DNA of 64,000 nt from Gammaproteobacteria bacterium MOLA455 (GTDB lineage: Bacteria > Pseudomonadota > Gammaproteobacteria > Pseudomonadales > Porticoccaceae), in NCBI GenBank assembly GCA_000511875.1, contig AZIN01000001.1, forward strand, positions 1,619,332 to 1,683,331, given 5' to 3'. A model generated the notes under the pieces. That model was given only the letters and a program-made list of their open reading frames with translations, did no database searches and was not told the DNA's origin. Below are positions 1 through 64,000 of this stretch, piece after piece (the stretch's first letter is position 1; each line of letters starts with the position of its first letter). The position numbers and the translations under genes are program-made.

Positions 1-404
1 ATATTCAGAATGGGCTCGCTGAAGTCGAGCGCGATGGCGACAAAATCATTGTTCGCCTCGCCAGCCAGGGCTCATTTGTCTCCGGCAGTGCTAACCTCCA
101 GCCAGGCTTTGCCGGGTTGCTAACGCGGGTTGGCGATTCTCTATCGGCGGCCAAGGGCAAGGTCCGTGTCGAAGGCCACACCGACAATATTCCAGTGGCT
201 TTCAGTGAGCGATTTAATTCCAACTGGGATCTCTCCGCTGCCCGCTCCGCCTCTGTGGCTGACTTTTTTTCCCAGAATTCCGAACTCGATCAGAGTGCCA
301 TCACCGTCGCTGGGTTTGCCGACACCAGGCCCATTGAGTCGAACAACACTGCCGCAGGTCGTGCGCGCAACCGCCGTATCGAGGTGATTGTCGATGGTTC
401 CTAA
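1..404 (+). CDS. MotB/PomB-like stator protein, C-terminal part (5' end outside window)
   Basis: The reading frame is open from base 3 to the stop at 402-404 and enters from the left edge, so about 133 codons of a longer protein are visible. They form an OmpA/MotB peptidoglycan-binding domain containing EGHTDNIP, NWDLSAARS and a terminal RRIEVIVDG, the part that anchors the stator to the cell wall. The transmembrane plug segment lies outside the window. It is strikingly similar to the C-terminus of the next gene, including an almost identical start of the domain (GLAEVERDGDKIIVRLA in both). The two are therefore tandem paralogues 23 bp apart. A motA/pomA gene probably lies further upstream, but this is inference. 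Confidence 0.9.
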   Translation, partial: IQNGLAEVERDGDKIIVRLASQGSFVSGSANLQPGFAGLLTRVGDSLSAAKGKVRVEGHTDNIPVAFSERFNSNWDLSAARSASVADFFSQNSELDQSAITVAGFADTRPIESNNTAAGRARNRRIEVIVDGS

Positions 405-427
405 TTTCTTAGTAGGAGAACGCTGAT

Positions 428-1657
428 ATGGCTGATGAACTAGACGACATCAAGCCCGACGCTGCCATCGAAGCAGAGGTCGAAGAGGCTATTGGTGGCG
501 AGACGGCTGTGGAAGAGGCAGTCGCGCCCAAACCGCCGCCACCAGAGCAAGAGCCTGCAGAAGAGCCGGACTGCCCGCCCTGTAAGAGTGGCGCGCCGGC
601 GTGGATGGCAACCTTTGCCGATATGGCCACGCTGCTAATGGCCTTCTTTGTCTTGATTCTCTCCTTTGCCCATATGAATGTGCCCAAATACAAAGAAGTC
701 AGTGGTTCTATGAACGACAAATTTGGCGTGCAAAAAATTGTCCCAACGGTAGAGCAGCCTACTGCTGACAATATTATTGCCAAGCAGTACAAAACAGCCA
801 AAGTGGATCCAACACTATTAGATGTAATCCAAGAGCAGACGACAGCCGAGCCACAGCCAGAAGACCCAGAATTAAAAGATGCCCTAAAAAAGAATGATTT
901 TGACACCAACGCTGATGTTGAAGTATTGAAAAAATCGCTCGCCAAAGAAATTGCTGAAGGCAAGGTGAAGGTCACAGTTAAAGACAAGCAGTTAGTAGTT
1001 GAAGTGGTAGCCGATGCCAAGACAGGCAGGCAGGGAGAGGCCAATAAAACGAAATCTGGCGCCCAACTCATGCAGTCAGATTTAGAAATCTATGCCAAGG
1101 TAGCCTCTGCCCAAGCTCAGGTGCAGTCACAAATTGAGGTCGTTAATGCCTCGCCAGAGACTCTTGATGGAGATCTTAGCGGTCGCGGTGATGAAGCTGG
1201 CGAGCAGGCAATTGCTGATCAATATGAGAAAATTCGTGCACGCCTAAGCGATGAGATTGCCGATGGCTTGGCGGAGGTTGAGCGCGATGGCGACAAAATT
1301 ATTGTGCGCCTCGCCGAGCGCGGTTCGTTTCGCAGTGGTTACGCAGATCTCCAGCCAGCCTTCAAGCCGCTGCTGGATAAGGTTGGCGCCTCGATTGCCG
1401 ACAGCTCTGGACTGATAACGATTGAAGGCCACACCGATAATATCCCCATGGCCTTTAGCGAACGGTTTCGCTCCAACTGGGACCTTTCCGCAGCTCGTTC
1501 AGCGGCAGTGGCAGACTATCTGTTAAACAGCTCAGCAATTGATGATGGGCGCGTCTCGGTGACTGGCCTGGCTGACACCAAACCGCTGGTAGCCAATGAC
1601 TCCCCCGCTGGCCGCTCTAAAAACCGTCGCATCGAAGTGATTATCGACGGCAGCTAA
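428..1657 (+). CDS. PomB-type flagellar stator protein with long linker (tandem paralogue)
   Basis: A 409-aa protein. An acidic, Pro-rich N-terminus holds a CPPC motif just before the single transmembrane plug (about residues 58-82, AWMATFADMATLLMAFF). D65 is the ion-binding Asp. The AWMxTFAD context and preceding Cys-Pro resemble PomB of sodium-driven motors more than proton-type MotB. Residues from about 290 to the end are an OmpA domain (GHTDNIP, SAARS, RRIEV). The linker of roughly 200 residues is much longer than in typical PomB (about 310-330 aa in total) and includes a stretch (EGKVKVTVKDKQLVVEVV) that mimics the start of the OmpA domain. A GGAG ribosome site lies 9 bp before the ATG. 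It probably works with PomA and the upstream paralogue. Confidence 0.9.
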   Translation: MADELDDIKPDAAIEAEVEEAIGGETAVEEAVAPKPPPPEQEPAEEPDCPPCKSGAPAWMATFADMATLLMAFFVLILSFAHMNVPKYKEVSGSMNDKFGVQKIVPTVEQPTADNIIAKQYKTAKVDPTLLDVIQEQTTAEPQPEDPELKDALKKNDFDTNADVEVLKKSLAKEIAEGKVKVTVKDKQLVVEVVADAKTGRQGEANKTKSGAQLMQSDLEIYAKVASAQAQVQSQIEVVNASPETLDGDLSGRGDEAGEQAIADQYEKIRARLSDEIADGLAEVERDGDKIIVRLAERGSFRSGYADLQPAFKPLLDKVGASIADSSGLITIEGHTDNIPMAFSERFRSNWDLSAARSAAVADYLLNSSAIDDGRVSVTGLADTKPLVANDSPAGRSKNRRIEVIIDGS

Positions 1658-1707
1658 CAGAGTTGCCAAATAGGTTGGCGGCCAGCGTATACCTGATTAA
1701 CAAATCG

Positions 1708-2616
1708 TTAGTGGCCACGCTTTTCTTCGATCAATGCAAAAATTGCCTTAGCATGTTCTTCGGTAATTTTAAATTTCTCGCGCAGCTCCTCAATGTGACA
1801 CTGCTCATCGTCAGTCACCACGCCATCGCTTAACGCAGAGGTAATTTCGGCTTCAAAAATAGCTTCCCGCCGCGCCATTTGATTGGAAAAGGCCGAGGCA
1901 ACAATACCAGTGAGTAGAGCCACAGTGCAGACACCCAGCAGGGCAGTAAAGGCGCCAATAGTCTGCCCCAAAGGTGTAATCGGATAGACATCACCGTAGC
2001 CGACGGTGGTCAGGGTAATCAGTGCCCACCACATAGTTTGTGGGATGGAGGCAAATTTCTCAGGTTGAGCATCATACTCGGCGAGATACATCAGCGAGCT
2101 AGACAAAAACAGGGCAATACCCATCAAATAAAGTGCTGCAAAAAAGGAACGACGTTCTTGGTAGATCGCAGAAAAGAGGTCTTCAAGGGCTGATGAGTAA
2201 TGTGAAATTTTCAGTAGGCGTACCAGCCGGAGAACTCGCAGCCAGCGCAAATCTACACCACCCATCAAGAGGGGAAGCACGCTGGGCAAGATCGCCAGCA
2301 AATCAATAATCCCGGTAAAACTGAACAGATAGCCAAACCGACGCCCACTTGCCGTGGCAGACTTGTTGTCTTCATCCGCGGCAACTGACCAGAAACGCAG
2401 GCAGTATTCGACTAAAAAAATAGTCACCGAAATAGTTTCAAAAATTATCAGCGGTGTTCGATAAAGGCTGTTGAAGCTCTCTACCGATTCGAGACACACG
2501 GCGATTAAATTCAGCACAATCAATATCGACAGAAACATATCACAGCCGCGACTAATTCGGTCACCGTCGTTGCTCTTATTGAGGATTGACATAACCCTCT
2601 GCTGACTCAGCATCAT
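1708..2616 (-). CDS. Voltage-gated potassium channel (six-transmembrane Kv type)
   Basis: A 302-aa inner-membrane ion channel. It has four hydrophobic segments, then an S4-like voltage sensor with arginines every third residue (R124, R127, R130, R133), then a pore loop with the K+ selectivity filter TVGYGD (residues 204-209) and S6. The cytoplasmic tail (about 250-302) is charged and helical. The size and order match bacterial KvAP/KvLm-type channels. Two ATGs open the frame (MM). It runs leftward, converging with the stator gene and lying downstream of fliS. Nothing shows a direct role in motility; its neighbourhood with fliS and a ClC gene looks incidental. Confidence 0.85.
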   Translation of the reverse strand: MMLSQQRVMSILNKSNDGDRISRGCDMFLSILIVLNLIAVCLESVESFNSLYRTPLIIFETISVTIFLVEYCLRFWSVAADEDNKSATASGRRFGYLFSFTGIIDLLAILPSVLPLLMGGVDLRWLRVLRLVRLLKISHYSSALEDLFSAIYQERRSFFAALYLMGIALFLSSSLMYLAEYDAQPEKFASIPQTMWWALITLTTVGYGDVYPITPLGQTIGAFTALLGVCTVALLTGIVASAFSNQMARREAIFEAEITSALSDGVVTDDEQCHIEELREKFKITEEHAKAIFALIEEKRGH

Positions 2617-2926
2617 TTTTTATCTGCCCCCAATTGCACTTTTCTTGGCATTAACATGCCAAATAAATTTTTACCTGCGGGCAGTTATGCCATGTGCGTA
2701 AGGCGACTGTCAAGCTCACAGGCGCTGATATACAAGCATAATTATGAGATTTAAAGTCAAAGCAAAAGGTCAATAAAACGCTTAGAAACGAGAGTAGAGC
2801 AGAATGCGGCTGCCAAAAGATGAAATGAGATTTTGCTAGAGTGATGTTTGATGTCGGGGCTGAAAGAACTAACTTTCAAGAGCGATTTTGAGACGCCATC
2901 TTTTAGTCCGGTTTTAACAGTCCCTT
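2617..2926. other. Gene-free 310-bp interval between K+ channel and fliS
   Basis: No convincing gene is seen. A short leftward frame that enters fliS in another frame has no family features. The interval must hold the end of the fliS transcript and the start signals of the channel gene, but I find no clear rho-independent terminator or consensus sigma-54 or sigma-28 promoter here. Confidence 0.5.
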
Positions 2927-3343
2927 TTAAGATGCCATGGCGATCGGCTGTTCCTTTAACAGCGATGGCAACAGCGACCATGCGCTGCGTATCTCGCTGA
3001 TCAGGCCTTTCACTTCGTGAAGCGCATTGACGTCGTTATGGAGATTGGCAAACATCACCCGGCGAATCATATAATCATATAAGTCGCTGAGGTTGCGCGC
3101 CAGATCGGATCCCTTTTTAAAGTCCAGAGAATCTTGCAGGCCATAGAGAATGCTAGTGGCACGATTTAGAGAGCGGCATTTTTCCTGAATGTTTTTACGC
3201 TCGATCTCACCTTCAGCCGTGGCCAGGGCATCGACTAAACCATCAAACAACATTTGAATAAGCTGAACACCGTCGGCATAGGGAACTGCAGATGTGATGT
3301 GCACGTTGTGGTATGCGTTGAGCGCTTTGTTATTTAAAGCCAT
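2927..3343 (-). CDS. fliS: FliS, flagellin export chaperone
   Basis: A 138-aa protein of usual FliS length. The N-terminal AYHNVHITSAVPYADGVQLIQMLF matches the FliS signature in which a Tyr-containing segment precedes the four-helix bundle that binds the flagellin C-terminus in the cytoplasm and prevents premature assembly. Helices about 20-45, 50-75, 80-100 and 105-130 are evident. Unusually it is not next to fliD or the flagellins, which lie almost 50 kb away, and no fliT follows. A sigma-28-type promoter lies 43-69 bp upstream, which fits a late flagellar gene. Confidence 0.9.
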   Translation of the reverse strand: MALNNKALNAYHNVHITSAVPYADGVQLIQMLFDGLVDALATAEGEIERKNIQEKCRSLNRATSILYGLQDSLDFKKGSDLARNLSDLYDYMIRRVMFANLHNDVNALHEVKGLISEIRSAWSLLPSLLKEQPIAMAS

Positions 3344-3385
3344 GCTAGAGATCTCCGATCGACTATTTCTTTAAACTTAATAATA

Positions 3386-3412
3386 GAATCGGGATCTAGT
3401 CTGATTTCTTTA
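3386..3412 (-). promoter_or_regulatory. Candidate sigma-28 (FliA) promoter of fliS
   Basis: On the minus strand TAAAGAAA (3405-3412), an 11-bp spacer and CCCGATTC (3386-3393) match the FliA consensus TAAAGTTT-N11-GCCGATAA at the core positions. It ends about 43 bp upstream of the fliS ATG. Assignment is by pattern only. Confidence 0.65.
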
Positions 3413-3461
3413 GCGCTAAATGGCGTTTAAGGCAGTTTTTTAGTTCATTTAAGGAAACTGA

Positions 3462-4160
3462 TTAAGGACAGTCTGCATAACCGCTTTCAACACAGCGCAG
3501 GGCTAGCTTCTCGGCCTCGACAATCTGCTCATCTTCTAATTTCAGTTTGGCGATGTCCGCTATATCTGATGTCGACGGCTGGCCATTAAGTCTTGCCACT
3601 TCGCTCCAAATCAGCGCTTCAAACGGTTTCGATTTTTCAGCTGCACCAGCTTGCAACATAAAGGCATACATAAACTGTGCGTTGCCATAGGCCTTTAGCG
3701 CCCCTTTTTTAAACCAGTGTTTAGCCAGCTGATAATTCAACTCAACACCTTTGCCCTCGTGATAGGCGAGCCCGAGCATATATTCTGCATCCACCAGATC
3801 CTGCAATGCTGCGCGCTTAAACCAGCTCGCTGCAGTCCGCTGATTCTCAGCCACGCCATAACCGTGGTAATAGAGCATGCCCATATTGTGTTGGGCTTCG
3901 GCTAGGCCCTGATCTGCGGCTTTGCGGTACCAGTTCATGGCCTCCGTATAATTCTGTGAAACACCAAACCCCTGCTCATAGAGATGGCCAATATTGTTTT
4001 GTGCCTCTGCTGCGCCCTCGTTAGCCAGCTTAAGCCACGCTCGCATTGCCGTAGCATAGTGTTCCCGATCAAGGGCGCTAAGACCTGCCTCAAAAGGCCC
4101 GCCGAGAGCTGTACCGCTGATCAATGCAAGACATAAAATGGCACGTTGTATGTGTTTCAT
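3462..4160 (-). CDS. Secreted Sel1-repeat protein
   Basis: A 232-aa protein beginning with a signal peptide (MKHIQRAILCLALISGTALGG), so I chose the ATG at 4160 over a GTG 24 bp upstream. The mature part has four or so Sel1/TPR-like repeats of 36 residues with the pattern A..NxGxxYxxGxGVxxNYxxAxxWxxKAA, a solenoid for protein-protein contact. The last 70 residues are less repetitive and contain two cysteines. Sel1 proteins serve as periplasmic or envelope scaffolds in many pathways, so the specific role is unknown. It lies downstream of the ClC gene with a gap of 56 bp or less, possibly one transcript. Confidence 0.8.
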   Translation of the reverse strand: MKHIQRAILCLALISGTALGGPFEAGLSALDREHYATAMRAWLKLANEGAAEAQNNIGHLYEQGFGVSQNYTEAMNWYRKAADQGLAEAQHNMGMLYYHGYGVAENQRTAASWFKRAALQDLVDAEYMLGLAYHEGKGVELNYQLAKHWFKKGALKAYGNAQFMYAFMLQAGAAEKSKPFEALIWSEVARLNGQPSTSDIADIAKLKLEDEQIVEAEKLALRCVESGYADCP

Positions 4161-4216
4161 AAGTGTTTTTATCTCGGTGGCCACTCAGGCTGAGAGGCTT
4201 AAATTTAAACTGTTAA

Positions 4217-5914
4217 TTACGCCCGCTCAAGACCGCGGGCCTGGTTCTGTACATCGATTACTGCTTGGAACAGCTCGCCTTCCGTCAAGCTGCCCTGCAA
4301 CTCGCCGGTTGCCCGATCAACAATCGGCAGACTTTCACCGACAAACTGACTGACCTTCTCCATCGCCTCGGCGAGGCTCTCATCCATATACAGCGTGAGC
4401 GGCCGCGTATCGACAACATCACGAATACTATTATCGGCAGCTTCGATCACTTCATAAATAGAAACCTTGCCAAAAAACTGACCGTCAGCGTCGATAATAT
4501 ACGCTTCAGTATGACCCCGCGGACGCATTTTCTCGCGCAAATCAGAGCCAGTTGCTGAGGGTTCGGCACGAACATAGTCCTGACTGGCAAAGGGGCCAAC
4601 AGATTGTTGATTGAGAGCAATGGCTTCGCGTCCCTTGAGCAGATCAATTCCGCGATCGAGCAGCTGTCGATCAAAAAATGAATTGCCAAACAGGCGATTG
4701 GTAAGCAGATTGCAAACCATGACGGCGATCATTGCTGCCACTGCATATTCATAGGACTGGGTCAGCTCAAGAATAATTAATACTGCTGACACCGGCGCAC
4801 CAATTACTGCAGAGCTCACCGCCGCCATACCGGCGACACTAATAATACTAGCGATATCGGCAAAGCCAAACAGCATCAATAATTCGCCTGCCACTGCGCC
4901 GGCGGCCACACCAATAAACAGCGAGGGCGAAAAAACCCCACCAAATAAACCAAAACCAATACATAACGCTGTCATCAAAAGCTTGGCTATTAGCACTGTT
5001 AGCAGCAGTGATAGCGTAAATTCGCCGGCAATCATTTCATTGATGCTAGAAATACCGAGACCGAGAATCTGTGGAATCCAGACCCCAACCAAGCCACAAA
5101 TAGTTGCCGCAATAAAAGGCAATAGCAGCGGGGAAGTATTCATCTTGGCGGCAGTTTGTGCTGAGTAACGCAGCGCAGCCATAAAGCATATTGCCACCAG
5201 GGCAAAGGCCGGCGCCAGCATAACCAACACCGGCACTACTTCCGCTAGAGGTGGCAGCACAGAGCTAATTTCAAAGGTGGTGGTATGGGGAAACCACTGA
5301 CTTCCCAGCGCACTTGCCGACACCGAGGCTACAGTGATTGGCGCAATGGCCCTGATAGAGAAGTGTCTAAGGATTGCCTCATGGGCAAAAATAACACCGG
5401 CAATGGGCGCATTAAAACCAGCAGAAATAGCTGCAGCAACACCGCAGCCGAGATAGATCTCATGGGATAGGCGGCTGGAAATAAAGCGCTTAACCCAGAT
5501 GCCCATGGTTGCACCAAAGTGCACAATTGGTCCGTACTGGCCCACAGAGCCGCCGCCGCTGGCTGAGGCAAAGGCAGCGAGAGTCGATGCTAAGCCGGTC
5601 TTGATATCCAGTGGCTCATTGACCTGATGGGCGGCATACATGGAGTCTGCCGGCCCCGCCCAGCGCGCAATGCCGAGTCCGGTTTTGAGTACCACCACCA
5701 CGGCTGCGGCAACCCATAAAAATATCACACTTGAAAATGAGACAGTCTCCCCGGCAAGCGTCACTGACAGCATGTCGCTAGCTTCACGCTGCTGACCAAA
5801 CCACTGCACACCGATGACAAACAGATTAGAGACCAGCGCTAGCACCCCACCGATAAGCCCGCCGATCAAAATAATAATTATCACTTCAATCAAAGCATCA
5901 CGTACTTTGTGCAT
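4217..5914 (-). CDS. ClC-family chloride channel/transporter with C-terminal CBS pair, atypical ion-pathway residues
   Basis: About 565 aa from the ATG at 5914 (GGGGAG 10 bp upstream); a TTG 33 bp further upstream is also in frame. The membrane part carries ClC landmarks: SGGGSVGQYGP (about 119-129), AGFNAPIAGVIFAHEA (about 166-181) and GLFGGVFSPSLFIG. The C-terminal 120 or so residues are two CBS domains. Canonical GSGIP is absent, GREGP is GQYGP so the gating Glu is Tyr, and the internal proton Glu (second of EE) is Ala. Known antiporters need both glutamates, so I infer channel-like or non-coupled transport. The CBS pair suggests nucleotide regulation. Confidence 0.85.
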   Translation of the reverse strand: MHKVRDALIEVIIIILIGGLIGGVLALVSNLFVIGVQWFGQQREASDMLSVTLAGETVSFSSVIFLWVAAAVVVVLKTGLGIARWAGPADSMYAAHQVNEPLDIKTGLASTLAAFASASGGGSVGQYGPIVHFGATMGIWVKRFISSRLSHEIYLGCGVAAAISAGFNAPIAGVIFAHEAILRHFSIRAIAPITVASVSASALGSQWFPHTTTFEISSVLPPLAEVVPVLVMLAPAFALVAICFMAALRYSAQTAAKMNTSPLLLPFIAATICGLVGVWIPQILGLGISSINEMIAGEFTLSLLLTVLIAKLLMTALCIGFGLFGGVFSPSLFIGVAAGAVAGELLMLFGFADIASIISVAGMAAVSSAVIGAPVSAVLIILELTQSYEYAVAAMIAVMVCNLLTNRLFGNSFFDRQLLDRGIDLLKGREAIALNQQSVGPFASQDYVRAEPSATGSDLREKMRPRGHTEAYIIDADGQFFGKVSIYEVIEAADNSIRDVVDTRPLTLYMDESLAEAMEKVSQFVGESLPIVDRATGELQGSLTEGELFQAVIDVQNQARGLERA

Positions 5915-6241
5915 GAAACTGACGCTCCCCGAAAAATTCCTAGTCAACCATGGGCGGACAGCTTATCCAGTAGCGGCTGTGCGGTCAAAGATTCCGCGCA
6001 ATCAGCGATAAGGCAGCGCAAAAACGTAGCTGATTTGGATAGCATGTTTATAAATGCTGAATATACAGTGTATTTAGTTACAATAGACTCCCTGGAGAAG
6101 TTTGCCTCACGGATACCTGTGACTTGGCCGCGGGGCCAATATTGGTTAACGGTCTCCAGATTACGACTGTTTTAAGCTGGGCTCAGAGGCTTAAAAACAA
6201 ACTTGATTTAAGCTGCTGCACAGATACGAGAAACTATTTTT
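5915..6241. other. Divergent 327-bp regulatory interval between ClC gene and fleQ-like gene
   Basis: No supported gene lies here. It must carry the promoters for the leftward ClC gene and the rightward regulator. I see no sigma-54 or sigma-28 consensus. A cluster of palindromes at 6124-6145 (separate entry) and an 11-bp palindrome ATACAGTGTAT around 6063-6073 are candidate operators. Confidence 0.5.
6124..6145. repeat. Nested palindromes, candidate operator upstream of fleQ-like gene
   Basis: TTGGCC (6124-6129), 4 bp, GGCCAA (6134-6139) is a perfect inverted repeat. It overlaps a second perfect palindrome CCAATATTGG (6136-6145). Two overlapping dyads about 100 bp before the start codon of a master regulator suggest a protein-binding site; no binding protein can be named. 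Confidence 0.5.
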
Positions 6242-7399
6242 TTGACCAGTTCGCAAAAAATTATCGGCCAGAGCATTGCCATCGAAGAGTTGCGTACGCT
6301 TATCGAAATGGTCGGGCCGAGCGAGTCTACGGTATTGATTCTCGGTGACAGCGGCACCGGCAAAGAACTGGTTGCCCGCGCATTACACGATTCATCGAGT
6401 CGCGCTGGGGGCCCATTTATACCGGTTAACTGCGGCGCTATTCCCAGAGATCTTCTTGAAAGTGAATTATTTGGCCACCGTAAAGGTTCATTCACCGGCG
6501 CTATTGCGGATCGCAAAGGGCGCTTTGAACTGGCCAATAAAGGCACTTTGTTTTTAGATGAGATTGGCGATATGCCCATCGATCTGCAGGTAAAGTTACT
6601 GCGCGTACTTCAAGAGCGTCAGATTGATCCCGTCGGCTCATTGCTGTCGGTACCGATTGATGTGCGAGTGTTAGCCGCAACGCATAAAGATATTGTCGGT
6701 TTGATGGAGAAGTCGCTGTTCCGAGAAGATCTTTACTATCGACTCAATGTTATGCCAATCGAGATTAAAACTCTCGGTGAGCGAGTGGACGATGTGCCGG
6801 TATTGTTTGAGCATTTTGCCAGGCAGCACATCGTAGATGGTAAAAAACCTATTACATTACATCCTGCTTCTATGCAGTTATTTTTAGATTACAGCTGGCC
6901 CGGCAATGTTAGAGAGCTGGCTAATCTTGTCGATCGCTACTCATCACTCTACCCAGGTCAGGAAGTGGATCTGCGCAACGTTATTCCGAGCATGGTACCG
7001 CCCGGTATCCGCGCCCTGGCCAGTTGGCCGCAAGAAAATGCTGAGCAGCGCTCTGTACCCAAAGCAGTGACTGACTATGTCAGTCCGTCAGAACCCCTCG
7101 GCGCCGAGCTATTCGCAGCGATCAGCGGCGCGTCTGAGGCTGAAAGCCTAGATCGGATTAACGATGCCCAGCTCAACTATGAAGTTGAGCAGACCATTTT
7201 GTTAGCTCAGGGGGGTGGAGCATTTCCTGAAGAGGGTTTGCAGTTGAAGCAGCATCTGCTTGATATTGAGTGTAATCTTATCCGCCACGCCCTCAAAAAC
7301 GCTGATGGCAATGTCTCAAAAACCGCACGTATGCTCAATCTGCAGCGCACCACTCTAATCGAAAAAATCAATAAGCACGGCCTTGCCGACAGCGCTTAA
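6242..7399 (+). CDS. fleQ: FleQ/FlrA-like sigma-54 activator lacking the N-terminal receiver domain
   Basis: A 385-aa bacterial enhancer-binding protein. The AAA+ domain starts almost at the N-terminus: Walker A GDSGTGKE (35-42), the sigma-54 contact loop GSFTGA (82-87), Walker B LFLDEIGD (103-110) and the WPGNVRELANL helix. A Fis-type helix-turn-helix occupies about 350-383. Sequence is closest to FleQ/FlrA, the flagellar master regulator, but FleQ is about 490 aa with an N-terminal REC-like domain that is missing here. The frame is closed by a stop at 6209-6211, and the only usable start is a TTG with a weak ACGAG site. It sits in the expected place ahead of fleR-fliE. Confidence 0.85.
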   Translation: MTSSQKIIGQSIAIEELRTLIEMVGPSESTVLILGDSGTGKELVARALHDSSSRAGGPFIPVNCGAIPRDLLESELFGHRKGSFTGAIADRKGRFELANKGTLFLDEIGDMPIDLQVKLLRVLQERQIDPVGSLLSVPIDVRVLAATHKDIVGLMEKSLFREDLYYRLNVMPIEIKTLGERVDDVPVLFEHFARQHIVDGKKPITLHPASMQLFLDYSWPGNVRELANLVDRYSSLYPGQEVDLRNVIPSMVPPGIRALASWPQENAEQRSVPKAVTDYVSPSEPLGAELFAAISGASEAESLDRINDAQLNYEVEQTILLAQGGGAFPEEGLQLKQHLLDIECNLIRHALKNADGNVSKTARMLNLQRTTLIEKINKHGLADSA

Positions 7400-7656
7400 C
7401 TGGTTTTTTCTGCTGTAAATTTTTCTCAACCTCAGTTCTAGGCGGCAAACCTTTGCCGACATCGCTGCCATGAGAGCCGAAGCGGTGTCAGATTGCCGAC
7501 GGCTTGCCACTGGCAATAAGCTGACGGTTTCTTGCCACTCTTTCACTAACACCTTGTATTAAAAGTAAAAAATTGGTTGGCACGCAAATTGCTAAAGTCC
7601 TATTACGCAACAAATCCAAACACATAAACGCGTCTATTGGGGAAAGGTAAGCAACC
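7400..7656 (+). promoter_or_regulatory. fleR upstream region with TTGCCG operator cluster
   Basis: A 257-bp leader. CGGCAAACCTTTGCCG (7443-7458) is a perfect inverted repeat with a 2-bp centre. A second TTGCCGAC lies at 7493-7500 and TTGCCACTGGCAA (7504-7516) is another dyad. All lie 60-150 bp upstream of the sigma-54 promoter at 7577-7593, the usual enhancer distance. The same half-site recurs upstream of flgB and flagellin 1. Confidence 0.6.
7577..7593 (+). promoter_or_regulatory. Sigma-54 promoter for fleR-fliEFGHIJ
   Basis: TTGGCACG (7577-7584), 4 bp, TTGCT (7589-7593) gives the invariant GG and GC dinucleotides exactly 10 bp apart, matching TGGCACG-N4-TTGCW. It lies about 65 bp before the fleR start and is the only clear promoter ahead of the tightly spaced genes down to fliJ. 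Confidence 0.85.
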
Positions 7657-9096
7657 GTGACTGATCACAAAATGATTGATGTTATTTGGTTCGATTCGAA
7701 TCGACCGCTATCGCCTACAGAGGTAACGACCTTTGCCGAGCTGGGTTTAGCCGTAACCCAGGCCGATATCACAGAGCCAGCGAATGCAGCACTATGCAGT
7801 GCCCAGCTGATTGTTGTGACCCTCACCCAATCAACTGATGAACTCAAAGAGTTGCAGTCGCATCTTGCGGCGGCAAACAGTTCGGCACCGATTATTGCAC
7901 GAGTCGATCGCAGCAACTTTGAGTTGGGCATTGGCGCCATGCGCGAAGGCGCACTCACCGTTATCTCTCAGAATGCCTTTAATGCCGACGAGTGGGCTGA
8001 AGTGTTAGAGCTGGCGCAGTGTCAGCCGCTAAAAAATAATTCCCAGCAAGCGTTTGTCTTTGCCGACCCAGTGAGCCGCAATTTGCTAGCGTTGGCAGAG
8101 CGAGTTGCAGAGGTGGATGTAACCGTATTAGTTACTGGACCAACAGGCGCAGGTAAAGAGGTACTGGCGCGGATTCTTCACGATGCCTCAGCGCGACATC
8201 AGGGCCCCTTTGTTGCGTTTAACTGTGCGGCTATGCCAGAGAATCTGATCGAAGATATGTTATTTGGTCACGAGAAGGGCTCTTTTACCGGCGCCTCTAA
8301 AGTGCAGCCAGGTCTATTTGAGCAGGCTCAGGGCGGCACTGTATTCCTCGATGAGATCGGCGAAATGTCATTTCATCTACAGGCCAAGCTTCTGCGCATT
8401 TTACAGGAGCGTTCAGTCGTTAGGTTGGGTGGACAAAAATCCATAGACCTCAATATCCGGGTTATTGCCGCCACCAACCGCGACCTAAAAGCGGCGATTG
8501 CGCAACAGACCTTTAGAGAAGACCTGTATTTCCGTTTGACCGCTTTTAAGTTGGCAATTCCCTCCTTGAGTGAGCGACCCAAAGATATTCTTCCCCTCGC
8601 TGAACAGTTTTTAAGTCAGCAGGGCGGCGGCGTCCAGACTCTGCGATTAACTCGCGCGGCCCAGCTCAGCCTAGAGAGCTATCGCTGGCCCGGCAATGTC
8701 CGTGAACTGCAAAATGTATTGGTGCGCGGCATGGTCTTGGCCAACGGTGCGCCGATTGATGTACAGCACTTACTATTTGATGACATTCAGCTAGCGGATA
8801 GCTTTGACAACCGCCCCAGCCAGCCACAGGAAAATCCTTTTGCCCAGTACGCCGCTTCGCGAACCGCACCAACAAAGGATAGCTCGGCTGTCTGGGCAGC
8901 ACCTCAAGTCAGTAGCGAAGGATTGAACGAAACCGTCAAGCACAGTGAGTGGCAAGCGATTATGAATGCCTTGAGTGGCACTCGCAGTCGCGAGCACGCG
9001 GCAGAGCAGCTGGGCATAAGTCCGAGAACCCTGCGCCACAAGTTACAGAGACTGCGCGAGCAGGGTATCAATGTTACCCGTGCTTATGCGCGCTAG
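7657..9096 (+). CDS. fleR: FleR/FlrC-like sigma-54 activator with degenerate receiver domain
   Basis: A 479-aa activator of sigma-54 promoters of the basal body, hook and flagellin class. Residues 1-115 resemble a receiver fold, but the phospho-acceptor Asp after the third strand appears replaced (LIVVTLTQS around T55) and the acidic pocket is reduced to FDSN. The AAA+ domain has Walker A GPTGAGKE (161-168), GSFTGA (208-213) and WPGNVREL; a Fis-type HTH (REHAAEQLGISPRTLRHKL) ends the protein. The start is a GTG with GGAAAGG 9 bp upstream. The partner kinase gene fleS, normally just upstream, is absent. The next gene, fliE, begins 12 bp after the stop. Confidence 0.9.
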   Translation: MTDHKMIDVIWFDSNRPLSPTEVTTFAELGLAVTQADITEPANAALCSAQLIVVTLTQSTDELKELQSHLAAANSSAPIIARVDRSNFELGIGAMREGALTVISQNAFNADEWAEVLELAQCQPLKNNSQQAFVFADPVSRNLLALAERVAEVDVTVLVTGPTGAGKEVLARILHDASARHQGPFVAFNCAAMPENLIEDMLFGHEKGSFTGASKVQPGLFEQAQGGTVFLDEIGEMSFHLQAKLLRILQERSVVRLGGQKSIDLNIRVIAATNRDLKAAIAQQTFREDLYFRLTAFKLAIPSLSERPKDILPLAEQFLSQQGGGVQTLRLTRAAQLSLESYRWPGNVRELQNVLVRGMVLANGAPIDVQHLLFDDIQLADSFDNRPSQPQENPFAQYAASRTAPTKDSSAVWAAPQVSSEGLNETVKHSEWQAIMNALSGTRSREHAAEQLGISPRTLRHKLQRLREQGINVTRAYAR

Positions 9097-9107
9097 AGGA
9101 GTAGATC

Positions 9108-9455
9108 ATGGTTAGTCCCGTAAATGCCGGAAATGTTGAATCCCTATTGAGTCAGATTCGACAGTACCAAGCTCAGGCCGCTCAGGGAGTCGATATCTCA
9201 TCGACCCAGCGGGTTGATGGTCAGTCTGCTACAGGCGGTGGTTTTGCCGATGCAGTCAAAGGCGCACTGAATGAAGTGAACAGCGCACAGATGCTATCGA
9301 AAGCATCGCGCACGGCCTACGAGAGAGGTGAAGATATACCCCTCACTGATGTCGTAATGAATATGCAGAAGTCATCGCTAGCCTTTGAAGCAACATTGCA
9401 GATTCGCAACAAAGTTCTCAAGGCTTACGAAGACATTATGAACATGCCCGTTTAA
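9108..9455 (+). CDS. fliE: FliE, MS-ring/rod adaptor
   Basis: A 115-aa protein of normal length. FliE sits between the MS ring and the proximal rod and is the first substrate of flagellar export. The C-terminal half (MNMQKSSLAFEATLQIRNKVLKAYEDIMNMPV) is the conserved FliE signature with its rod-like helix. It follows fleR after 12 bp with an AGGAG ribosome site and precedes fliF by 24 bp, so fleR and the basal-body genes form one operon. Confidence 0.95.
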   Translation: MVSPVNAGNVESLLSQIRQYQAQAAQGVDISSTQRVDGQSATGGGFADAVKGALNEVNSAQMLSKASRTAYERGEDIPLTDVVMNMQKSSLAFEATLQIRNKVLKAYEDIMNMPV

Positions 9456-9479
9456 AGAACGTTTAAAGAGATATAAGAA

Positions 9480-11288
9480 ATGGCAACCACAGCAGCAACT
9501 ACAACTCAGAATATGGCCCCCGCAGTAGCTGGCGCCACTGGCGCAATGGCCCAAGCTGGACAGACTCAAGTACCGGCCACTCAAGTCGCGGCGAATAACA
9601 GTGCTGGTTTGCCCAGTGTCGCTGAGATTCTTCAGCAACCTGCGGTGCGCAAAGCGATGCCAGCGATTATTGCTTTTCTAAGTGTGGCGGTCTTCCTTAT
9701 TGCCTATTCTTGGCTGCAGGACCCGCTCTATCGTGCAGTCTATCCTGGGCTCTCCGAGTCCGATCGGCAGATGGCTTTTGAGGCGCTCTCCGGAGCCGAC
9801 TTTAAAGCGCGCATCGATAGCGGCACTGGCGAGCTAAAAGTGCCCGATGACCGCTATCATGAAGCGCGAATTTTCCTAGCCTCTCGCGGTTTACCGCAAG
9901 AGGGCACAGGCGACGGTATTAGCGGCCTCACTAACGAAGCCTCGATGACCTCCAGTCAGTTTATGGAGCAGGTGCGATATGTTTCTGCCATGGAGCAGGA
10001 GCTTGCTCGCAGCATTACTCAGATCAACACCATTCGCTCTGCCCGAGTGCATTTAGCCTCACCCAAACAGAGTGTTTTTGTGCGCAACAGAACCCCGGCA
10101 AAAGCCTCGGTTGTCGTTTCGCCCTATCCTGGCAGGCAGGTTTCCCGCTCTCAGGTTGAAGCCATCACCCATATGGTCTCCTCAAGTATTCCCTATCTGG
10201 CCACGGAAGATGTAGTGGTGGTTGATCAGCGAGGCAAGCTTCTCACTGACGCCAATAATTTTGCCTCCATGCAGCTTAACTCTGCCCAAATGGAACACAA
10301 ACAGCGCCTGGAAGAGACCTATCGCAATCGTATCGACGCTCTTTTGATGCCGGTTGTTGGTATGGGCAATGTGCGCGCCGAAGTGGATATTCAAATCGAT
10401 TACACCGAAGAAGAGTCGACCTTTGAAGAGTACGACGGCAATAACAATGGACCTAAAGCACGTTCCGAAGTGCTTTCGTTAGATCAGGATGCCTCCCAGA
10501 AAGCTCAGGGTATCCCCGGCGCCACCACCAATACTATCCCAGAGGCACCCCGGACCATAGTCAATGGCCAGCTGAATGCTGACGAGAGTGGCGGAGGGAT
10601 GCGCACATCGAGCAGTACCAGCACCAGAAATTATGAAATGGACCGCACCGTCCGCCATGTTAAACGCCAGGGCGGCAGTGTCGAGCGCATCTCTGTTGCG
10701 GTGGTTATCAATGAGCCTGTGGGACAGGTCAGTGATGGAGATGATCCAGCAGCAGTGCTGGCCGCTCAGAGTTTTACCGAGCTCGAACTAGAGCGCTTTA
10801 CTGACCTGGTTAAAGGTGTTGTCGGCTATGATGGTGATCGCGGTGATGTGGTTACCATAGTCTCGGCTAAATTCGAAAAGCCCGCGCCCTTTGAGTCGGC
10901 TGTTGTCTGGTACGAAAACCATCAGATCATCAGCGCCATCAAAACCCTTGGCGCCGCGATCGTGTTTATCCTTATTCTCTTTGGCGTAGTGCGCCCAGTA
11001 GTCAAAGCCTACCTGCCAGCGGTTGATGAAAGCCTCGCTGAAGAAGCTCAGTCGAGCTCTAAAGACGGCGAACTCAATGATGAAGAAATGCGCTTGATTG
11101 AAATGGGCGACGGCGAGTCACTGGAAGATATTAAGGCCAAGTTAAAGCCGAAAAAATCCACTATATCCGCAGAAATGTTGGATACGGCAAATACCTACGA
11201 CGACAAAGTTGCGCTAGTGCGCCTGCTGGTTGCCGAAGATTCTGGTCGAGTGGCTAACGTGTTGAAGAAAATGATTCGCCCCTTATAG
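9480..11288 (+). CDS. fliF: FliF, flagellar MS-ring protein
   Basis: A 602-aa membrane protein that forms the MS ring and the housing for the export gate. An Ala/Thr/Gln-rich cytoplasmic tail (1-57) precedes transmembrane helix 1 (about 60-78). The periplasmic ring-building motifs follow (YPGLSESDRQMAFEAL, ARVHLASPKQSVFVRNR). A second helix lies around 480-502 (IVFILILFGVVRPVV). The C-terminal tail, ending VANVLKKMIRPL, is the FliG-binding peptide. Length is slightly above the usual 560, mainly from the N-terminal tail. Confidence 0.97.
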   Translation: MATTAATTTQNMAPAVAGATGAMAQAGQTQVPATQVAANNSAGLPSVAEILQQPAVRKAMPAIIAFLSVAVFLIAYSWLQDPLYRAVYPGLSESDRQMAFEALSGADFKARIDSGTGELKVPDDRYHEARIFLASRGLPQEGTGDGISGLTNEASMTSSQFMEQVRYVSAMEQELARSITQINTIRSARVHLASPKQSVFVRNRTPAKASVVVSPYPGRQVSRSQVEAITHMVSSSIPYLATEDVVVVDQRGKLLTDANNFASMQLNSAQMEHKQRLEETYRNRIDALLMPVVGMGNVRAEVDIQIDYTEEESTFEEYDGNNNGPKARSEVLSLDQDASQKAQGIPGATTNTIPEAPRTIVNGQLNADESGGGMRTSSSTSTRNYEMDRTVRHVKRQGGSVERISVAVVINEPVGQVSDGDDPAAVLAAQSFTELELERFTDLVKGVVGYDGDRGDVVTIVSAKFEKPAPFESAVVWYENHQIISAIKTLGAAIVFILILFGVVRPVVKAYLPAVDESLAEEAQSSSKDGELNDEEMRLIEMGDGESLEDIKAKLKPKKSTISAEMLDTANTYDDKVALVRLLVAEDSGRVANVLKKMIRPL

Positions 11289-11308
11289 CGCGGCGAGGAG
11301 ACAAAAAA

Positions 11309-12376
11309 ATGGCAGATCCCCAATTAAAAACCGCAGCCGTTGCAGAGCCTGTACCCATATCCGAGGCACTGCAAGCTGAACTCGACGGCATGACCACCAC
11401 AGACCGAGCGGCAGTGATAATGCTGTTGCTCGGTGAACAGCAAGCGGCCGATATTATTCGCTATCTCAGCCCGCGAGAAGTTCAGGCGCTGGGTTCAGCT
11501 ATGGTCGGTGTTGCAGATCTCTCTCAAGAGGCGGTCAATATTGTGCTCGACAATTTTGTTGTAACTATTAAGCAGCAGACCAGCTTGGGTCTGGGTACTG
11601 GCGACTATGTTGAAAAAGTCCTCAACCGAGCGCTTGGTGAAGACAAGGCGGCTACAGTACTGGGCCGAATCATGCCTGGCTCTTCGAGCAAAGGTTTAGA
11701 AATTTTGCGCTGGATGGATGCTCGCTCAATCGGCGATATGATCGGCGAGGAGCATCCTCAGGTTGTGGCTATTATTCTCTCGGTGCTGGAATATGATATT
11801 GCGGCTGATGTACTGAACTTCTTGCCCAAGGAAAATCGCGCTGAAATTATGCAGCGCGTGGCGAGTCTTGAAACAGTCCAACCATCGGCAATGGACGAGC
11901 TAGAAGGCATTATGCAGAAGCAGTTTAGCTCCAGCTCATCGGCCAAATCTTCAAGCTTTGGAGGTGTTGCCACCGCAGCGAAGATTATGAACTTCACTAA
12001 AGTGGATCTGGAAACCTCAATTATGAGTGGCGTTTCTGGTCTCGATGAAGAGCTGGCGCTGAAGATACAGGACAGCATGTTCACCTTTGACAATCTGAGT
12101 GGGGTTGATAACCGCGCTATTCAGGTGCTGATGCGCAGCGTTGAGTCGGATCTATTGATGACTGCACTGAAAGGTGCCGATGAAGAAGTTCGAGAGAAAT
12201 TCCTCGACAATATGTCCCAGCGCGCGCGGGTTATGTTCCTCGATGACATGGAAGCCAAAGGACCGATCAGAATCACCGATGTGGAAGATGCGCAGAAGAC
12301 TATTATGCGTCTTGCTCGAGTGCTCTCGGATAAAGGTGAGCTGGTACTCGCTGGACGAGGGGATGACTTTGTCTAA
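11309..12376 (+). CDS. fliG: FliG, motor switch/torque protein
   Basis: A 355-aa C-ring protein linking the MS ring (N-domain), FliM (middle domain, EEHPQVVAIILS motif at about 147-158) and the stator (C-domain). The torque helix keeps its alternating charges (REKFLDNMSQRARVMFLDDME). An N-terminal extension of about 20 residues precedes the conserved DRAAVIMLLLGE. A GAGGAG site precedes the ATG. The 3' end overlaps fliH by 14 bp, suggesting translational coupling. Confidence 0.97.
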   Translation: MADPQLKTAAVAEPVPISEALQAELDGMTTTDRAAVIMLLLGEQQAADIIRYLSPREVQALGSAMVGVADLSQEAVNIVLDNFVVTIKQQTSLGLGTGDYVEKVLNRALGEDKAATVLGRIMPGSSSKGLEILRWMDARSIGDMIGEEHPQVVAIILSVLEYDIAADVLNFLPKENRAEIMQRVASLETVQPSAMDELEGIMQKQFSSSSSAKSSSFGGVATAAKIMNFTKVDLETSIMSGVSGLDEELALKIQDSMFTFDNLSGVDNRAIQVLMRSVESDLLMTALKGADEEVREKFLDNMSQRARVMFLDDMEAKGPIRITDVEDAQKTIMRLARVLSDKGELVLAGRGDDFV

Positions 12377-13370
12377 ATCAGACTCATCTGTCAGTTGGCG
12401 TCTCAATGAATTGATTAGTGCCGGCCGCAAAGCTAAGGCCTTTGCCGCTGCGGGCTGGAACAGTGCTCCAGACCAAGCTGCCGAGGTTGACGCCGTTGAT
12501 AGCGGCACTGGCTTCCAGCTCTGGGCGCCAAAAGTGCTTGCTAGTCAAGCCGAGGTAGAAGCAGACCTCAGTGCAGAGCAAGACATAGACGAAGCCGCCC
12601 TCGCAGAGCAGGTAGCAGCCTCAGAAGTAGAGCTCGAGCCTGTCACCGAAGAGTCGCCACCTGCGGCACCCTCATTTGATCAGCAGGCACTAGACCAAGC
12701 GCGCAGTGACAGTTTCGATCAGGGTTATCAGCAAGCCATGGAGGAAGCCGAAGGCAAATGGGCCAGCGCCCGAGATGAATTTGTCGCCTTCACCGAATCC
12801 CTGCGCAGCGCTCAAGCAAAAGATAGCGATTTTCACCGACCACTAAAAAAGCTCGCCCTGCATCTGGCAGAGCAGTTGGTTCGTGGTGAATTGACCCAAT
12901 CTACAGCCGCCATCGAGCGATTGATCGACGCAGCTATCAAAGATATTGAACAGCAGGGCGAAGGTCCCATAGTGGTGAATTTAAGCGCTGCAGATCATCG
13001 CCAATTTACCGCCCATCTCAGCAGCGACCTTGAGCACCTAAGTCTGCGTGTAGACCCGAGTTTGACTCAAGGTAGTGTCAGAATAACCATGGATGATAGC
13101 GCCGTTGAAGATTTAATCGAAACCCGCCTGTCTGCCTTGAGCGAAAAGATGCTAGGCCTACCAGAACATCATTCGGCCCAAGCATCCGTCTCTGGACGCA
13201 AAACTCGGGACCAAAACACCGCTGAGGAAGACGCCACTATCATTGAGGCTGTTGCAGAGTCGCTTGAGGATCTTGCTGAAACACCTATTAACAAGATGAC
13301 TGAACAGCCTAGCGCCGAGGAGACCAACGAACTCGGCCCCAGCATTGAGGGTGAACTCCCAGATGCTTGA
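12363..13370 (+). CDS. fliH: FliH, regulator of the export ATPase
   Basis: About 335 aa from the ATG at 12363, inside the end of fliG; a TTG two codons later is better spaced from the GAGGGG ribosome site. The C-terminal region (about 145-260: LHLAEQLVRGELTQ, VNLSAADHRQF, LRVDPSLTQGSVRI) is the conserved FliH/HrpE domain that dimerises and holds FliI at the export gate. The N-terminal third is acidic and Ala/Glu-rich. An acidic tail of about 80 residues follows the conserved domain and makes the protein longer than typical FliH (about 230-270 aa). The stop overlaps the fliI start (ATGCTTGA). Confidence 0.9.
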   Translation: MTLSKSDSSVSWRLNELISAGRKAKAFAAAGWNSAPDQAAEVDAVDSGTGFQLWAPKVLASQAEVEADLSAEQDIDEAALAEQVAASEVELEPVTEESPPAAPSFDQQALDQARSDSFDQGYQQAMEEAEGKWASARDEFVAFTESLRSAQAKDSDFHRPLKKLALHLAEQLVRGELTQSTAAIERLIDAAIKDIEQQGEGPIVVNLSAADHRQFTAHLSSDLEHLSLRVDPSLTQGSVRITMDDSAVEDLIETRLSALSEKMLGLPEHHSAQASVSGRKTRDQNTAEEDATIIEAVAESLEDLAETPINKMTEQPSAEETNELGPSIEGELPDA

Positions 13371-14697
13371 TTTCTCTGCCGCCATCGAAAGTCAAATTGC
13401 CGAGCTAGTGGTGCCTGAGCCGATTCTCAGTGGCAAGCTGGTGCGCGTGGTCGGTTTAACCCTTGAGGCCAAAGGGATTATCGCTCCCCTAGGCGCGCAC
13501 TGTCGGGTGGAAAATATCGACATGGGCACCCTAGTTGACGCAGAAGTGGTCGGCTTTAATGACGACACCCTCTATCTAATGCCCTTTTCCGAGCCGGTTG
13601 GCATAGGTCCTGGCGCCCGTGTCTGGGTGGTTTCCAAGCACGCCAAAGCGTCTCTGGGCGAAGCTATGTTAGGTCGAGTTATCGATGGACTCGGGCAACC
13701 ACTGGATGGCAGTGGTCCCATCGCCTACAGCGACCAGCTGGGTCTTGAAGGTCTGGCCATTAACCCAATGGAAAGAGGGCCGATTAAAAACATTCTCGAC
13801 ACCGGCATCAAAGCCATCAACACCTGCCTAACCCTAGGTCAAGGTCAGCGCATTGGCCTGGTGGCCGGCTCTGGCGTTGGCAAAAGTGTTCTGCTTGGCA
13901 TGTTGACGCGCAATACCGAAGCCGATGTTGTGGTTATTGGTCTGATCGGAGAGCGCGGCCGCGAAGTGCAGGAATTTATTCAGCACACTCTTGGAGAGGA
14001 GGGTTTGGCCAAATCTGTGGTCGTCGCAGCGCCGGCAAATATTTCTCCGGTACTGCGTCTCAAAGCGACTTATCTGACCCACTTGATCGCCGAATACTTT
14101 CGCGATCGCGGCAAAAATGTCCTGATGCTCTGCGACAGTCTTACCCGAGTTGCCCATGCGCAGCGCGAGATTGGCTTGGCGATTGGCGAACCGCCCACTG
14201 CAAAAGGCTATCCGCCGTCAGTGTTTGCTATGTTGCCGCGGCTGATTGAACGTACAGGAGTTGGCCGCAACGGTCACGGCTCTATTACCGCAATGTACAC
14301 AGTATTAGCCGAGGGCGATGACCGCGCCGACCCCATTGTCGATATTGCTCGAGCCTCTCTCGATGGTCAGGTGCTACTGTCGCGGGCCCTAGCGGATGCC
14401 GCGCACTATCCAGCAATTGATCTATCCGGCTCAATTTCAAGAGTTATGCCCAACTTAGTCGACCCTCAGGTACTTAAAGCGGCGAACCGTTTCCGGCGCC
14501 TGTGGACGCTCTACCAGCAAAACGAAGATTTAATTCAAGTCGGCGCCTATGAAGCGGGCACCAACCCAGATCTTGATGAAGCCATCCGCCTGCGTCCCGG
14601 CATGGAAGCGATTCTGCGACAGGGCAGTGATGAATCTGTGCCGCTGCATCAGAGTCAGGCGCTCGTTATGCAACTAACTACGCAGGGCAAACAATGA
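13363..14697 (+). CDS. fliI: FliI, flagellum-specific export ATPase
   Basis: A 444-aa hexameric ATPase of the F1-beta-like family that helps unfold and deliver export substrates at the flagellar base. Walker A GSGVGKS (about 166-172), GERGREVQEF, Walker B NVLMLCDSLTR and the family signature PPTAKGYPPSVFAMLPRL are present. I prefer the ATG at 13363 (overlapping the fliH stop, preceded by GAGGGTGAA) to an upstream TTG. The gene overlaps fliJ by 4 bp (ATGA). Confidence 0.97.
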   Translation: MLDFSAAIESQIAELVVPEPILSGKLVRVVGLTLEAKGIIAPLGAHCRVENIDMGTLVDAEVVGFNDDTLYLMPFSEPVGIGPGARVWVVSKHAKASLGEAMLGRVIDGLGQPLDGSGPIAYSDQLGLEGLAINPMERGPIKNILDTGIKAINTCLTLGQGQRIGLVAGSGVGKSVLLGMLTRNTEADVVVIGLIGERGREVQEFIQHTLGEEGLAKSVVVAAPANISPVLRLKATYLTHLIAEYFRDRGKNVLMLCDSLTRVAHAQREIGLAIGEPPTAKGYPPSVFAMLPRLIERTGVGRNGHGSITAMYTVLAEGDDRADPIVDIARASLDGQVLLSRALADAAHYPAIDLSGSISRVMPNLVDPQVLKAANRFRRLWTLYQQNEDLIQVGAYEAGTNPDLDEAIRLRPGMEAILRQGSDESVPLHQSQALVMQLTTQGKQ

Positions 14698-15143
14698 AAA
14701 CAGTCTGGTCAGCACTGCTCGCGAAAGCCGAGCGAACACTCCGCGATGCGCGGCTAAGGCTCGCCGAAATTAATCGGCGCCGCGAAAATTCCCTGCTGCA
14801 GGCCGAGAAAGTCACGGCCTTGCTGTTGGACTACAATCAACAGCTGCAGGAAGTCCAACAGCGCGATCACAGCGCCACTGAAGTGAATAATTATCGTCAC
14901 TTTATTGTTCAGCTACAGGAGCTGAAAAGCCGTTCAAAATACGAACAACAGCGTATCGACATAGAGTTTCAGTTGGCGCGCCAAGTGTTAATTAGCGCCG
15001 AGCGCGAGCGTATGAAAGTCGATCATCTGGCTACCCGCGCTGAAGAGCGACTGCAGCGCGAGGCTCTCACACTCGAAACTCGCAATATCGATGCTCAAGC
15101 AATTCAGCAGCATAACTTTCGCGCACGTACCTCAACGCCTTAA
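14694..15143 (+). CDS. fliJ: FliJ, export apparatus stalk/chaperone-escort protein
   Basis: A 149-aa, highly charged, all-helical coiled-coil protein of FliJ length with the typical RRRENSLLQAEKVTALLLDYN and REALTLETRNIDAQA blocks. FliJ is the central stalk of the FliI hexamer and escorts chaperones to FlhA. It overlaps fliI by ATGA and is the last gene of the fleR-fliE operon; the next promoter is 76 bp downstream. Confidence 0.85.
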   Translation: MKTVWSALLAKAERTLRDARLRLAEINRRRENSLLQAEKVTALLLDYNQQLQEVQQRDHSATEVNNYRHFIVQLQELKSRSKYEQQRIDIEFQLARQVLISAERERMKVDHLATRAEERLQREALTLETRNIDAQAIQQHNFRARTSTP

Positions 15144-15218
15144 ATCACAGTCGAGTTGCGGACACACTTTAACGCTACCTAGGCCAGTTAACGCTTAAGC
15201 CTGCCGCCTGTCGGTTTA

Positions 15219-15235
15219 TTGGCATGTGTCTTGCA
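15219..15235 (+). promoter_or_regulatory. Sigma-54 promoter for fliKLMNOPQR-flhB
   Basis: TTGGCATG (15219-15226), 4 bp, TTGCA (15231-15235) gives GG-N10-GC. It lies 45 bp before the fliK ATG. A CTGCCGCCTGTCGG sequence just upstream (15201-15214) and a TTGCGGAC at 15156-15163 resemble the TTGCCG operator less well than at the other sigma-54 promoters. Confidence 0.85.
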
Positions 15236-15279
15236 AATATCCTCTGTAACTACGATATGGCACAGGACTAAAAGCGAAA

Positions 15280-16806
15280 ATGCTTGAATCAAAAAATATT
15301 CTACTGGATATAGGTAGAGCCCAAAATATAGATCATGCGGGCCCTGCAGGGTTTTCCCAAGACGCTGCAGCAGAAAAGCCAGAGCAATTTTCAGCGTTGC
15401 TTGGGGCTGCAGTGGGGAAATTTAAAGCGGCCGAAAGCGGCAACAAAACGCCGCTTTCGGCCCAGCAGTCAGCTGCTGCTGACTCAAAGCTCTCAGGCCT
15501 GCTATCAACTCGGGTCCTGCAGGGTGGCACCGCTCTTATAGTTGCTGGTCCCGAGCCCACTGACGCTGGCCTGCTGGCCTTTGCGCGCGCTCAGGGCATA
15601 GATCCTGAAGCCCTGGGGTTAGCCGCCGCAGAAACGCCGCAACAGTCTGGCGCTACCCTTAATGCAGCAGCATTTAAGGCCGATACAGTCCTATCTGAAA
15701 GCGCTAGTAGTTCGAGCGCTGCTAACAAAGAGACCACACCCAGCAACCTGATGATAAGGGCACTGAGCCCTGGCGCCGATACGTCATCTATAGCTATCCA
15801 AGAGCTGGCAGCTAAGACTGTCTCAAAGAGCGCCGACCTCGACAACCCGATGTTGACAATAAATCCAAATGCAGCGAAAGCAGTGCCGCAGCGACCCCTT
15901 CTCGAGAGCAAATTTCTCAGCCCTCAGCAGCACCTAAGCAGTGCGCGCCACAGCAACCTAGCCAGCGTCGGCGATGACGCCTCAACGGCTGCGCTCAAGC
16001 CTCATGAAGCCGCCAACACAGATAAAAAAACACTGCATATAAAGGCTGAAACAACAATTAGCAGTGGTAGACTAGAAGCCGGCGCAGCGTCCCTTGACGG
16101 TGGTTCAGTCGCCACTATAGCTAGCCAATTGAAGATTGGGCCAAAGATGGCTGAGGAATTCTTACAGCGATACCGACATCGTCAGAATTTAGCGCCGACA
16201 AAAATGGATGTCATCAATCTTCCCGAGGTCAAGGCTTTAACTGCCAGTGCATCATCGGCGCTCAGCTCGGCGCCGCTGTTTGCTGAGGCGACGGCAACCA
16301 TTGGCGCCGCTGCCAGCATGAAGTCGGACCTATCGGCAGCAGCGCCGGCGGAGGATGCGCGGCAGGAGATGCTGCGCAGGCAGGACGACTACACACAGCT
16401 GTCGCGGCAACTGACCGATGCCTTGGGCAAGCGTCTCACTGCACAGATTCAGCGCGGCTCCTGGCACGTTGAAATGGAACTGCACCCAAAGAGTTTAGGG
16501 CGCGTGGAAGTCCAGTTGGAAATGAAAAATGGTGAGCTGGAAGCGCGCTTTATCGCCGCTAACGCCACCACAAGAGACCTGATCAACGAGGGCATGCCTA
16601 GATTGCGTGAGGCATTTCAAGAACATGGCACGGAAACTGCTTATAAGGATTTAGGAGCGGCAAACCAGGGTGCGCATGACGGAAAGCCGACAGCCTCTGG
16701 CAATGGTGCCCCAGGATCAGATAAACGGCTAGACCCAGATGGTGAGGGTTTCAGCGCGAAAAATAGCCAGCAGCTTTCAGCTGATGGCTTGGATGTACTA
16801 GTTTAA
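15280..16806 (+). CDS. fliK: FliK, hook-length control protein
   Basis: A 508-aa protein: a long, low-complexity Ala/Ser-rich N-terminus (about 1-360) that acts as the exported ruler, then the conserved hook-length control domain (about 385-460: QRGSWHVEMELHPKSLGRVEV, MKNGELEARF, INEGMPRLREAF). This domain contacts FlhB to switch export from hook to filament substrates. A second protein with this domain is encoded at 34078. First gene after a sigma-54 promoter; the ribosome site is weak (AGGA about 12 bp away). Confidence 0.93.
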   Translation: MLESKNILLDIGRAQNIDHAGPAGFSQDAAAEKPEQFSALLGAAVGKFKAAESGNKTPLSAQQSAAADSKLSGLLSTRVLQGGTALIVAGPEPTDAGLLAFARAQGIDPEALGLAAAETPQQSGATLNAAAFKADTVLSESASSSSAANKETTPSNLMIRALSPGADTSSIAIQELAAKTVSKSADLDNPMLTINPNAAKAVPQRPLLESKFLSPQQHLSSARHSNLASVGDDASTAALKPHEAANTDKKTLHIKAETTISSGRLEAGAASLDGGSVATIASQLKIGPKMAEEFLQRYRHRQNLAPTKMDVINLPEVKALTASASSALSSAPLFAEATATIGAAASMKSDLSAAAPAEDARQEMLRRQDDYTQLSRQLTDALGKRLTAQIQRGSWHVEMELHPKSLGRVEVQLEMKNGELEARFIAANATTRDLINEGMPRLREAFQEHGTETAYKDLGAANQGAHDGKPTASGNGAPGSDKRLDPDGEGFSAKNSQQLSADGLDVLV

Positions 16807-16844
16807 ATAACGCTATCGAATCAGGCGGATAAGAGGAATAAACA

Positions 16845-17429
16845 ATGAGTGACGAGCAGCTAGAAGACGAAGAAAAAGCCAAGAGCCCGATATTGAAGAT
16901 TATTTTAATCGTCGTCGGAATTTTACTTTTGATCGGCATAACCGTTGGCGGAACACTTTTCGCCAGTGGATTTTTTGATGCTGATAAAGACGTCGATGCA
17001 GAAGAGGCGATTGCCGCTCTTGAAGCTGAGGCCGCAGTGCAAGCCGCCGCCGCTGAAGCTGCAGCCGCCGGACCCGAAAAGGTCAAGCAAGATTCTCCGG
17101 AGTTAACCCGGTTTGAGCAATCCTACTTTCAACTGCCAAAACCACTGGTGGCCAATGTTGCCAACTCCAGAAAGGTTATGCAGGGAACGGTCGCAATCAT
17201 GACCCACTACGATGAGCGCGTTGTCGCCAATGTAGAAAAACACGATTTTCCACTGCGATTTGCCATGTTAGCAGTAATGCGCAGAGTGACTGAGCCAGAG
17301 ATCTCTGAACCTGATTTTCAGACCAATCTGGCTGCCACCTTGAAGATGGAGATGAATGCTGTGCTGGAGTCTCTCGAAGATTTTGGCGGTATCGAAGCGG
17401 TTTACTTTACTGAGTTTGTTGTTCAGTAA
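16845..17429 (+). CDS. fliL: FliL, stator-associated membrane protein
   Basis: A 194-aa protein: a short cytoplasmic acidic tail, one transmembrane helix (about 18-44, IILIVVGILLLIGITVGG), an acidic/Ala-rich linker, then the FliL periplasmic domain (YFQLPKPLVANVA, LRFAMLAVMRR, MEMNAVLESLEDFGGIEAVYFTEFVVQ). FliL rings the stator at the basal body and supports torque. It is longer than the typical 160-170 aa because of the linker. AGAGGAA ribosome site. Confidence 0.93.
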   Translation: MSDEQLEDEEKAKSPILKIILIVVGILLLIGITVGGTLFASGFFDADKDVDAEEAIAALEAEAAVQAAAAEAAAAGPEKVKQDSPELTRFEQSYFQLPKPLVANVANSRKVMQGTVAIMTHYDERVVANVEKHDFPLRFAMLAVMRRVTEPEISEPDFQTNLAATLKMEMNAVLESLEDFGGIEAVYFTEFVVQ

Positions 17430-17474
17430 TGCACCAACAACCAACACTGAATATTTCGGTGTGTGAGGGCCAAA

Positions 17475-18467
17475 ATGGCTGAACTTGACAATTTACTATC
17501 CCAAGAAGAACTGGACGCGCTAACAGCTGGGCTTCAGGACGGATCTATTGAAGCTGATACTGGGCTGAACAGTGATGTCAGCGTAATGCGTCACGATCTG
17601 ACCAACGAAGACTCGTCTCTGGGTGTCAATATTGGCGCTATTGATATGATCAACGAGCGCTTTATCAGGCAATTCCGATTGGGTTTGCTTGAGGTGCTGC
17701 GCACGACTCCAAAAGTCAGTATGGCTGATGTTCAGATAATGAAATTTAACGAATACGTTAAAGATTTGTCTGCGCCTTTATCGGTTAACACAATCAGACT
17801 TAATCCATTGCGTGGCTATTCAATGGCTGTCATCGAACCCTCTATTGTCTTTGCAGCACTGGACAATTTCTTCGGTGGCTTTGGTCGTGGGTTCGACAAG
17901 CTACCACCTGGCCGACTTTTTACACCAACTGAATCGAGCATTATTAAAATTATGCTGGATGTCTTGTTTGGTTCGTTAAAGGAAGCTTGGGCGCCGATAC
18001 TGGCGATTAACTGTGAACATGTAAGCTCAGAAATTAATCCACAATTTGCTCAGATTGCCGACGAGAATGACCTTGTAGTGGTCAGCCGCTTTGTTGCTGA
18101 TCTCGGCCGTGATGTGTCGGGAAATATAGATTTGGTCTATCCCTACAACTCGCTCAAGCCCATTCGTGATTTACTCCGCAGTCGAGTTCAGACTGGTGAT
18201 GGCGACGATGTCTCAGATAAAGAGTGGAGCGCCGAACTAAAGTCTGCAGCTGTGGATGCCGAACTTGAAATAACCGTCGAATTAGCCCAGATCGAAACCA
18301 CGCTGAAAAAGTTTGAAGCGCTGAGTGAAGGTGATGTGATTTATTTCAGCAAAAGTGAATATGCACGCATGTATGTCAATTCAATACCTGTATTCGATGC
18401 GGATGTTGGCGCCAATGGCTCGCAGATGGCAGCACGTGTTGTAAAACCGCTAGCACCGAAAAAATAG
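17475..18467 (+). CDS. fliM: FliM, motor switch protein
   Basis: 330 aa from the ATG at 17475 (GAGGG 5 bp before); a GTG four codons upstream is also in frame. The N-terminus carries the CheY-binding EIDALL-like motif in the form NLLSQEELDALTAGL. The CheC-like middle domain (FRLGLLEVLRTTPKVS, SLKEAWAPI) and the C-terminal SpoA domain (LAQIETTLKKFEALSEGDVIYF) follow. It forms the middle of the C-ring and sets rotation direction. Confidence 0.97.
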   Translation: MAELDNLLSQEELDALTAGLQDGSIEADTGLNSDVSVMRHDLTNEDSSLGVNIGAIDMINERFIRQFRLGLLEVLRTTPKVSMADVQIMKFNEYVKDLSAPLSVNTIRLNPLRGYSMAVIEPSIVFAALDNFFGGFGRGFDKLPPGRLFTPTESSIIKIMLDVLFGSLKEAWAPILAINCEHVSSEINPQFAQIADENDLVVVSRFVADLGRDVSGNIDLVYPYNSLKPIRDLLRSRVQTGDGDDVSDKEWSAELKSAAVDAELEITVELAQIETTLKKFEALSEGDVIYFSKSEYARMYVNSIPVFDADVGANGSQMAARVVKPLAPKK

Positions 18468-18558
18468 AGCGCGGCTTACCTTTTTAGATAAGCCTCTTAG
18501 GCCTTTATTGCAATGCCGATTTGGTTAAACATTTAGTTACATAAGAGAGAGAAACAAT

Positions 18559-18873
18559 ATGTCTGATACCAATGTAGACGATTTAGATTCGACAGAATTG
18601 GATGATTTGAAAAACAAAATTAATGCCGATGTGCTGCAAAATATTCCAATCACTATTTCTGTTGAAGTGGGCCGCACCTCGCTGAAAATTCGCGATTTAA
18701 TGCGTCTCACACAGGGTAGCGTGGTGGAACTTGACCGTTTAGCTGGAGAGCCCCTCGACTTACTGGTGAATAATACCTTAGTCGCCCAGGGTGAAGTGGT
18801 TTTAGTCAATGAGCGCTACGGCGTGCGCTTAACCAGTGTAATACCTGCCGCTGATCGCGTTAAAAATCTTTAG
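18559..18873 (+). CDS. fliN: FliN, motor switch protein
   Basis: A 104-aa protein: a short acidic N-terminus and a SpoA domain (IPITISVEVGRTSLKIRDL, GSVVELDRLAGEPLDLLVN, GEVVLVNERYGVRLTSV). It forms the bottom of the C-ring with FliM and docks FliH. A 91-bp gap after fliM is the longest inside this operon but shows no clear promoter. Confidence 0.97.
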   Translation: MSDTNVDDLDSTELDDLKNKINADVLQNIPITISVEVGRTSLKIRDLMRLTQGSVVELDRLAGEPLDLLVNNTLVAQGEVVLVNERYGVRLTSVIPAADRVKNL

Positions 18874-18885
18874 AGTAGCAATCCC

Positions 18886-19260
18886 ATGGCTGACGTTGGT
18901 TGGAATGAATGGTTGTCGATGATGGCATCTCTGGCGGTAGTGTTAGTATTGCTAGCCGCGACCCTGTTTGGCCTGAAAAAAATGGGTATGACAAACGCTA
19001 CTGATGGAAGCAAGAAATTGCAGATCCGCGAAGTTCACAACCTGGGTCCGCGACAAAAATTAATCATTGTAAAAATCAATAACGAAGAAGTTCTGCTCGG
19101 CGTTACACCTCAGGCGATAAACCGATTGGGCAATTGGCCCGGCCAACAATACGCCAGTGACGCAGAATCTACAGTGGCGGTAGACGCAGAGTCCAAGAGT
19201 GATAATCCGAGTGTTTTTCAAAAGCTCATCAAGCAAATGACCGACTCTAAAGATAAATAA
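18886..19260 (+). CDS. fliO: FliO, export-gate assembly protein
   Basis: A 124-aa protein of FliO size and position. One transmembrane helix near the N-terminus (about 9-28, SMMASLAVVLVLLAATLFGL) is followed by a cytoplasmic domain with the family signature REVHNLGPRQKLIIVKINNEEVLLGVT. FliO helps assemble the FliP ring. It sits between fliN and fliP with 12- and 1-bp gaps. Confidence 0.9.
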   Translation: MADVGWNEWLSMMASLAVVLVLLAATLFGLKKMGMTNATDGSKKLQIREVHNLGPRQKLIIVKINNEEVLLGVTPQAINRLGNWPGQQYASDAESTVAVDAESKSDNPSVFQKLIKQMTDSKDK

Positions 19261-19261
19261 T

Positions 19262-20032
19262 ATGTTGTCGAAAAAAACTATTTTTACAAAATTTCTGCTT
19301 GCTGTGTTGGCTGTGACAGGACTATCCATTGCATTGCCCGCCGCTGCGCAAGTGGGCCTGCCGGTGGTCAATATGGTGGACGATGGCACCGGAGGCACAA
19401 AGTACAGTTTGACATTGCAGCTACTTGCACTGATGTCAGTGCTCACGTTACTGCCATCACTACTGCTAATGATGACCTCGTTTGTGCGTATTATTATTGT
19501 TTTTTCGCTGTTGCGTCAGGCTCTGGGCACAGCTCAGACACCACCCAATCAGGTGTTGGTTGGTCTCGCTCTATTCCTCACGCTATTTATTATGGCGCCA
19601 GTATTGACCTCTGTTTACGACGACGCCATTACCCCCTATTTTGAAGAGAAGATCAGTTTTGAAACTGCCCTAGACGCCGCTGAAGCGCCAATCAGAACCT
19701 TTATGCTCAATCAAACGCGGGAATCGGACATTGGCATGTTTCTGGAAATTGCCGGAAATACTGAAGTCACTGAGCCTGCGGATGTGCCCTTTTTAACGTT
19801 AGTGCCAGCCTTTATTACATCGGAATTAAAAAGCGCATTTTCCATCGGGTTTCTTATCTATATTCCCTTTGTGGTTATCGACCTAGTAGTCGCCAGTGTA
19901 CTGATGTCTATGGGAATGATGATGCTCTCACCAATGATGATCTCAATGCCGTTCAAGCTAATGCTGTTCGTTTTAGTCGATGGTTGGACTCTAATTATGG
20001 GATCTCTGACCGCCAGTTTTGCGATCAGCTAG
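19262..20032 (+). CDS. fliP: FliP, export-gate protein
   Basis: A 256-aa polytopic protein with an N-terminal signal peptide (about 1-29, ending AAAQ), as is common for FliP. The family motifs SFVRIIIVFSLLRQALGTAQTPPNQVL and SELKSAFSIGFLIYIPFVVIDLVV are present. Five FliP subunits with FliQ and FliR form the core of the flagellar type III export channel. Its ATG is one base after the fliO stop. Confidence 0.97.
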   Translation: MLSKKTIFTKFLLAVLAVTGLSIALPAAAQVGLPVVNMVDDGTGGTKYSLTLQLLALMSVLTLLPSLLLMMTSFVRIIIVFSLLRQALGTAQTPPNQVLVGLALFLTLFIMAPVLTSVYDDAITPYFEEKISFETALDAAEAPIRTFMLNQTRESDIGMFLEIAGNTEVTEPADVPFLTLVPAFITSELKSAFSIGFLIYIPFVVIDLVVASVLMSMGMMMLSPMMISMPFKLMLFVLVDGWTLIMGSLTASFAIS

Positions 20033-20041
20033 GAGAATCCG

Positions 20042-20311
20042 ATGGATGCTGCACAGGTTATTGATTTAGGTCGTGAAGCACTTTGGGTTGCGGTGATGGT
20101 TGCCTCGCCACTACTTGGTGTTGCTCTGGCCGTAGGTCTTGTAGTGGGTATTTTTCAGGCTGCGACTTCGATCCAGGAAATGACCCTGAGCTTTATTCCC
20201 AAGCTTGGAATAATGGTGGTTGCACTGTTGATTTTTGGCAGCTGGCAAATTGGCGTGATGGTCGATTTTTTTCAGCGTATCTATGAGCGTATTCCCGCGT
20301 TGTTTGTCTGA
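20042..20311 (+). CDS. fliQ: FliQ, export-gate protein
   Basis: An 89-aa protein with two transmembrane helices (about 15-38 and 52-75) and the FliQ signature FQAATSIQEMTLSFIPKL. It packs around FliP/FliR in the export gate. AGGAG precedes the ATG. Its TGA overlaps the fliR ATG by one base. Confidence 0.97.
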   Translation: MDAAQVIDLGREALWVAVMVASPLLGVALAVGLVVGIFQAATSIQEMTLSFIPKLGIMVVALLIFGSWQIGVMVDFFQRIYERIPALFV

Positions 20312-21081
20312 TGGATCTCCTCGTCTCCGAAGTCGTTGAGCGTTTTTATGTGCTGCTCTGGCCGATGATAAGGGTCTCCGCTTTTCTGCTCGCTGCGCCG
20401 TTTTTTTCCCTGCGTTCTGTCACCGTACGTATTCGTGTATTACTCGCCGCACTACTGACCCTGATGATCTATCCATTAGTTGACTGGCCAATCATCGACC
20501 CCTATTCAGCTGCGGGATTGCGTGAGATATTTAATCAGGTCTTGATCGGCACAGTGATGGGCATGCTGTTGCAGATCGTCAATGCTGCACTCGTGGTTGG
20601 AGGCCAAGCGGTGTCAGGTTCCATGGGTCTGGGCATGGCTAATATGGTCGACCCAAATATGGGTAATGTGCCGGTTATTTCTCAGTTTTTTATTATCTGT
20701 TCAACTCTGATTTTTATGGGTATCGGCGGCCATGTCCTGGTGATCAGCCTGATTCTGGAGAGTTTTCGATCACTGCCCATTGGTCAGATGCTGGCCCCAG
20801 ACATGCTCATGGCCGTGCTGCTCCAGTGGAGCTCGATGATCTTTCTCGGCGCCCTGTTATTGGCGCTGCCAATTATGGTCTGCTTGCTATTTGTCAATAT
20901 AGGCGTGGGTGTTATTACTCGTGCTGCACCGGCACTGAATATTTTTGCCGTGGGTTTTCCGGCGATGATACTAGCTGGCATGTTATTGCTGTCCCTATCC
21001 ATGAGCAGTATTGGCTACCGCATACAGTGGTTGTGGCGTGAGTCTTTCGAGGTTGTTGGCCAAGCGCTGGGAGTCACCTGA
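20311..21081 (+). CDS. fliR: FliR, export-gate protein
   Basis: A 256-aa protein with about six hydrophobic segments and the FliR signatures RVSAFLLAAPFFSLRSVTVRIRVLLA and GEIFNQVLIG-like REIFNQVLIGTVMGMLLQIV. It closes the FliP-FliQ helical assembly. It overlaps fliQ by one base and flhB by one base, so translation is probably coupled. Confidence 0.97.
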   Translation: MDLLVSEVVERFYVLLWPMIRVSAFLLAAPFFSLRSVTVRIRVLLAALLTLMIYPLVDWPIIDPYSAAGLREIFNQVLIGTVMGMLLQIVNAALVVGGQAVSGSMGLGMANMVDPNMGNVPVISQFFIICSTLIFMGIGGHVLVISLILESFRSLPIGQMLAPDMLMAVLLQWSSMIFLGALLLALPIMVCLLFVNIGVGVITRAAPALNIFAVGFPAMILAGMLLLSLSMSSIGYRIQWLWRESFEVVGQALGVT

Positions 21082-22238
21082 TGTCAGATAAAGACTCCGG
21101 TGCAGAAAAAGATCAGGACCCCACCGCCAAGCGACTACAAAAGGCGCGAGACGACGGTCAGGTAGCCCGCTCTCAGGAGCTTTCAGTGGCCGCCATGATG
21201 ATCGGCGTGGCATTCTTTTTATATCTTTTTGGCGGCTATTTTATCGGCGGTTTGACCGCTGTGTTTGCCGCAGGATTTACCTTTGATCGCAAGGCAGTGT
21301 ACGACCCATCTCTACTGGCCTCGGCGTTTGGTAATCAGGCCTTCGACAGTTTACTTGTAGTAGTGCCGATTTTTGTCCTCGCAGTGCTGATCGCATTTGC
21401 TGCTGCAGGGGCCATGGGCGGTTATATCTTTTCGCTTAAATCAATTGCCCCGAAGGCCAGCAAACTAAACCCCCTGTCGGGTTTGAAGCGCATGTTTGGC
21501 ACTAAAGCGGTGGTGGATCTTAGTAAGGCTCTGAGCAAATTTGTCTTAATCGCCTTCGTACTCTATTTAGTAGTGAGTGAAAATTTCCCAACTCTCATCA
21601 AACTTGGATTTATGGATTTGCAGCCTGCTATGCAAGAGGCTGGGCGAATAATTGCCTTTGGTACAGTACTGGTTACCCTATGTTTAATTGTCGCCGCGGG
21701 AATTGATATTCCCTACCAGCTGTATACCTTTAACAAGCAGATGAAAATGTCCAAGCAGGAAATCAAGGACGAGATGAAAGATACCGAGGGACGCCCCGAG
21801 GTCAAAGCACAAATTCGTCGCAAGCAGCGTGAGATCGCCAGTGGCATGATGATGTCCGCGATTGCCGATGCCGATGTGATCATCGTTAACCCTGAGCATT
21901 TTGCCGTGGCGTTGAGTTATGACCCGTCAAAAGATGGCGCGCCGATTATGGTCGCCAAGGGCGCAGATTTGCTCGCTCAGGCGATTCGCGAGCGGGCAAA
22001 AGAAGAGGGCGTGCCACTGTTTTCGTCGCCTGTTTTAGCCCGATCTATTTTCTTTACTACCGAGATTAATCAGGCCGTACCAGAATCACTGTACTACGCA
22101 GTGGCGCAGGTGATAGCCTACATATTTAACTTAAATAGCTTCGAGCAGGGCGCGCAAACGGCGAAAAAACCCAACCCCAAAGTCCCGGAAGAAATGCGTT
22201 ACAACAGTGATGGTACACTTGCCACAGAAAGCCTTTAG
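21081..22238 (+). CDS. flhB: FlhB, export-specificity switch protein
   Basis: A 385-aa protein with four transmembrane helices (about 30-50, 85-110, 145-165, 185-210) and a cytoplasmic domain. The autocleavage site is NPEH (N270-P271) in place of the commoner NPTH; Asn-Pro, the residues that matter for cleavage, are intact. FlhB interacts with FliK to switch export from hook to filament. A separate protein matching only its C-terminal domain is encoded at 35130. Confidence 0.97.
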   Translation: MSDKDSGAEKDQDPTAKRLQKARDDGQVARSQELSVAAMMIGVAFFLYLFGGYFIGGLTAVFAAGFTFDRKAVYDPSLLASAFGNQAFDSLLVVVPIFVLAVLIAFAAAGAMGGYIFSLKSIAPKASKLNPLSGLKRMFGTKAVVDLSKALSKFVLIAFVLYLVVSENFPTLIKLGFMDLQPAMQEAGRIIAFGTVLVTLCLIVAAGIDIPYQLYTFNKQMKMSKQEIKDEMKDTEGRPEVKAQIRRKQREIASGMMMSAIADADVIIVNPEHFAVALSYDPSKDGAPIMVAKGADLLAQAIRERAKEEGVPLFSSPVLARSIFFTTEINQAVPESLYYAVAQVIAYIFNLNSFEQGAQTAKKPNPKVPEEMRYNSDGTLATESL

Positions 22239-22296
22239 GGCCCTCGAGAGCGTCCTAAAATGTTTTTAAGAAAAATAATTTTAAGCAGAAAAATTT

Positions 22297-23832
22297 ATGC
22301 CAGATAACAAAAAAGAACCTACATTTGAGCTGCACAGTTGGTTTGACAGCGGTGATATCTTTTTTCGGCCCAAGGATAAGAAGCGCTTCGCTGACGCCTT
22401 AGATGCGGTGGTGGAAGACGAACTTGGGGTTGCGATTATTGGTTCTAATGAAACGGTGATCGACCACTACAGCCGCATGTTGATTGCCCGTTTGCGCAAG
22501 CTTGAGCGATTCAGCGTCGATGTGTTTTTACCGATCACCACTGACAGCCTATTAATTCGTTTTAATGACATGCTCTCTGAAATGAGCTTGGAGCAAGCTG
22601 CTGCGCCGCCCTCTCCTGAGCAGCCGGTGAGATGTCTAGTGATCAATGACGCGCGGGTTATCAATGATGATCAGTGGGCTCTGTTAGTCCGCTTGCTTGG
22701 GGATTTCCCCGGCGTTAACGCACGCCTAATTTTGGTGATCAATAAATTGGGCTGGCCGGGGCATGAGAAATTGCTCAAGAGCCTCGGCAAGCGCATGCAT
22801 CGTTGGCCAACCCAGGCGCCAGCCATCGAAGAAGCGCGACAATTGCTGACTGCCGCGGAAGAAAGCGGTTATCAAATAGAGGCCGAAGCCCTGTTGGTGG
22901 ATGCGGGTATGGGAACCCTGGTTGCCAGTCGCCACAATGATGATAACCACGAACCCCTAGATCACGACCTGCCGGACTTGCCGGACTTGAATGTCGACGT
23001 GCTGCTGGGAGTGACCGCGGAGGACGAAGAAAGTCCTGCCGCGGGTTATGCACATGGTAGTGAAGAGGGCCCAAATGATCGCCGACCCTGGCTCGTTATA
23101 ATGTTAATCACGCTGAGTCTGGCTCTGTCATTACTGGTTCTCTCGTGGCTCTATCCTAATTCCCTCAGCGCTACTGACTCTTCTAGCCAAAAAGCTACTA
23201 TCGAAGGGGGCAGTATTGAAACACTGACTCCGCCGACGTACAGAATAGAGTCAATCCCAGTGCCTACAGAAGAACAACTTGAGGCAAAGCAACTTGCTCA
23301 AGAGAAAGTTGCTCAGGAGATAGTTGCTCAAGAGACAGCCGCAGCAGAGCAAAAGGATCCTGAATCAACCCTTCAAATAGAATCTCTAGATAAATCTTCA
23401 GCTAGCCAACCGCTATCCGTAGACCTAGCTGTGACAGGTGAGCCTGTAATAGATCAGCCTTTAAGGGAAGAAACTGTCCTAGAGAGGCCCGCAGCAGACG
23501 GACTCAGCCCAGAAGCAACCATTGCCGACGTCGCAGTCACTGATCTTATGCGCGCTGCTCAAGTTCTGTCTTCAGCTCCTCCGAATGCCTATTTCGTACA
23601 ACATATTGTGCTGAGCAGCGAGCTTGCCGCCAAGGCCTATGTCAGTCGTTACCCGATATTGGGTGAAGCCGCGGTAGTGCCCCTGCGCTTGAGCCAAAAA
23701 AATGCCTATGGCGTTGTCTCGGGACCGTTTACCACGCGCGCAGCCGCAGCGCTGTTCACTCAAGATAGCGCCGTGCCCGATGATTATTGGATTCGAAGTG
23801 CCGCCCAGTTGCAGGCCATTTTGAGGCGTTAA
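22297..23832 (+). CDS. SPOR-domain membrane protein with degenerate AAA/ExeA-like N-domain (DamX-like architecture)
   Basis: A 511-aa protein. Residues 1-210 resemble an ExeA/DamX-type ATPase fold, but the P-loop is absent (AIIGSNETVIDHY where GxxGxGKS is expected) and the Walker B strand ends VINDARVINDDQW, so ATPase activity is doubtful. An acidic linker leads to one transmembrane helix (about 266-286). A long low-complexity Glu/Gln region and a C-terminal SPOR-like domain (about 425-505, YFVQHIVLSS, YGVVSGPF) follow; SPOR domains bind denuded septal peptidoglycan. It begins 58 bp after flhB, so a role in placing the flagellum or at the cell pole is possible, but this is inference. Confidence 0.7.
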   Translation: MPDNKKEPTFELHSWFDSGDIFFRPKDKKRFADALDAVVEDELGVAIIGSNETVIDHYSRMLIARLRKLERFSVDVFLPITTDSLLIRFNDMLSEMSLEQAAAPPSPEQPVRCLVINDARVINDDQWALLVRLLGDFPGVNARLILVINKLGWPGHEKLLKSLGKRMHRWPTQAPAIEEARQLLTAAEESGYQIEAEALLVDAGMGTLVASRHNDDNHEPLDHDLPDLPDLNVDVLLGVTAEDEESPAAGYAHGSEEGPNDRRPWLVIMLITLSLALSLLVLSWLYPNSLSATDSSSQKATIEGGSIETLTPPTYRIESIPVPTEEQLEAKQLAQEKVAQEIVAQETAAAEQKDPESTLQIESLDKSSASQPLSVDLAVTGEPVIDQPLREETVLERPAADGLSPEATIADVAVTDLMRAAQVLSSAPPNAYFVQHIVLSSELAAKAYVSRYPILGEAAVVPLRLSQKNAYGVVSGPFTTRAAAALFTQDSAVPDDYWIRSAAQLQAILRR

Positions 23833-23834
23833 AT

Positions 23835-24140
23835 ATGACAGAAATTGCCACCGGTGAATTATTCACAGCTTCCGGTCCGTCTGGAGCAGTCGAAGTTGCT
23901 GGCCAAGACGGTGAGGTTGTTGCAGTCCCAGATGCAGTTGTTTTTGTGCCCGCTGCAGAACCAGAAATGAGGCTTCGCTATAGCATTGTTAACAGTGACA
24001 CAGCTAATTCTCCTGTAACCGACCCGCAATCAATTCGCCCTTTCAATGAAGATATCTATAGTGCGCGTATTGCTAAAGTAAAACGCAAAACTGCCGACGT
24101 TTATAAGCAGTTAAAGAATTTACATTTTGCAGATCAATAA
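23835..24140 (+). CDS. Uncharacterised small soluble protein
   Basis: A 101-aa protein from the ATG two bases after the stop of the SPOR gene; a longer frame opening inside that gene is less likely. I recognise no family. There is no signal peptide or membrane segment. The N-terminal half is Val/Ala/Glu-rich, and the C-terminal part (ARIAKVKRKTADVYKQLKNLHF) is a basic amphipathic helix. Tight spacing to both neighbours suggests it is co-translated with the SPOR protein and the coiled-coil protein that follows. Confidence 0.6.
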   Translation: MTEIATGELFTASGPSGAVEVAGQDGEVVAVPDAVVFVPAAEPEMRLRYSIVNSDTANSPVTDPQSIRPFNEDIYSARIAKVKRKTADVYKQLKNLHFADQ

Positions 24141-24157
24141 ATGTTATCGGGTTCGTT

Positions 24158-25099
24158 ATGAGTGACAAAAAATCTAAAGATGCAGCCGGCGATGCACCAG
24201 AACATGTGCTGCCGACCGCCCCCACAGAAGAGTTAGCCGCTGATGATATAGCCTCTAGTGCTCATGGGGAAAGCAGCGATGCCAATGCCGAAAAGATCAT
24301 TGATACCCTCGAGCAATTACTGCCCGGCGTGCTTGAAATTGCCGAAGCTACAAACGGTGCCGCAGACGTCAATCGCAAATCTGCGGCGGCACTAAAAAAA
24401 GGACTCGATCAGGTTAAGGTCCAAGCGGAGGCTTTGAATGACGCCAGTGAAAAGAGTGCGGTGCTGGCTAGTCGCGTTATGATCGGTGCCGTCTCGGCGC
24501 TAGTGATTTCAGTCTTTCTCTACGGTTTTATTGCATTTCAATTAGCCTCTCGGGTCACTCAAGTCGACTCCATGCTGGTCGCAGTAAGCAAGCGCATTGT
24601 GCAGATGAACAGTGCTCTCAATACCTTTGAGCAGCTGCGTTCTTCAATTGGCCAGTTAGCCGTTACTCAGGCCCAGTTTAGCGATCGCCAGATGTTGTTG
24701 ATTGAGGCGGTGTCTCGTTCAGAGGTATCGACCCGCTCTCTGGCCAAAGAAGTGCCGGATTTAGCCGCTCAGCAAGTGGGCGTAAAAACTGATCAGATTG
24801 CCACCCAGGTGAGTAGTTTGAGTGACGATTTGGCGAGCCAGGGCACTATAGTTTCTACGCTGACAAAGTCTGTCGGCGCCCTGGGCCAGCAAATGAAGTC
24901 TCTCGAAGCACAGGTCAGCAACGTCAAGAAACTCAACGCCGACGTTGAAGCGTTGATCGCTTTAGAGCGAGAAAATTATTTGGATGTGCTGCAGCGACAG
25001 GTTGCAGTGGAAGAGGCGCGTCAGGCAGAGGGCAAGCCAGTGGAGCCAGAGCCCGCACCTTCAGTGGTTGTCTATCCTTATATCTCAGTTAGCAAGTAG
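24158..25099 (+). CDS. Uncharacterised single-pass membrane protein with long coiled coil
   Basis: A 313-aa protein of unknown family. An acidic cytoplasmic N-terminus (1-105) leads to one transmembrane helix (about 107-129, VMIGAVSALVISVFLYGFIAF). About 150 residues with heptad-like spacing follow (VDSMLVAVSKRIVQMNSALNTFEQL, SLSDDLASQGTIVSTLTKSVGALGQQMKSLEAQV). It ends in a Pro-rich tail (PVEPEPAPS). The layout resembles a periplasmic tether or a receptor stripped of its signalling domain. It ends the rightward flhB-side transcript and converges on the 25137 gene. Confidence 0.65.
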   Translation: MSDKKSKDAAGDAPEHVLPTAPTEELAADDIASSAHGESSDANAEKIIDTLEQLLPGVLEIAEATNGAADVNRKSAAALKKGLDQVKVQAEALNDASEKSAVLASRVMIGAVSALVISVFLYGFIAFQLASRVTQVDSMLVAVSKRIVQMNSALNTFEQLRSSIGQLAVTQAQFSDRQMLLIEAVSRSEVSTRSLAKEVPDLAAQQVGVKTDQIATQVSSLSDDLASQGTIVSTLTKSVGALGQQMKSLEAQVSNVKKLNADVEALIALERENYLDVLQRQVAVEEARQAEGKPVEPEPAPSVVVYPYISVSK

Positions 25100-25100
25100 A

Positions 25101-25122
25101 GACGCTTTGCAGAGAAAGCGTC
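25101..25122. terminator. Hairpin between convergent transcripts
   Basis: GACGCTTT (25101-25108), 6-bp loop, AAAGCGTC (25115-25122) is a perfect 8-bp stem placed two bases after the stop of the 313-aa gene and 15 bp before the end of the converging gene. No long T-run follows on either strand, so termination is plausible but not certain. Confidence 0.5.
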
Positions 25123-25136
25123 AACAGCAGATTGTT

Positions 25137-25766
25137 TTAAGGGGCTTCAGAGAGGTCTTCATCGTCGTCCGTTATCGTCTTTGAACTAGGCAGCGCCGCT
25201 GGTGCCGCGTTGCCCAAGAGTTTTTCCGAAAACAGTTGTTTGATAGTTAGGCCGGTGCGGGAAAAAAGCACTTGCGCAGCCTCGTCTATATCAGCTTTTA
25301 AGCGATTGATCTCTACGCTGTCAGCGGCGACGGATTGGTGGCCGGCGCGGTACAGAACCGAGACATACTGTGCTGGAATCCAAGATTCGATCGACCCGCG
25401 CAGAGTCGAAATCTCGATCGGATTGCTAGGTGTCTCCGTGCTCTTGCCCGCTGTACTGTCGTTTTTACCTAGCTTAAACAGCGTTTCAATATGATTTTGC
25501 AAAACAAATTCGAAACGGCTTTTGAGCGCTAATACGTCACCCTCCTGAAAGCCTTCGGGAAGCTGTCCTGACATAGCATCCCAGAGAACTTTTCCCGATA
25601 GTCCGAGAAAACCATTATCGTTTGCTGTAGTTTGCACATCGGCAGAGGCGTTGTTCGCTTGAATAGACAGTGACTCGAGGCGCTTAACACGGTCGATCAG
25701 GTAAACCATCAAAATGATTGCCACGACGCTGCCAAATAGAACTGCTAAAAGGAGAATAGTTGTCAT
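25137..25766 (-). CDS. Uncharacterised protein with N-terminal membrane anchor
   Basis: A 209-aa protein. An N-terminal hydrophobic helix (about 3-24, TILLLAVLFGSVVAIILMVYLI) is followed by charged, partly helical sequence and an acidic tail (TDDDEDLSEAP). No recognised domain. It is the last gene of the leftward flhA-flhF-flhG-fliA transcript, 35 bp after its neighbour. Genes at the end of this operon in relatives are often motility or chemotaxis genes; here they are unrecognised. Confidence 0.6.
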   Translation of the reverse strand: MTTILLLAVLFGSVVAIILMVYLIDRVKRLESLSIQANNASADVQTTANDNGFLGLSGKVLWDAMSGQLPEGFQEGDVLALKSRFEFVLQNHIETLFKLGKNDSTAGKSTETPSNPIEISTLRGSIESWIPAQYVSVLYRAGHQSVAADSVEINRLKADIDEAAQVLFSRTGLTIKQLFSEKLLGNAAPAALPSSKTITDDDEDLSEAP

Positions 25767-25801
25767 AAATGCTACCTACCTGTGGCCAATTGGAGTTCTA
25801 T

Positions 25802-26344
25802 CTAGGTGTCGGCGCCATCTTCACTGTCAGAGCTTTCTGCATCGTTATCAGCATCTTCAGGGAGATCTTCTTCGAGCTCATCACGGAGGAACTGTAAAAC
25901 GATAAAAGGTTCCTCAAGACCAAGATCCAGTGACACTTTCGCCGCAATTTCAGTGGCCATATTCAATGCTTCACTGGGCCCAATTGAGGCGGACTGATAG
26001 AGGCTACCCAGAGTGTACATCTCCTTGGCAAACTCAGATGGCACATAAGTGTAGACCGTTTCAGACTTGGTCTTAACCGTTTGAAAAGGTTGCGGCTCAG
26101 GCATTTCTGGGCGTTCACGACCCTCTGAAAGAGCGGCCAAACAGGACTCTTGAAAGGCTTCTGACTGCTCTGCACCCTGAATAAAGACCTTGTCTAAGTG
26201 TGCTCTGGCACGACCGGCAATCAGTGATTTAAAAATTCGCGATTCCCGTGACACACCGCTTAATGTTGTCGCTTTAACATAAGATGCTTTGGCGCTTTCC
26301 ATGGCTTTTTTTGCCGCCCGAGCTTTAAATATTGGTAGTACCAT
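25802..26344 (-). CDS. Uncharacterised acidic-tailed protein downstream of fliA
   Basis: A 180-aa soluble protein starting 17 bp after fliA. The basic N-terminus (MVLPIFKARAAKKAMESAKASYVKA) is followed by a mostly helical body and a strongly acidic C-terminus (DELEEDLPEDADNDAESSDSEDGAD). No family recognised and no membrane segment. Its position ties it to the FlhG-FliA transcript, so a motility role is a reasonable guess only. Confidence 0.6.
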   Translation of the reverse strand: MVLPIFKARAAKKAMESAKASYVKATTLSGVSRESRIFKSLIAGRARAHLDKVFIQGAEQSEAFQESCLAALSEGRERPEMPEPQPFQTVKTKSETVYTYVPSEFAKEMYTLGSLYQSASIGPSEALNMATEIAAKVSLDLGLEEPFIVLQFLRDELEEDLPEDADNDAESSDSEDGADT

Positions 26345-26361
26345 TTCTAAGTCCTGATTGC

Positions 26362-27084
26362 TTAATCGGCAACATGAGCGTGCATTTGCACGCGCAGTTT
26401 ATTAACGCACGCAGAGAGAATTTGGCTCACTCTGGACTCGCTAATGTCTAATACGGAACCGATTTCTTTTAAATTCATCTCTTCCACATAATATAGCGAG
26501 ACCACGGTTCGATCGCGCTCGGGAAGTTTGCCGATGGATGCGGCAAGCGCACCCATAAACTGTTCTTCGACAAACTCCTCTTCAGGGCCATTACCCTGGG
26601 CTATGGGCAGATCCACCGAGTCGGGAAGCTGTGCCTCTAGTGATACAGTCTGAAAGCGATGGGCATGCGTTCTCTCTTTCTGAAATGTTTCAGCGTCCTT
26701 GCCCATAAAATCGGCAAGTTCACTCTGACTGGGCGCGCGCCCTAGTTCACCGGTTAGCGCTGAGGTGGCCTCGTTGTGATCGCGAATACTGACAATCGCT
26801 GAGCGCGGCAGATACGACATCTTGCGCACCTGATCTAAAATTGCGCCGCGAATACGGTTCTTGGCAAATATTTCGAAATCTACCCCTTTACTGGCATCGA
26901 AGGATTTATCCGCCTCAATCAGCCCGATCATTCCCACCTGAATAAGCTCATCGAGCTCCATAAAGGCCGGCAGGCGCCCCTTCAAATGGAGAGCAACACG
27001 TTTCACCAGGCCTAAGTAGTCAACAAGGGATGCACTCGGCTGCCCGGCATTTTGAATTTCTTCATAGACTCTGGCATCAGACAT
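26362..27084 (-). CDS. fliA: FliA, sigma-28 for late flagellar genes
   Basis: A 240-aa sigma-70-family factor. Region 2 (LVKRVALHLKGRLPAFMELDELIQVGMIGLIEA), region 3 (ELGRAPSQSELADFMG) and region 4 (LPERDRTVVSLYYVEEMNLKEIGSVLDISESRVSQI) are complete, matching FliA. It directs RNA polymerase to GCCGAT-type promoters, five of which are visible in this window, and is held by FlgM (35995). It begins 2 bp after flhG. Confidence 0.97.
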   Translation of the reverse strand: MSDARVYEEIQNAGQPSASLVDYLGLVKRVALHLKGRLPAFMELDELIQVGMIGLIEADKSFDASKGVDFEIFAKNRIRGAILDQVRKMSYLPRSAIVSIRDHNEATSALTGELGRAPSQSELADFMGKDAETFQKERTHAHRFQTVSLEAQLPDSVDLPIAQGNGPEEEFVEEQFMGALAASIGKLPERDRTVVSLYYVEEMNLKEIGSVLDISESRVSQILSACVNKLRVQMHAHVAD

Positions 27085-27086
27085 AG

Positions 27087-27914
27087 CTATGAGACCTTAG
27101 ACGCCATCTGCGCTGCAACCCGCTCAACAAAAAACTGAATATTGCCATTCAGTGGAATATTTTTTTCGAGCAGCATGACCTTCTTGGCCAGCGCACTAAA
27201 GTCGCGTGCGGCGACAGATGCAGGAGAATGGTTAACCAGTGGCTGCGAGGCTTTCATGGCTTGCGTGACCATGCTATCGGCGCTGATGGAGTGGAGATAT
27301 TTAATCTGACCGTCGAGAAAATTTTGCACAACGGTATTTATGCTGGTGTAGAGTCGCTCACCTTCGCGCTGAGATTCCACGCCATTTGGCAGCAAATGAA
27401 TATGATCAAGTTTGTATTCCTGAATCATCACTTTAATGGTGCTGTAGGCATCGGCGATTGAATAGGGCTCATTCTTTACCACGACAATTCTGTGCTGGCA
27501 GGCACTCATAAACGCCATCACTGCATCCGATAACCCGGCAGCAACATCGACAATTAGATAGTCGAGATCATCTTCAATCTCAGAAAAAACCTGAATGATG
27601 CCAGCAGTCTCTTGAGGCCCGAGCGCAGCCATGCGCTGAATACCGCTGGCGCCAGGCACCAGTTTTACCCCAGAGGGACCTTCGACAATCACTTCACTGA
27701 GGGTTTTTTCGCCGGAGATAACATGGCTAAAATTAAACGGTGCACGAATACCCAGCGCCAACTGAGCGTTCGCCAGCCCCAAGTCGGCGTCAAAAATCAT
27801 CACTTTTTTGCCGAGCGAAGCCAACTTCACCGCTAGGTTGACGGAGACTGTTGTTTTGCCGACACCGCCTTTTCCGCTGGCAACGCCGATAATTTGTGTA
27901 GCCGGTTTATTCAT
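27087..27914 (-). CDS. flhG: FlhG/FleN, MinD-like flagellar number regulator
   Basis: A 275-aa MinD/ParA-type ATPase with deviant Walker A KGGVGKTT (about 15-22), DADLGLAN, and YLIVDVAAGLSDAV. The C-terminal FFVERVAAQMA may form a membrane-targeting amphipathic helix. In polar flagellates FlhG limits flagellar number and, in Pseudomonas, restrains FleQ. The FleQ-like protein here lacks the receiver domain, so how that control works is open. It lies 145 bp after flhF. Confidence 0.93.
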   Translation of the reverse strand: MNKPATQIIGVASGKGGVGKTTVSVNLAVKLASLGKKVMIFDADLGLANAQLALGIRAPFNFSHVISGEKTLSEVIVEGPSGVKLVPGASGIQRMAALGPQETAGIIQVFSEIEDDLDYLIVDVAAGLSDAVMAFMSACQHRIVVVKNEPYSIADAYSTIKVMIQEYKLDHIHLLPNGVESQREGERLYTSINTVVQNFLDGQIKYLHSISADSMVTQAMKASQPLVNHSPASVAARDFSALAKKVMLLEKNIPLNGNIQFFVERVAAQMASKVS

Positions 27915-27959
27915 AAATTTTTATGACTATGTCTCGAGCTAGTAATTTCGTGCTTCTAA

Positions 27960-27979
27960 CAAAGGCTATTTCGCCTTTG
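27960..27979 (-). repeat. Perfect 7-bp inverted repeat in the flhF-flhG gap
   Basis: CAAAGGC, 6 bp, GCCTTTG forms a hairpin 46 bp upstream of the flhG start, in the only sizeable gap (145 bp) of the flhA-to-fliA transcript. No T-run follows in the transcript direction, so an operator or leader structure is as likely as a terminator. Confidence 0.5.
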
Positions 27980-28059
27980 AGCACTGAATTAAAGCTGGCT
28001 TAATGTGGATAAGTTTAAATCCCACTTATAACCCATTCTCGTTGATCGCCCATACCTAG

Positions 28060-29358
28060 TCAAACTAAATGGATAGGCAGTTGCGAAAGAGCCTGCTCCG
28101 CTAGTTTAAATCCATCTAAAGGCAACGCTTTACCAGTGATGTTGGGCTCTACAGCGGATACTGAGAGAGGCACCGCATACTGCAGCAATAAGTAGATAAT
28201 GGCCCAGGGATGTACGTCGCCATCAAACCGAGAAAGCATCACCGAGTCCCATTGTAGAGTGCTGTTTTTTAGCTGTCGTATAGCTGAGGCTTCAGATGCA
28301 TCCGCCGCTAATAGTAAGTGTTTTTGCGCCTCGGGCAGGGCTGCGCTAAGGACGTTAAGATGAGTTTCAACATCCACACCTGAGGTATCAATAAGAACCA
28401 GTTTTCGGGCACTTAGTTCGCTCATCAGCTGGCTTAGTATTTCAGCTGAGTTGGCACGAAACGTATCGACACCTGCCTGTGAGCCAATCAGTTGGGTCTG
28501 TGCCCAAGCGCCAATGCGCACGTCGTTATAACTAATCAACGCGACCTCATCTGCGCCGTACTGCTGAGCCATCTGCTTGGCCAGTCGGCCGGCCATCATG
28601 CTTTTTCCAGAACCTGAACTGCCGGCAATAATATGCACGCCCTGCAGGTTACCAAGTAGATCTACATGGTCTATTTCATCACCGATAGCGCTACTAATCT
28701 GGTCGATGGCATCGGCCAATGAGCTGCTTTGATTGATCACTTCAATCACTGATTCACGCATACCCAAGGGCATGCCGGTTTCATTAAAGGCTTCAACTAG
28801 CGGCGCCATCTCGTCACTGACCGCTAGCTTGCCAGTCCACGAGTCTTTGTGCTGGGACAGCTTGTAGTCGTTGCGCATCAGGCTGAGTTCCTGCTTCACT
28901 AGATCAACGATTTCCCGTGCCTTTAAATACTCTCTGTCAGCAGCTTCTTTATAGTTTTCACCATTTAGGGCGTTGTCGACATTCTCCAGTGACGCTGTTA
29001 CTAGCGGATCTAGAGCAGGCTTCTTCGAGATTGCAGTTGTCGCACTAAAAGGCTCGACAGCGGTGCCGAAACTACTCTCGCTATGGTCCGAGATGTCCGC
29101 TCTTTGGTCCTCGGACTTAACCTTCATGTGAGCCTCGATCAGTTGGCCAAATTGGCCGGCACTTTGATCCTGACTGATCGCTTCAAGGGGTTTAATCAAA
29201 GCGGCTTTAACCTCGGACACTAGATCCATAGCAACAATGATTTCAGTTTGACCCTTCACTCGATTATTGGCGACGATCATAGCGTCATCGCCGTAAAGGT
29301 TGAAAACCTGCTCCATAGCGCTGCGTGTATCGCGGGCTAAAATTCGTTGTAGTTCCAT
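28060..29358 (-). CDS. flhF: FlhF, SRP-type GTPase for flagellar placement, with divergent GTPase motifs
   Basis: A 432-aa protein with the FlhF basic N-terminus (VFNLYGDDAMIVANNRVKG), a variable middle, and an NG-type GTPase domain. G1 is GSSGSGKS (246-253), the DxxRIGA segment is kept (279-284), G3 is DTSG (324-327) instead of DTAG, and G4 is SRFD (376-379) instead of TKLD. FlhF recruits early flagellar components to the pole. The substitutions are mild but several, so nucleotide handling may differ. It follows flhA after 31 bp. Confidence 0.9.
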   Translation of the reverse strand: MELQRILARDTRSAMEQVFNLYGDDAMIVANNRVKGQTEIIVAMDLVSEVKAALIKPLEAISQDQSAGQFGQLIEAHMKVKSEDQRADISDHSESSFGTAVEPFSATTAISKKPALDPLVTASLENVDNALNGENYKEAADREYLKAREIVDLVKQELSLMRNDYKLSQHKDSWTGKLAVSDEMAPLVEAFNETGMPLGMRESVIEVINQSSSLADAIDQISSAIGDEIDHVDLLGNLQGVHIIAGSSGSGKSMMAGRLAKQMAQQYGADEVALISYNDVRIGAWAQTQLIGSQAGVDTFRANSAEILSQLMSELSARKLVLIDTSGVDVETHLNVLSAALPEAQKHLLLAADASEASAIRQLKNSTLQWDSVMLSRFDGDVHPWAIIYLLLQYAVPLSVSAVEPNITGKALPLDGFKLAEQALSQLPIHLV

Positions 29359-29389
29359 TGCTCAATTACCCTATCTTAAATGGTGGATA

Positions 29390-31495
29390 TTAATTCTCTT
29401 CATCTATGCTGACTGTGGCCACAACCTTTACCGACTGATCTTCAGGAATCTCGCTGTAGGAGAGAACCGTGAGATCTGTCAGTCTGTGGCGAATAATTTT
29501 TGACAGCCACGGGCGTATTCCCGGCGACACTACCAGCACTGCTGGGAGCCCTTGATTTTCAACTTCCTGAGTGTTTTCAGCGAGGGCTTTAAACAGCCCC
29601 TCGGCCAGCTTTGGCTCAATAATCAAACCCTGATTAGTGCTGCTTTGCTGCAATACGTTATGCAGCATTTGCTCGAGAGAGGGCTCCAGTGTGATCACTG
29701 GCAAGCTGTCATTAATCTCCACCAGGCCCTGCACAATCATGCGCCCGAGTCGTGGTCGCACAGCTGCGGTTAACTCGTCTGCATCCTGAGTGCGACTGCT
29801 CTCGGTGGCTAGCACTTCAATAATGGTGCGCATATCGCGCACCGAGACAGACTCATCGAGAATATTTTGTAGGACTTTGGTAATGGTCGCCAAAGGCAGT
29901 TTTCCGGGTACCAGGTCTTCGACTAATTTAGGCGCTCGCGCCGCGACCTTATCGAGCAGCTGCTGGGTTTCGTCATGGCTGAGTAGCTCTGAAGAATTGC
30001 CGCGCAGCAAGGTATTGAGGTGGGTGGCAATGGCAGTAGCCGAGTCGACAACGGTGTAGCCTAGGGTTCGAGCATAGTCACGCTGGCTCGGGTCGATCCA
30101 TATTGCGTCTAAGCCAAAGGCCGGCTCTTTGGTGGCTGTGCCCTCCAGCTTGCCGTGCACCTGTCCGGGGTTAATGGCCATCTCGCGGCCAACTTTGATT
30201 TCGCCTTTGCCTCGCACTACGCCGTTCATCACTATGTGATAGACATCTGGTGCCAGATCTAAATTGTCGCGAATACGAATCGGCTGGATCAAAAAGCCGA
30301 GTTCAGCCGAGAGCTTTTTGCGTACACCTTTGACTCTGGTTAAAAGTTGGCCGCCGGCATCTGCATTGACAAGAGGGATAAGTCCGTAGCCAATATCCAA
30401 GCCTACAAGGTCAACTTGATCCACATCGTCCCAGCCCAACTCTTCAGTATTGGCCTTTGCGGTCTCGATAGTGGCGGCATCCATGGTAACCGTCAATTCG
30501 CGCTTTTGAGCGCTCTGAGCGAGGGCATAGGCGAGTACAGCAGAGCCAATGCCGAGGCTTAAAAACATCAGATGGGGCATCCCCGGTACTAGGCCGAGAA
30601 GAACCAAAATACCAGAGGCAACAAAGAAGGCCATGGGATTATTGAGCTGAGTCTTGGCCTGGTCAGACATTGATTCTGAGGTGGTCACTCGAGTGACAAT
30701 AATGGCGGTGGCGAGTGACAGCAGCAGCGACGGAATCTGGGCAACCAGACCGTCACCAATAGTCAGCAGCACATAGATGCGGCCAGCCTCGGAGAATGTC
30801 AGGTCGTGTTGGCCGATACCGATAATCAGACCGCCAACAATATTAATAATTAAAATCAGTAGTCCAGCGATGGCATCACCGCGAACAAATTTCGAGGCAC
30901 CGTCCATAGAGCCGAAAAAGTCTGATTCCTGAGTAATCTCTTCGCGCCGAAACTTGGCTGTCTCCTGATCAATAACGCCGGCATTTAGGTCCGCATCAAT
31001 GGCCATCTGCTTGCCGGGCATGGCGTCGAGGGTAAAGCGAGCTATGACCTCGGATACTCGTCCAGCACCTTTGGTGACAACGATAAAGTTAATGATCATT
31101 AAAATCGAAAAGATAATAAATCCAACTAAATAGTTGCCAGCAATAACAAATTCGCCAAAGGCTTCGATAACCTTGCCTGCAGAATCTGGGCCCTCGTGCC
31201 CTTTGACCAAGACCAGTCGCGTTGAGGCGACATTGAGTCCAAGCCGCAACATGGTGGCCAACAGCAGGATCGATGGAAAGGATGAAAAGTCGAGAGGCTT
31301 GGAGCTATTGATGGCGACCATGATGATGACTAGGCCAATAATAATATTGAAGGTAAACAGAAAATCTAATAAAAACGCCGGCAAGGGCAGAATCAGCATC
31401 GAAATAATCAGCAATACCAGCGCTGGAACGCCCAGGCTCGAGAGTTCGATTCTCGACATATCCTGACGTATGTTTGACAGTATTGCTGAAGCCAT
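29390..31495 (-). CDS. flhA: FlhA, export-gate protein
   Basis: A 701-aa protein of normal length: about eight transmembrane helices in the first 330 residues, including the FHIPEP-family signature region (SKPLDFSSFPSILLLATMLRLGLNVASTRLVL). The FlhA cytoplasmic domain that docks chaperone-substrate complexes follows, ending in the linker and C-terminal tail. First gene of the leftward flhA-flhF-flhG-fliA unit behind a sigma-54 promoter. Confidence 0.97.
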   Translation of the reverse strand: MASAILSNIRQDMSRIELSSLGVPALVLLIISMLILPLPAFLLDFLFTFNIIIGLVIIMVAINSSKPLDFSSFPSILLLATMLRLGLNVASTRLVLVKGHEGPDSAGKVIEAFGEFVIAGNYLVGFIIFSILMIINFIVVTKGAGRVSEVIARFTLDAMPGKQMAIDADLNAGVIDQETAKFRREEITQESDFFGSMDGASKFVRGDAIAGLLILIINIVGGLIIGIGQHDLTFSEAGRIYVLLTIGDGLVAQIPSLLLSLATAIIVTRVTTSESMSDQAKTQLNNPMAFFVASGILVLLGLVPGMPHLMFLSLGIGSAVLAYALAQSAQKRELTVTMDAATIETAKANTEELGWDDVDQVDLVGLDIGYGLIPLVNADAGGQLLTRVKGVRKKLSAELGFLIQPIRIRDNLDLAPDVYHIVMNGVVRGKGEIKVGREMAINPGQVHGKLEGTATKEPAFGLDAIWIDPSQRDYARTLGYTVVDSATAIATHLNTLLRGNSSELLSHDETQQLLDKVAARAPKLVEDLVPGKLPLATITKVLQNILDESVSVRDMRTIIEVLATESSRTQDADELTAAVRPRLGRMIVQGLVEINDSLPVITLEPSLEQMLHNVLQQSSTNQGLIIEPKLAEGLFKALAENTQEVENQGLPAVLVVSPGIRPWLSKIIRHRLTDLTVLSYSEIPEDQSVKVVATVSIDEEN

Positions 31496-31567
31496 TAAAT
31501 AAAACCTATTTAAAACAGTACGTTAACTTTTTGTGTGATTGGGAATTTGCCACCCTTACCCATGGTT

Positions 31568-31583
31568 AGCAATATCTGTGCCA
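31568..31583 (-). promoter_or_regulatory. Sigma-54 promoter for flhA-flhF-flhG-fliA
   Basis: On the minus strand TGGCAC (31578-31583) and TTGCT (31568-31572) place GG and GC exactly 10 bp apart, matching TGGCACG-N4-TTGCW. It is about 73 bp upstream of the flhA ATG and faces away from the sigma-28 promoter of flgP. Confidence 0.8.
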
Positions 31584-31674
31584 TTGACTGCATGAAGCCG
31601 AATTAGTCTGCTAGGCGAGATTAATAACCACTGTTGCCGGCGCTTCCGGCGCGGTATTTAATCTCTTATGTATC

Positions 31675-31701
31675 TAAAGGCTGGCGCCGAACTGCCGATG
31701 G
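31675..31701 (+). promoter_or_regulatory. Candidate sigma-28 promoter of flgP-flgT
   Basis: TAAAGGCT (31675-31682), 11 bp, GCCGATGG (31694-31701) matches 6 of 8 positions in each FliA element with the exact spacer. It lies about 111 bp before the flgP ATG. Confidence 0.7.
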
Positions 31702-31812
31702 TAGAGGGAGAGAAACATAAATTTCATCTGTCAACTGTGGACCCATCGCCTGAGCTGGCGTGGTAGGCAGAATAGTTAGCCAATAATCAAAAAAGCTATA
31801 GCGGGATTTACC

Positions 31813-32289
31813 ATGAACAATTTTATTTTTAAACGTTTGAAAATCATTATTCTGAGCAGCTTGGTAATGCTCTCGACAGGCTGCGCGCTGACTATGGAGG
31901 ACTACAATGCCGCTGTGGTGCAGACACTGGTCGGCGAAAAAGGCAATATAGTTGCCACTGGTTACGCGGTGATAAGTGTTCAGCCCCATGATAATCCTGC
32001 GCAGCAGCGACTGCTGTCCATAAGGGCTTCAAAACTAGACGCTTACCGTTCACTGATGGAGCAGGTCTACGGCCAGTATCTGGATGCCAACACCACAGTG
32101 GGCCAAATGGTGGTTGAGAGCGACACTTTCCGTGCCCGTGTTCAGGGGGTAATCTACGGCGCATATCTGGTGAGTATCACGCCAGTGGGAGAGGACACCT
32201 ACGAAGTTACTATGTCCCTCGATCGCGATATTGTGAATGATCTGCGAGTTCTCTATTTAGACCAGATGACCACGCGCTCAGGCGCTTAA
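31813..32289 (+). CDS. flgP: FlgP, outer-membrane lipoprotein of the H-ring
   Basis: A 158-aa lipoprotein: a signal peptide with lipobox LSTGC (C24) and the LPP20/FlgP domain (AVISVQPHDNPAQQRLLSIRASKLDAYRSLMEQVYG, DTFRARVQGVIYGAYLVSITPVGEDTYEVTMSLD). In Vibrio FlgP with FlgO and FlgT builds the H-ring around the L/P rings and supports the sodium motor and outer-membrane passage. flgO is not seen here. The adjacent flgT, 24 bp downstream, supports the call. Confidence 0.85.
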   Translation: MNNFIFKRLKIIILSSLVMLSTGCALTMEDYNAAVVQTLVGEKGNIVATGYAVISVQPHDNPAQQRLLSIRASKLDAYRSLMEQVYGQYLDANTTVGQMVVESDTFRARVQGVIYGAYLVSITPVGEDTYEVTMSLDRDIVNDLRVLYLDQMTTRSGA

Positions 32290-32313
32290 AGGTTGCGCTG
32301 AGAGATAGCTGAG

Positions 32314-33501
32314 ATGAAATGGTTTTGTTCAAACACTGGTCCGTGGCGCAGCTGGCTGTTGTGGTTGCTGCTGCTGAGCGCCGCTCAAGGAGCGCTGGCT
32401 ATAGAGGCGGATCAGCGTCTTGAAGCGATCAAACAAGCATTGATAGACTTGAGTCTCGGTTCCGAAGTGCGTCTGGTCAGCAGCGCCTATCTCGATGAGC
32501 GCGGTGTCTTGCATGAGTCATCTCTGTTGACCAGTCAATCGCGAGTGCGCGGCGTGCGAGTGCTCTCCTATCTTGAAGAGACAGGATTGAGCAGCGCCAA
32601 GGTTGAGGCAACACTGTCTGCCAGTACGTGCTCGATAGCGCGCCCAGGTCTGCGGCGAGAGGCGCGGATCGGTGTTCTCCAGGGCGTTCAAGATCTGCGT
32701 TTTGGCGATCATTATCTCAGCGAGTTAAGTACTTTGACGCAACAGATTTTGACTCAGTCATTATCGCGCACAGCGGCCTGGGCGGTGGCGCCGCGACAGC
32801 AGTTTAACAGCAACTATCATCACAAAATGGCAGCCTCTGGCGGCAATCAACCGCCCTTTGAAATTCAGCTGCGGCTGCAGCAAGCGCAGCCAAATGTGGG
32901 TAAAAATATTGGCGCAGTACAGCGCTTCCTCTCCGCTCAGGGCGACAGTGCGCTGCGCTGGAGTCGCGCTCAGATTCCAGCCCTAGCGGCTCGAGAGTCC
33001 TGGCCCAAGAACGTTTTAGCGTTAGAGATGCGGCTTTTTGATCCAGTTCTCGGCACCACGATTGCTGTTGAGACAGCTGACATTGACTACCCCAATATGC
33101 CCCGTGGCTACAGTAAAGGCCAGCTGCCAAATAAACTGGTCGAGCAGCTGACTAGCTCGGTGCGACGCTTTGTCGATCAGATGGATAAGAGTCTGGAGTG
33201 TCGGCCTGATTTCTATCATGTAATCAACAGCATGCCAGTAGAGGTAGATCTCGACGCTGATGTTAGCTTGCGGATTAACGGGGGTAGTGTAGCCGGGGTT
33301 CAGGTTGGCGATCAGTTCTTGCTCAGTCCGACGCCGCAGATCAGCGGTGGCGGGGCTAGTCTGGATGATATCGAGAAGCTGGTTTTAACGCGGGTGGAGA
33401 GAGTAGACGCCCACGCAGCGACACTGGTGGTGACTGCTGGTCAGGATGATAGCCGTGCTGAGCGGCATAATTTTAATCAATATGTGGCAATTTATTTTTA
33501 G
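32314..33501 (+). CDS. flgT: FlgT, flagellar H-ring protein
   Basis: A 395-aa periplasmic protein with a signal peptide (about 1-30, ending ALA). N-, middle and C-terminal regions match the three-domain FlgT layout: residues 30-115 (AIKQALIDLSLGSEVRLVSSAYL), a middle domain beginning RREARIGVLQGVQDLRFGDHYL, and a C-terminal beta domain (GGSVAGVQVGDQFLLSP ... RVDAHAATLVV). FlgT forms the outer H-ring and recruits MotX/MotY in Vibrio; neither of those is encoded in the window. It sits between flgP and the LysM-like gene. Confidence 0.8.
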   Translation: MKWFCSNTGPWRSWLLWLLLLSAAQGALAIEADQRLEAIKQALIDLSLGSEVRLVSSAYLDERGVLHESSLLTSQSRVRGVRVLSYLEETGLSSAKVEATLSASTCSIARPGLRREARIGVLQGVQDLRFGDHYLSELSTLTQQILTQSLSRTAAWAVAPRQQFNSNYHHKMAASGGNQPPFEIQLRLQQAQPNVGKNIGAVQRFLSAQGDSALRWSRAQIPALAARESWPKNVLALEMRLFDPVLGTTIAVETADIDYPNMPRGYSKGQLPNKLVEQLTSSVRRFVDQMDKSLECRPDFYHVINSMPVEVDLDADVSLRINGGSVAGVQVGDQFLLSPTPQISGGGASLDDIEKLVLTRVERVDAHAATLVVTAGQDDSRAERHNFNQYVAIYF

Positions 33502-33539
33502 GTAAGTTGAAACTAAAGGCAAAGGTTAGGAAAGATACT

Positions 33540-34016
33540 ATGCGCACTTTTAGTCAGAATTTTAGTCAGAATTTTAGCCAGAATATTTGCAGCAATATAA
33601 AAGGCTGCTCGGCACTAGTGATCGTCCTGTGTCTGCTGAGCAATGTCAGCCAAGCGGCGCCGGTCAGTGCTGAGCGAGCTCTCGCCCAACTGATGAGAGA
33701 TGTGCAGCGTCTAGAGCCAAAATTGGCAAAAAACCCATCAAAAGACGGCTATTACACAACCCGTCCCGGCGATACTGTGGATATGATTCTGTTGCGTATG
33801 CTGCCCAATATGCCGGTTAAAAAAGCGATTTTGCGACAGGCCTTGGTCAAGGCTAATCCCCATGCATTTAAACGCAGCAACCCCAACTGGATGTACTCAG
33901 GCAAGCGCTTGAGATTGCCCGGAGCCGACGATATACACAATGTGGTGTTTATCAAGCAAGCCAATCAGAAAAAGTTCAAGCCCAATGATCGAGTCAGTTG
34001 GGTAAAGTATCCCTAG
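33540..34016 (+). CDS. Secreted FimV/LysM-like small protein
   Basis: A 158-aa protein from the ATG at 33540 (AGGAAAG 6 bp upstream), preferred to an upstream TTG. The N-terminus carries three copies of the tetrapeptide FSQN before a hydrophobic signal segment (about 22-41, ending SQAA). The mature part has a LysM/FimV-N-like block (YYTTRPGDTVDMILLRMLPNMP ... ALVKANPHAFKRSNPNWMYSGKRLRLPG), suggesting peptidoglycan or envelope binding. It is in a flagellar operon after flgT, so a basal-body anchoring role is possible. Not a recognised flagellar family. Confidence 0.65.
   Translation: MRTFSQNFSQNFSQNICSNIKGCSALVIVLCLLSNVSQAAPVSAERALAQLMRDVQRLEPKLAKNPSKDGYYTTRPGDTVDMILLRMLPNMPVKKAILRQALVKANPHAFKRSNPNWMYSGKRLRLPGADDIHNVVFIKQANQKKFKPNDRVSWVKYP
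33548..33583 (+). repeat. 12-bp tandem repeat, three copies, in the LysM-like gene
   Basis: TTTAGTCAGAAT occurs three times in a row with one or two mismatches in the last copy, encoding FSQN three times ahead of the signal peptide. Because the unit is a multiple of three, copy-number change keeps the frame. Confidence 0.75.
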
Positions 34017-34077
34017 GCTTCTTGTGGTCATTTACGAGCAGCGTTTTAGAATAATTTTCCACTAATAGGTTAATCCA

Positions 34078-35133
34078 GTGCTAGGTCCTGAGCTGATCAA
34101 CTTAACCGCACGACCCACTCCGATATTTTTGGAGGGCTCGGCCGCGATTCAGTTGACTCAACAGGCAGCTAAAGACCTAGGACTGAAAGATGGCCAGATT
34201 GTTCAGGGGGTGATTACGGCACGCGGCGATCTGCTGAAATTGTTGATCAACAATAGAGAGTTAGAGTGGCCCGGTAGTAGTCGTTTTAAGCCCGGTGACA
34301 GGTTAGACTTTCGCGTCGACAGCAGTATTTTTGGTCGCTTGCTGGTGCCTATTAGAGGCCTGACAACTGCGCCTGGAAATACGCCTCCTGCAATCCCTTC
34401 ACCCGCACTTTTGCAGCTCATGCATCGCCCAGATCAGCCCTCGGTTTTGGCTCGCCTGTTTAAGTCTGGTGGCATAGAGGCGCTTGCCGCTCAGCTTGGT
34501 GGCAGCGAGCAGTTGCGCGCGAGCTTAATGCTCTCAATGGCAAAGCTCTCACCAATGTTGATTAAGCGAGGCTTGAGTAACTCAGGTCTATTTGGTGAGC
34601 AGTTACTTGCCCGTGGAGTGGTCAGACAGGCACCTGATTTGAAACAGCTGTTGCGCAGCTTGCTGCGCAATGTGCCGCTACAGAGTGCCATTGGTGCAGA
34701 CCTTAAGGGCGCTATAGAGGAAGTGGAAAGCAAGCAGTTGGAGAGTCTTCAGGCGCAACAGTCGAGAGAGTTGAGCTATAGTTTTGTGCTGCCTTTTATG
34801 GATGCCAATGCGGTGGAAATAGAGCTTTATCGTGAGGCCTCCAATTCAGCCGCTGAGGATCAAGAGTGGATTATCAATCTGCACACGGAATCCCCTAGTC
34901 TGGGTGAATTGTGGTTGAAAACCACATTGCAGTCGGCGGCGAGTATTCACATGGTGATGTGGGCGCCCCGTGTCGATGTTGCAGATCGCGCGCGTGACGC
35001 TGCCAGTGAACTGCAATCCGAATTACAGCGCTTTGGCCTGACGCTAGAAAAGCTCGATGTTCTCAATGCGCGGCGGCCCTCTGCTAGCGAAGGGCTCAGT
35101 GGCAGTGGCCAAATGGTAGATCTGAGCACATGA
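34078..35133 (+). CDS. Second FliK-type (Flg_hook domain) protein
   Basis: A 351-aa protein from a GTG start with a weak ribosome site. The N-terminal 100 residues resemble a small beta domain (QIVQGVITARGDLLKLLINN). The C-terminal region (about 235-340: FVLPFMDANAVEIELYRE, WIINLHTESPSLGELWLKTTL, LQSELQRFGLTLEKLDVLNA) is the FliK hook-length control fold. Unlike FliK at 15280 it lacks a long Ala/Ser-rich ruler. It overlaps the FlhB-like gene flhX by 4 bp (ATGA), so a coupled pair resembling the FliK-FlhB switch is encoded. Function unproven. Confidence 0.75.
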   Translation: MLGPELINLTARPTPIFLEGSAAIQLTQQAAKDLGLKDGQIVQGVITARGDLLKLLINNRELEWPGSSRFKPGDRLDFRVDSSIFGRLLVPIRGLTTAPGNTPPAIPSPALLQLMHRPDQPSVLARLFKSGGIEALAAQLGGSEQLRASLMLSMAKLSPMLIKRGLSNSGLFGEQLLARGVVRQAPDLKQLLRSLLRNVPLQSAIGADLKGAIEEVESKQLESLQAQQSRELSYSFVLPFMDANAVEIELYREASNSAAEDQEWIINLHTESPSLGELWLKTTLQSAASIHMVMWAPRVDVADRARDAASELQSELQRFGLTLEKLDVLNARRPSASEGLSGSGQMVDLST

Positions 35134-35411
35134 CTTACAAACCTTCAAGACGGGCTGTGGCTCTGGAATACGGCAAGCTTGCAGCCCCGATTATGACCGC
35201 CAAAGGTCAGGGCGAAATTGCTGAGCTGATTATCGAAGAGGCAAAGAAGCAGGGCGTTCATATTGCCGAAGATCCACAGCTGGTTGCCCTGCTGGGGCAG
35301 CTGGAGCTCAATCAAGAGATACCCGAGAGCCTCTATGTGGCAGTGTCGGTGATTTTATCCTGGGTTTACTGGTTAAAAGGTATGGAGCCGGGAGATGAAA
35401 AAAATCCCTGA
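35130..35411 (+). CDS. FlhX: stand-alone FlhB C-terminal domain homologue
   Basis: A 93-aa soluble protein matching the cytoplasmic domain of FlhB after the cleavage site (RAVALEYGKLAAPIMTAKGQGEIAELIIEEAKKQGVHI and NQEIPESLYVAVSVILSWVYWL, compare AVALSYDPSKDGAPIMVAKGADLLA and NQAVPESLYYAVAQVIAYIF in the FlhB encoded at 21081). It has no membrane part and no NPTH. Homologues can partly replace cleaved FlhB in other bacteria. Overlaps fliK2 by 4 bp and converges on flgN. Confidence 0.85.
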   Translation: MTYKPSRRAVALEYGKLAAPIMTAKGQGEIAELIIEEAKKQGVHIAEDPQLVALLGQLELNQEIPESLYVAVSVILSWVYWLKGMEPGDEKNP

Positions 35412-35430
35412 GCAGAGTCGAATGTAGATG

Positions 35431-35862
35431 CTAAGCATCGCCCACAGAAGTGCGATTGCGGTTTGGGCGCATCTTGCCCAAACGGTCATAGATTTCAACA
35501 CTGTTCAAGGGGTCCGGGGACTGAATGGTCTGCAGTGCACCGCGAATAGTTTCAAGCTTATGGTTGATTAAAATTTCGTTGCGGCGGTGCAAATCGCGAC
35601 ACTGGCTCATTAACTCCACTACCTGATCCCAGATTACGACTGTGGCTGCAGCTTTGTCTTGATCATCGGTGTGGGCTTTAATTTTTTCTAGCAATTCGTC
35701 ACTAGCCAAGAAATGAAGGATCTCCAGCTTCTGTGCCTGGAGTGTTTCAAAGCTCGCTAGATCCTGTTGTTTGAGGGCATCAAACTCGCTGTCGAGCACC
35801 AGCTTTAAAGCCTGGGCTTTATGTACGGCCTGTGTCAGATGGTCTAAGTCAGATTGATTCAT
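35431..35862 (-). CDS. flgN: FlgN-like export chaperone for hook-filament junction proteins
   Basis: A 143-aa all-helical protein of FlgN size (LTQAVHKAQALKLVLDSEFDALKQQDLASFETLQAQKLEIL) with a C-terminal segment (IYDRLGKMRPNRNR) like the FlgK/FlgL-binding end of FlgN. It lies directly downstream of flgM, the usual arrangement. Sequence identity in this family is low, so the call leans on size, helicity and neighbours. Confidence 0.8.
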   Translation of the reverse strand: MNQSDLDHLTQAVHKAQALKLVLDSEFDALKQQDLASFETLQAQKLEILHFLASDELLEKIKAHTDDQDKAAATVVIWDQVVELMSQCRDLHRRNEILINHKLETIRGALQTIQSPDPLNSVEIYDRLGKMRPNRNRTSVGDA

Positions 35863-35912
35863 GGTTGCAGCATACTGCCAAGCAGATAAATACGAAAGGA
35901 TATTAAGAGAAA

Positions 35913-35934
35913 CGCCACTCTTTGGGGAGTGGCG
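35913..35934 (-). terminator. Hairpin between flgM and flgN
   Basis: CGCCACTC (35913-35920), 6-bp loop, GAGTGGCG (35927-35934) is a perfect 8-bp stem followed on the minus strand by TTTCTCTT. It lies 61 bp after the flgM stop. It may terminate or attenuate, giving more flgM than flgN transcript. Confidence 0.65.
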
Positions 35935-35994
35935 GATTGTCGGATACGCCTAGAGTCTATGAGGTAATAAGGCAGAGTTAAGCGTTAAAAAAGC

Positions 35995-36300
35995 TTATTT
36001 ACCACCTAGCATGCTTTCAATAGCAACAAAGCTTTCCGCAATGCGTCGCTCATCCAGGGGATAGTTACCCTCGGCAAGTGCTTGCTTAATCTCAGCCACC
36101 TTAGCCTCGTCAAACTCGCCAGCGGTCATTGCTGTTTCTGCAGCTTTGCTGAGAATCACTTCGTCATTTGCCTGGGGCCGGGGTGCCGCAGCGGCACTGT
36201 TCGCTGTCGCCTCAGGCGCAGATTTATTGTTTTTTAACTTATCCGCGGAGCTGTTCATCTCAACAGCGCTGCGCCCAAGCTTTGAAATACCATCTGTCAT
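35995..36300 (-). CDS. flgM: FlgM, anti-sigma-28 factor
   Basis: A 101-aa protein. The disordered N-terminal half is Ala/Asn/Ser-rich; the C-terminal sigma-binding region (DEVILSKAAETAMTAG ... VAEIKQALAEGNYPLDERRIAESFVAIESML) is the FlgM signature. It binds FliA until the hook is complete, then is exported. It has a near-consensus sigma-28 promoter of its own, which gives feedback on FliA. Confidence 0.95.
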   Translation of the reverse strand: MTDGISKLGRSAVEMNSSADKLKNNKSAPEATANSAAAAPRPQANDEVILSKAAETAMTAGEFDEAKVAEIKQALAEGNYPLDERRIAESFVAIESMLGGK

Positions 36301-36352
36301 TTTGAATATCCTTTCGGGCTCTAAGGCCCAAAGTTTACCGTCTTCCCTAAGT

Positions 36353-36379
36353 ATATCGGCACCAGTTATATTTTCTATA
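36353..36379 (-). promoter_or_regulatory. Sigma-28 promoter of flgM
   Basis: On the minus strand TATAGAAA (36372-36379), 11 bp, GCCGATAT (36353-36360). The -10 element matches GCCGATAA at 7 of 8 positions. It ends 53 bp before the flgM ATG. Confidence 0.75.
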
Positions 36380-36445
36380 GGGGAATATTGAAATTAATTT
36401 TACTCTAGCCTGCAAGGCTATTCTGTCTGCTAGATTGCCGCAGCT

Positions 36446-37576
36446 CTATCTTGCGACAGTACTCAATCCCCGAGCCTGACCTACAGCAGTGGCGATTGCC
36501 TGAATCTCTTCCCCGGACTCTGGGTTGAGCAGCAGTACGCGCTGTTCGAGACGCGCATTTTCTAGGGCCAGCATGGTCACGGTAATCTCAAGGGCTCCAG
36601 CGCGCACGCTGAGCTGAACATTGTCACCTTTGCGAATGATATCTATTGGTGTCAGATCGGAGAGCCGCAGCATGGTACCTGCAGCTAGGTTGCGAATGGC
36701 CTGCATCTGCTCGGCACTGCGGTAATTTTGCAAGCTGTCGTTGGGCAGCTTGCCATAATAGTCTTGCAGAGCAATATTGGCGCGCGTGACGGGGTGCCCT
36801 CGAGGAATTCCAGATTGAGTTATCAACACTTGGTGGCGCTTCTTTATATCGTAACTAGAGAGCACTTTACCCGCGGCTAAATCTCTGGCAGCGCGAGCGC
36901 CATCTAGCTGCTCGAGAGTCACTGTTTGACCCGCCGAGAGAGTCGCCGAGGCGATCAAAATACTGTCTATGCTGCTGCTCTCAACAATCTCTCCTGCAGC
37001 CACAGCCCGGTTCAATCTATAGCCCTCGATGGGGGTGACGAGCTGGCGTTGCATAACCAGGTCTCCGGCTCTTACCGCTGAGGCCAGGCTAAAGCCTTCT
37101 ATGGCGCGAAGATCGCCAGCCAGGCCCGCAATGGCGCTGGACAGGCTTGCCAACTCGACATCCGTGCCGGTCAGTTGATGGCCAGCCTTAAAATTGCCGG
37201 TGTAACGCAGGGCATTGTCAGATTGATGAACGCTAATACCTAAAAAAATCTGCCAGCCACTCGATGGACAGACAGCGCGCAGGGTCTTCTGGCTGGAGGC
37301 AAAAGGGTAGTTAAATTCAAAGGCGGTATTGCAGACGGGAATGATTAACCGCCGATCAGATGGGGCCACTTCGATCGTGGATTTCTGCAGCTGACGATCC
37401 TCGGCTACCCAATCCTGAGCCTGAGAAACGAGTATATGTTTGCTATCAACACCCTGAGAAATGCTTTCGCCATGGCTATCGTTGGGGGTGCCGGCCAACG
37501 CAGCTGCCGCAAGAGCGAGGTTCATCGCGAGGCAGCCAAAAAAGAGCGTGAAAGGTTTTGTTAGAAATACAAACAT
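36446..37576 (-). CDS. flgA: FlgA, P-ring assembly chaperone, with expanded SAF region
   Basis: About 376 aa from the ATG at 37576, which opens a signal peptide (MFVFLTKPFTLFFGCLAMNLALAAAALAG); a longer frame to 37663 has no better start. The C-terminal block (RNLAAGTMLRLSDLTPIDIIRKGDNVQLSVRAGALEI ... ESGEEIQAIATAVGQARG) is the FlgA/SAF signature. The family is usually about 220-250 aa. Here several extra stretches of the pattern AxAGxxVxxxxL (around 175, 205, 235 and 265) suggest duplicated SAF modules. FlgA guides FlgI into the P-ring. Divergent from flgB. Confidence 0.9.
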   Translation of the reverse strand: MFVFLTKPFTLFFGCLAMNLALAAAALAGTPNDSHGESISQGVDSKHILVSQAQDWVAEDRQLQKSTIEVAPSDRRLIIPVCNTAFEFNYPFASSQKTLRAVCPSSGWQIFLGISVHQSDNALRYTGNFKAGHQLTGTDVELASLSSAIAGLAGDLRAIEGFSLASAVRAGDLVMQRQLVTPIEGYRLNRAVAAGEIVESSSIDSILIASATLSAGQTVTLEQLDGARAARDLAAGKVLSSYDIKKRHQVLITQSGIPRGHPVTRANIALQDYYGKLPNDSLQNYRSAEQMQAIRNLAAGTMLRLSDLTPIDIIRKGDNVQLSVRAGALEITVTMLALENARLEQRVLLLNPESGEEIQAIATAVGQARGLSTVAR

Positions 37577-37629
37577 GGGCCGAGTATGAGTGTAGATCGA
37601 GGGTGACGCAATACCGACATAGTGGCAAT

Positions 37630-37665
37630 TGCCGGTGGCAAGACTGTGCCGAAAAAGCGGCAAAG
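37630..37665. promoter_or_regulatory. TTGCCG operator cluster between flgA and flgB
   Basis: Two dyads, TTGCC-GGT-GGCAA (37630-37642) and TGCCG-AAAAAG-CGGCA (37648-37663), lie 84-119 bp upstream of the flgB sigma-54 promoter. The half-site and distance match those at fleR and flagellin 1. Confidence 0.6.
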
Positions 37666-37748
37666 GGCAAGGCGTAGGACAGATTTAGAATGCCTAACTA
37701 TCTGGTTTTAAACGGATTAATAAATGAAATGCGGCAATATGGCAGGGT

Positions 37749-37765
37749 TTGGCATCGCTTTTGCA
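37749..37765 (+). promoter_or_regulatory. Sigma-54 promoter for the flgB operon
   Basis: TTGGCATC (37749-37756), 4 bp, TTGCA (37761-37765) gives GG-N10-GC. It lies about 95 bp before the flgB ATG; the genes that follow to flgJ, and perhaps further, are closely spaced. Confidence 0.85.
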
Positions 37766-37859
37766 TTATCTTCAGAGACGGGTTCTTTTAGTGACGCTTT
37801 CTATACAGCTCCTAAAGAGTCTAATCGGCCCAAGGGCAAGAAACTTTAGCGAATTGATA

Positions 37860-38243
37860 ATGAAAATTTTTGATACGGCATTCGGACTTCACGAAAAAGC
37901 ACTCAACTTGCGTGCTCAGCGCATGGAAGTGATTTCGCAGAATATTGCCAATGCTGATACCCCGGGCTTTAAAGCTCGCGATGTCGATTTTAAAAATGTG
38001 CTCAATAATGTTCAGCAGGGCGTTTCACTGCGCGCAACTCACGCGGGTCATGTGCGTCACGCTGGCAGTGCCGGTGCCGACATGGTCTACACAGTGCCGT
38101 TTAACACTGCGGTTGATGGCAACACAGTTGATATCTCTGTTGAGCATGCGAAATACGGTAGGGCGGCAGCCGAGTATCAGGCCACGCTGCGATTTATTGA
38201 AGGCAATATTGCCGGTGTGCGCAAAGCACTGCGAGGAGAGTAA
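37860..38243 (+). CDS. flgB: FlgB, proximal rod protein
   Basis: 127 aa from the ATG at 37860, where homology to FlgB begins (MKIFDTAFGLHEKALNLRAQRMEVISQNIANADTPGFKARDVDF); a longer open frame reaches back over the sigma-54 promoter and is not used. It has the rod-protein N-terminal motif and the C-terminal heptad region (YQATLRFIEGNIAGVRKAL). No clear Shine-Dalgarno sequence precedes it. Confidence 0.95.
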   Translation: MKIFDTAFGLHEKALNLRAQRMEVISQNIANADTPGFKARDVDFKNVLNNVQQGVSLRATHAGHVRHAGSAGADMVYTVPFNTAVDGNTVDISVEHAKYGRAAAEYQATLRFIEGNIAGVRKALRGE

Positions 38244-38248
38244 CAGTT

Positions 38249-38674
38249 ATGTCTATTGCAAATATTTTTGGTATTGCCGCATCGGCGATGAACGCTCAGA
38301 TGGTGCGCATGAACGCTACTGCGTCGAATATGGCCAATGCTGGCACTGTTGGTGGGTCAGCTGAAGAGGCGTTTAAAGCCAAGCGCCCAGTGTTTCAGGC
38401 GCTGTTGCATGAACATCAGTTGGATCAGGGCGCACAGTTTATCGGTGGGGTAAAAGTTGCCGCCATGGTGGATGACACTGCTGCAGCAAAAAAGATGCAC
38501 GACCCGGGCAGTCCGCTGGCGGATAAAGACGGCTTTGTCTTTAGCTCAAATGTTAATGAGGTCACTGAAATGGTTGAAATGATGGGCGCAGCACGAAGCT
38601 ATCAGAACAACGTGGAAGTGGTTAATACAGCGCGTGAGTTGATGATGCGCACCTTAGACATCACCAAGGCCTAG
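38249..38674 (+). CDS. flgC: FlgC, proximal rod protein
   Basis: A 141-aa protein of usual length with the rod motif near the N-terminus (GIAASAMNAQMVRMNATASNMANAGT) and the C-terminal NVNEVTEMVEMMGAARSYQNNVEVVNTARELM. Axial component of the proximal rod. It starts 5 bp after flgB with a GAGGAGAG site. Confidence 0.97.
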   Translation: MSIANIFGIAASAMNAQMVRMNATASNMANAGTVGGSAEEAFKAKRPVFQALLHEHQLDQGAQFIGGVKVAAMVDDTAAAKKMHDPGSPLADKDGFVFSSNVNEVTEMVEMMGAARSYQNNVEVVNTARELMMRTLDITKA

Positions 38675-38685
38675 GACAAATACTT

Positions 38686-39372
38686 ATGGTCAGCACAGTC
38701 ACAGACACAACATTCTTAACCAGTGATCAGTATCTTGAAAAAGAAAATGCGGTCGCCTATGGCGAAGATGAGCTTGGGCAGGACGCGTTTTTGACGCTGT
38801 TTACCGCCCAGCTACAAAATCAGAATCCACTGGATCCCATGGACAACGAGGCCTTTGTTTCTCAGCTCGCTGAGTTCTCATCGTTGGAGGGTATTAAAGG
38901 CATGCAGGGCTCTCTCGATAATATGGTTAACGGCATGCGTCAGGACCAGATGGTCGCAGGTGCCAACCTAGTGGGTAAAAAGGTCCAGGTTGCCGGCGGC
39001 AACTTCACCGGTGGCAATGGCGAAATCACCAAAGGATCCATCGACCTAGAGAACGGTGCTCAGTCGGTTATCTTGAGTGTTTACGATCCCGCGTCTGGTG
39101 ATCTTATCTATCGCGACACTCAGGGTGCCCGTTTGCCCGGGCGCGCAGAGATGAACTGGAATGGCCGCGATCGTCAGGGTGAAATCGTCCCTGAAGGTAG
39201 CTACCTGATGTCGGCCAGTGCTGTGATCAATGGGAAATTAGAAACTGTGCCGGTCACTACTATGGCGGATGTCCGCAGTGTTAGTTGGGATCCAAGTGCG
39301 CAGGAAATAACTCTTGAAGTCGGTGATAACGTGTTTGTCGCGCTTGCCGATATCGAACGAATTGCAATTTAG
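38686..39372 (+). CDS. flgD: FlgD, hook-assembly scaffold
   Basis: A 228-aa hook cap protein. The conserved N-terminal block (DAFLTLFTAQLQNQNPLDPMDNEAFVSQLAEFSSLEGIKGM) and C-terminal tudor/Fn3-like region with WNGRDRQGEIVPEGSYLMSASA are present. It caps the growing hook and is discarded afterwards. Length is normal. Confidence 0.97.
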   Translation: MVSTVTDTTFLTSDQYLEKENAVAYGEDELGQDAFLTLFTAQLQNQNPLDPMDNEAFVSQLAEFSSLEGIKGMQGSLDNMVNGMRQDQMVAGANLVGKKVQVAGGNFTGGNGEITKGSIDLENGAQSVILSVYDPASGDLIYRDTQGARLPGRAEMNWNGRDRQGEIVPEGSYLMSASAVINGKLETVPVTTMADVRSVSWDPSAQEITLEVGDNVFVALADIERIAI

Positions 39373-39406
39373 CAGAAGAATAAGAAAGGTCTTTGGAGAA
39401 TAACTT

Positions 39407-42241
39407 ATGTCATTTTATACCTCATTAACCGGATTGAACGCCGCCACTACGCAGCTGGCCGTGACCTCAAACAATATTGCTAACTCCGGCACTGGCGGCT
39501 TTAAGCGCTCGGACACGGATTTTGGCGATATTTTTGCCACCTCTCCTCTGGAGAAGGCGTCAAGTGTTGTAGGTCGAGGCGTATCGTTGAAAGAAGTTAG
39601 TCAGGAATTCAGTCAGGGTAATATTGAATTTTCGGCCAACTCACTGGATTTGGCGATTACCGGTGATGGTTTTTTCCCTCTTGAATCTTCTGATGGCACC
39701 AAGATCTACACGCGCAACGGCGCCTTTATGCTCAATGAGCAAAACCAGATGGTTAACAGTGCCGGTCAGGCCCTGCAGTCACTGCCGGTGGATTCGACCA
39801 ATAAGGCCGACTTTGGTGTCGACCCCAGTGCACTGACGATTCCGCGGGCCACAGTGTCAGAGTTTTTGCCGACCACAGAAGTTGAGTTAGGTTTGAACCT
39901 GCCATCTGAAGTAACGCCGATCACCAAGACATTCAATCCAGAGAAGCCAGACACCTATCACAAGACCACATCCCTAACCGTTTATGGCACATCGGGATCG
40001 GCTAATCTGGCAACCATCTATTATGTTAAAACCGCTAACGCTACAGCGGACTCCCCTTATAACAAGTGGCAGACCTATGTTTATGTAGATGATCAGGAGG
40101 TGGATACGGCACTCATTCAGTCCTCAGACACCACGGGTGACGAGTATTTTATCAACAAGTATGGCGAGCTAAAAACCCGCTCTGAACTGTTAGAACTGCA
40201 GAGCACCAGTGCTGAAAGTGAGAAATATCTGATTACTCAGGGGACTCTGTACAAGAAGTATTCCTATGATGTGCTCTCTGAGCCCACCCAGTCTATTCCG
40301 GCTACAGCCAAGCTGACCATTGCTGACGACTCCGCTTATGCAGACGCTCTAAATCTAACTAATAACAGCGACGGGGTTGACTTCAGCACCATGTCACGGG
40401 CCCAGCTTGATGATATGTTCAGCCTCTCGATTGACGGCTCAAGTGCGGTTAACATTGGCCTTGAGCATCTTGCCGGTTCGGCTACACCTATGTCTGGTGC
40501 CGAGATTGCCTTTGAGTTGACCAACGTGATCAACGAGCGCTTTGGAGATGGCAAAAACTTTGATTTTTCCAGTTCTGACAATCAGACTTTAAAATTATAT
40601 CGTGGATCCGATAACTCGGCGTCGATTGAGCTTGATATCCCCACTATATTGGCGGCCTACACTACTCTGACCGACGCTACTGACGTTAACTGGGATGGTC
40701 AGGTTGCGTCAGAGCCTTTGGCCTACGCAGTTAATGCCGCACTGGCAGCCAGCGCAGAGTTCTCTGACATCGAAGTTAGCTACAGCTCGGCTAACCAAGG
40801 CTTTCGTTTTGTTCAAAATGGCAGTGCCACTGACGCGCTTTATGTAAATGGCGGCGCCACTGCCAACAACGTCTTCGGAGTACCAGCAGACAATGGGTTT
40901 AACGCCGATGACCTCACCTCCATGGGCACTTTGCTGCTGCCATTGGATACGGATGAGGCGGATGTAATACTTCGTGGTGTACTGCCCAACGGTGAGAATA
41001 TTATCGCGACTCGCGACCAGCGTTTTGGCATGAAAGTGAGCTATGCCGAGGGTGCCTTTACAGTTTCTTCAGGTACCACTGGTGACACCTCAAGTCTAGC
41101 CATCGACAATGCAGGTGAATTGGCGCAGCAGCTCTTTGGTATCAATGAGCTGGGTAATTTTGTATCCCCTGAAACCTCGCAGATCTACAACGTGCCAGCT
41201 GTTCGTGGTCAAGCATCAACACCGGCCATTGTCACCGGTAACCCGATGGGCATAGATCCACGCAAATCATTCTCGGTCAATCCAGACAACAGCTCCATGA
41301 CAGTGATTATCGATTCGATTTCTGCCCAGATTGAGTTGGACGAAGGTCTCTATTCGATTGGTACTTTCACTGAGCACCTGCAGCAAAAAATAAACCTTAT
41401 GGCGGATTCCTTGGGGCGTACGGTTTCCGGCATTACCGTGGACTATCAGGACTCTACTGAAACCTTGGTGATCACCGGGTCCACCACAACCGATAACTCG
41501 TTTATTCAGATCGCTGGTCACGCTGACTGGGGCCTGGAAAACATTGCCCCAGGTTTTGGTGAGTCATCGACCTTTATCGAGCTCTTTCCTGATACTTCTG
41601 GCACCAGTACTGTCTATGTCACACAGACCAAAGATGGCGATTGGATTGAAACCACTGATGGTGGTGAATTTGACTCCAACGACGTGCCTTACTGGACACC
41701 GATCTTCTTGGATAAGGGCGAGCTGACCTTCGATACCAGTGGTTCGCTGGTCTCTCCAGTAGCTGGTGTTAAGTTAGAGAGTGCCGGTATCACCGGTGGT
41801 GATATCACACTCAACTACGACAACAGCACTCAGTTTAACAGCCCATTCTCGGTCTTGAGCCAATCTCAGAACGGTGCGCCGGAAGGCGACCTGGTCGGTG
41901 TAAACATCGGCGATGACGGTTTGGTTGTAGCCAGTTACTCAAACGGTTCACAGAAATCTCTGGGTAAAATTATTCTCGCCAACTTCTCCACGCCGAAGGG
42001 CCTGCGTCAGGTTGGTGATACAAGTTATTACGCCACTTCAAGGTCCGGTGACGCAACTCTGGGTGAACCGGGTGCGGCTGGCTTTGGAACCATTCGCGCT
42101 GGTGCACGAGAGCGTTCCAATGTGGATCTGACCGCTGAATTGGTGGATTTGATTACCGCCCAGCGAAACTTCCAAGCCAATGCCAAAGCCATTGAGACCA
42201 GTTCATCGTTAACCCAGACCATTATTCAAATCCGCGGTTAA
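39407..42241 (+). CDS. flgE: FlgE, hook protein, unusually long
   Basis: A 944-aa hook subunit, more than twice the usual 400-450 aa. The N-terminal D0/D1 part (SFYTSLTGLNAATTQLAVTSNNIANSGTGGFKRSDTDFGDIF ... FSANSLDLAITGDGFF) and the C-terminal part (GTIRAGARERSNVDLTAELVDLITAQRNFQANAKAIETSS) are typical. The insertion lies between, so the surface domains (D2 and beyond) are enlarged, with several repeats of Flg-hook-like Ser/Thr-rich beta sequence. The frame is intact, so this is an expansion, not an error. Preceded by GGAGAA. Confidence 0.95.
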   Translation: MSFYTSLTGLNAATTQLAVTSNNIANSGTGGFKRSDTDFGDIFATSPLEKASSVVGRGVSLKEVSQEFSQGNIEFSANSLDLAITGDGFFPLESSDGTKIYTRNGAFMLNEQNQMVNSAGQALQSLPVDSTNKADFGVDPSALTIPRATVSEFLPTTEVELGLNLPSEVTPITKTFNPEKPDTYHKTTSLTVYGTSGSANLATIYYVKTANATADSPYNKWQTYVYVDDQEVDTALIQSSDTTGDEYFINKYGELKTRSELLELQSTSAESEKYLITQGTLYKKYSYDVLSEPTQSIPATAKLTIADDSAYADALNLTNNSDGVDFSTMSRAQLDDMFSLSIDGSSAVNIGLEHLAGSATPMSGAEIAFELTNVINERFGDGKNFDFSSSDNQTLKLYRGSDNSASIELDIPTILAAYTTLTDATDVNWDGQVASEPLAYAVNAALAASAEFSDIEVSYSSANQGFRFVQNGSATDALYVNGGATANNVFGVPADNGFNADDLTSMGTLLLPLDTDEADVILRGVLPNGENIIATRDQRFGMKVSYAEGAFTVSSGTTGDTSSLAIDNAGELAQQLFGINELGNFVSPETSQIYNVPAVRGQASTPAIVTGNPMGIDPRKSFSVNPDNSSMTVIIDSISAQIELDEGLYSIGTFTEHLQQKINLMADSLGRTVSGITVDYQDSTETLVITGSTTTDNSFIQIAGHADWGLENIAPGFGESSTFIELFPDTSGTSTVYVTQTKDGDWIETTDGGEFDSNDVPYWTPIFLDKGELTFDTSGSLVSPVAGVKLESAGITGGDITLNYDNSTQFNSPFSVLSQSQNGAPEGDLVGVNIGDDGLVVASYSNGSQKSLGKIILANFSTPKGLRQVGDTSYYATSRSGDATLGEPGAAGFGTIRAGARERSNVDLTAELVDLITAQRNFQANAKAIETSSSLTQTIIQIRG

Positions 42242-42276
42242 GCGCCGCATTAGGCGCGCGGTAAGAGGAATCTGAA

Positions 42277-43038
42277 ATGGATAAATTAGCTTATACAGCA
42301 CTGTCGGCAATGCAGAGTCAATCTGTGGTGCGCGCAGCCATTACCAACGAACTGGCGAATGTCTCGACGATCGGCTTTAAGAAGAGTTTTCAGATTGCCT
42401 CATCTGCAGTAAAGATCGATGGCCCGGGACATGAGTCACGCTATCAGCCGGGTCTGCAGATTAATGATGTGATCAATCTGACACCAGGCACACCCATGAG
42501 CACCGGTCGGCCTCTAGATGTTGCGATGAACGATCAGACTGTATTGGCCGTGCAAAGCGCTGAGGGTGACATTGCCTTTACCCGCCGCGGTGACCTAAAA
42601 GTTAGTACGACAGGTGTACTTGAGAATGCTGAGGGTGGACTAGTGATGGGCGAGGGCGGGCCGATTACGGTGCCAGTCGGCAATCTTATCACTGTCAGTC
42701 CAGACGGCACTGTGTTTGCTCAGCTTCCCACTGAACCTGAGTCAGAGGCCATTGCCATAGGCCAATTGATGTTGCGCGACGCCAGCCAGACTGAATTAGT
42801 GCGACGCACAGATGGCTTATTCGAGCCCCGTGAAGCGGCATTAAAAGGCCAGGACTTTCCTACTGGTCCCAAGCCAGTGTCGGTCTCACCAGGCATGCTC
42901 GAGGGCAGCAACGTCAATCCGGTGGCAACCATGGTCAAAATGTTAGATTTCAGCCGTCAGTTTGAAATGCAGCTGAAATTAGTTAAAGAGACCCAGTCGA
43001 TCGACGAAGCTGGCTCAACAATGATGAGAATTCCTTAG
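42277..43038 (+). CDS. flgF: FlgF, proximal rod protein
   Basis: A 253-aa rod protein: N-terminal motif (AYTALSAMQSQSVVRAAITNELANVSTIGFKKSF), body, and C-terminal LEGSNVNPVATMVKMLDFSRQFEMQLKLVKETQSIDEAGSTMM. AGAGGAA precedes the ATG. Normal length and position before flgG. Confidence 0.96.
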   Translation: MDKLAYTALSAMQSQSVVRAAITNELANVSTIGFKKSFQIASSAVKIDGPGHESRYQPGLQINDVINLTPGTPMSTGRPLDVAMNDQTVLAVQSAEGDIAFTRRGDLKVSTTGVLENAEGGLVMGEGGPITVPVGNLITVSPDGTVFAQLPTEPESEAIAIGQLMLRDASQTELVRRTDGLFEPREAALKGQDFPTGPKPVSVSPGMLEGSNVNPVATMVKMLDFSRQFEMQLKLVKETQSIDEAGSTMMRIP

Positions 43039-43072
43039 GCCTTATAAGGCGTAACTGGAGAGGATAAAAACG

Positions 43073-43858
43073 ATGGATGCTTCACTTTGGATTGCTAAAA
43101 CAGGCCTGACTGCTCAGCAGACGCGCATGTCAGTTATTTCAAACAACCTGGCTAACGTCAATACCACGGGTTTTAAGAAAGACCGCGCGGTATTTGAAGA
43201 CCTGCTTTATCAAAACATTGTTCCTGCTGGTGGACAGGTTGACGCTGAGTCAGAAACCCCGACCGGACTGATGTTGGGTACAGGTACTCGAGTTGTGGCA
43301 ACTGAAAAGCTGCACGCTCAGGGCAATATTATCACCACCGAAAACGCATTGGATTTGGCGATTTCCGGCGATGGTTATTTTTCGGTGCAGCAGGCTGACG
43401 GCACCATCGCCTACAGTCGCGACGGTTCGTTTAAGCTTTCAGCTGATGGCAACCTAGTGACTGCCGGTGGTCAAGCAGTATTGCCTGCCATCACCGTGCC
43501 GCAGAACGCTGCCAGTCTGACCATTGGTCGCGATGGCATAGTGACAGTGGAATTGGCCAATGGCGGCGGGTCTAGCCAGATCGGACAGCTGCAGTTATCG
43601 CGCTTTGTGAACAACTCTGGATTGCAGCCGATTGGCCGCAATCTGATGCAACAGACCAATGCCAGTGGCGATCCTCTGGTTGTGCTGCCTGGCACTGATG
43701 GCGCTGGCATGCTGATGCAAGGGGCTCTCGAAGCCTCTAACGTCAATGTGGTTGAAGAGATGGTCAATATGATTGAGACCCAGCGCGCCTACGAGGTTAA
43801 CTCCAAGGCAATCTCCGCAGCAGACGGCATGCTGCGCTTCCTGAACAATAATCTTTAA
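43073..43858 (+). CDS. flgG: FlgG, distal rod protein
   Basis: A 261-aa protein with the highly conserved N-terminus (LWIAKTGLTAQQTRMSVISNNLANVNTTGFKKDRAVFEDLLYQ) and C-terminus (GALEASNVNVVEEMVNMIETQRAYEVNSKAI). It builds the distal rod that spans the P and L rings. A GGAGAGG site precedes the ATG. Confidence 0.98.
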   Translation: MDASLWIAKTGLTAQQTRMSVISNNLANVNTTGFKKDRAVFEDLLYQNIVPAGGQVDAESETPTGLMLGTGTRVVATEKLHAQGNIITTENALDLAISGDGYFSVQQADGTIAYSRDGSFKLSADGNLVTAGGQAVLPAITVPQNAASLTIGRDGIVTVELANGGGSSQIGQLQLSRFVNNSGLQPIGRNLMQQTNASGDPLVVLPGTDGAGMLMQGALEASNVNVVEEMVNMIETQRAYEVNSKAISAADGMLRFLNNNL

Positions 43859-43867
43859 GGCTGAGTG

Positions 43868-44566
43868 ATGACTATTCTGCGCGCCATGGTAATTAGTGCA
43901 ACAGCAACCCTACTGGGTGCGTGCGCGACCCAACCGAACCTGATGCCAAGCGCTGAATTTGCCCCGGTACAGCCGGCACCTGTAGCACCGGCCACAGCGG
44001 CAACCGGTGCCATCTTTAACAATGGCATGGGTCTGTTTGGCGATCTGCGCAGCTATCAGGGCGGCGATTTAAAAGTTGGCGACCTGATTACGGTGCTTCT
44101 CAGCGAGACCACCCAGGCCTCACGCAGCAGCGATATTTCTACTAGTCGTGCCGCAACAAACGATGTTGTCACTGAAGCGCAAAAAGACTCTGTCCTATCT
44201 AAGATCGGTCGCGGCACCGGATTCTTTAGCGATTTTAAATTAGACGGTGGAACTGTTACCAGTGACGGCACGGGCACTGCTGGTCAGGCCGCTTCATTGA
44301 CGGGTTCTATTTCCGCCATGGTGGTTGAAGTGCTGAGTAACGGCAACCTAGTAATTCTCGGTGAGAAGCAATTGGCTCTTACCGAGGGCAGCGAGTTTAT
44401 TCGCGTCAAGGGCATTATCCGCCCGGCAGATATCCAGCCTGACAATACTGTGTTGTCGCGACGTATTGCCAATGCACAAATTTCTTACCGTGGTACAGGT
44501 GATCTAGCCAATGCGTCAAAGCCAGGCTGGGGCACAGGACTTATATTTAAATTCTGGCCGTTTTAA
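43868..44566 (+). CDS. flgH: FlgH, L-ring lipoprotein
   Basis: A 232-aa lipoprotein from the ATG at 43868, with a GTG one codon before. The signal ends at lipobox LLGAC (C18). The conserved L-ring blocks (GDLKVGDLITVLLSETTQASRSS, SARISYRGTGD-like NAQISYRGTGDLANASKPGWGTGLIFKFWPF) are present. It forms the outer-membrane bushing of the rod. Confidence 0.97.
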   Translation: MTILRAMVISATATLLGACATQPNLMPSAEFAPVQPAPVAPATAATGAIFNNGMGLFGDLRSYQGGDLKVGDLITVLLSETTQASRSSDISTSRAATNDVVTEAQKDSVLSKIGRGTGFFSDFKLDGGTVTSDGTGTAGQAASLTGSISAMVVEVLSNGNLVILGEKQLALTEGSEFIRVKGIIRPADIQPDNTVLSRRIANAQISYRGTGDLANASKPGWGTGLIFKFWPF

Positions 44567-44587
44567 GCGGTTGCAGGAGATAGCTTT

Positions 44588-45769
44588 ATGTTGGACAGCA
44601 CTATGTTAAATAGCACCTTGTTAAAACTAAGATGGTTGATTTTGTTGAGTGCACTGATCGCCAGTGCTGTCAGTGCCGACCGTATCAAAGATCTGACCGA
44701 TGTCGCCGGCGTGCGCTCTAACCAGCTGGTGGGTTTTGGTCTGGTTGTGGGTTTGCAGGGTACTGGCGACGGTAAAGATCTACCCCTCTCAGCTCAGAGT
44801 CTTAAAACATTGCTGTCGGGTTTGGGTGTCAGTGTCGACGGCCCAGTAAGTGACTTCGATCTAGGTGATGCCATGGCGTCACTGGCCTCACAGAATGCCC
44901 AGAAAGAAATGAAATTAGAAAACGTGGCTGCAGTAATGGTCACGGCGGATATGCCAGCCTTCGCCAAGCCGGGTCAGCGTATAGATATCAATGTCTCCGC
45001 CATCGGCGTCGCTGAAAGCCTGCGCGGCGGCAACTTGGTGATGACCCAATTGCGTGGTGTTGACGGCAATACCTATGCCCTGGCTCAGGGTGCCATGACC
45101 GTCACCGGGATCTCGGCAGATGCCGCTGGCACCAGCGTGACTATCGGTGTGCCGACCTCTGGCCGTATTCCCAATGGCGCCACGGTTGAGCGCTTAGTGG
45201 AAACGCCTTTTGACACGTCTGAATATATAGTTCTGAACACAAGGGACAATGACTTTTCCACCTCTAATGCCATTACCCAAGTGATCAATGACACCTTTGG
45301 TGCCGGCGTTGCCAGTGCCTTGGACGGGGTTTCCATCGCGGTCATGGCACCTGCAGATTCCTCTCAGCGAGTGGCTTTCATGAGCATGATTGAGAACCTT
45401 GATGTCACTCCGGGCGAACCCTCTGCACGAGTGGTTATTAACTCGCGCACCGGCACTGCCGTGATCAATCGCAATGTGCGCGTCAATGCGGTTGCGGTGA
45501 CTCATGGCACTATCTCGGTGCGTATTTCGGCGACCAATGAAATCAGTCAGCCCAATGCCTTTAGCGATGGCGTAACCGCTGGTGTGACGAATGCTGATGT
45601 GGACGTCGAAGAGCCAAACAATAAAATGTTTTTATTCCAGCCAGGTGTCGATCTACGAGAAATCGTCGATGCAGTAAACCAGGTCGGCGCTACACCCTCA
45701 TCGCTGATTGCGATTCTTGAAGCGCTAAAAAGCTCCGGCAGTTTGCGCGCTGAATTAGTGGTGATCTAA
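44588..45769 (+). CDS. flgI: FlgI, P-ring protein
   Basis: A 393-aa periplasmic protein with a signal peptide (ending about residue 30, SAVSA) and the family blocks DRIKDLTDVAGVRSNQLVGFGLVVGLQGTGD, NVAAVMVTADMPAFAKPGQRIDINVSAIG and VVINSRTGTAVINRNV. It forms the P-ring in the peptidoglycan layer. GGAG precedes the ATG; several alternative Met codons lie in the first six residues. Confidence 0.97.
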   Translation: MLDSTMLNSTLLKLRWLILLSALIASAVSADRIKDLTDVAGVRSNQLVGFGLVVGLQGTGDGKDLPLSAQSLKTLLSGLGVSVDGPVSDFDLGDAMASLASQNAQKEMKLENVAAVMVTADMPAFAKPGQRIDINVSAIGVAESLRGGNLVMTQLRGVDGNTYALAQGAMTVTGISADAAGTSVTIGVPTSGRIPNGATVERLVETPFDTSEYIVLNTRDNDFSTSNAITQVINDTFGAGVASALDGVSIAVMAPADSSQRVAFMSMIENLDVTPGEPSARVVINSRTGTAVINRNVRVNAVAVTHGTISVRISATNEISQPNAFSDGVTAGVTNADVDVEEPNNKMFLFQPGVDLREIVDAVNQVGATPSSLIAILEALKSSGSLRAELVVI

Positions 45770-46210
45770 ATGGCCGATATTAGCCTCTCAGCCAAAAGTC
45801 ACCTGGATTTCGCCGGCCTTGGCAACCTCAAGGCCCGTGCCAAGCGCGACGACGCCGGTGCCGCCGAGGAGGTGGGCCAGCAGTTCGAAGCGATGTTTAT
45901 CCAGATGATGTTTAAGTCTATGCGCGAAGCCAATGCGCCGATGAAAAGCGACCTAATGGGCTCTTCCAGTCAGGACACCTTTGAGCAGATGTATCACGAA
46001 GAACTGTCTCAGGTGATGGCCCAGAATGGCGCCTTCGGTATGGGTAAGTGGATTAGCGAGCAAGTCAAGGGCGCGGCACCGTCCAAGGCGATTGAAGCCT
46101 ATGAACAGATGCCGGCTGCGGGTATGGCAATACAAAAGGCGCCGGCGAAGCCGATCAATATTGAGCGTGGCGATGGCACAAGCGCTTTGCCGTTAAATAG
46201 CCGACGCTGA
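45770..46210 (+). CDS. flgJ: FlgJ, rod-cap domain only
   Basis: A 146-aa protein starting at the base after the flgI stop. It contains the N-terminal rod-capping domain (EVGQQFEAMFIQMMFKSMREANAPMKSDLMGSSSQDTFEQMYHEELSQVMAQNGAFGMGKWISEQV). The C-terminal muramidase domain, found in the roughly 310-aa two-domain FlgJ of most gammaproteobacteria, is missing; the tail is short and Pro/Ala-rich. A separate peptidoglycan hydrolase is therefore needed to let the rod through, and none is encoded in this window. Confidence 0.92.
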   Translation: MADISLSAKSHLDFAGLGNLKARAKRDDAGAAEEVGQQFEAMFIQMMFKSMREANAPMKSDLMGSSSQDTFEQMYHEELSQVMAQNGAFGMGKWISEQVKGAAPSKAIEAYEQMPAAGMAIQKAPAKPINIERGDGTSALPLNSRR

Positions 46211-46296
46211 GTTCGCGTTAGCAGTGATTGACAAAAGATAAGTACTTAACAAAAAGCACTTTATAACAAGCACTAAGCACATTTAAGGAGGGGACT

Positions 46297-49200
46297 ATGG
46301 CAGATATTCTATCGATCGGAGCAGGCGCTACTCAGTTGTATCGTCAGGCCCTTTCAACTGTCGGTAATAATATTGCCAACCTCAATACTGAGGGCTATTC
46401 GCGGCAGGTAACCGAGACGTCGGAGAATGCGCCGAGCCAGCAGGGTACGGTATTTGTCGGCTCCGGTGCGCGCCTGGCCAATATCGAACGGGCCTATGAC
46501 GAATTTGCCGAGTCGAGTCTGCGTGACAGTGGCAGCAAGTTGGCCACTCAGCAACCGATGATTGACTACGCCAACCGCGTAGTTGACATTATGGGTTCTG
46601 AGGCCTCAGGTCTCTCCAGTGCCATGGACCAGTTTTTTGCCTCCGCCAGTGCGCTCAGCTCCGACCCCGCATCAATTAATTTACGCAGTAATTTTCTTCG
46701 TGATGCCGACGGCATGACCGCACGCTTTCGCGAATTATCGGGCCAGCTCAACGCTGTTGAAATCGAAACTCGCGAGAACATTGATATACAGATCGGCAGC
46801 TTAAACAGCCTCTCTGACAAACTCGCTTTCGTCAATCGCCAGCTCAACAAAAAACTCACCCTCGACAGTCAGCCGCCAATGTTGCTCGATCAGCGCGACC
46901 AGTTGTTGCGGGATATGTCAGCGGTAACCAAGATTCATGTTACAGAGGCTACCTCCGGTCAGGTGCAGGTGCGTCTGGGTAGCAGTGCTGGCAGCCTTAT
47001 CGCCGACAGCAAGACCGCCTATGATCTGGGTGCCGCTTTTAGTGAAAGCGACCCAGGTCGTGTGGATCTGATTATCGAACCCTACGGTGATCGGCGCGCG
47101 GCCAGTGTGGTGAGCAGCGGCACCCTCGGTGGACTGCTAAACTTCCGCACCCAGACACTCTCTCCGGCCATGGATAGCTTTGACTATTTAGCGCAAACGC
47201 TGGTTGCCGAAGTCAATCAGATTCATAACGCCGGTCTCGATGGACGCGGTGAGCCAGGTACTGATCTGTTTGCTATAGATCCGATTTTTGATATCACTGC
47301 TGCAGCGGGAAACAACAATGCCAGCTTAGAGGTTCAGGTCACAGACCCTGAAGCCTTTGACTATGCGCCCTTTCGTGTCACCTGGGTCAGCGAGCAGAAT
47401 AGCTGGCGCATTGAAGATTTAAGCAGCGGTGCCATCACCCAAGCGGCCCCAGGGTCGAGCAACTTTGACTACGCTGGGCTCAATATCTCTGTGGACAGCA
47501 TGCCTCTGGATGGCGAGAGCTATACCATCACTCCTCTGACGCGACCTGCTAGCGGCATTCGTATTGTTCAGACCGATCCGCTGTCAGTTGCCACTGGCGA
47601 CACCATGCGGGTTATGAGCGACTTCACCAATCTCGGCACGGCAACCGCAAGTCTGGAACAGATTAGCGTCGACCAAAACGCCACCTTTGATTTTGGCAAG
47701 GCTATAAATAGTCTCGGCAATAACCCCAGTGCGGCTGCCGGTGAAGCGATAGCGGCGAATTATTTATCCCCTGCCTTCGTTATTCCCCAGGGCAGTACCC
47801 AGACATCACTGATGATGGAAGTACCCTATGACAGCGATCTCAGTTTTCAGGTGATGACCGCTGACGCAGTGCATCTTCTGGGTCACAGCCTCGATCAAGC
47901 TCAGCAGGCGACCTTGGTTTCTGGTGATTCCGGATTTAACAGTGCTAGTAGTTACAGCGCCTCGTACCTCAATGCCACAGGCTCAGATGCCTATCTGGAT
48001 ATGCAGTTGACCTATGGCTTTTTGGCCAGTGAAGTTGAGCGCAAAGACTGGCAGGTGAGTGACACTGGCATTACCGATGCCTTTGAGATTACCACCATCC
48101 CTGCATCAGCGGCGTCAGACCGCGTGCGCCTTCAGGACAATGAATCCTCGGTGGCGATTGATTTGATCAGTGCAAATGCGCTGGTCTTAAACGGTACCTC
48201 GCTATCTAACCTTTCCTTGGCGGCCGGGCAGACAACATCTGCGGCGGCCATGGCCAGCTGGTTAAACAGCGCCTCGCCAGCCACTGGGGTCAGCGCAACG
48301 GCGAGCAATATTATTGAGCTCGATGCCGAAGGCATCGACTTTACCCAGCAGTTGACCATCAACAACGTCACCATTGGTGATGGCTCTCTGTTGACCTCGG
48401 CCGACCAGTTGGCGAATGCCATCAACCTGGTCACAGCTAACACCAATGTGGTTGCCACTGTGACCCCAGATAACCGCTTGCAGCTGACGAATTCTGTGGG
48501 TTTCGAGGGCGCCAATATTACTCTGGGCAACCCGGATGCCTCGTCTACCAGCAATGCTCTGGGTCAGAAAAACACCACCTTTAGCGGACAGCTTGAGTTG
48601 CAGGGTGCTGAAGAAATTCGCTTCACCTTTGGCGACGATGGGCGGCCAGCTGATTTAGCTGTACTGGGTCTGCGCACCGGCATCTATGTGAATGGCCCGG
48701 TAACCGAAGATCTCGCCGTTTTTGTTACCGGCAGTGGCAGCGCCTCAGTGGCGGCAGGCTTTGGTGCAACGGACAAAAATGCTGTCGCCGCGAGTCAGCA
48801 ACAGCCGTTCACGATCAAATTTTTATCTGATACGGAATACAGTATTACTGATAACCTCAGCGACACTGTTGTCGCCACCCGCAGCTACAGCTTGGGTGAT
48901 GATATTGTCCATAACGACATGCTTGTGGCGCTTCAGGGCATACCTCAGGCAGGCGACCGCTTTAATATCGAGAGCAATGCCGACGGTATTGGCGACAACG
49001 GCAATATCCGTCGCATAGTTGAACTGCAAGACAAGCCGCTGTTGGACGACGGGCGCACCTTTAGTGAGTCCTATATCACTCTGGTTGGTAGCGTTGGCAG
49101 CAAAGCCGCCCTGGCAATGATGTCTAAGGAAGCCATGCAGGTGGTCTTCGACCAGGCAGTGGCCTCAAAAGACCAGATTTCCGGAGTCAGCTTAGATGAG

Positions 49201-49302
49201 GAAGCCGCTGAACTGATTCGTTTTCAGCAGGCCTATCAGGCCTCGGCACAAATTATTCAGGTAGCCTCCAAGCTATTTGATTCTATATTAACGATTCGTT
49301 AA
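46297..49302 (+). CDS. flgK: FlgK, hook-filament junction protein 1, unusually long
   Basis: A 1001-aa protein; the family is usually 450-650 aa. N-terminal (ILSIGAGATQLYRQALSTVGNNIANLNTEGYSRQVTE) and C-terminal (SGVSLDEEAAELIRFQQAYQASAQIIQVASKLFDSIL) segments are typical. The centre is a large Ser/Thr/Asp-rich beta region, paralleling the expansion in FlgE. A strong AAGGAGGGG ribosome site precedes the ATG. An 86-bp gap separates it from flgJ; I find no clear promoter there. Confidence 0.95.
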   Translation: MADILSIGAGATQLYRQALSTVGNNIANLNTEGYSRQVTETSENAPSQQGTVFVGSGARLANIERAYDEFAESSLRDSGSKLATQQPMIDYANRVVDIMGSEASGLSSAMDQFFASASALSSDPASINLRSNFLRDADGMTARFRELSGQLNAVEIETRENIDIQIGSLNSLSDKLAFVNRQLNKKLTLDSQPPMLLDQRDQLLRDMSAVTKIHVTEATSGQVQVRLGSSAGSLIADSKTAYDLGAAFSESDPGRVDLIIEPYGDRRAASVVSSGTLGGLLNFRTQTLSPAMDSFDYLAQTLVAEVNQIHNAGLDGRGEPGTDLFAIDPIFDITAAAGNNNASLEVQVTDPEAFDYAPFRVTWVSEQNSWRIEDLSSGAITQAAPGSSNFDYAGLNISVDSMPLDGESYTITPLTRPASGIRIVQTDPLSVATGDTMRVMSDFTNLGTATASLEQISVDQNATFDFGKAINSLGNNPSAAAGEAIAANYLSPAFVIPQGSTQTSLMMEVPYDSDLSFQVMTADAVHLLGHSLDQAQQATLVSGDSGFNSASSYSASYLNATGSDAYLDMQLTYGFLASEVERKDWQVSDTGITDAFEITTIPASAASDRVRLQDNESSVAIDLISANALVLNGTSLSNLSLAAGQTTSAAAMASWLNSASPATGVSATASNIIELDAEGIDFTQQLTINNVTIGDGSLLTSADQLANAINLVTANTNVVATVTPDNRLQLTNSVGFEGANITLGNPDASSTSNALGQKNTTFSGQLELQGAEEIRFTFGDDGRPADLAVLGLRTGIYVNGPVTEDLAVFVTGSGSASVAAGFGATDKNAVAASQQQPFTIKFLSDTEYSITDNLSDTVVATRSYSLGDDIVHNDMLVALQGIPQAGDRFNIESNADGIGDNGNIRRIVELQDKPLLDDGRTFSESYITLVGSVGSKAALAMMSKEAMQVVFDQAVASKDQISGVSLDEEAAELIRFQQAYQASAQIIQVASKLFDSILTIR

Positions 49303-49313
49303 GGAATTGACTG

Positions 49314-50234
49314 ATGAAAGTCTCAACCAGCCAAATATTTGAGCGTGCCACTACCCAGATGGCCCAGCAGCAGTCGAAAGTCGCCACAATGCAAACTCAG
49401 CTGGCAACCGGCAAGCAGGTTCTTCGACCCAGCGACAGCCCGGAGCAAGCGGGCATGATTCAACGTCTGAGTAGCGCCTTAAATCGCCAGGATGTTTACA
49501 GCAGCAACCTGGATGCGATCAACAGTCGTTTGGGTGCTGAAGAAGCGGCACTGATGAGTTCTGAGGATATTATGCAGCGGGTTCGCGAGCTCGCCGTGCA
49601 AGCTAGCAGCGACACCATGTCTGTTGCTGACCGCAAAATTATTGCCTCGGAGGTGACAGCCTTGCGGGATCAGCTGCTATCTCTGGCCAATGCTCAGGAT
49701 GTCTCTGGTAACTATGTTTTTTCAGGCTCTATGGTCAGAGACCAACCTTTTACTGAAGACGCCGCGGGCAACTTGGTTTATCAGGGTGACCAAAATCGTA
49801 TGCTGGTAGATGTTTCCGATCAACGTCAGCTGGCGCTCAATCGCCCTGGCAATGAGGTGTTCTCCAGTGTGATTCGTGAAACCGATAGCGTCAGTGAGCG
49901 AGTTGGCTTTTTCCAAGTGATCGATGATTTTAATGCCGCCCTGCTCAACCAAGATTCTGGACAACTGCAGAACAGCCTTGCGGAAGTCAGTGAGCTAACC
50001 CTGAATATAGCGGTCTCTATCGCCGATGTCGGTAGTCGCCTGCGCATCAGCGAGCTGCAAAGCGATAGCCTAGCTGACGCTAAGCTTCGCTATCAGGCAT
50101 TGCTGTCCGGTGCCGAAGATTTAGATTACGCCACTGCCATTACCCAGCTGACTTCTGAAATTATGTCACTGGAAGCAGGGCAGAGCAGCTTTGCAAAAAT
50201 TTCCCAGTTGACATTATTTGACTATATCCGCTAA
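49314..50234 (+). CDS. flgL: FlgL, hook-filament junction protein 2
   Basis: A 306-aa protein with a flagellin-like N-terminus (MKVSTSQIFERATTQMAQQQSKVATMQTQLATGKQVLRPSDSPEQA) and C-terminus (LDYATAITQLTSEIMSLEAGQSSFAKISQLTLFDYIR). Slightly shorter than many FlgL. It joins FlgK to the filament. It starts 11 bp after flgK. Confidence 0.96.
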   Translation: MKVSTSQIFERATTQMAQQQSKVATMQTQLATGKQVLRPSDSPEQAGMIQRLSSALNRQDVYSSNLDAINSRLGAEEAALMSSEDIMQRVRELAVQASSDTMSVADRKIIASEVTALRDQLLSLANAQDVSGNYVFSGSMVRDQPFTEDAAGNLVYQGDQNRMLVDVSDQRQLALNRPGNEVFSSVIRETDSVSERVGFFQVIDDFNAALLNQDSGQLQNSLAEVSELTLNIAVSIADVGSRLRISELQSDSLADAKLRYQALLSGAEDLDYATAITQLTSEIMSLEAGQSSFAKISQLTLFDYIR

Positions 50235-50267
50235 CGCACCCCCGAATTGAAAAGCGAGACAGTATAG

Positions 50268-51698
50268 ATGGCCGAAGTCACCGCAGCCGATAGCCCCACA
50301 GCACAGATTATGAAGACTCTGGGCGCTGGCTCAGGAATCAACATCACCGAATTGGCGCAGAACCTAACCGATGTGGACAAGGCGCCACGCCAAGAAAAAA
50401 TCGACGCCGCGGTCGCCGCTACGGAAGCCAAAATTTCTGCCTACGGTTTAATTTCCTATCAGGTCAGCCTGCTGCAAAGCGCCTTTGAAGCACTCAATGA
50501 TGCTGACGAATTGGCCACTAATACAGCCAGCTCCAATGACCCAGCTGTGAGCCTTAATAGTGTCGATGGCACCTCAGAAGCCGGCTCTCATATTATTGAA
50601 GTAACCCAGCTGGCGCTTGAGCAGCGGGTAAAGTCCGCCGAGTACAGCACCTCCACCACTAGCCTCAATTCCGGCAGCGCTTTTGATATTGCCTTTGCTG
50701 TAGGTGCCACCAGCACCACTAGCAGCACTGTGACGGTGGAAGTCGATACTCCAGAAGGGGTCGTCAGTGCGATTAACGATGCCGATATGGGTATCACCGC
50801 GAGCCTGATCGATACGGGTATTGCCGGCGCCAACTACCGCATTGTGCTCAGTGGAGCCACTGGCAGCGAAGGGGCTTTTAGCGTTTCTTCGACTCCTGAT
50901 TTGGGTTTTGCTACCCCGGCTAATAGCTTGCAGTCAGCCCAGGATGCGAGTCTTGAGTTTAACGGTCTGGCGGTTACTCGCAGCAGTAACGAGGTGTCGG
51001 ATCTGATTACTGGGGCCACGCTGACATTAAATGCGGTCACCTCCTCGGCGGCGCGGTTAACCGTCAGCAGTGATAAAAGCACTCTAAAGACCGGCATTGA
51101 AAATGTTGTGACGGTCTACAATGATTTTCGCGACATTATGGATACCTTTGTTAAGGCGCCTCAGGAAGATGTTGAATTCAGTGGTGCACTGCAGCGTGAT
51201 CTCGCCGTTGCGCGGCATGTTATGGAGCAGGTGCGAACCTCATTGTTTGACGATTCCTCCACCGCCTCTGGAGATATAACCGGGCTGCGGGATATAGGTG
51301 TCAGTGTTGATCAGAAAGGTCGCCTCACCTTTGATGAGGATGACTACGATAGCGCCATTGCCGATGATTACGATGATGTGGTGATGATGCTAACCGCCAA
51401 TACCAGCGATCAAAATCTCTATGGCACCGCCGCAAAAGGTTTAGCTCAGGATATAGCCACCACTCTTGAGAGTCTCACTGACAGTGACAGTCTGTTGGCT
51501 ACCAGAGAGGCCAGTGCCGAAGTGGCGTTGGAAGACTATCAAGAGCAGTTAGAAGAGTTAGAGCTGCGTATGGCAGCAGTATACGATCGCTACCTCGGCC
51601 AATTTGCCACTATGGAATCCATGGTTGAGCGTCTCAATGGCACCAGAGAATATCTTGAAGGGCAGCTGGAATCTCTATCTAAGGCATATGATAACTAA
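50268..51698 (+). CDS. fliD: FliD, filament cap protein
   Basis: A 476-aa protein with the FliD N-terminal block (GAGSGINITELAQNLTDVDKAPRQEKIDAAVAATEAKISAYG), a Ser/Thr-rich middle that includes the FliD signature, and a C-terminal coiled region (EVALEDYQEQLEELELRMAAVYDRYLGQFATMESMVERLNGTREYLEGQL). It caps the filament and folds exported flagellin. It follows flgL by 33 bp; the flagellin chaperone fliS is far away. A clear terminator follows. Confidence 0.95.
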   Translation: MAEVTAADSPTAQIMKTLGAGSGINITELAQNLTDVDKAPRQEKIDAAVAATEAKISAYGLISYQVSLLQSAFEALNDADELATNTASSNDPAVSLNSVDGTSEAGSHIIEVTQLALEQRVKSAEYSTSTTSLNSGSAFDIAFAVGATSTTSSTVTVEVDTPEGVVSAINDADMGITASLIDTGIAGANYRIVLSGATGSEGAFSVSSTPDLGFATPANSLQSAQDASLEFNGLAVTRSSNEVSDLITGATLTLNAVTSSAARLTVSSDKSTLKTGIENVVTVYNDFRDIMDTFVKAPQEDVEFSGALQRDLAVARHVMEQVRTSLFDDSSTASGDITGLRDIGVSVDQKGRLTFDEDDYDSAIADDYDDVVMMLTANTSDQNLYGTAAKGLAQDIATTLESLTDSDSLLATREASAEVALEDYQEQLEELELRMAAVYDRYLGQFATMESMVERLNGTREYLEGQLESLSKAYDN

Positions 51699-51729
51699 AT
51701 TAGTTCGCCTTGAATCGCAGACAGTAAAG

Positions 51730-51753
51730 ACCCGCATATTGTGCGGGTTTTTT
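51730..51753 (+). terminator. Rho-independent terminator after fliD
   Basis: CCCGCA (51731-51736), short loop, TGCGGG (51742-51747) and a run of six T on the plus strand, 32 bp after the fliD stop. It ends the long flgB-fliD block. Confidence 0.85.
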
Positions 51754-51761
51754 ATATCCGG

Positions 51762-51791
51762 TTTTTCACTTTTCACTTTTCACTTTTCACT
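51762..51791. repeat. Four tandem copies of a 7-bp unit (TTTTCAC)
   Basis: TTTTCAC is repeated four times without interruption between the fliD terminator and the terminator of the converging flagellin gene. No coding overlap. It is a simple microsatellite, prone to slippage. Confidence 0.85.
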
Positions 51792-51859
51792 CAGCGCTCA
51801 GCTCTGAGAAGAGTCAGTTTAAGCCACTGAAGAGTCAGTAATAGAAAACAACAGATAAT

Positions 51860-51888
51860 AAAAAAACCCGACTCATAGAGCCGGGTTT
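51860..51888 (-). terminator. Rho-independent terminator of flagellin 2
   Basis: On the minus strand AAACCCG(G)CTC, loop, GAGTCGGGTTT is followed by a T-run (A-run at 51860-51866 on the plus strand). It lies 33 bp after the stop of the flagellin gene. Confidence 0.85.
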
Positions 51889-51920
51889 GCTTTACTGCGG
51901 TGTAGCTGGTGATGTCTATA

Positions 51921-52775
51921 TTACTTAAGCAGTGCCAGAACAGACTGAGCCTGCTGGTTAGCTTGAGATAACATAGCTGTACCCGCCTGCTGAATGATCT
52001 GAGTACGTGCCAGCTCAGTGGTTTCAGCAGCGTAGTCGGCATCAGCGATACGGCTCATCGAGGCAGAGGTATTCTGAGAAATATTTCTCAGGTTATCAAC
52101 TGTGTACTCGAGGCGATTCATCACAGCACCGAAAGTAGCGCGCTGAGTGGTTACGCCAGAGATAGCCGTATCCAGTGTTGTGATGACGTTGGCTGTTGAT
52201 GTGTCAATAGTCGTTGTAGCGGCAGCCATACCGCTAATATCAGCGCCCATTACACCAGCCACGCCATCGGCCAGATTAAAATCATTGAAATCGACGACGA
52301 TTGTTTGGCCGTCGTTAGCACCAATTTGATAGGTGAAAGAGCCTGTTGTGCCACCAGAGCCGTCGAGAATATTTTCGCCATTCCACTGAGTAGCGTCGAC
52401 TATACGATCAATTTCTTCGGCCAGAGCTTTGAATTCAAGATCGAGGTTTGAAACATCGTCGGTAGTGTTACTGTTGCTGGTTGCCTGAACAGCCAGTTCA
52501 CGCATACGTTGCAGCATGTTAGTGATTTCGATCGCTGCGCCATCCGCTGTTTGTAGCATGGAGATTGCGTCGTTGGCATTTCGTGCTGCTTGGTCAAGAC
52601 CTTTAACCTGAGCATTTAAACGCTGGCTAATCGCAAGACCAGCTGCATCGTCAGCCGCTGAGTTGATGCGTTTACCGGTAGAAAGACGTTCCATTGCTGT
52701 GTTCATTGCACGTTCGTTTTTCGCCAGTGAGTTGGCCGTAATCGTAGCGCCGATGTTTGTATTGATAACAGTCAT
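51921..52775 (-). CDS. fliC: Flagellin 2
   Basis: 284 aa from the ATG at 52775 (GAGG 8 bp upstream, MTVINTNIGATITANSLAKNERAM); an upstream ATG in frame is unlikely. N-terminal D0/D1 ([52 protein letters not shown]) and C-terminal D1/D0 ([41 protein letters not shown]) are complete; the variable domain between is short (about 110 residues). Preceded by a sigma-28-type promoter, unlike flagellin 1. Confidence 0.95.
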   Translation of the reverse strand: MTVINTNIGATITANSLAKNERAMNTAMERLSTGKRINSAADDAAGLAISQRLNAQVKGLDQAARNANDAISMLQTADGAAIEITNMLQRMRELAVQATSNSNTTDDVSNLDLEFKALAEEIDRIVDATQWNGENILDGSGGTTGSFTYQIGANDGQTIVVDFNDFNLADGVAGVMGADISGMAAATTTIDTSTANVITTLDTAISGVTTQRATFGAVMNRLEYTVDNLRNISQNTSASMSRIADADYAAETTELARTQIIQQAGTAMLSQANQQAQSVLALLK

Positions 52776-52857
52776 TATAAAATCCTCAAAAAAATCATTA
52801 AGTTTCTTCGTCACGTTGCCAAGATTACATTCGCTTTCTGGCGCGTCCGTAACCTAT

Positions 52858-52884
52858 ACATCGACATGACTTACAAATACTTAA
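52858..52884 (-). promoter_or_regulatory. Candidate sigma-28 promoter of flagellin 2
   Basis: On the minus strand TTAAGTAT (52877-52884), 11 bp, GTCGATGT (52858-52865). The spacer is exact; six of eight and five of eight bases match the FliA consensus. It ends about 82 bp before the ATG. Confidence 0.55.
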
Positions 52885-52938
52885 ACCCTGATTGAGAAAA
52901 TATTCTATCTTTGACTAGATCTGTCTATTTAGCAGCAC

Positions 52939-52974
52939 AAAAAAACGCCACGCCAGTTGCCTGGAGTAGCGTTT
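52939..52974 (-). terminator. Rho-independent terminator of flagellin 1
   Basis: On the minus strand AACGC-TACTCCAG, GCAA loop, CTGGCGTG-GCGTT then a run of T (A-run 52939-52945). It lies about 50 bp after the flagellin 1 stop. Confidence 0.8.
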
Positions 52975-53022
52975 GTGAACCCCTGTAGCTAAGCGGCTGG
53001 GAGTTGCTATATAAGAAAGGCT

Positions 53023-53892
53023 TTAACCCTTCAATAGCTGCAATACAGACTGCGCAGACTGGTTTGCCTGAGCCAGCATTGCGGTACCCGCTTGCTGAAT
53101 AATCTGCGTGCGTGCTAACTCTGTTGTTTCGATAGCATAGTCAGCATCTTCAACTCGACTGCGTGAGGCGGCCGCGTTTTGCGACACATTGGATAAATTA
53201 TCGACAACATATTCAAGGCGGTTCATCGCTGCACCATAAGAGGCGCGCTGCGTATTAATGCCGTTAATGGCAGTATCAATTTTTGCCAGAGCTGCAGCTG
53301 CATCTGTGGAGGTGCTAAGGCTAATGCCTACAGCAGATATATCATTAGCGGCGCCACCATTGCTGAAGACACCTGCGCCAGTGGTCGCCCAGTCGCCCAG
53401 GTCGACAGAGATTGTCTGACCTGCATTAGAGCCTACTTGAAACGACACTACGCCGTCTGCAAGTGTACCTGCACTACCGTCGAGTATATTTTCTCCGTTC
53501 CACTGAGTAGTAGTGGAAATTCGAGCGATTTCTGACTGCAGCGCGACAAATTCGACGCTGAGGTTAGATCTATCTGTGGCGGTGTTGGTTTCGGTAATTG
53601 ATTGAATAGCTAGCTCGCGCATTCTCTGCAGCATATTGGCCACTTCAATCGAAGCACCATCTGCCGTTTGAATCATGGCGACAGCATCATTGGCATTTCT
53701 TGCAGCCTGATCTAGCCCTTTGATCTGCGCTGTCATACGCGCTGAGATGGCTAGGCCAGCGGCATCGTCTGAAGCCGAGTTGATACGCTTGCCGGTGGAC
53801 AGTCGTTCCATTGCCTGACCCATAAGTCGATCATTTTTGGCTAAGGCGTTCTGGGTAATAGTTGCACCCACATTTGTATTAATAACAGTCAT
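53023..53892 (-). CDS. fliC: Flagellin 1
   Basis: 289 aa from the ATG at 53892 (AGAGGAA 6 bp upstream, [24 protein letters not shown]); the frame extends 87 bp further upstream without flagellin homology. Complete D0/D1 regions flank a short variable domain. It is close to flagellin 2 (same [16 protein letters not shown] and [14 protein letters not shown] blocks), so a tandem duplication. It is served by a sigma-54 promoter with the TTGCCG enhancer cluster upstream. Confidence 0.95.
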
Positions 53893-54059
53893 TGCAAATT
53901 CCTCTTTATTCTTTTGATCGGCTGCCTTTAATAAAAGCGTTGCGCAACCGGGATCGTTAGGCTCATTTAGCTCAACCACTGAGCCAGTGATAAGCCTAAA
54001 AATTTACCAATTGCCGCCCTGCTGCCTGTTGGCATTTTGACGACTCACGGACAAGAAAT

Positions 54060-54076
54060 TGCAATACTGATGCCAA
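54060..54076 (-). promoter_or_regulatory. Sigma-54 promoter of flagellin 1
   Basis: On the minus strand TTGGCATC (54069-54076) and TTGCA (54060-54064) place GG and GC exactly 10 bp apart. It lies about 168 bp upstream of the flagellin ATG, giving a long leader. Confidence 0.85.
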
Positions 54077-54169
54077 GTTTTAATTTTTCCACGAAAAAAA
54101 TTAAAAGGTGTTTTTAAACAATGGCTTATGAGTTTTTGGTGCTGCGGAGTTTTGCTTAAAAAAGGTATG

Positions 54170-54210
54170 GCGGCATATCCTTGCCGCAGTATTTGCCGCA
54201 AGATTGCCGC
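54170..54210 (-). promoter_or_regulatory. Phased TTGCCGC cluster upstream of flagellin 1
   Basis: GCGGCA-TATCCT-TGCCGC (54170-54187) is a perfect 6-bp inverted repeat. TTGCCGC then recurs at 54181, 54193 and 54204, i.e. at 12- and 11-bp steps, close to one helical turn. The cluster is 94-134 bp upstream of the sigma-54 promoter, a normal enhancer position. Confidence 0.65.
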
Positions 54211-54297
54211 TTTGTCGGAATCTCGTCAGTAGAAGAGGCGCTTTATAGTTTGTTATTTACGCTTTTAGTTGCCGCTTGAACAAAACAGCGATCAGGA

Positions 54298-54702
54298 CTA
54301 ATACAGCTCGTCAAATAAAACTCCTTTAAGGGACTCTAAGTTTTGAGCTATACGCAGTATGGCTTCGCCGGGCATGCTGCGGACTAATTCGCCGGTGTCT
54401 TTATTGGTGACATTGACAACAAAGCGATGAGAGGCGCTATCCACAGAAAATTGCAGACTAGTGGGCACCTTTTTCATGGCAATGTTGAGCGTTTTGACTG
54501 CGGCCTTAACATCTTCCATATTTTGGCTAAGCTGCTTGGCGCTCTCACCTTTAGATGCCTGAACGTCGCGACTGACGTCTTGAATCGATTTGGTTGGCGC
54601 AGACACAGGTTCACTGGGCGTTGGCCTCTGCGGCGAAGCGGCCGGTGCAATCTGTGTATTTAATTTGAGATTACTTTCAATCCCAGACATATCTTTCACC
54701 AT
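54298..54702 (-). CDS. flaG: FlaG, filament-associated protein
   Basis: A 134-aa protein (130 aa if the ATG at 54690 is used; neither start has a strong ribosome site). The C-terminal domain (QFSVDSASHRFVVNVTNKDTGELVRSMPGEAILRIAQNLESLKGVLFDELY) is the FlaG signature; the N-terminal half is Pro/Ser-rich. FlaG influences filament length in polar flagellates. A strong sigma-28 promoter precedes it. Confidence 0.9.
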   Translation of the reverse strand: MVKDMSGIESNLKLNTQIAPAASPQRPTPSEPVSAPTKSIQDVSRDVQASKGESAKQLSQNMEDVKAAVKTLNIAMKKVPTSLQFSVDSASHRFVVNVTNKDTGELVRSMPGEAILRIAQNLESLKGVLFDELY

Positions 54703-54739
54703 TCTCGGTTAGCAATTTAACAACAATCATTACGCCCTT

Positions 54740-54768
54740 TTTAGGGCTTTTTACTAAGGGAAATTCCC
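54740..54768. repeat. Hairpin with T-tract in the flaG leader
   Basis: GCCC-TTTTTA-GGGC followed by TTTTT on the plus strand, inside the flaG leader but oriented as a terminator for rightward transcription. It may block read-through toward the TRAP genes, or act as a leader structure on the flaG mRNA. Confidence 0.45.
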
Positions 54769-54782
54769 CCAATCACAGTCTA

Positions 54783-54809
54783 AGATCGGCACATGAAGTA
54801 AATCCTTTA
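54783..54809 (-). promoter_or_regulatory. Sigma-28 promoter of flaG
   Basis: On the minus strand TAAAGGAT (54802-54809), 11 bp, GCCGATCT (54783-54790). Six of eight bases match in each element, with the exact spacer. It ends 80 bp before the flaG ATG. Confidence 0.75.
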
Positions 54810-54926
54810 ATCTTATCTTCAGTGTTTTACTTAATTTTACATTGATGGCCTAGGCCGACTGCTGTTAGGGACTTTGTCCTGAGGTTATACTGGCGGCTGT
54901 TTTAAATCTGACAATCTGGAGCTGTT

Positions 54927-55484
54927 GTGAAATATGTTTCGCAAGCGATCAGCGCTATTGATCGCTTCACCGATTGGACCGGCAGAATGGTCTCTTGGTT
55001 AACCCTGGCTATGGTGCTGATGACTTTGGTGATTGTGGTGCTGCGCTACTATTTTGAGAGCGGATCCATAGCCCTGCAGGAGTCGATTACCTACATGCAT
55101 GGGCTGGTGTTTATGCTCGGCATCGCTTTCACTCTGCAGCGCGGTGGTCATGTGCGGGTGGATATTTTTTACCGTGGTTTTTCCCCTCGGCGCAAGGCGC
55201 TGGTGGATCTGATTGGCGGGCTAGTATTTTTGCTGCCGGTGAGTTTGCTGATTTTTATCTTTTCCTGGGACTATGTTGCTGCTAGCTGGGCGATTGGCGA
55301 AACCTCAGAGGAGCGCAGTGGCATTCAGGGTATCTATCTATTGAAGACGCTGCTGTTATTGATGCCGGCCACGTTAATACTGCAGGGCCTGGCTGAAATT
55401 CTTAAAAGTGCGCTGGTGTTGACGGGCAAACAGTCTGTTGCAGAACAGCCTGCAGAAACTAATCACTTAGAGCCGCTAATCTGA
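54927..55484 (+). CDS. TRAP transporter small membrane subunit (DctQ family)
   Basis: A 185-aa protein with four transmembrane helices (about 22-42, 58-75, 92-115, 135-155) and the DctQ features VVLRYYFESGSIALQESITYMHGLVFMLGIAFTLQRGGHVRVDIFY. It is the small Q subunit of a tripartite ATP-independent periplasmic transporter. The start is a GTG with GGAG 5 bp upstream. The stop overlaps the dctM start by one base. No DctP solute-binding protein gene is adjacent, so the substrate cannot be guessed. Confidence 0.9.
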   Translation: MKYVSQAISAIDRFTDWTGRMVSWLTLAMVLMTLVIVVLRYYFESGSIALQESITYMHGLVFMLGIAFTLQRGGHVRVDIFYRGFSPRRKALVDLIGGLVFLLPVSLLIFIFSWDYVAASWAIGETSEERSGIQGIYLLKTLLLLMPATLILQGLAEILKSALVLTGKQSVAEQPAETNHLEPLI

Positions 55485-56848
55485 TGGTTGAGCTTATTCC
55501 CCTACTGATGTTTTTGGTGGTCTGCCTGGTCTTGATGGCGGGCTATCCCGTGGCCCTGTCCCTATCTGGTACAGCACTGCTATTTGCTTTGGTGGGTTTT
55601 GCCACCGGCACCTTTGATATGGCGTTTTTGCACGCCTTGCCGAATCGGCTGTTTGGCACCATAAAAAACACCACGCTGATTGCGGTGCCGCTATTTGTCT
55701 TTATGGGGGTTATGCTGGAGAAGTCCCGTCTGGCGGAAGATCTGCTGGAGAGTATGGCAGACCTGCTTAAAGGCTTTCGCAGTGGGCTGGGTCTTTCCGT
55801 GGTTTTGGTTGGCGCGCTGCTGGCGGCAAGCACCGGTATTGTTGGCGCCACAGTAGTGACCATGGGGCTGATGTCCTTGCCAACCATGCTCAAACGCGGC
55901 TATTCGTCGTCTCAGGCCACCGGCATTATTTGCGCCACGGGCACCTTGGGGCAGATTATTCCGCCGTCCATTGCCCTGGTGTTACTGGGTGATATTCTCT
56001 CCAGCGCCTATCAGCAGGCGCAACTGAGTATGGGCATATTCACTCCCAAGGTGGTGTCTATTGGCGACCTGTTTGTCGGCGCGATTATTCCCGGTGTGAT
56101 TCTGGTGCTGCTCTATTGCCTCTATGTGGTGATATTTATTAGGCCGGCCGCCCCGAAAGAGGGAGATGAGTCTCTTCCACAACATGGCCTATCCCGAGCC
56201 ATGCTCAATTTATTGCCGCCGATACTATTAATTGTAGCGGTATTGGGTTCGATTCTGTCCGGTGCGGCAACCCCCACTGAGGCTGCAGGTGTTGGGGCCT
56301 TTGGTGCCACGATGCTAGCGCTGTTTAAACGTCAGCTGTCTTTTGGGCGGCTGCGGGAAGTGGCCCAGAGCACCACCGAAGTGACCTCTATGGTCTTTTT
56401 GATTCTGATCGGTGCGGCAGTATTCTCATTGGTGTTCCGCGGCTTTGGCGGCGAAGAGATGGTTGAGCAGTTTTTGACCGGACTTCCCGGTGGCCTGGTG
56501 GGGGCGACGATTTTGGTGATGCTGGTGATCTTTGTGCTGGGCTTTGTCCTCGACTTTATTGAGATCACCTTTGTGGTGGTGCCGATTGTCGGGCCGGTGC
56601 TGTTGGCCATGGGTTTAGATCCGGTGTGGCTGGGTATTATGATTGCCATAAACCTGCAGACCTCTTTTTTAACCCCGCCCTTTGGCTTTGCCTTATTTTA
56701 CCTGCGCGGTGTTGCGCCGGCGTCTGTGGAAACCAAAGAGATGTACCGCGGGGTTATCCCCTTTATCGGTATTCAGCTACTCTTAATGCTGATGTTATCT
56801 CTGTGGCCAGCGTTGGCAACTTGGTTACCCGGGTTGATTTATAACTAA
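55484..56848 (+). CDS. TRAP transporter large membrane subunit (DctM family)
   Basis: A 454-aa polytopic protein (about 12 helices) with DctM landmarks: AALLAASTGIVGATVVTMGLMSLPTML, CATGTLGQIIPPSIALVLLGD, SGAATPTEAAGVGAFGA, and QTSFLTPPFGFALFYLRGVAP. It is the transport subunit that uses a sodium gradient. It lies directly after dctQ and 26 bp before the thioesterase gene. Confidence 0.93.
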   Translation: MVELIPLLMFLVVCLVLMAGYPVALSLSGTALLFALVGFATGTFDMAFLHALPNRLFGTIKNTTLIAVPLFVFMGVMLEKSRLAEDLLESMADLLKGFRSGLGLSVVLVGALLAASTGIVGATVVTMGLMSLPTMLKRGYSSSQATGIICATGTLGQIIPPSIALVLLGDILSSAYQQAQLSMGIFTPKVVSIGDLFVGAIIPGVILVLLYCLYVVIFIRPAAPKEGDESLPQHGLSRAMLNLLPPILLIVAVLGSILSGAATPTEAAGVGAFGATMLALFKRQLSFGRLREVAQSTTEVTSMVFLILIGAAVFSLVFRGFGGEEMVEQFLTGLPGGLVGATILVMLVIFVLGFVLDFIEITFVVVPIVGPVLLAMGLDPVWLGIMIAINLQTSFLTPPFGFALFYLRGVAPASVETKEMYRGVIPFIGIQLLLMLMLSLWPALATWLPGLIYN

Positions 56849-56874
56849 TTAGAAAAACAAAGGAAGTAAGATTT

Positions 56875-57264
56875 ATGGAGACTCAGTCGCCAGGACCATC
56901 GGGAAAGTTAATCTCTCAGACTATTGCCATGCCTCGTGAAACCAACGCCAACGGTGATATTTTTGGTGGTTGGCTGCTGAGCCAAATGGATTTAGCCGGC
57001 GCCATACTGGCTGGTCGGATTGGTAAAGGACGGGTTGCCACTGTGGCTATTAGCAGTATGTCGTTTCTCAACCCTGTGCCTGTGGGTGCGGTGGTGGGCT
57101 GTTATGCTCAGACACTCTCTGTGGGTACCAGCTCAATTCGTATTTTGATTGAAGCCTGGATCGATAATGACACTGAAGGGGAGCAGTGCAAAGTCACCGA
57201 GGGGGAGTTTGTCTTTGTTGCCATCGACGATAATGGCAATACTAGAGAAGTGCCCTCAGCGTAA
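56875..57264 (+). CDS. YciA-type acyl-CoA thioesterase
   Basis: A 129-aa hotdog-fold enzyme of the YciA/BFIT group, hydrolysing acyl-CoA. Conserved segments MPRETNANGDIFGGWLLSQMDLAGAILAGR and FLNPVPVGAVVGCYAQ contain the active-site Asn/Asp region. AAAGGAAG precedes the ATG. It may be co-transcribed with the TRAP genes; no direct functional link is evident. Confidence 0.88.
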   Translation: METQSPGPSGKLISQTIAMPRETNANGDIFGGWLLSQMDLAGAILAGRIGKGRVATVAISSMSFLNPVPVGAVVGCYAQTLSVGTSSIRILIEAWIDNDTEGEQCKVTEGEFVFVAIDDNGNTREVPSA

Positions 57265-57293
57265 CAAAGTGCCCACAGCGAAATAAAGTCCTT

Positions 57294-57312
57294 GCAGCTT
57301 ATCGAGAGCTGC
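57294..57312. terminator. Hairpin between convergent thioesterase and hydrolase genes
   Basis: GCAGCT, 7-bp loop, AGCTGC lies between two convergent stops. The stem is only 6 bp and no T-run follows, so this is a weak candidate. Confidence 0.35.
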
Positions 57313-57334
57313 CTGTGACTTAAACGAGTTGCGG

Positions 57335-58294
57335 CTAAAATTTTAGCGAAGCAAAGATTTTCTCACGCAGCGCGGGCGCTTCGTTGACCATATGGTGCCC
57401 AGCGCCTGCAATCATTTGTAGGCTGAGATTGGGGAACTTGCGCTGTAATAGATTCATGTTGTACCTCCAGTCTAGGGTGCTGTCCCTGTCTCCCTGAATA
57501 ACGTTGATCGCAAAGTCATTCTCTAAACAGTGATCAATCTCTACCACCCACTCGGCCATAGCGCCAACCCAAGCTGCAGGTAATCGATGGGGTTGGAACG
57601 GATCCCGGTGGCGCACAAAATTTAAGAATGCTTGATCCTGAGAGTTGTTTCGAAACACCCTCTTCATTGTCGGTCTAAAGGGGCGAGTCAATTTGAACAG
57701 CCAGCGATCGAGCTTCCACAATCTAGGCTGTACCAAAGGTGCTAGTAAATTGAGGCTGGAAAAGGGATAACTGTTGTTGCCTCTCTGATTCAAAAGCTGC
57801 TTGAGTAAAATACCGCCGCCAGTGCTCTGACCAATGCCGTGAAAGGGTGCGGGACAAAGGCTGGCTGTGGCCTTCATGACCTGATCGAGTTGCTCAACAT
57901 ATTGCTCGAAGCTATCTATAGAGGCTGGCTCGCCGCTGGAAAGGCCGTGGCCAATCAAATCAAAGCAGACAACGGTGAGCTGACGACTCAGTAGCTCGCG
58001 AATCAGGTGACCATAGAGGCCTGTGTGATCTAGATAGCCATGGACTATCACCGCAGTGCCCTTTGGTTGGGCTGGTTTCCACAGCATAAGATGAGTTTGC
58101 TGATCGCCATACAAAAGCTTGCCCGCGAGTAACTGCAGCTGGTCGCTGGGCTCAGGCAATTGATAGAACTCGAGGTAATTCTTCAGTGCGGGGTTTGACT
58201 GGAGGTCGGCTAGCGCCTCTGCGCCGAACTCCGGCAGCACCTGGGCAAGACTTCTTATCTGCTGCTGGGCATGGCTTAGATCTGTCTGCTCCAT
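57335..58294 (-). CDS. Alpha/beta hydrolase, lysophospholipase/monoglyceride-lipase type
   Basis: A 319-aa serine hydrolase of the S33/Hydrolase_4 kind. Visible: oxyanion-hole HGYLDHTGLYGHL, FDLIGHGLSSG, nucleophile elbow GQSTG (Ser about 168), acid region GDRDSTLDW, and catalytic His in AGAGHHMVNE. No signal peptide. The short C-terminus and lid resemble bacterial lysophospholipases. Substrate unknown. Confidence 0.82.
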   Translation of the reverse strand: MEQTDLSHAQQQIRSLAQVLPEFGAEALADLQSNPALKNYLEFYQLPEPSDQLQLLAGKLLYGDQQTHLMLWKPAQPKGTAVIVHGYLDHTGLYGHLIRELLSRQLTVVCFDLIGHGLSSGEPASIDSFEQYVEQLDQVMKATASLCPAPFHGIGQSTGGGILLKQLLNQRGNNSYPFSSLNLLAPLVQPRLWKLDRWLFKLTRPFRPTMKRVFRNNSQDQAFLNFVRHRDPFQPHRLPAAWVGAMAEWVVEIDHCLENDFAINVIQGDRDSTLDWRYNMNLLQRKFPNLSLQMIAGAGHHMVNEAPALREKIFASLKF

Positions 58295-58421
58295 AGGCTT
58301 GCTCTCAGGTTTTTGTGGACTGTTTCATCTGTGCTGCACAGGCATCTTGGCACACTAATAAGTAATTAGAAAATAGCCCTGCTTGCTGTTTAGTTGATGC
58401 GCATTTTATAAGCTGCAGGTA

Positions 58422-58453
58422 CAAAAAAGCCCCACAGTTTCCTGTAGGGCTTT
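58422..58453 (-). terminator. Rho-independent terminator of exbD-like gene
   Basis: On the minus strand AGCCCTACAG, GAAA-like loop, CTGTGGGGCT followed by a T-run (A-run 58423-58428), 23 bp after the stop of the ExbD-like gene. Confidence 0.85.
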
Positions 58454-58473
58454 CGATTATTGCGATTGCTTTG

Positions 58474-58881
58474 CTATTCGTCGGTGGACAACGACACGTC
58501 ATAGACCCCAGCTTCGCGAGCCTGGTCAGAGATCAGTACAAACATCTCAGTTTTAGACTTCGGGTGGGCACTTACAATCACCTTGGCCTCTGGTTTCTCT
58601 GCGTGCATGCGCTCAACGTTTGCTCGAACTGCGCGCACATCAATGCGACGTCCTTCAAAGGTTAGCTCATTGCTCTCGGATATTCGAAACACAATGTTGG
58701 TGTTTTCAGCTTCTGGTGGCGGCTCGTCAGAGGTCGGCGGGCGATTGACATCAAGCCCAGACTCATTGACGAATGAGGCCGTCACAATAAAAAAGATAAG
58801 CATAATAAATACAACGTCGAGCATTGGCGTCATATCGATTGCTGACTCATCCTCTTCCTTACGTCTTCTTCCTAATGCCAT
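58474..58881 (-). CDS. ExbD/TolR-family protein
   Basis: A 135-aa protein with a short basic/acidic cytoplasmic N-terminus and a single transmembrane helix (about 16-38) containing the critical Asp (DMTPMLDVVFIMLIFF). A periplasmic ExbD domain follows (IVFRISESNELTFEGRRID, KVIVSAHPKSKTEMFVLISDQAREAGVYDVSL). It uses proton flow with ExbB/TolQ to energise outer-membrane transport. No exbB, tonB or second exbD lies next to it, so it is an isolated subunit here. Confidence 0.9.
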   Translation of the reverse strand: MALGRRRKEEDESAIDMTPMLDVVFIMLIFFIVTASFVNESGLDVNRPPTSDEPPPEAENTNIVFRISESNELTFEGRRIDVRAVRANVERMHAEKPEAKVIVSAHPKSKTEMFVLISDQAREAGVYDVSLSTDE

Positions 58882-59073
58882 TTAATGTGAACCTTCAAAG
58901 ATTTCTGATAATAATGGAAGCGCGCATTCTACTGATTTCTGACAGAATTGCTAGCGCCACTACCCCTGCGTGTCAAACCGGTTTACTCTACCGACAAAAC
59001 GCTCCCTAAGTTTGCCAGAAATATGGTAATTAAGGAAAACATCATTGCGCTCTTGGATAAATAATGGGTATAT

Positions 59074-59880
59074 ATGCCTGAATTACCGGAAGTAGAGACT
59101 ACCCTTCGTGGGGTAGCTCCGCACATTGTAGATCAATTTATTGACCAACTACGGGTTCACAATGGTTCATTGCGCTGGCCCGTGACCCGAGGTATCTCTG
59201 AGCTCGCTAAGGGGCAGCGGGTTGTGGCAATCACTCGCCGCGCCAAGTACCTGTTAGTCGAGCTTGAGCGTGGCACCATGATGATTCACTTGGGTATGAG
59301 CGGCAGCCTGCGTCTAGTAGATAGAGCGGTACCGCGACGCAAGCACGATCATATAGAAATGCTGATGACTAATGGCGTCTGTCTGCGCTATCACGACCCC
59401 CGTCGCTTTGGCGCCTGGCTCTGGTCAGATAGCGGCTTTCCTCAGTTGGACCACTTGGGGCCTGAACCGCTCACCGATGAGTTCACCGGCAAGCGCCTGT
59501 TTGAGCTATCCCGCAGGCGCAAAATGGCGATTAAGCCATTCATAATGGATAATCGAACAGTGGTTGGTGTGGGTAATATCTATGCTTCCGAGGCATTGTT
59601 TCGCGGTGGTATTCGACCTGATCGAGCTGCGGGGAGAGTTTCATTGAAGCGCTATGAGCAGCTGACGGTGCATATTAAAGAGGTCTTAGCCAGCGCGATT
59701 ACTCAGGGCGGCACTACATTGCGAGATTTTGTCAACGGTAATGGCGAGCCTGGATATTTTCAGCAGACACTGATGGTCTACGGTCGCGGCGGTCAGCCCT
59801 GTGTTACCTGTGCCAAACCCTTAAAGGACATTCGTTTGGGTCAGCGCAGTTCGGTGTTTTGCCCAGCCTGCCAGCGCTGA
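59074..59880 (+). CDS. mutM: Formamidopyrimidine-DNA glycosylase (Fpg/MutM)
   Basis: A 268-aa base-excision repair enzyme removing 8-oxoguanine. The catalytic N-terminus PELPEVE (Pro2, Glu3) is intact, with the helix-two-turn-helix region (NRTVVGVGNIYASEALFRGGI) and the C-terminal zinc finger CVTC...CPAC (about 248-266). Length is normal. It converges with coaD, a common neighbour. Confidence 0.97.
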   Translation: MPELPEVETTLRGVAPHIVDQFIDQLRVHNGSLRWPVTRGISELAKGQRVVAITRRAKYLLVELERGTMMIHLGMSGSLRLVDRAVPRRKHDHIEMLMTNGVCLRYHDPRRFGAWLWSDSGFPQLDHLGPEPLTDEFTGKRLFELSRRRKMAIKPFIMDNRTVVGVGNIYASEALFRGGIRPDRAAGRVSLKRYEQLTVHIKEVLASAITQGGTTLRDFVNGNGEPGYFQQTLMVYGRGGQPCVTCAKPLKDIRLGQRSSVFCPACQR

Positions 59881-59915
59881 GCAATCTACGATCTAGGCTG
59901 TACTACTTTATTGAC

Positions 59916-60431
<516 letters not shown>

Positions 60432-60453
60432 TTACTTAAATAAAGCCTCAGGC

Positions 60454-61014
60454 TCAAATACGTGAGTAAAGCAGATAGTTTACTCCGCCAGCCGTCTTGC
60501 TTTTTTCGATGCGCCAATTGTGTGGTGGAGCAAAACTGTTGTGTCGCGCCGAGAACTCGCAGTAGATCAAGCTGTCTGCTGTCAGCCAGTGATTACTTTC
60601 CAGTAGGGCGCAGACCTCGGTGAGAACATTGAGGTCAAAAGGGGGGTCGACAAGGACAATGTCGAAAGGCTTGTCAGGGCTATTGCTTAAATAGGTGACC
60701 GTGTCCGCTCGGCGCAGGGTCAGTTCCGCAGCATTGAAGAGAGTCTTGTTTTCGTTTAGAGCTGCAAGGGCTTTGGGGCTTTTTTCAAGGGCCAAGCAGT
60801 CTCCGGCACCGCGAGAAAGCGCTTCGAAGCAGAGTGCGCCAGAGCCACTAAATAGATCCAGACAGCTGGCTCCCTCGATATTGGGTGCCAGCCAGTTAAA
60901 TAATGTTTCACGAATACGATCACCGGTGGGACGCAGGCCTTCTACACTGGGAAATGTGAGCACGCGGCTGCGCCATTTGCCGGCAATAATGCGAACCCGT
61001 TGTCTGGCAGTCAA
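60454..61014 (-). CDS. rsmD: 16S rRNA (guanine966-N2)-methyltransferase RsmD
   Basis: A 186-aa SAM-dependent methyltransferase: RIIAGKWRSR N-terminus, RPTGDRIRETLFNWL, SAM-binding LDLFSGSGALCFEALSRGA, catalytic DPPF (about 122-125). It methylates G966 of 16S rRNA. Divergent from ftsY, as in E. coli. Confidence 0.95.
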   Translation of the reverse strand: MTARQRVRIIAGKWRSRVLTFPSVEGLRPTGDRIRETLFNWLAPNIEGASCLDLFSGSGALCFEALSRGAGDCLALEKSPKALAALNENKTLFNAAELTLRRADTVTYLSNSPDKPFDIVLVDPPFDLNVLTEVCALLESNHWLTADSLIYCEFSARHNSFAPPHNWRIEKSKTAGGVNYLLYSRI

Positions 61015-61105
61015 AAGCTACTCCTTTTGGTGACATTTAATCACCTTGAATCAATTGAGATGGTAGGATACACCAGAATATAACCACAGTTAGAAATGAA
61101 CCTAC

Positions 61106-62173
61106 ATGGACGCTAATTCAACCAATACCCCAGAGCCAGAAAAGAAGAAGCGCAGCTTTCTCGATCGCTTTAAGCGTGACAAGGGCGAGCTCTCTGTTTC
61201 GTCTCAAGCGGTTTCTTCTGATGATGTTACTCCTTTAGAAGATTCGGCCGCGGAGAAGTCGAGCGGTTTGCTCGGCAAGATGCAGCGAGCCCTGTCGCGC
61301 ACCAGTCGAGGTCTCGGCGACCTGTTTCTCGGCACCAAAGTAATAGATGACGATCTTTTTGAGGAGCTGGAGACACTACTGCTGATGGCCGATGTGGGCG
61401 TCGAAGCTACTTCTCAAATTATTGCTCAGCTCACCGAGCGCTCCAACCGTGCCATGCTTAAAGATGGCGCTGCGCTGCAGGCAGCCCTGCGCGAAATTCT
61501 AATTGCCCGTCTTAGTCCCTGTGAACAGCCCCTAAATACCGACAATGCCGAGGGCCCCTTTGTCATGTTGGTGGTCGGCGTCAACGGTGTCGGCAAGACT
61601 ACGACCATTGGCAAGATGGCGCGACAGCTGCAACAGCAGGGCCGGTCAGTTATGTTAGCCGCAGGAGACACCTTTAGGGCCGCCGCCGTCGAGCAGCTGC
61701 AAGTCTGGGGTGAACGCAATCAAATTCCGGTGGTTGCCCAACATATGGGTGCCGACAGCGCCTCAGTGGTGTTTGATGCCATTGAATCTGCCAGAGCAAA
61801 AAATATTGATGTGATTATCGCCGACACCGCTGGGCGTCTACACAATAAAAGTAACTTGATGGAAGAGTTGAAAAAGGTTCGCCGAGTGGCCGCCAAACTC
61901 GATGCCGCAGCACCCCAGGAAGTGTTGCTTGTTCTGGATGCCGGAACCGGTCAGAACGCCGTGGCTCAAATGAAAGAATTTCATGCCTCAGCTGGCGTAA
62001 CGGGCATTGTCTTAACCAAGCTTGATGGCACCGCTAAAGGCGGCGTTATCTTCGCTTTAGCGGAGAAGTTTTCTGTGCCGATTCGCTACATAGGTGTAGG
62101 TGAAGGGGTGGATGATCTCCAGCCATTTGTTGCTGAGCAGTTTGTTTCTGCGCTATTGGGTCAGGTTGAGTAG
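61106..62173 (+). CDS. ftsY: FtsY, signal recognition particle receptor
   Basis: A 355-aa protein with a short charged A-domain (about 1-60) and a complete NG GTPase: G1 GVNGVGKTTT (about 158-167), DTAGRLHNKSNLMEEL, TKLDGTAKGG. It receives ribosome-SRP complexes at the membrane. The A-domain is much shorter than in E. coli FtsY. The next gene, ftsE, starts one base after its stop. Confidence 0.97.
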   Translation: MDANSTNTPEPEKKKRSFLDRFKRDKGELSVSSQAVSSDDVTPLEDSAAEKSSGLLGKMQRALSRTSRGLGDLFLGTKVIDDDLFEELETLLLMADVGVEATSQIIAQLTERSNRAMLKDGAALQAALREILIARLSPCEQPLNTDNAEGPFVMLVVGVNGVGKTTTIGKMARQLQQQGRSVMLAAGDTFRAAAVEQLQVWGERNQIPVVAQHMGADSASVVFDAIESARAKNIDVIIADTAGRLHNKSNLMEELKKVRRVAAKLDAAAPQEVLLVLDAGTGQNAVAQMKEFHASAGVTGIVLTKLDGTAKGGVIFALAEKFSVPIRYIGVGEGVDDLQPFVAEQFVSALLGQVE

Positions 62174-62174
62174 T

Positions 62175-62858
62175 ATGTCGATGATCCGTTTTGATAATCT
62201 CTGCAAGCGCTACGAGAGTGGATACGAAGCTCTGCGCGGCGTGAGCTTCGAAATGGACGCAGGTGAGATGGCCTTTCTTACCGGACACTCCGGTGCCGGC
62301 AAAAGTACATTGTTAAAGCTGTTGATGTTGATCGAGCGACCGACCTCGGGCAATTTGCTGATCAACGGCAAAAATATCAATCGGTTGCCTCATTCCAAGA
62401 TCCCCTTTTATCGTCGCCAAGTGGGTGTTGTGTTTCAGAACCACCAGCTACTATTTGATCGCTCGGTGTTTGAGAATGTTGCTTTGCCCCTGCAAGTGGC
62501 GGGGTATTCTCAGGGCGATATCGGCCGTCGAGTGCGTGCTGCCTTAGATACAGTAGGTCTGCTCGACAGAGAAAAGCATAATCCGATCACCCTATCTGGG
62601 GGTGAACAGCAGCGAGTGGGAATCGCGCGAGCCGTGGTGCATAAGCCGAAAATTCTTCTCGCTGATGAGCCTACGGGTAATTTAGATCCACAGCTGTCGG
62701 CTGAAATTATGGCGCTGTTTAAGCGCTTTCAGGATGTTGGCGTCACTGTGTTAGTGGCTAGTCACGATATCAATCTGATCAATCGTATGGATATGCGCAT
62801 TATGCGACTCAATCAGGGCCAGATGGAGCAGGATGGAGTCAGTTATGGCGGCTACTAA
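62175..62858 (+). CDS. ftsE: FtsE, cell-division ABC-type ATPase
   Basis: 227 aa from the ATG at 62175 (AGGTTGAG upstream); E. coli-like homology begins two codons later (MIRF). Walker [10 protein letters not shown] (about 37-45), signature [16 protein letters not shown], Walker [13 protein letters not shown]. With FtsX it activates septal peptidoglycan hydrolases. It overlaps ftsX. Confidence 0.97.
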
Positions 62859-63825
62859 GAGCAAGACTCGAGACGTTGGCCAGCGCGGCGCTCGCGGTCA
62901 GATGCTCAGTCGTGTCGACAAATGGCAAAGCTATAGGCTGCATCATCAGGCCACACTAAAAAACAGCACCTTAAAAATACTTCGCGAACCTCTGCAGTCA
63001 CTACTGACTATTTTGGTTATTGCCATTGCCCTGACATTGCCAGCGGCACTCTATTTAAGTGTGGAGAATATTCGCCAGCTCAGCGGTGGCGTTGATGCCT
63101 CGGCGCAAATCAGCGTGTTTGTCAAAAAAGGCGCGCGCGAATCAGCTCTAAAAAGTCTGACGGCAAAACTTGAGGGGCTCTCTGGCGTCGCCTCGGTGAC
63201 TTATATCTCGGCACAGGATGCTCTGGATGAGTTCGAGGCATTGTCGGGTTTCGGTTCGGCGCTGCAGTATCTGGATGAAAATCCACTGCCGGATTCCTTT
63301 CTGGTGCAGCCGCTATTGATCGGCGATGCCACCCGCCTAGTGACTGAGATCCGCGAGTTGAAATTAGTCGATGATGTACAGCTTGACCTGGAGTGGTTGC
63401 AGCGCCTCGATGGACTTTTGGATATGGGTCGCAAGTTAGTGTTGGCTCTGGGCGCCGCTCTGGGCTTAGGTGTGATTCTAGTGGTGGGCAATACCATTCG
63501 CCTGGCGATTCAGAGTCGTCGCGATGAAATCACCGTGGTCAAGATGGTCGGCGGTACCGACGCCTATGTGCGCAGGCCCTTTTTGTATAGCGGGCTATTA
63601 TTTGGCATATTTGGAGCCCTGATTGCTGCGTTTTTTTTGACCGGATTGAGCTTTTGGCTGGCTGGTCCCGTAAATAACCTAGCGTTGTTATATCAGAGTC
63701 AGTTCAGTATTAGCGGACTCGGCTTCAGCGGGTTTTTAGTCCTACTGTTGATAGGTGGCGGCGTTGGTTTAATTGGTGCCTGGCTTGCAGTGGGGCAACA
63801 TTTGCGCAATATTCAGCCGCGCTGA
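62845..63825 (+). CDS. ftsX: FtsX, cell-division membrane protein
   Basis: 326 aa from the ATG at 62845 (GGAG 6 bp upstream); another in-frame ATG lies at 62833. It has a basic cytoplasmic N-terminus, TM1 (about 53-75), an extracellular loop (about 80-175), and three further transmembrane helices. The loop activates EnvC-type amidase activators. It overlaps the ftsE end. Confidence 0.96.
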   Translation: MAATKSKTRDVGQRGARGQMLSRVDKWQSYRLHHQATLKNSTLKILREPLQSLLTILVIAIALTLPAALYLSVENIRQLSGGVDASAQISVFVKKGARESALKSLTAKLEGLSGVASVTYISAQDALDEFEALSGFGSALQYLDENPLPDSFLVQPLLIGDATRLVTEIRELKLVDDVQLDLEWLQRLDGLLDMGRKLVLALGAALGLGVILVVGNTIRLAIQSRRDEITVVKMVGGTDAYVRRPFLYSGLLFGIFGALIAAFFLTGLSFWLAGPVNNLALLYQSQFSISGLGFSGFLVLLLIGGGVGLIGAWLAVGQHLRNIQPR

Positions 63826-63935
63826 AAAACCATTGAAAAGCGTCTAAACTACTCAGTAATGGCGACTGTTAAAGGCTAGGAACGAGCAATTAAAAAATGC
63901 TAGAATATTCGACCCACGATCAAAAAGAGTCTGTT

Positions 63936-64000
63936 ATGAGTAAAGCCCTTCAAACAATGGAGTGGATGGCCCCCGGCGGCAACCTGAATGCGTACATTCA
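63936..64000 (+). CDS. rpoH: RpoH, heat-shock sigma factor (5' end only)
   Basis: Only the first 21 codons are in the window (MSKALQTMEWMAPGGNLNAYI), with AAAGAG before the ATG. The PGGNLNAYI segment and the position directly after ftsX identify sigma-32, because ftsY-ftsE-ftsX-rpoH is a conserved gammaproteobacterial order. TAGAAT at 63901-63906 could be a -10 element but no paired -35 is convincing. Confidence 0.85.
   Translation, partial: MSKALQTMEWMAPGGNLNAYI

Follow-up and report, generated by a model that had tools for sequence, protein, structure and literature searches.

In Pseudomonas, fleR is a class II gene under FleQ, and class III transcription depends on FleR (PMC8036289). In Caulobacter, the sigma-54 activator FlbD serves rod, hook and flagellin genes via short promoter elements; its receiver lacks the key phosphorylation residues, and it has no known cognate kinase (PMC3930126, PMC3096577, PMC7064773). 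In Vibrio cholerae, flaA is a sigma-54, FlrC-dependent flagellin gene. The FlrC sites are true enhancers that typically lie downstream of the start, FlrC is phosphorylated on D54, and even there what signals the shift from class II to class III is said to be unclear (PMC6504787). The available portions of the literature on the TTGCCG site, FleR, the FleQ consensus, FlbD and ftr, FlrC, and SAR92 and Limnohabitans flagella state no FleR box; an earlier description of one is possible.

The window, by which we mean the whole 64-kb stretch of DNA analyzed, holds the flagellar gene cluster of MOLA455, a marine bacterium of the SAR92 clade. We read its sequence directly and scanned it by script to locate hexamers, dyads and promoters, the promoters being scored with our own weight table. 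Clusters of TTGCCG sites precede three of the sigma-54 promoters, those of fleR, flgB and flagellin 1, as an earlier note on this DNA had observed, and both reading and script placed the GG-N10-GC promoters at 7578 (+), 37750 (+) and 54075 (-). That note had interpreted the sites as a single shared operator, bound by a FleR- or FleQ-like activator. Its observation proved largely right and extends past the MOLA455 genome, and position, clustering and wide conservation argue for an operator of such an activator. The interpretation can be sharpened into two putative operators, a TTGCCG dyad for FleR and a second, related dyad for FleQ. We refer to the first as box R, a 16-bp dyad with the form CGGCAA-N4-TTGCCG in Burkholderiales flgB promoters, and to the second as box Q, a TGTCR-N6-YGACA dyad. 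On the sequence comparisons that follow, box R is probably the FleR operator and box Q the FleQ operator. The features are:

6242..7399, + strand: FleQ-like sigma-54 activator without a receiver domain (P0002; Sigma54_activat and HTH_8 matches)
7443..7458, no strand: box R dyad CGGCAAACCTTTGCCG upstream of fleR (matrix rank 1 of the window)
7486..7501, + strand: box Q TGTCAGATTGCCGACG, at -92 of the fleR promoter (1 mismatch)
7504..7516, no strand: TTGCCACTGGCAA, dyad named in the earlier note (sequence reading, comparison of fleR loci)
7511..7526, + strand: second box-Q-like site TGGCAATAAGCTGACG, at -67 of the fleR promoter (2 mismatches)
7578..7593, + strand: sigma-54 promoter of fleR TGGCACGCAAATTGCT (script scan)
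7657..9096, + strand: FleR/FlbD-like activator with a degenerate receiver (P0001; domain and profile matches, alignment)
16626..16641, + strand: sigma-54 promoter before fliL, within the end of fliK (script scan, relatives)
16677..16692, + strand: box Q TGACGGAAAGCCGACA, at +51 of the fliL promoter (1 mismatch)
31464..31479, - strand: box Q within the start of flhA, at +104 of the flhA promoter (1 mismatch)
31568..31583, - strand: sigma-54 promoter of flhA TGGCACAGATATTGCT (script scan)
37604..37619, + strand: box Q TGACGCAATACCGACA, at -146 of the flgB promoter (identical in 8/8 clusters)
37624..37663, no strand: box R array before flgB, with GGCAATTGCC, GGCAAGACTGTGCC and CGGCAA (sequence, relatives, matrix)
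37750..37765, + strand: sigma-54 promoter of flgB TGGCATCGCTTTTGCA (script scan)
54060..54075, - strand: sigma-54 promoter of flagellin 1 TGGCATCAGTATTGCA (script scan)
54170..54210, no strand: box R array, with the dyad GCGGCATATCCTTGCCGC (54170-54187) and TTGCCG half-sites at 54193 and 54204 (matrix rank 2)
54213..54228, no strand: box Q TGTCGGAATCTCGTCA, at -153 of the flagellin 1 promoter (1 mismatch)

Upstream of fleR, reading and script agreed on the claimed dyad at 7443-7458, which a genome-wide search found to be the sole perfect CGGCAA-N4-TTGCCG of the genome. A TTGCC-type dyad with N4 is present at this position in 5 out of 33 fleR loci, all of them close relatives. The site at 7504-7516 is likewise a perfect dyad, but with the core TTGCCA, not TTGCCG. 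The notion of one operator common to the three promoters is only partly borne out, as many of the conserved TTGCC words at fleR overlap box Q sites (-92, -67). For instance, the box Q at 7486..7501 overlaps the TTGCCG at 7493; the box-Q-like site at -67/-66 has at most one mismatch in 6 out of 8 clusters. SAR92 loci also show GGCAA where fleR begins, which we rejected as a site because it is coding sequence (GTG GCA AA.).

At flgB, positions 37630-37663 had been taken for a single perfect dyad, wrongly: GGCAATTGCC occupies 37624-37633, with TTGCCG at 37629 and CGGCAA at 37658. The flagellin 1 dyad at 54170-54187 is GCGGCA-N6-TGCCGC. The 12- and 11-bp steps reported between the TTGCCGC copies at 54181, 54193 and 54204 are real, but this spacing is not preserved in the four relatives compared. 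A box R matrix trained solely on Burkholderiales dyads (n=24) gave the fleR and flagellin 1 sites the two highest ranks in the window, in that order, with scores of 23.5 and 19.0 vs 15.9 for the best of 400 kb of background; the window flgB site scores 11.6, inside the background range.

We surveyed flgB regions in other bacteria. At least two half-sites precede the sigma-54 promoter in 16/16 SAR92, 22/25 Burkholderiales, 9/11 other Pseudomonadales and 12/25 phylum-sample promoters, vs 1/15 flgB regions without such a promoter, counts that are not independent because the rows are related. Shuffles gave 0.13-0.38 promoters expected per set. Outside the class, family f72 has at least two hexamers in 9/14 cases and N4 dyads in 8/14; two of its loci (L253 and L254) also belong to the phylum sample. 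Among sigma-54 flgB promoters, fewer than two half-sites were found at 13/25 in the phylum sample, 2/11 in the other Pseudomonadales, 3/25 in Burkholderiales and 5/14 in f72. The N4 spacing accounts for 25 of the 51 convergent half-site pairs in the survey; by the same test an N4 dyad occurs at only 2/16 flgB promoters in SAR92. Left out of the count were L165 (no upstream sigma-54 site scoring 18.5), L166 (GGCAA-N4-TTGCCG at -165, beyond the counted range), and L178-L184 and L213-L214 (secondary or fragment matches), and the script dropped L175, L193 and L212, which have no sigma-54 site scoring at least 18.5. In L175, TTGCC half-sites do precede a weaker promoter. L209 (UBA4475) was counted apart, with 0 hexamers and no 11-of-12-type dyad nearer the promoter range; its GGCAA-N4-TTGCC sits at -150 to -141. 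In Burkholderiales the two boxes separate by promoter: R dyads occur at 22/25 flgB promoters and at 0/42 fleR promoters, which have at least two hexamers in 5/42 cases and box Q (at most one mismatch) in 16/42.

Across the clusters compared, box Q stands at fixed places in 8/8 clusters for flgB, flhA and fleR (at least one site at fleR), in 6/6 clusters with FliL for fliL and in 4/5 for flagellin 1. Perfect copies of box Q show no genome-wide enrichment: there are 2, neither of them in the window, vs 25 in the backwards control. Its form may correspond to the P. aeruginosa FleQ consensus. Its occurrence on both the upstream and the downstream side of promoters fits the title of a 2002 paper by Jyot et al. 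The weaker TTGCCG versions that had been suggested near fliK and flhA did not hold up, the 135 bp upstream containing 0 hexamers at fliK and 1 at flhA. The flhA hexamer (-55) is missing at that position from the seven relatives shown, although G021 has one at -132, and the conserved ATCGGCA at flhA reads as part of a putative sigma-28-like promoter on the opposite strand. We do not claim a further box-Q match at -11 of the window fliK promoter, which was not seen in relatives. In G019, no box Q with at most one mismatch accompanies a sigma-54 site before fliM (11407) that may correspond to the fliL promoter.

Box Q also occurs at class III promoters, where it directly adjoins the R array (8/8 at flgB, 4/5 at flagellin 1). 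This adjacency, the similarity of the half-sites TTGCCG and YGACA and the hybrid forms at fleR would fit FleQ and FleR both binding the arrays, competing or cooperating on composite enhancers, so that R and Q would not be separate operators. We regard this as unlikely, given that the two forms are separated by promoter in Burkholderiales and that TTGCCG pairs keep the fixed N4 spacing.

The window's FleQ (P0002), so named by position and similarity, has no receiver domain match. P0001 matches PF00158 and PF02954, so the AAA+ sigma-54 interaction domain and the Fis-type HTH are present, and a canonical receiver is absent by Pfam. Its phospho-aspartate column holds Thr; Asp is found there in 0/34 SAR92-type and 0/46 Burkholderiales rows and in 9/9 rows from other Pseudomonadales. 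The HTH segment is almost the same in all FleR groups. With the FlbD model (NF050807), P0001 reaches 338.8 bits vs a curated cut-off of 750, and none of 16 genomes exceeds the cut-off. FleS-like matches (E<=1e-81) were returned for 8/8 Pseudomonadales positives, one being the query's own genome; in 9 SAR92 genomes, 8 Burkholderiales genomes, G048 and G276, the search for FleS gave only weak kinase matches (best 5.6e-26) or none.

The fleR neighbourhoods in Burkholderiales had suggested that FleQ is absent. A FleQ relative (52-57%) is present in 22 of the 23 Burkholderiales genomes searched, so we dropped absence of FleQ as an argument for assigning box R to FleR. FleQ alone might then read all TTGCC-type sites, with FleR binding elsewhere or adding little specificity, and the overlap of TTGCC words with box Q at fleR and the single layout of R and Q dyads are consistent with this. 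It is nonetheless quite improbable, since fleR, the expected FleQ target, is the promoter lacking R dyads in Burkholderiales (0/42 vs 22/25 at flgB), and flhA and fliL have box Q without an R array.

TTGCCG is common in the window (65 copies on the + strand and 54 on the - strand). The genome contains 9 perfect CGGCAA-N1..5-TTGCCG dyads and the backwards control 1, and we estimate from hexamer rates about two per spacing. Because 9 dyads over five spacings lie near this estimate, one isolated dyad is not significant, and we rejected isolated perfect dyads as evidence. The location of the TTGCCG sites, unlike an isolated dyad, is significant. At least two hexamers occur at three out of six flagellar sigma-54 promoters vs 1.7% of 135-bp background windows, and at least three within 65 bp occur four times in 400 kb of background. 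The hexamer is rarer between ORFs (0.65/kb over 24.6 kb) than overall (1.28/kb), so it is not equally frequent in intergenic DNA. That the sites reflect chance or an unrelated DNA-binding protein is very improbable: 119 hexamers in 64 kb and isolated dyads at about the chance rate are what one would expect, but 0 hexamers at 5/5 other perfect sigma-54 sites elsewhere in the genome and, at flgB, the contrast between 1/15 regions without a sigma-54 promoter and their frequency with one across the phylum, at fixed N4, are not.

We return to the two-operator explanation, in which two related 16-bp operators would serve the sigma-54 flagellar regulon. Box R, often with extra half-sites, would be where the FleR/FlbD-type activator binds before the rod-hook operon (flgB) and flagellin 1 and, among close relatives of the window, before fleR itself; the activator for rod, hook and filament genes most likely docks here. 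Bound FleR may oligomerise and loop to the sigma-54 RNA polymerase, driving class III transcription, presumably under kinase-independent control. Receiver-less FleQ would bind box Q upstream of fleR and, on the downstream side of their promoters, at fliL and flhA; at flgB and flagellin 1 this box also adjoins the R arrays.

More tentatively, flagellar sigma-54 control in Proteobacteria could be an old two-operator code, in which the paralogues FleQ and FleR/FlbD read 16-bp dyads of the same layout (TGTCRA- and CGGCAA-like half-sites around N4, differing mainly in the outer bases). The SAR92 and Burkholderiales branch might have lost both the kinase and the phosphorylation of the receiver yet retained the code, using composite Q/R enhancers; the timing of class III would then follow FleQ/FleR occupancy and not a two-component signal. 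A concrete operator would make FleR-type regulons predictable in many unstudied polar flagellates, and it would offer a direct test of how class III is switched on in lineages with FleR and without the FleS kinase. If the two similar dyads do belong to two paralogues, they would form a clean system for the divergence of activator specificity.

Compared with Pseudomonas FleQ/FleS-FleR, the window shares the gene order fleQ then fleR but has no FleS match, a FleQ without a receiver and a FleR without the phospho-aspartate. Its box Q half-sites are often TGTCG or TGACG, which may set them apart from the P. aeruginosa FleQ box. Compared with Vibrio by placement, the R arrays lie upstream and the FleR aspartate is missing, whereas FlrC sites typically lie downstream and FlrC has D54. 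FlbD, which acts at the ftr elements of Caulobacter, is controlled by FliX, and the window FleR falls far under the FlbD model cut-off (339 vs 750 bits). FlbD and the window FleR are alike as sigma-54 activators with a degenerate receiver, FlbD with no known cognate kinase and the window FleR with no FleS match.

The window (G000:C1:1619332-1683331, in a 2.6 Mb assembly) encodes a FleR that shares 97% identity with its counterpart in a Porticoccaceae MAG and 82% with the HTCC2207 protein, and we therefore assign the genome to the SAR92 clade. The gene order of the flagellar cluster is kept in all seven relatives examined, two of which are visible only in part. FlgB, FlgC, FlhA, FliE, FlhB and FliA matched their family models over the cut-offs, and family models back the names of the flagellins, FlaG, FliD, FlgA, FliL, FlgM and FlgN; fliK was named from its position and a weak match, and fleN from its position. 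Family matches to the flagellin 1 ORF (53023-53979, minus strand) begin only at residues 29-33, so its true start probably lies about 30 codons inside. Two adjoining genes encode the candidate regulators, with no kinase ORF between them:

6242-7399: FleQ-like sigma-54 activator without a receiver
7657-9096: FleR/FlbD-like sigma-54 activator with a degenerate receiver

The earlier note had proposed a shared TTGCCG operator before fleR, flgB and flagellin 1, with weaker versions at fliK and flhA. The sites and promoters that it named are present as described, with two exceptions: no single perfect dyad makes up the flgB stretch, and the weaker versions at fliK and flhA do not hold. The conserved ATCGGCA near flhA is accounted for by a sigma-28-like promoter sequence, TAAA-N15-GCCGAT (31675-31699, plus strand), ahead of the LPP20-lipoprotein gene that starts out from flhA in the opposite direction (at 31813). 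In 5 of the 8 clusters (window and seven relatives) this gene is preceded by the strict pattern.

TTGCCG is a common word in the window, and the number of isolated perfect dyads in the genome is near our own chance estimate; the one at 7443 is the only one with N4 spacing. It is location, not mere presence, that sets the TTGCCG sites apart. At least two hexamers (TTGCCG or CGGCAA) lie upstream of 3 of the 6 flagellar sigma-54 promoters versus 1.7% of background windows, and none occurs at the five perfect sigma-54 sites elsewhere in the genome. Clusters of at least three hexamers in 65 bp number 13 in the eight flagellar stretches and 4 in 400 kb of background. Twelve of the 13 lie directly before fleR, flgB or flagellin 1 (the other is at 47046-47077 of relative G011); the flagellar stretch of relative G020 has none.

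In the window and its relatives, the flgB promoter carries GGCAA half-sites near -126, -113 and -91 (the first is missing from G020). We surveyed flgB promoters, anchored on FlgC, in the relatives, the genomes behind the Burkholderiales FleR loci and an even phylum sample (40 regions), counting hexamers from -150 to -15. At least two were found in 16/16 SAR92, 22/25 Burkholderiales and 9/11 other Pseudomonadales promoters, and in the phylum sample in 12 of 25 regions with a sigma-54 promoter versus 1 of 15 without; shuffles predict 0.13-0.38 promoters per set. The N4 dyad (box R, CGGCAA-N4-TTGCCG, at most one outer base missing) occurs in 22/25 Burkholderiales, 3/25 phylum-sample, 2/16 SAR92 and 1/11 other Pseudomonadales promoters, and N4 spacing accounts for 25 of 51 convergent half-site pairs in the non-SAR92 sets. 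In family f72, from outside the class and, at a guess, alphaproteobacterial, 9 of 14 promoters have at least two hexamers and 8 of 14 an N4 dyad; this set was enlarged once a dyad showed in one of its first two members and is thus not a random draw. FlbD-like activators occur in the f72 genomes, with no score above the FlbD cut-off. When the window is scored with a matrix built solely from 24 Burkholderiales dyads, the fleR site (7443) comes first, flagellin 1 (54171) second and flgB (37636) fifth. The third (15438) and fourth (5094) sites lie away from these three promoters. The first two sites alone score higher than anything in the background, the flgB site falling within its range.

A strong sigma-54 site is present at all 33 fleR loci, with a hexamer upstream in 26 and none in the other seven (L050, L051, L055-L058, L089). 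The N4 dyad of the kind at 7443, allowing one lost outer base, is found at five (L031-L034 and L060). Two SAR92-type loci, L031 and L060, come from one MAG, JAQXEN (FleR identity to the window's protein 97% and 85%), which is perhaps a mixed bin.

A second, related dyad, box Q (TGTCR-N6-YGACA), has what we take to be the form of the P. aeruginosa FleQ consensus; the title of a paper by Jyot et al. (2002) agrees with its placement both upstream and downstream. With at most one mismatch, box Q lies at -92 of fleR in 6/8 clusters and at -67 or -66 in 6/8 (one or both sites in 8/8), at -146 or -147 of flgB in 8/8, at +104 to +117 of flhA, inside the gene, in 8/8, at +51 of fliL in all six clusters having FliL, and at -144 to -153 of flagellin 1 in 4/5. 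Further one-mismatch matches lie inside genes of the flagellar clusters, and 400 kb of background holds 29 one-mismatch and no perfect boxes. The case for box Q is one of fixed position, because perfect boxes are few genome-wide and rarer than a backwards control (2 versus 25); both (contig C4, 331215 and 473216) lie outside the flagellar cluster. Upstream of SAR92 fleR, some of the TTGCC words share bases with box Q, and the proposed single operator is therefore partly box Q there.

In Burkholderiales the two boxes separate by promoter: R dyads occur at 0/42 fleR versus 22/25 flgB promoters. The fleR promoters have at least two R hexamers in 5/42 and box Q (at most one mismatch) in 16/42, and many of the remainder carry TGTCG-N6-CGTCG, two mismatches from box Q; the background counts cover boxes with at most one mismatch. 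Pseudomonas fleR belongs to class II (FleQ), and class III genes depend on FleR (PMC8036289). Because of this hierarchy and the separation, box R would fit FleR and box Q FleQ. Around LGISPRTL, the helix-turn-helix segment hardly differs between the three FleR groups. Against this candidate assignment of the boxes, FleQ relatives are present in 22/23 Burkholderiales genomes, and box Q also occurs at class III promoters of SAR92 clusters. We conclude that box R is a real, conserved operator and most likely a FleR-type enhancer.

FlgC identity to the window's protein is 58-67% for Burkholderiales matches (46% for genome G084) and 37-49% for other Pseudomonadales (62% for genome G048); FleR, too, resembles Burkholderiales more than most other Pseudomonadales. 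In a tree, the nine aspartate-bearing Pseudomonadales stand apart (support 100/99) from a side made up of SAR92, Burkholderiales and four others, subject to a long-branch warning. From these identities and the tree, the window's cluster groups with a Burkholderiales-type system, and the comparison suggests transfer of the cluster (~6.2-54.7 kb) between SAR92 and freshwater Burkholderiales, in either direction, or from a common donor. Of 35 genomes of the genus, 20 have a FleR match with E below 1e-90, and FlgC is also absent from G003 and G018 (98% complete); these absences suggest that the flagellum was lost in part of the genus.

None of the 34 SAR92-type and 46 Burkholderiales FleR rows has the receiver aspartate; all 9 of the other Pseudomonadales rows have it, with FleS confirmed in 6 of those nine genomes. 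A FleS query recovered full-length relatives in 8/8 Pseudomonadales positives, one of them the genome that supplied the query; in 9 SAR92 genomes, 8 Burkholderiales genomes, G048 and G276 it gave at most weak kinase matches. We infer that abundance, a partner or occupancy of the DNA would control FleR here.

As far as we searched, the N4 form of the operator, how widely it occurs, the presence of box Q alongside it and the kinase-less setting appear to be new. Box R and the ftr or FlrC sites may be of one kind. Three sigma-54 flgB promoters (L240, L241, L244) lack an upstream array and have GGCAA downstream at +23 to +49, a placement that recalls the FlrC enhancers of Vibrio, which also lie downstream. 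FlbD, like FleR in the window's branch, has no known kinase (PMC3096577, PMC7064773).
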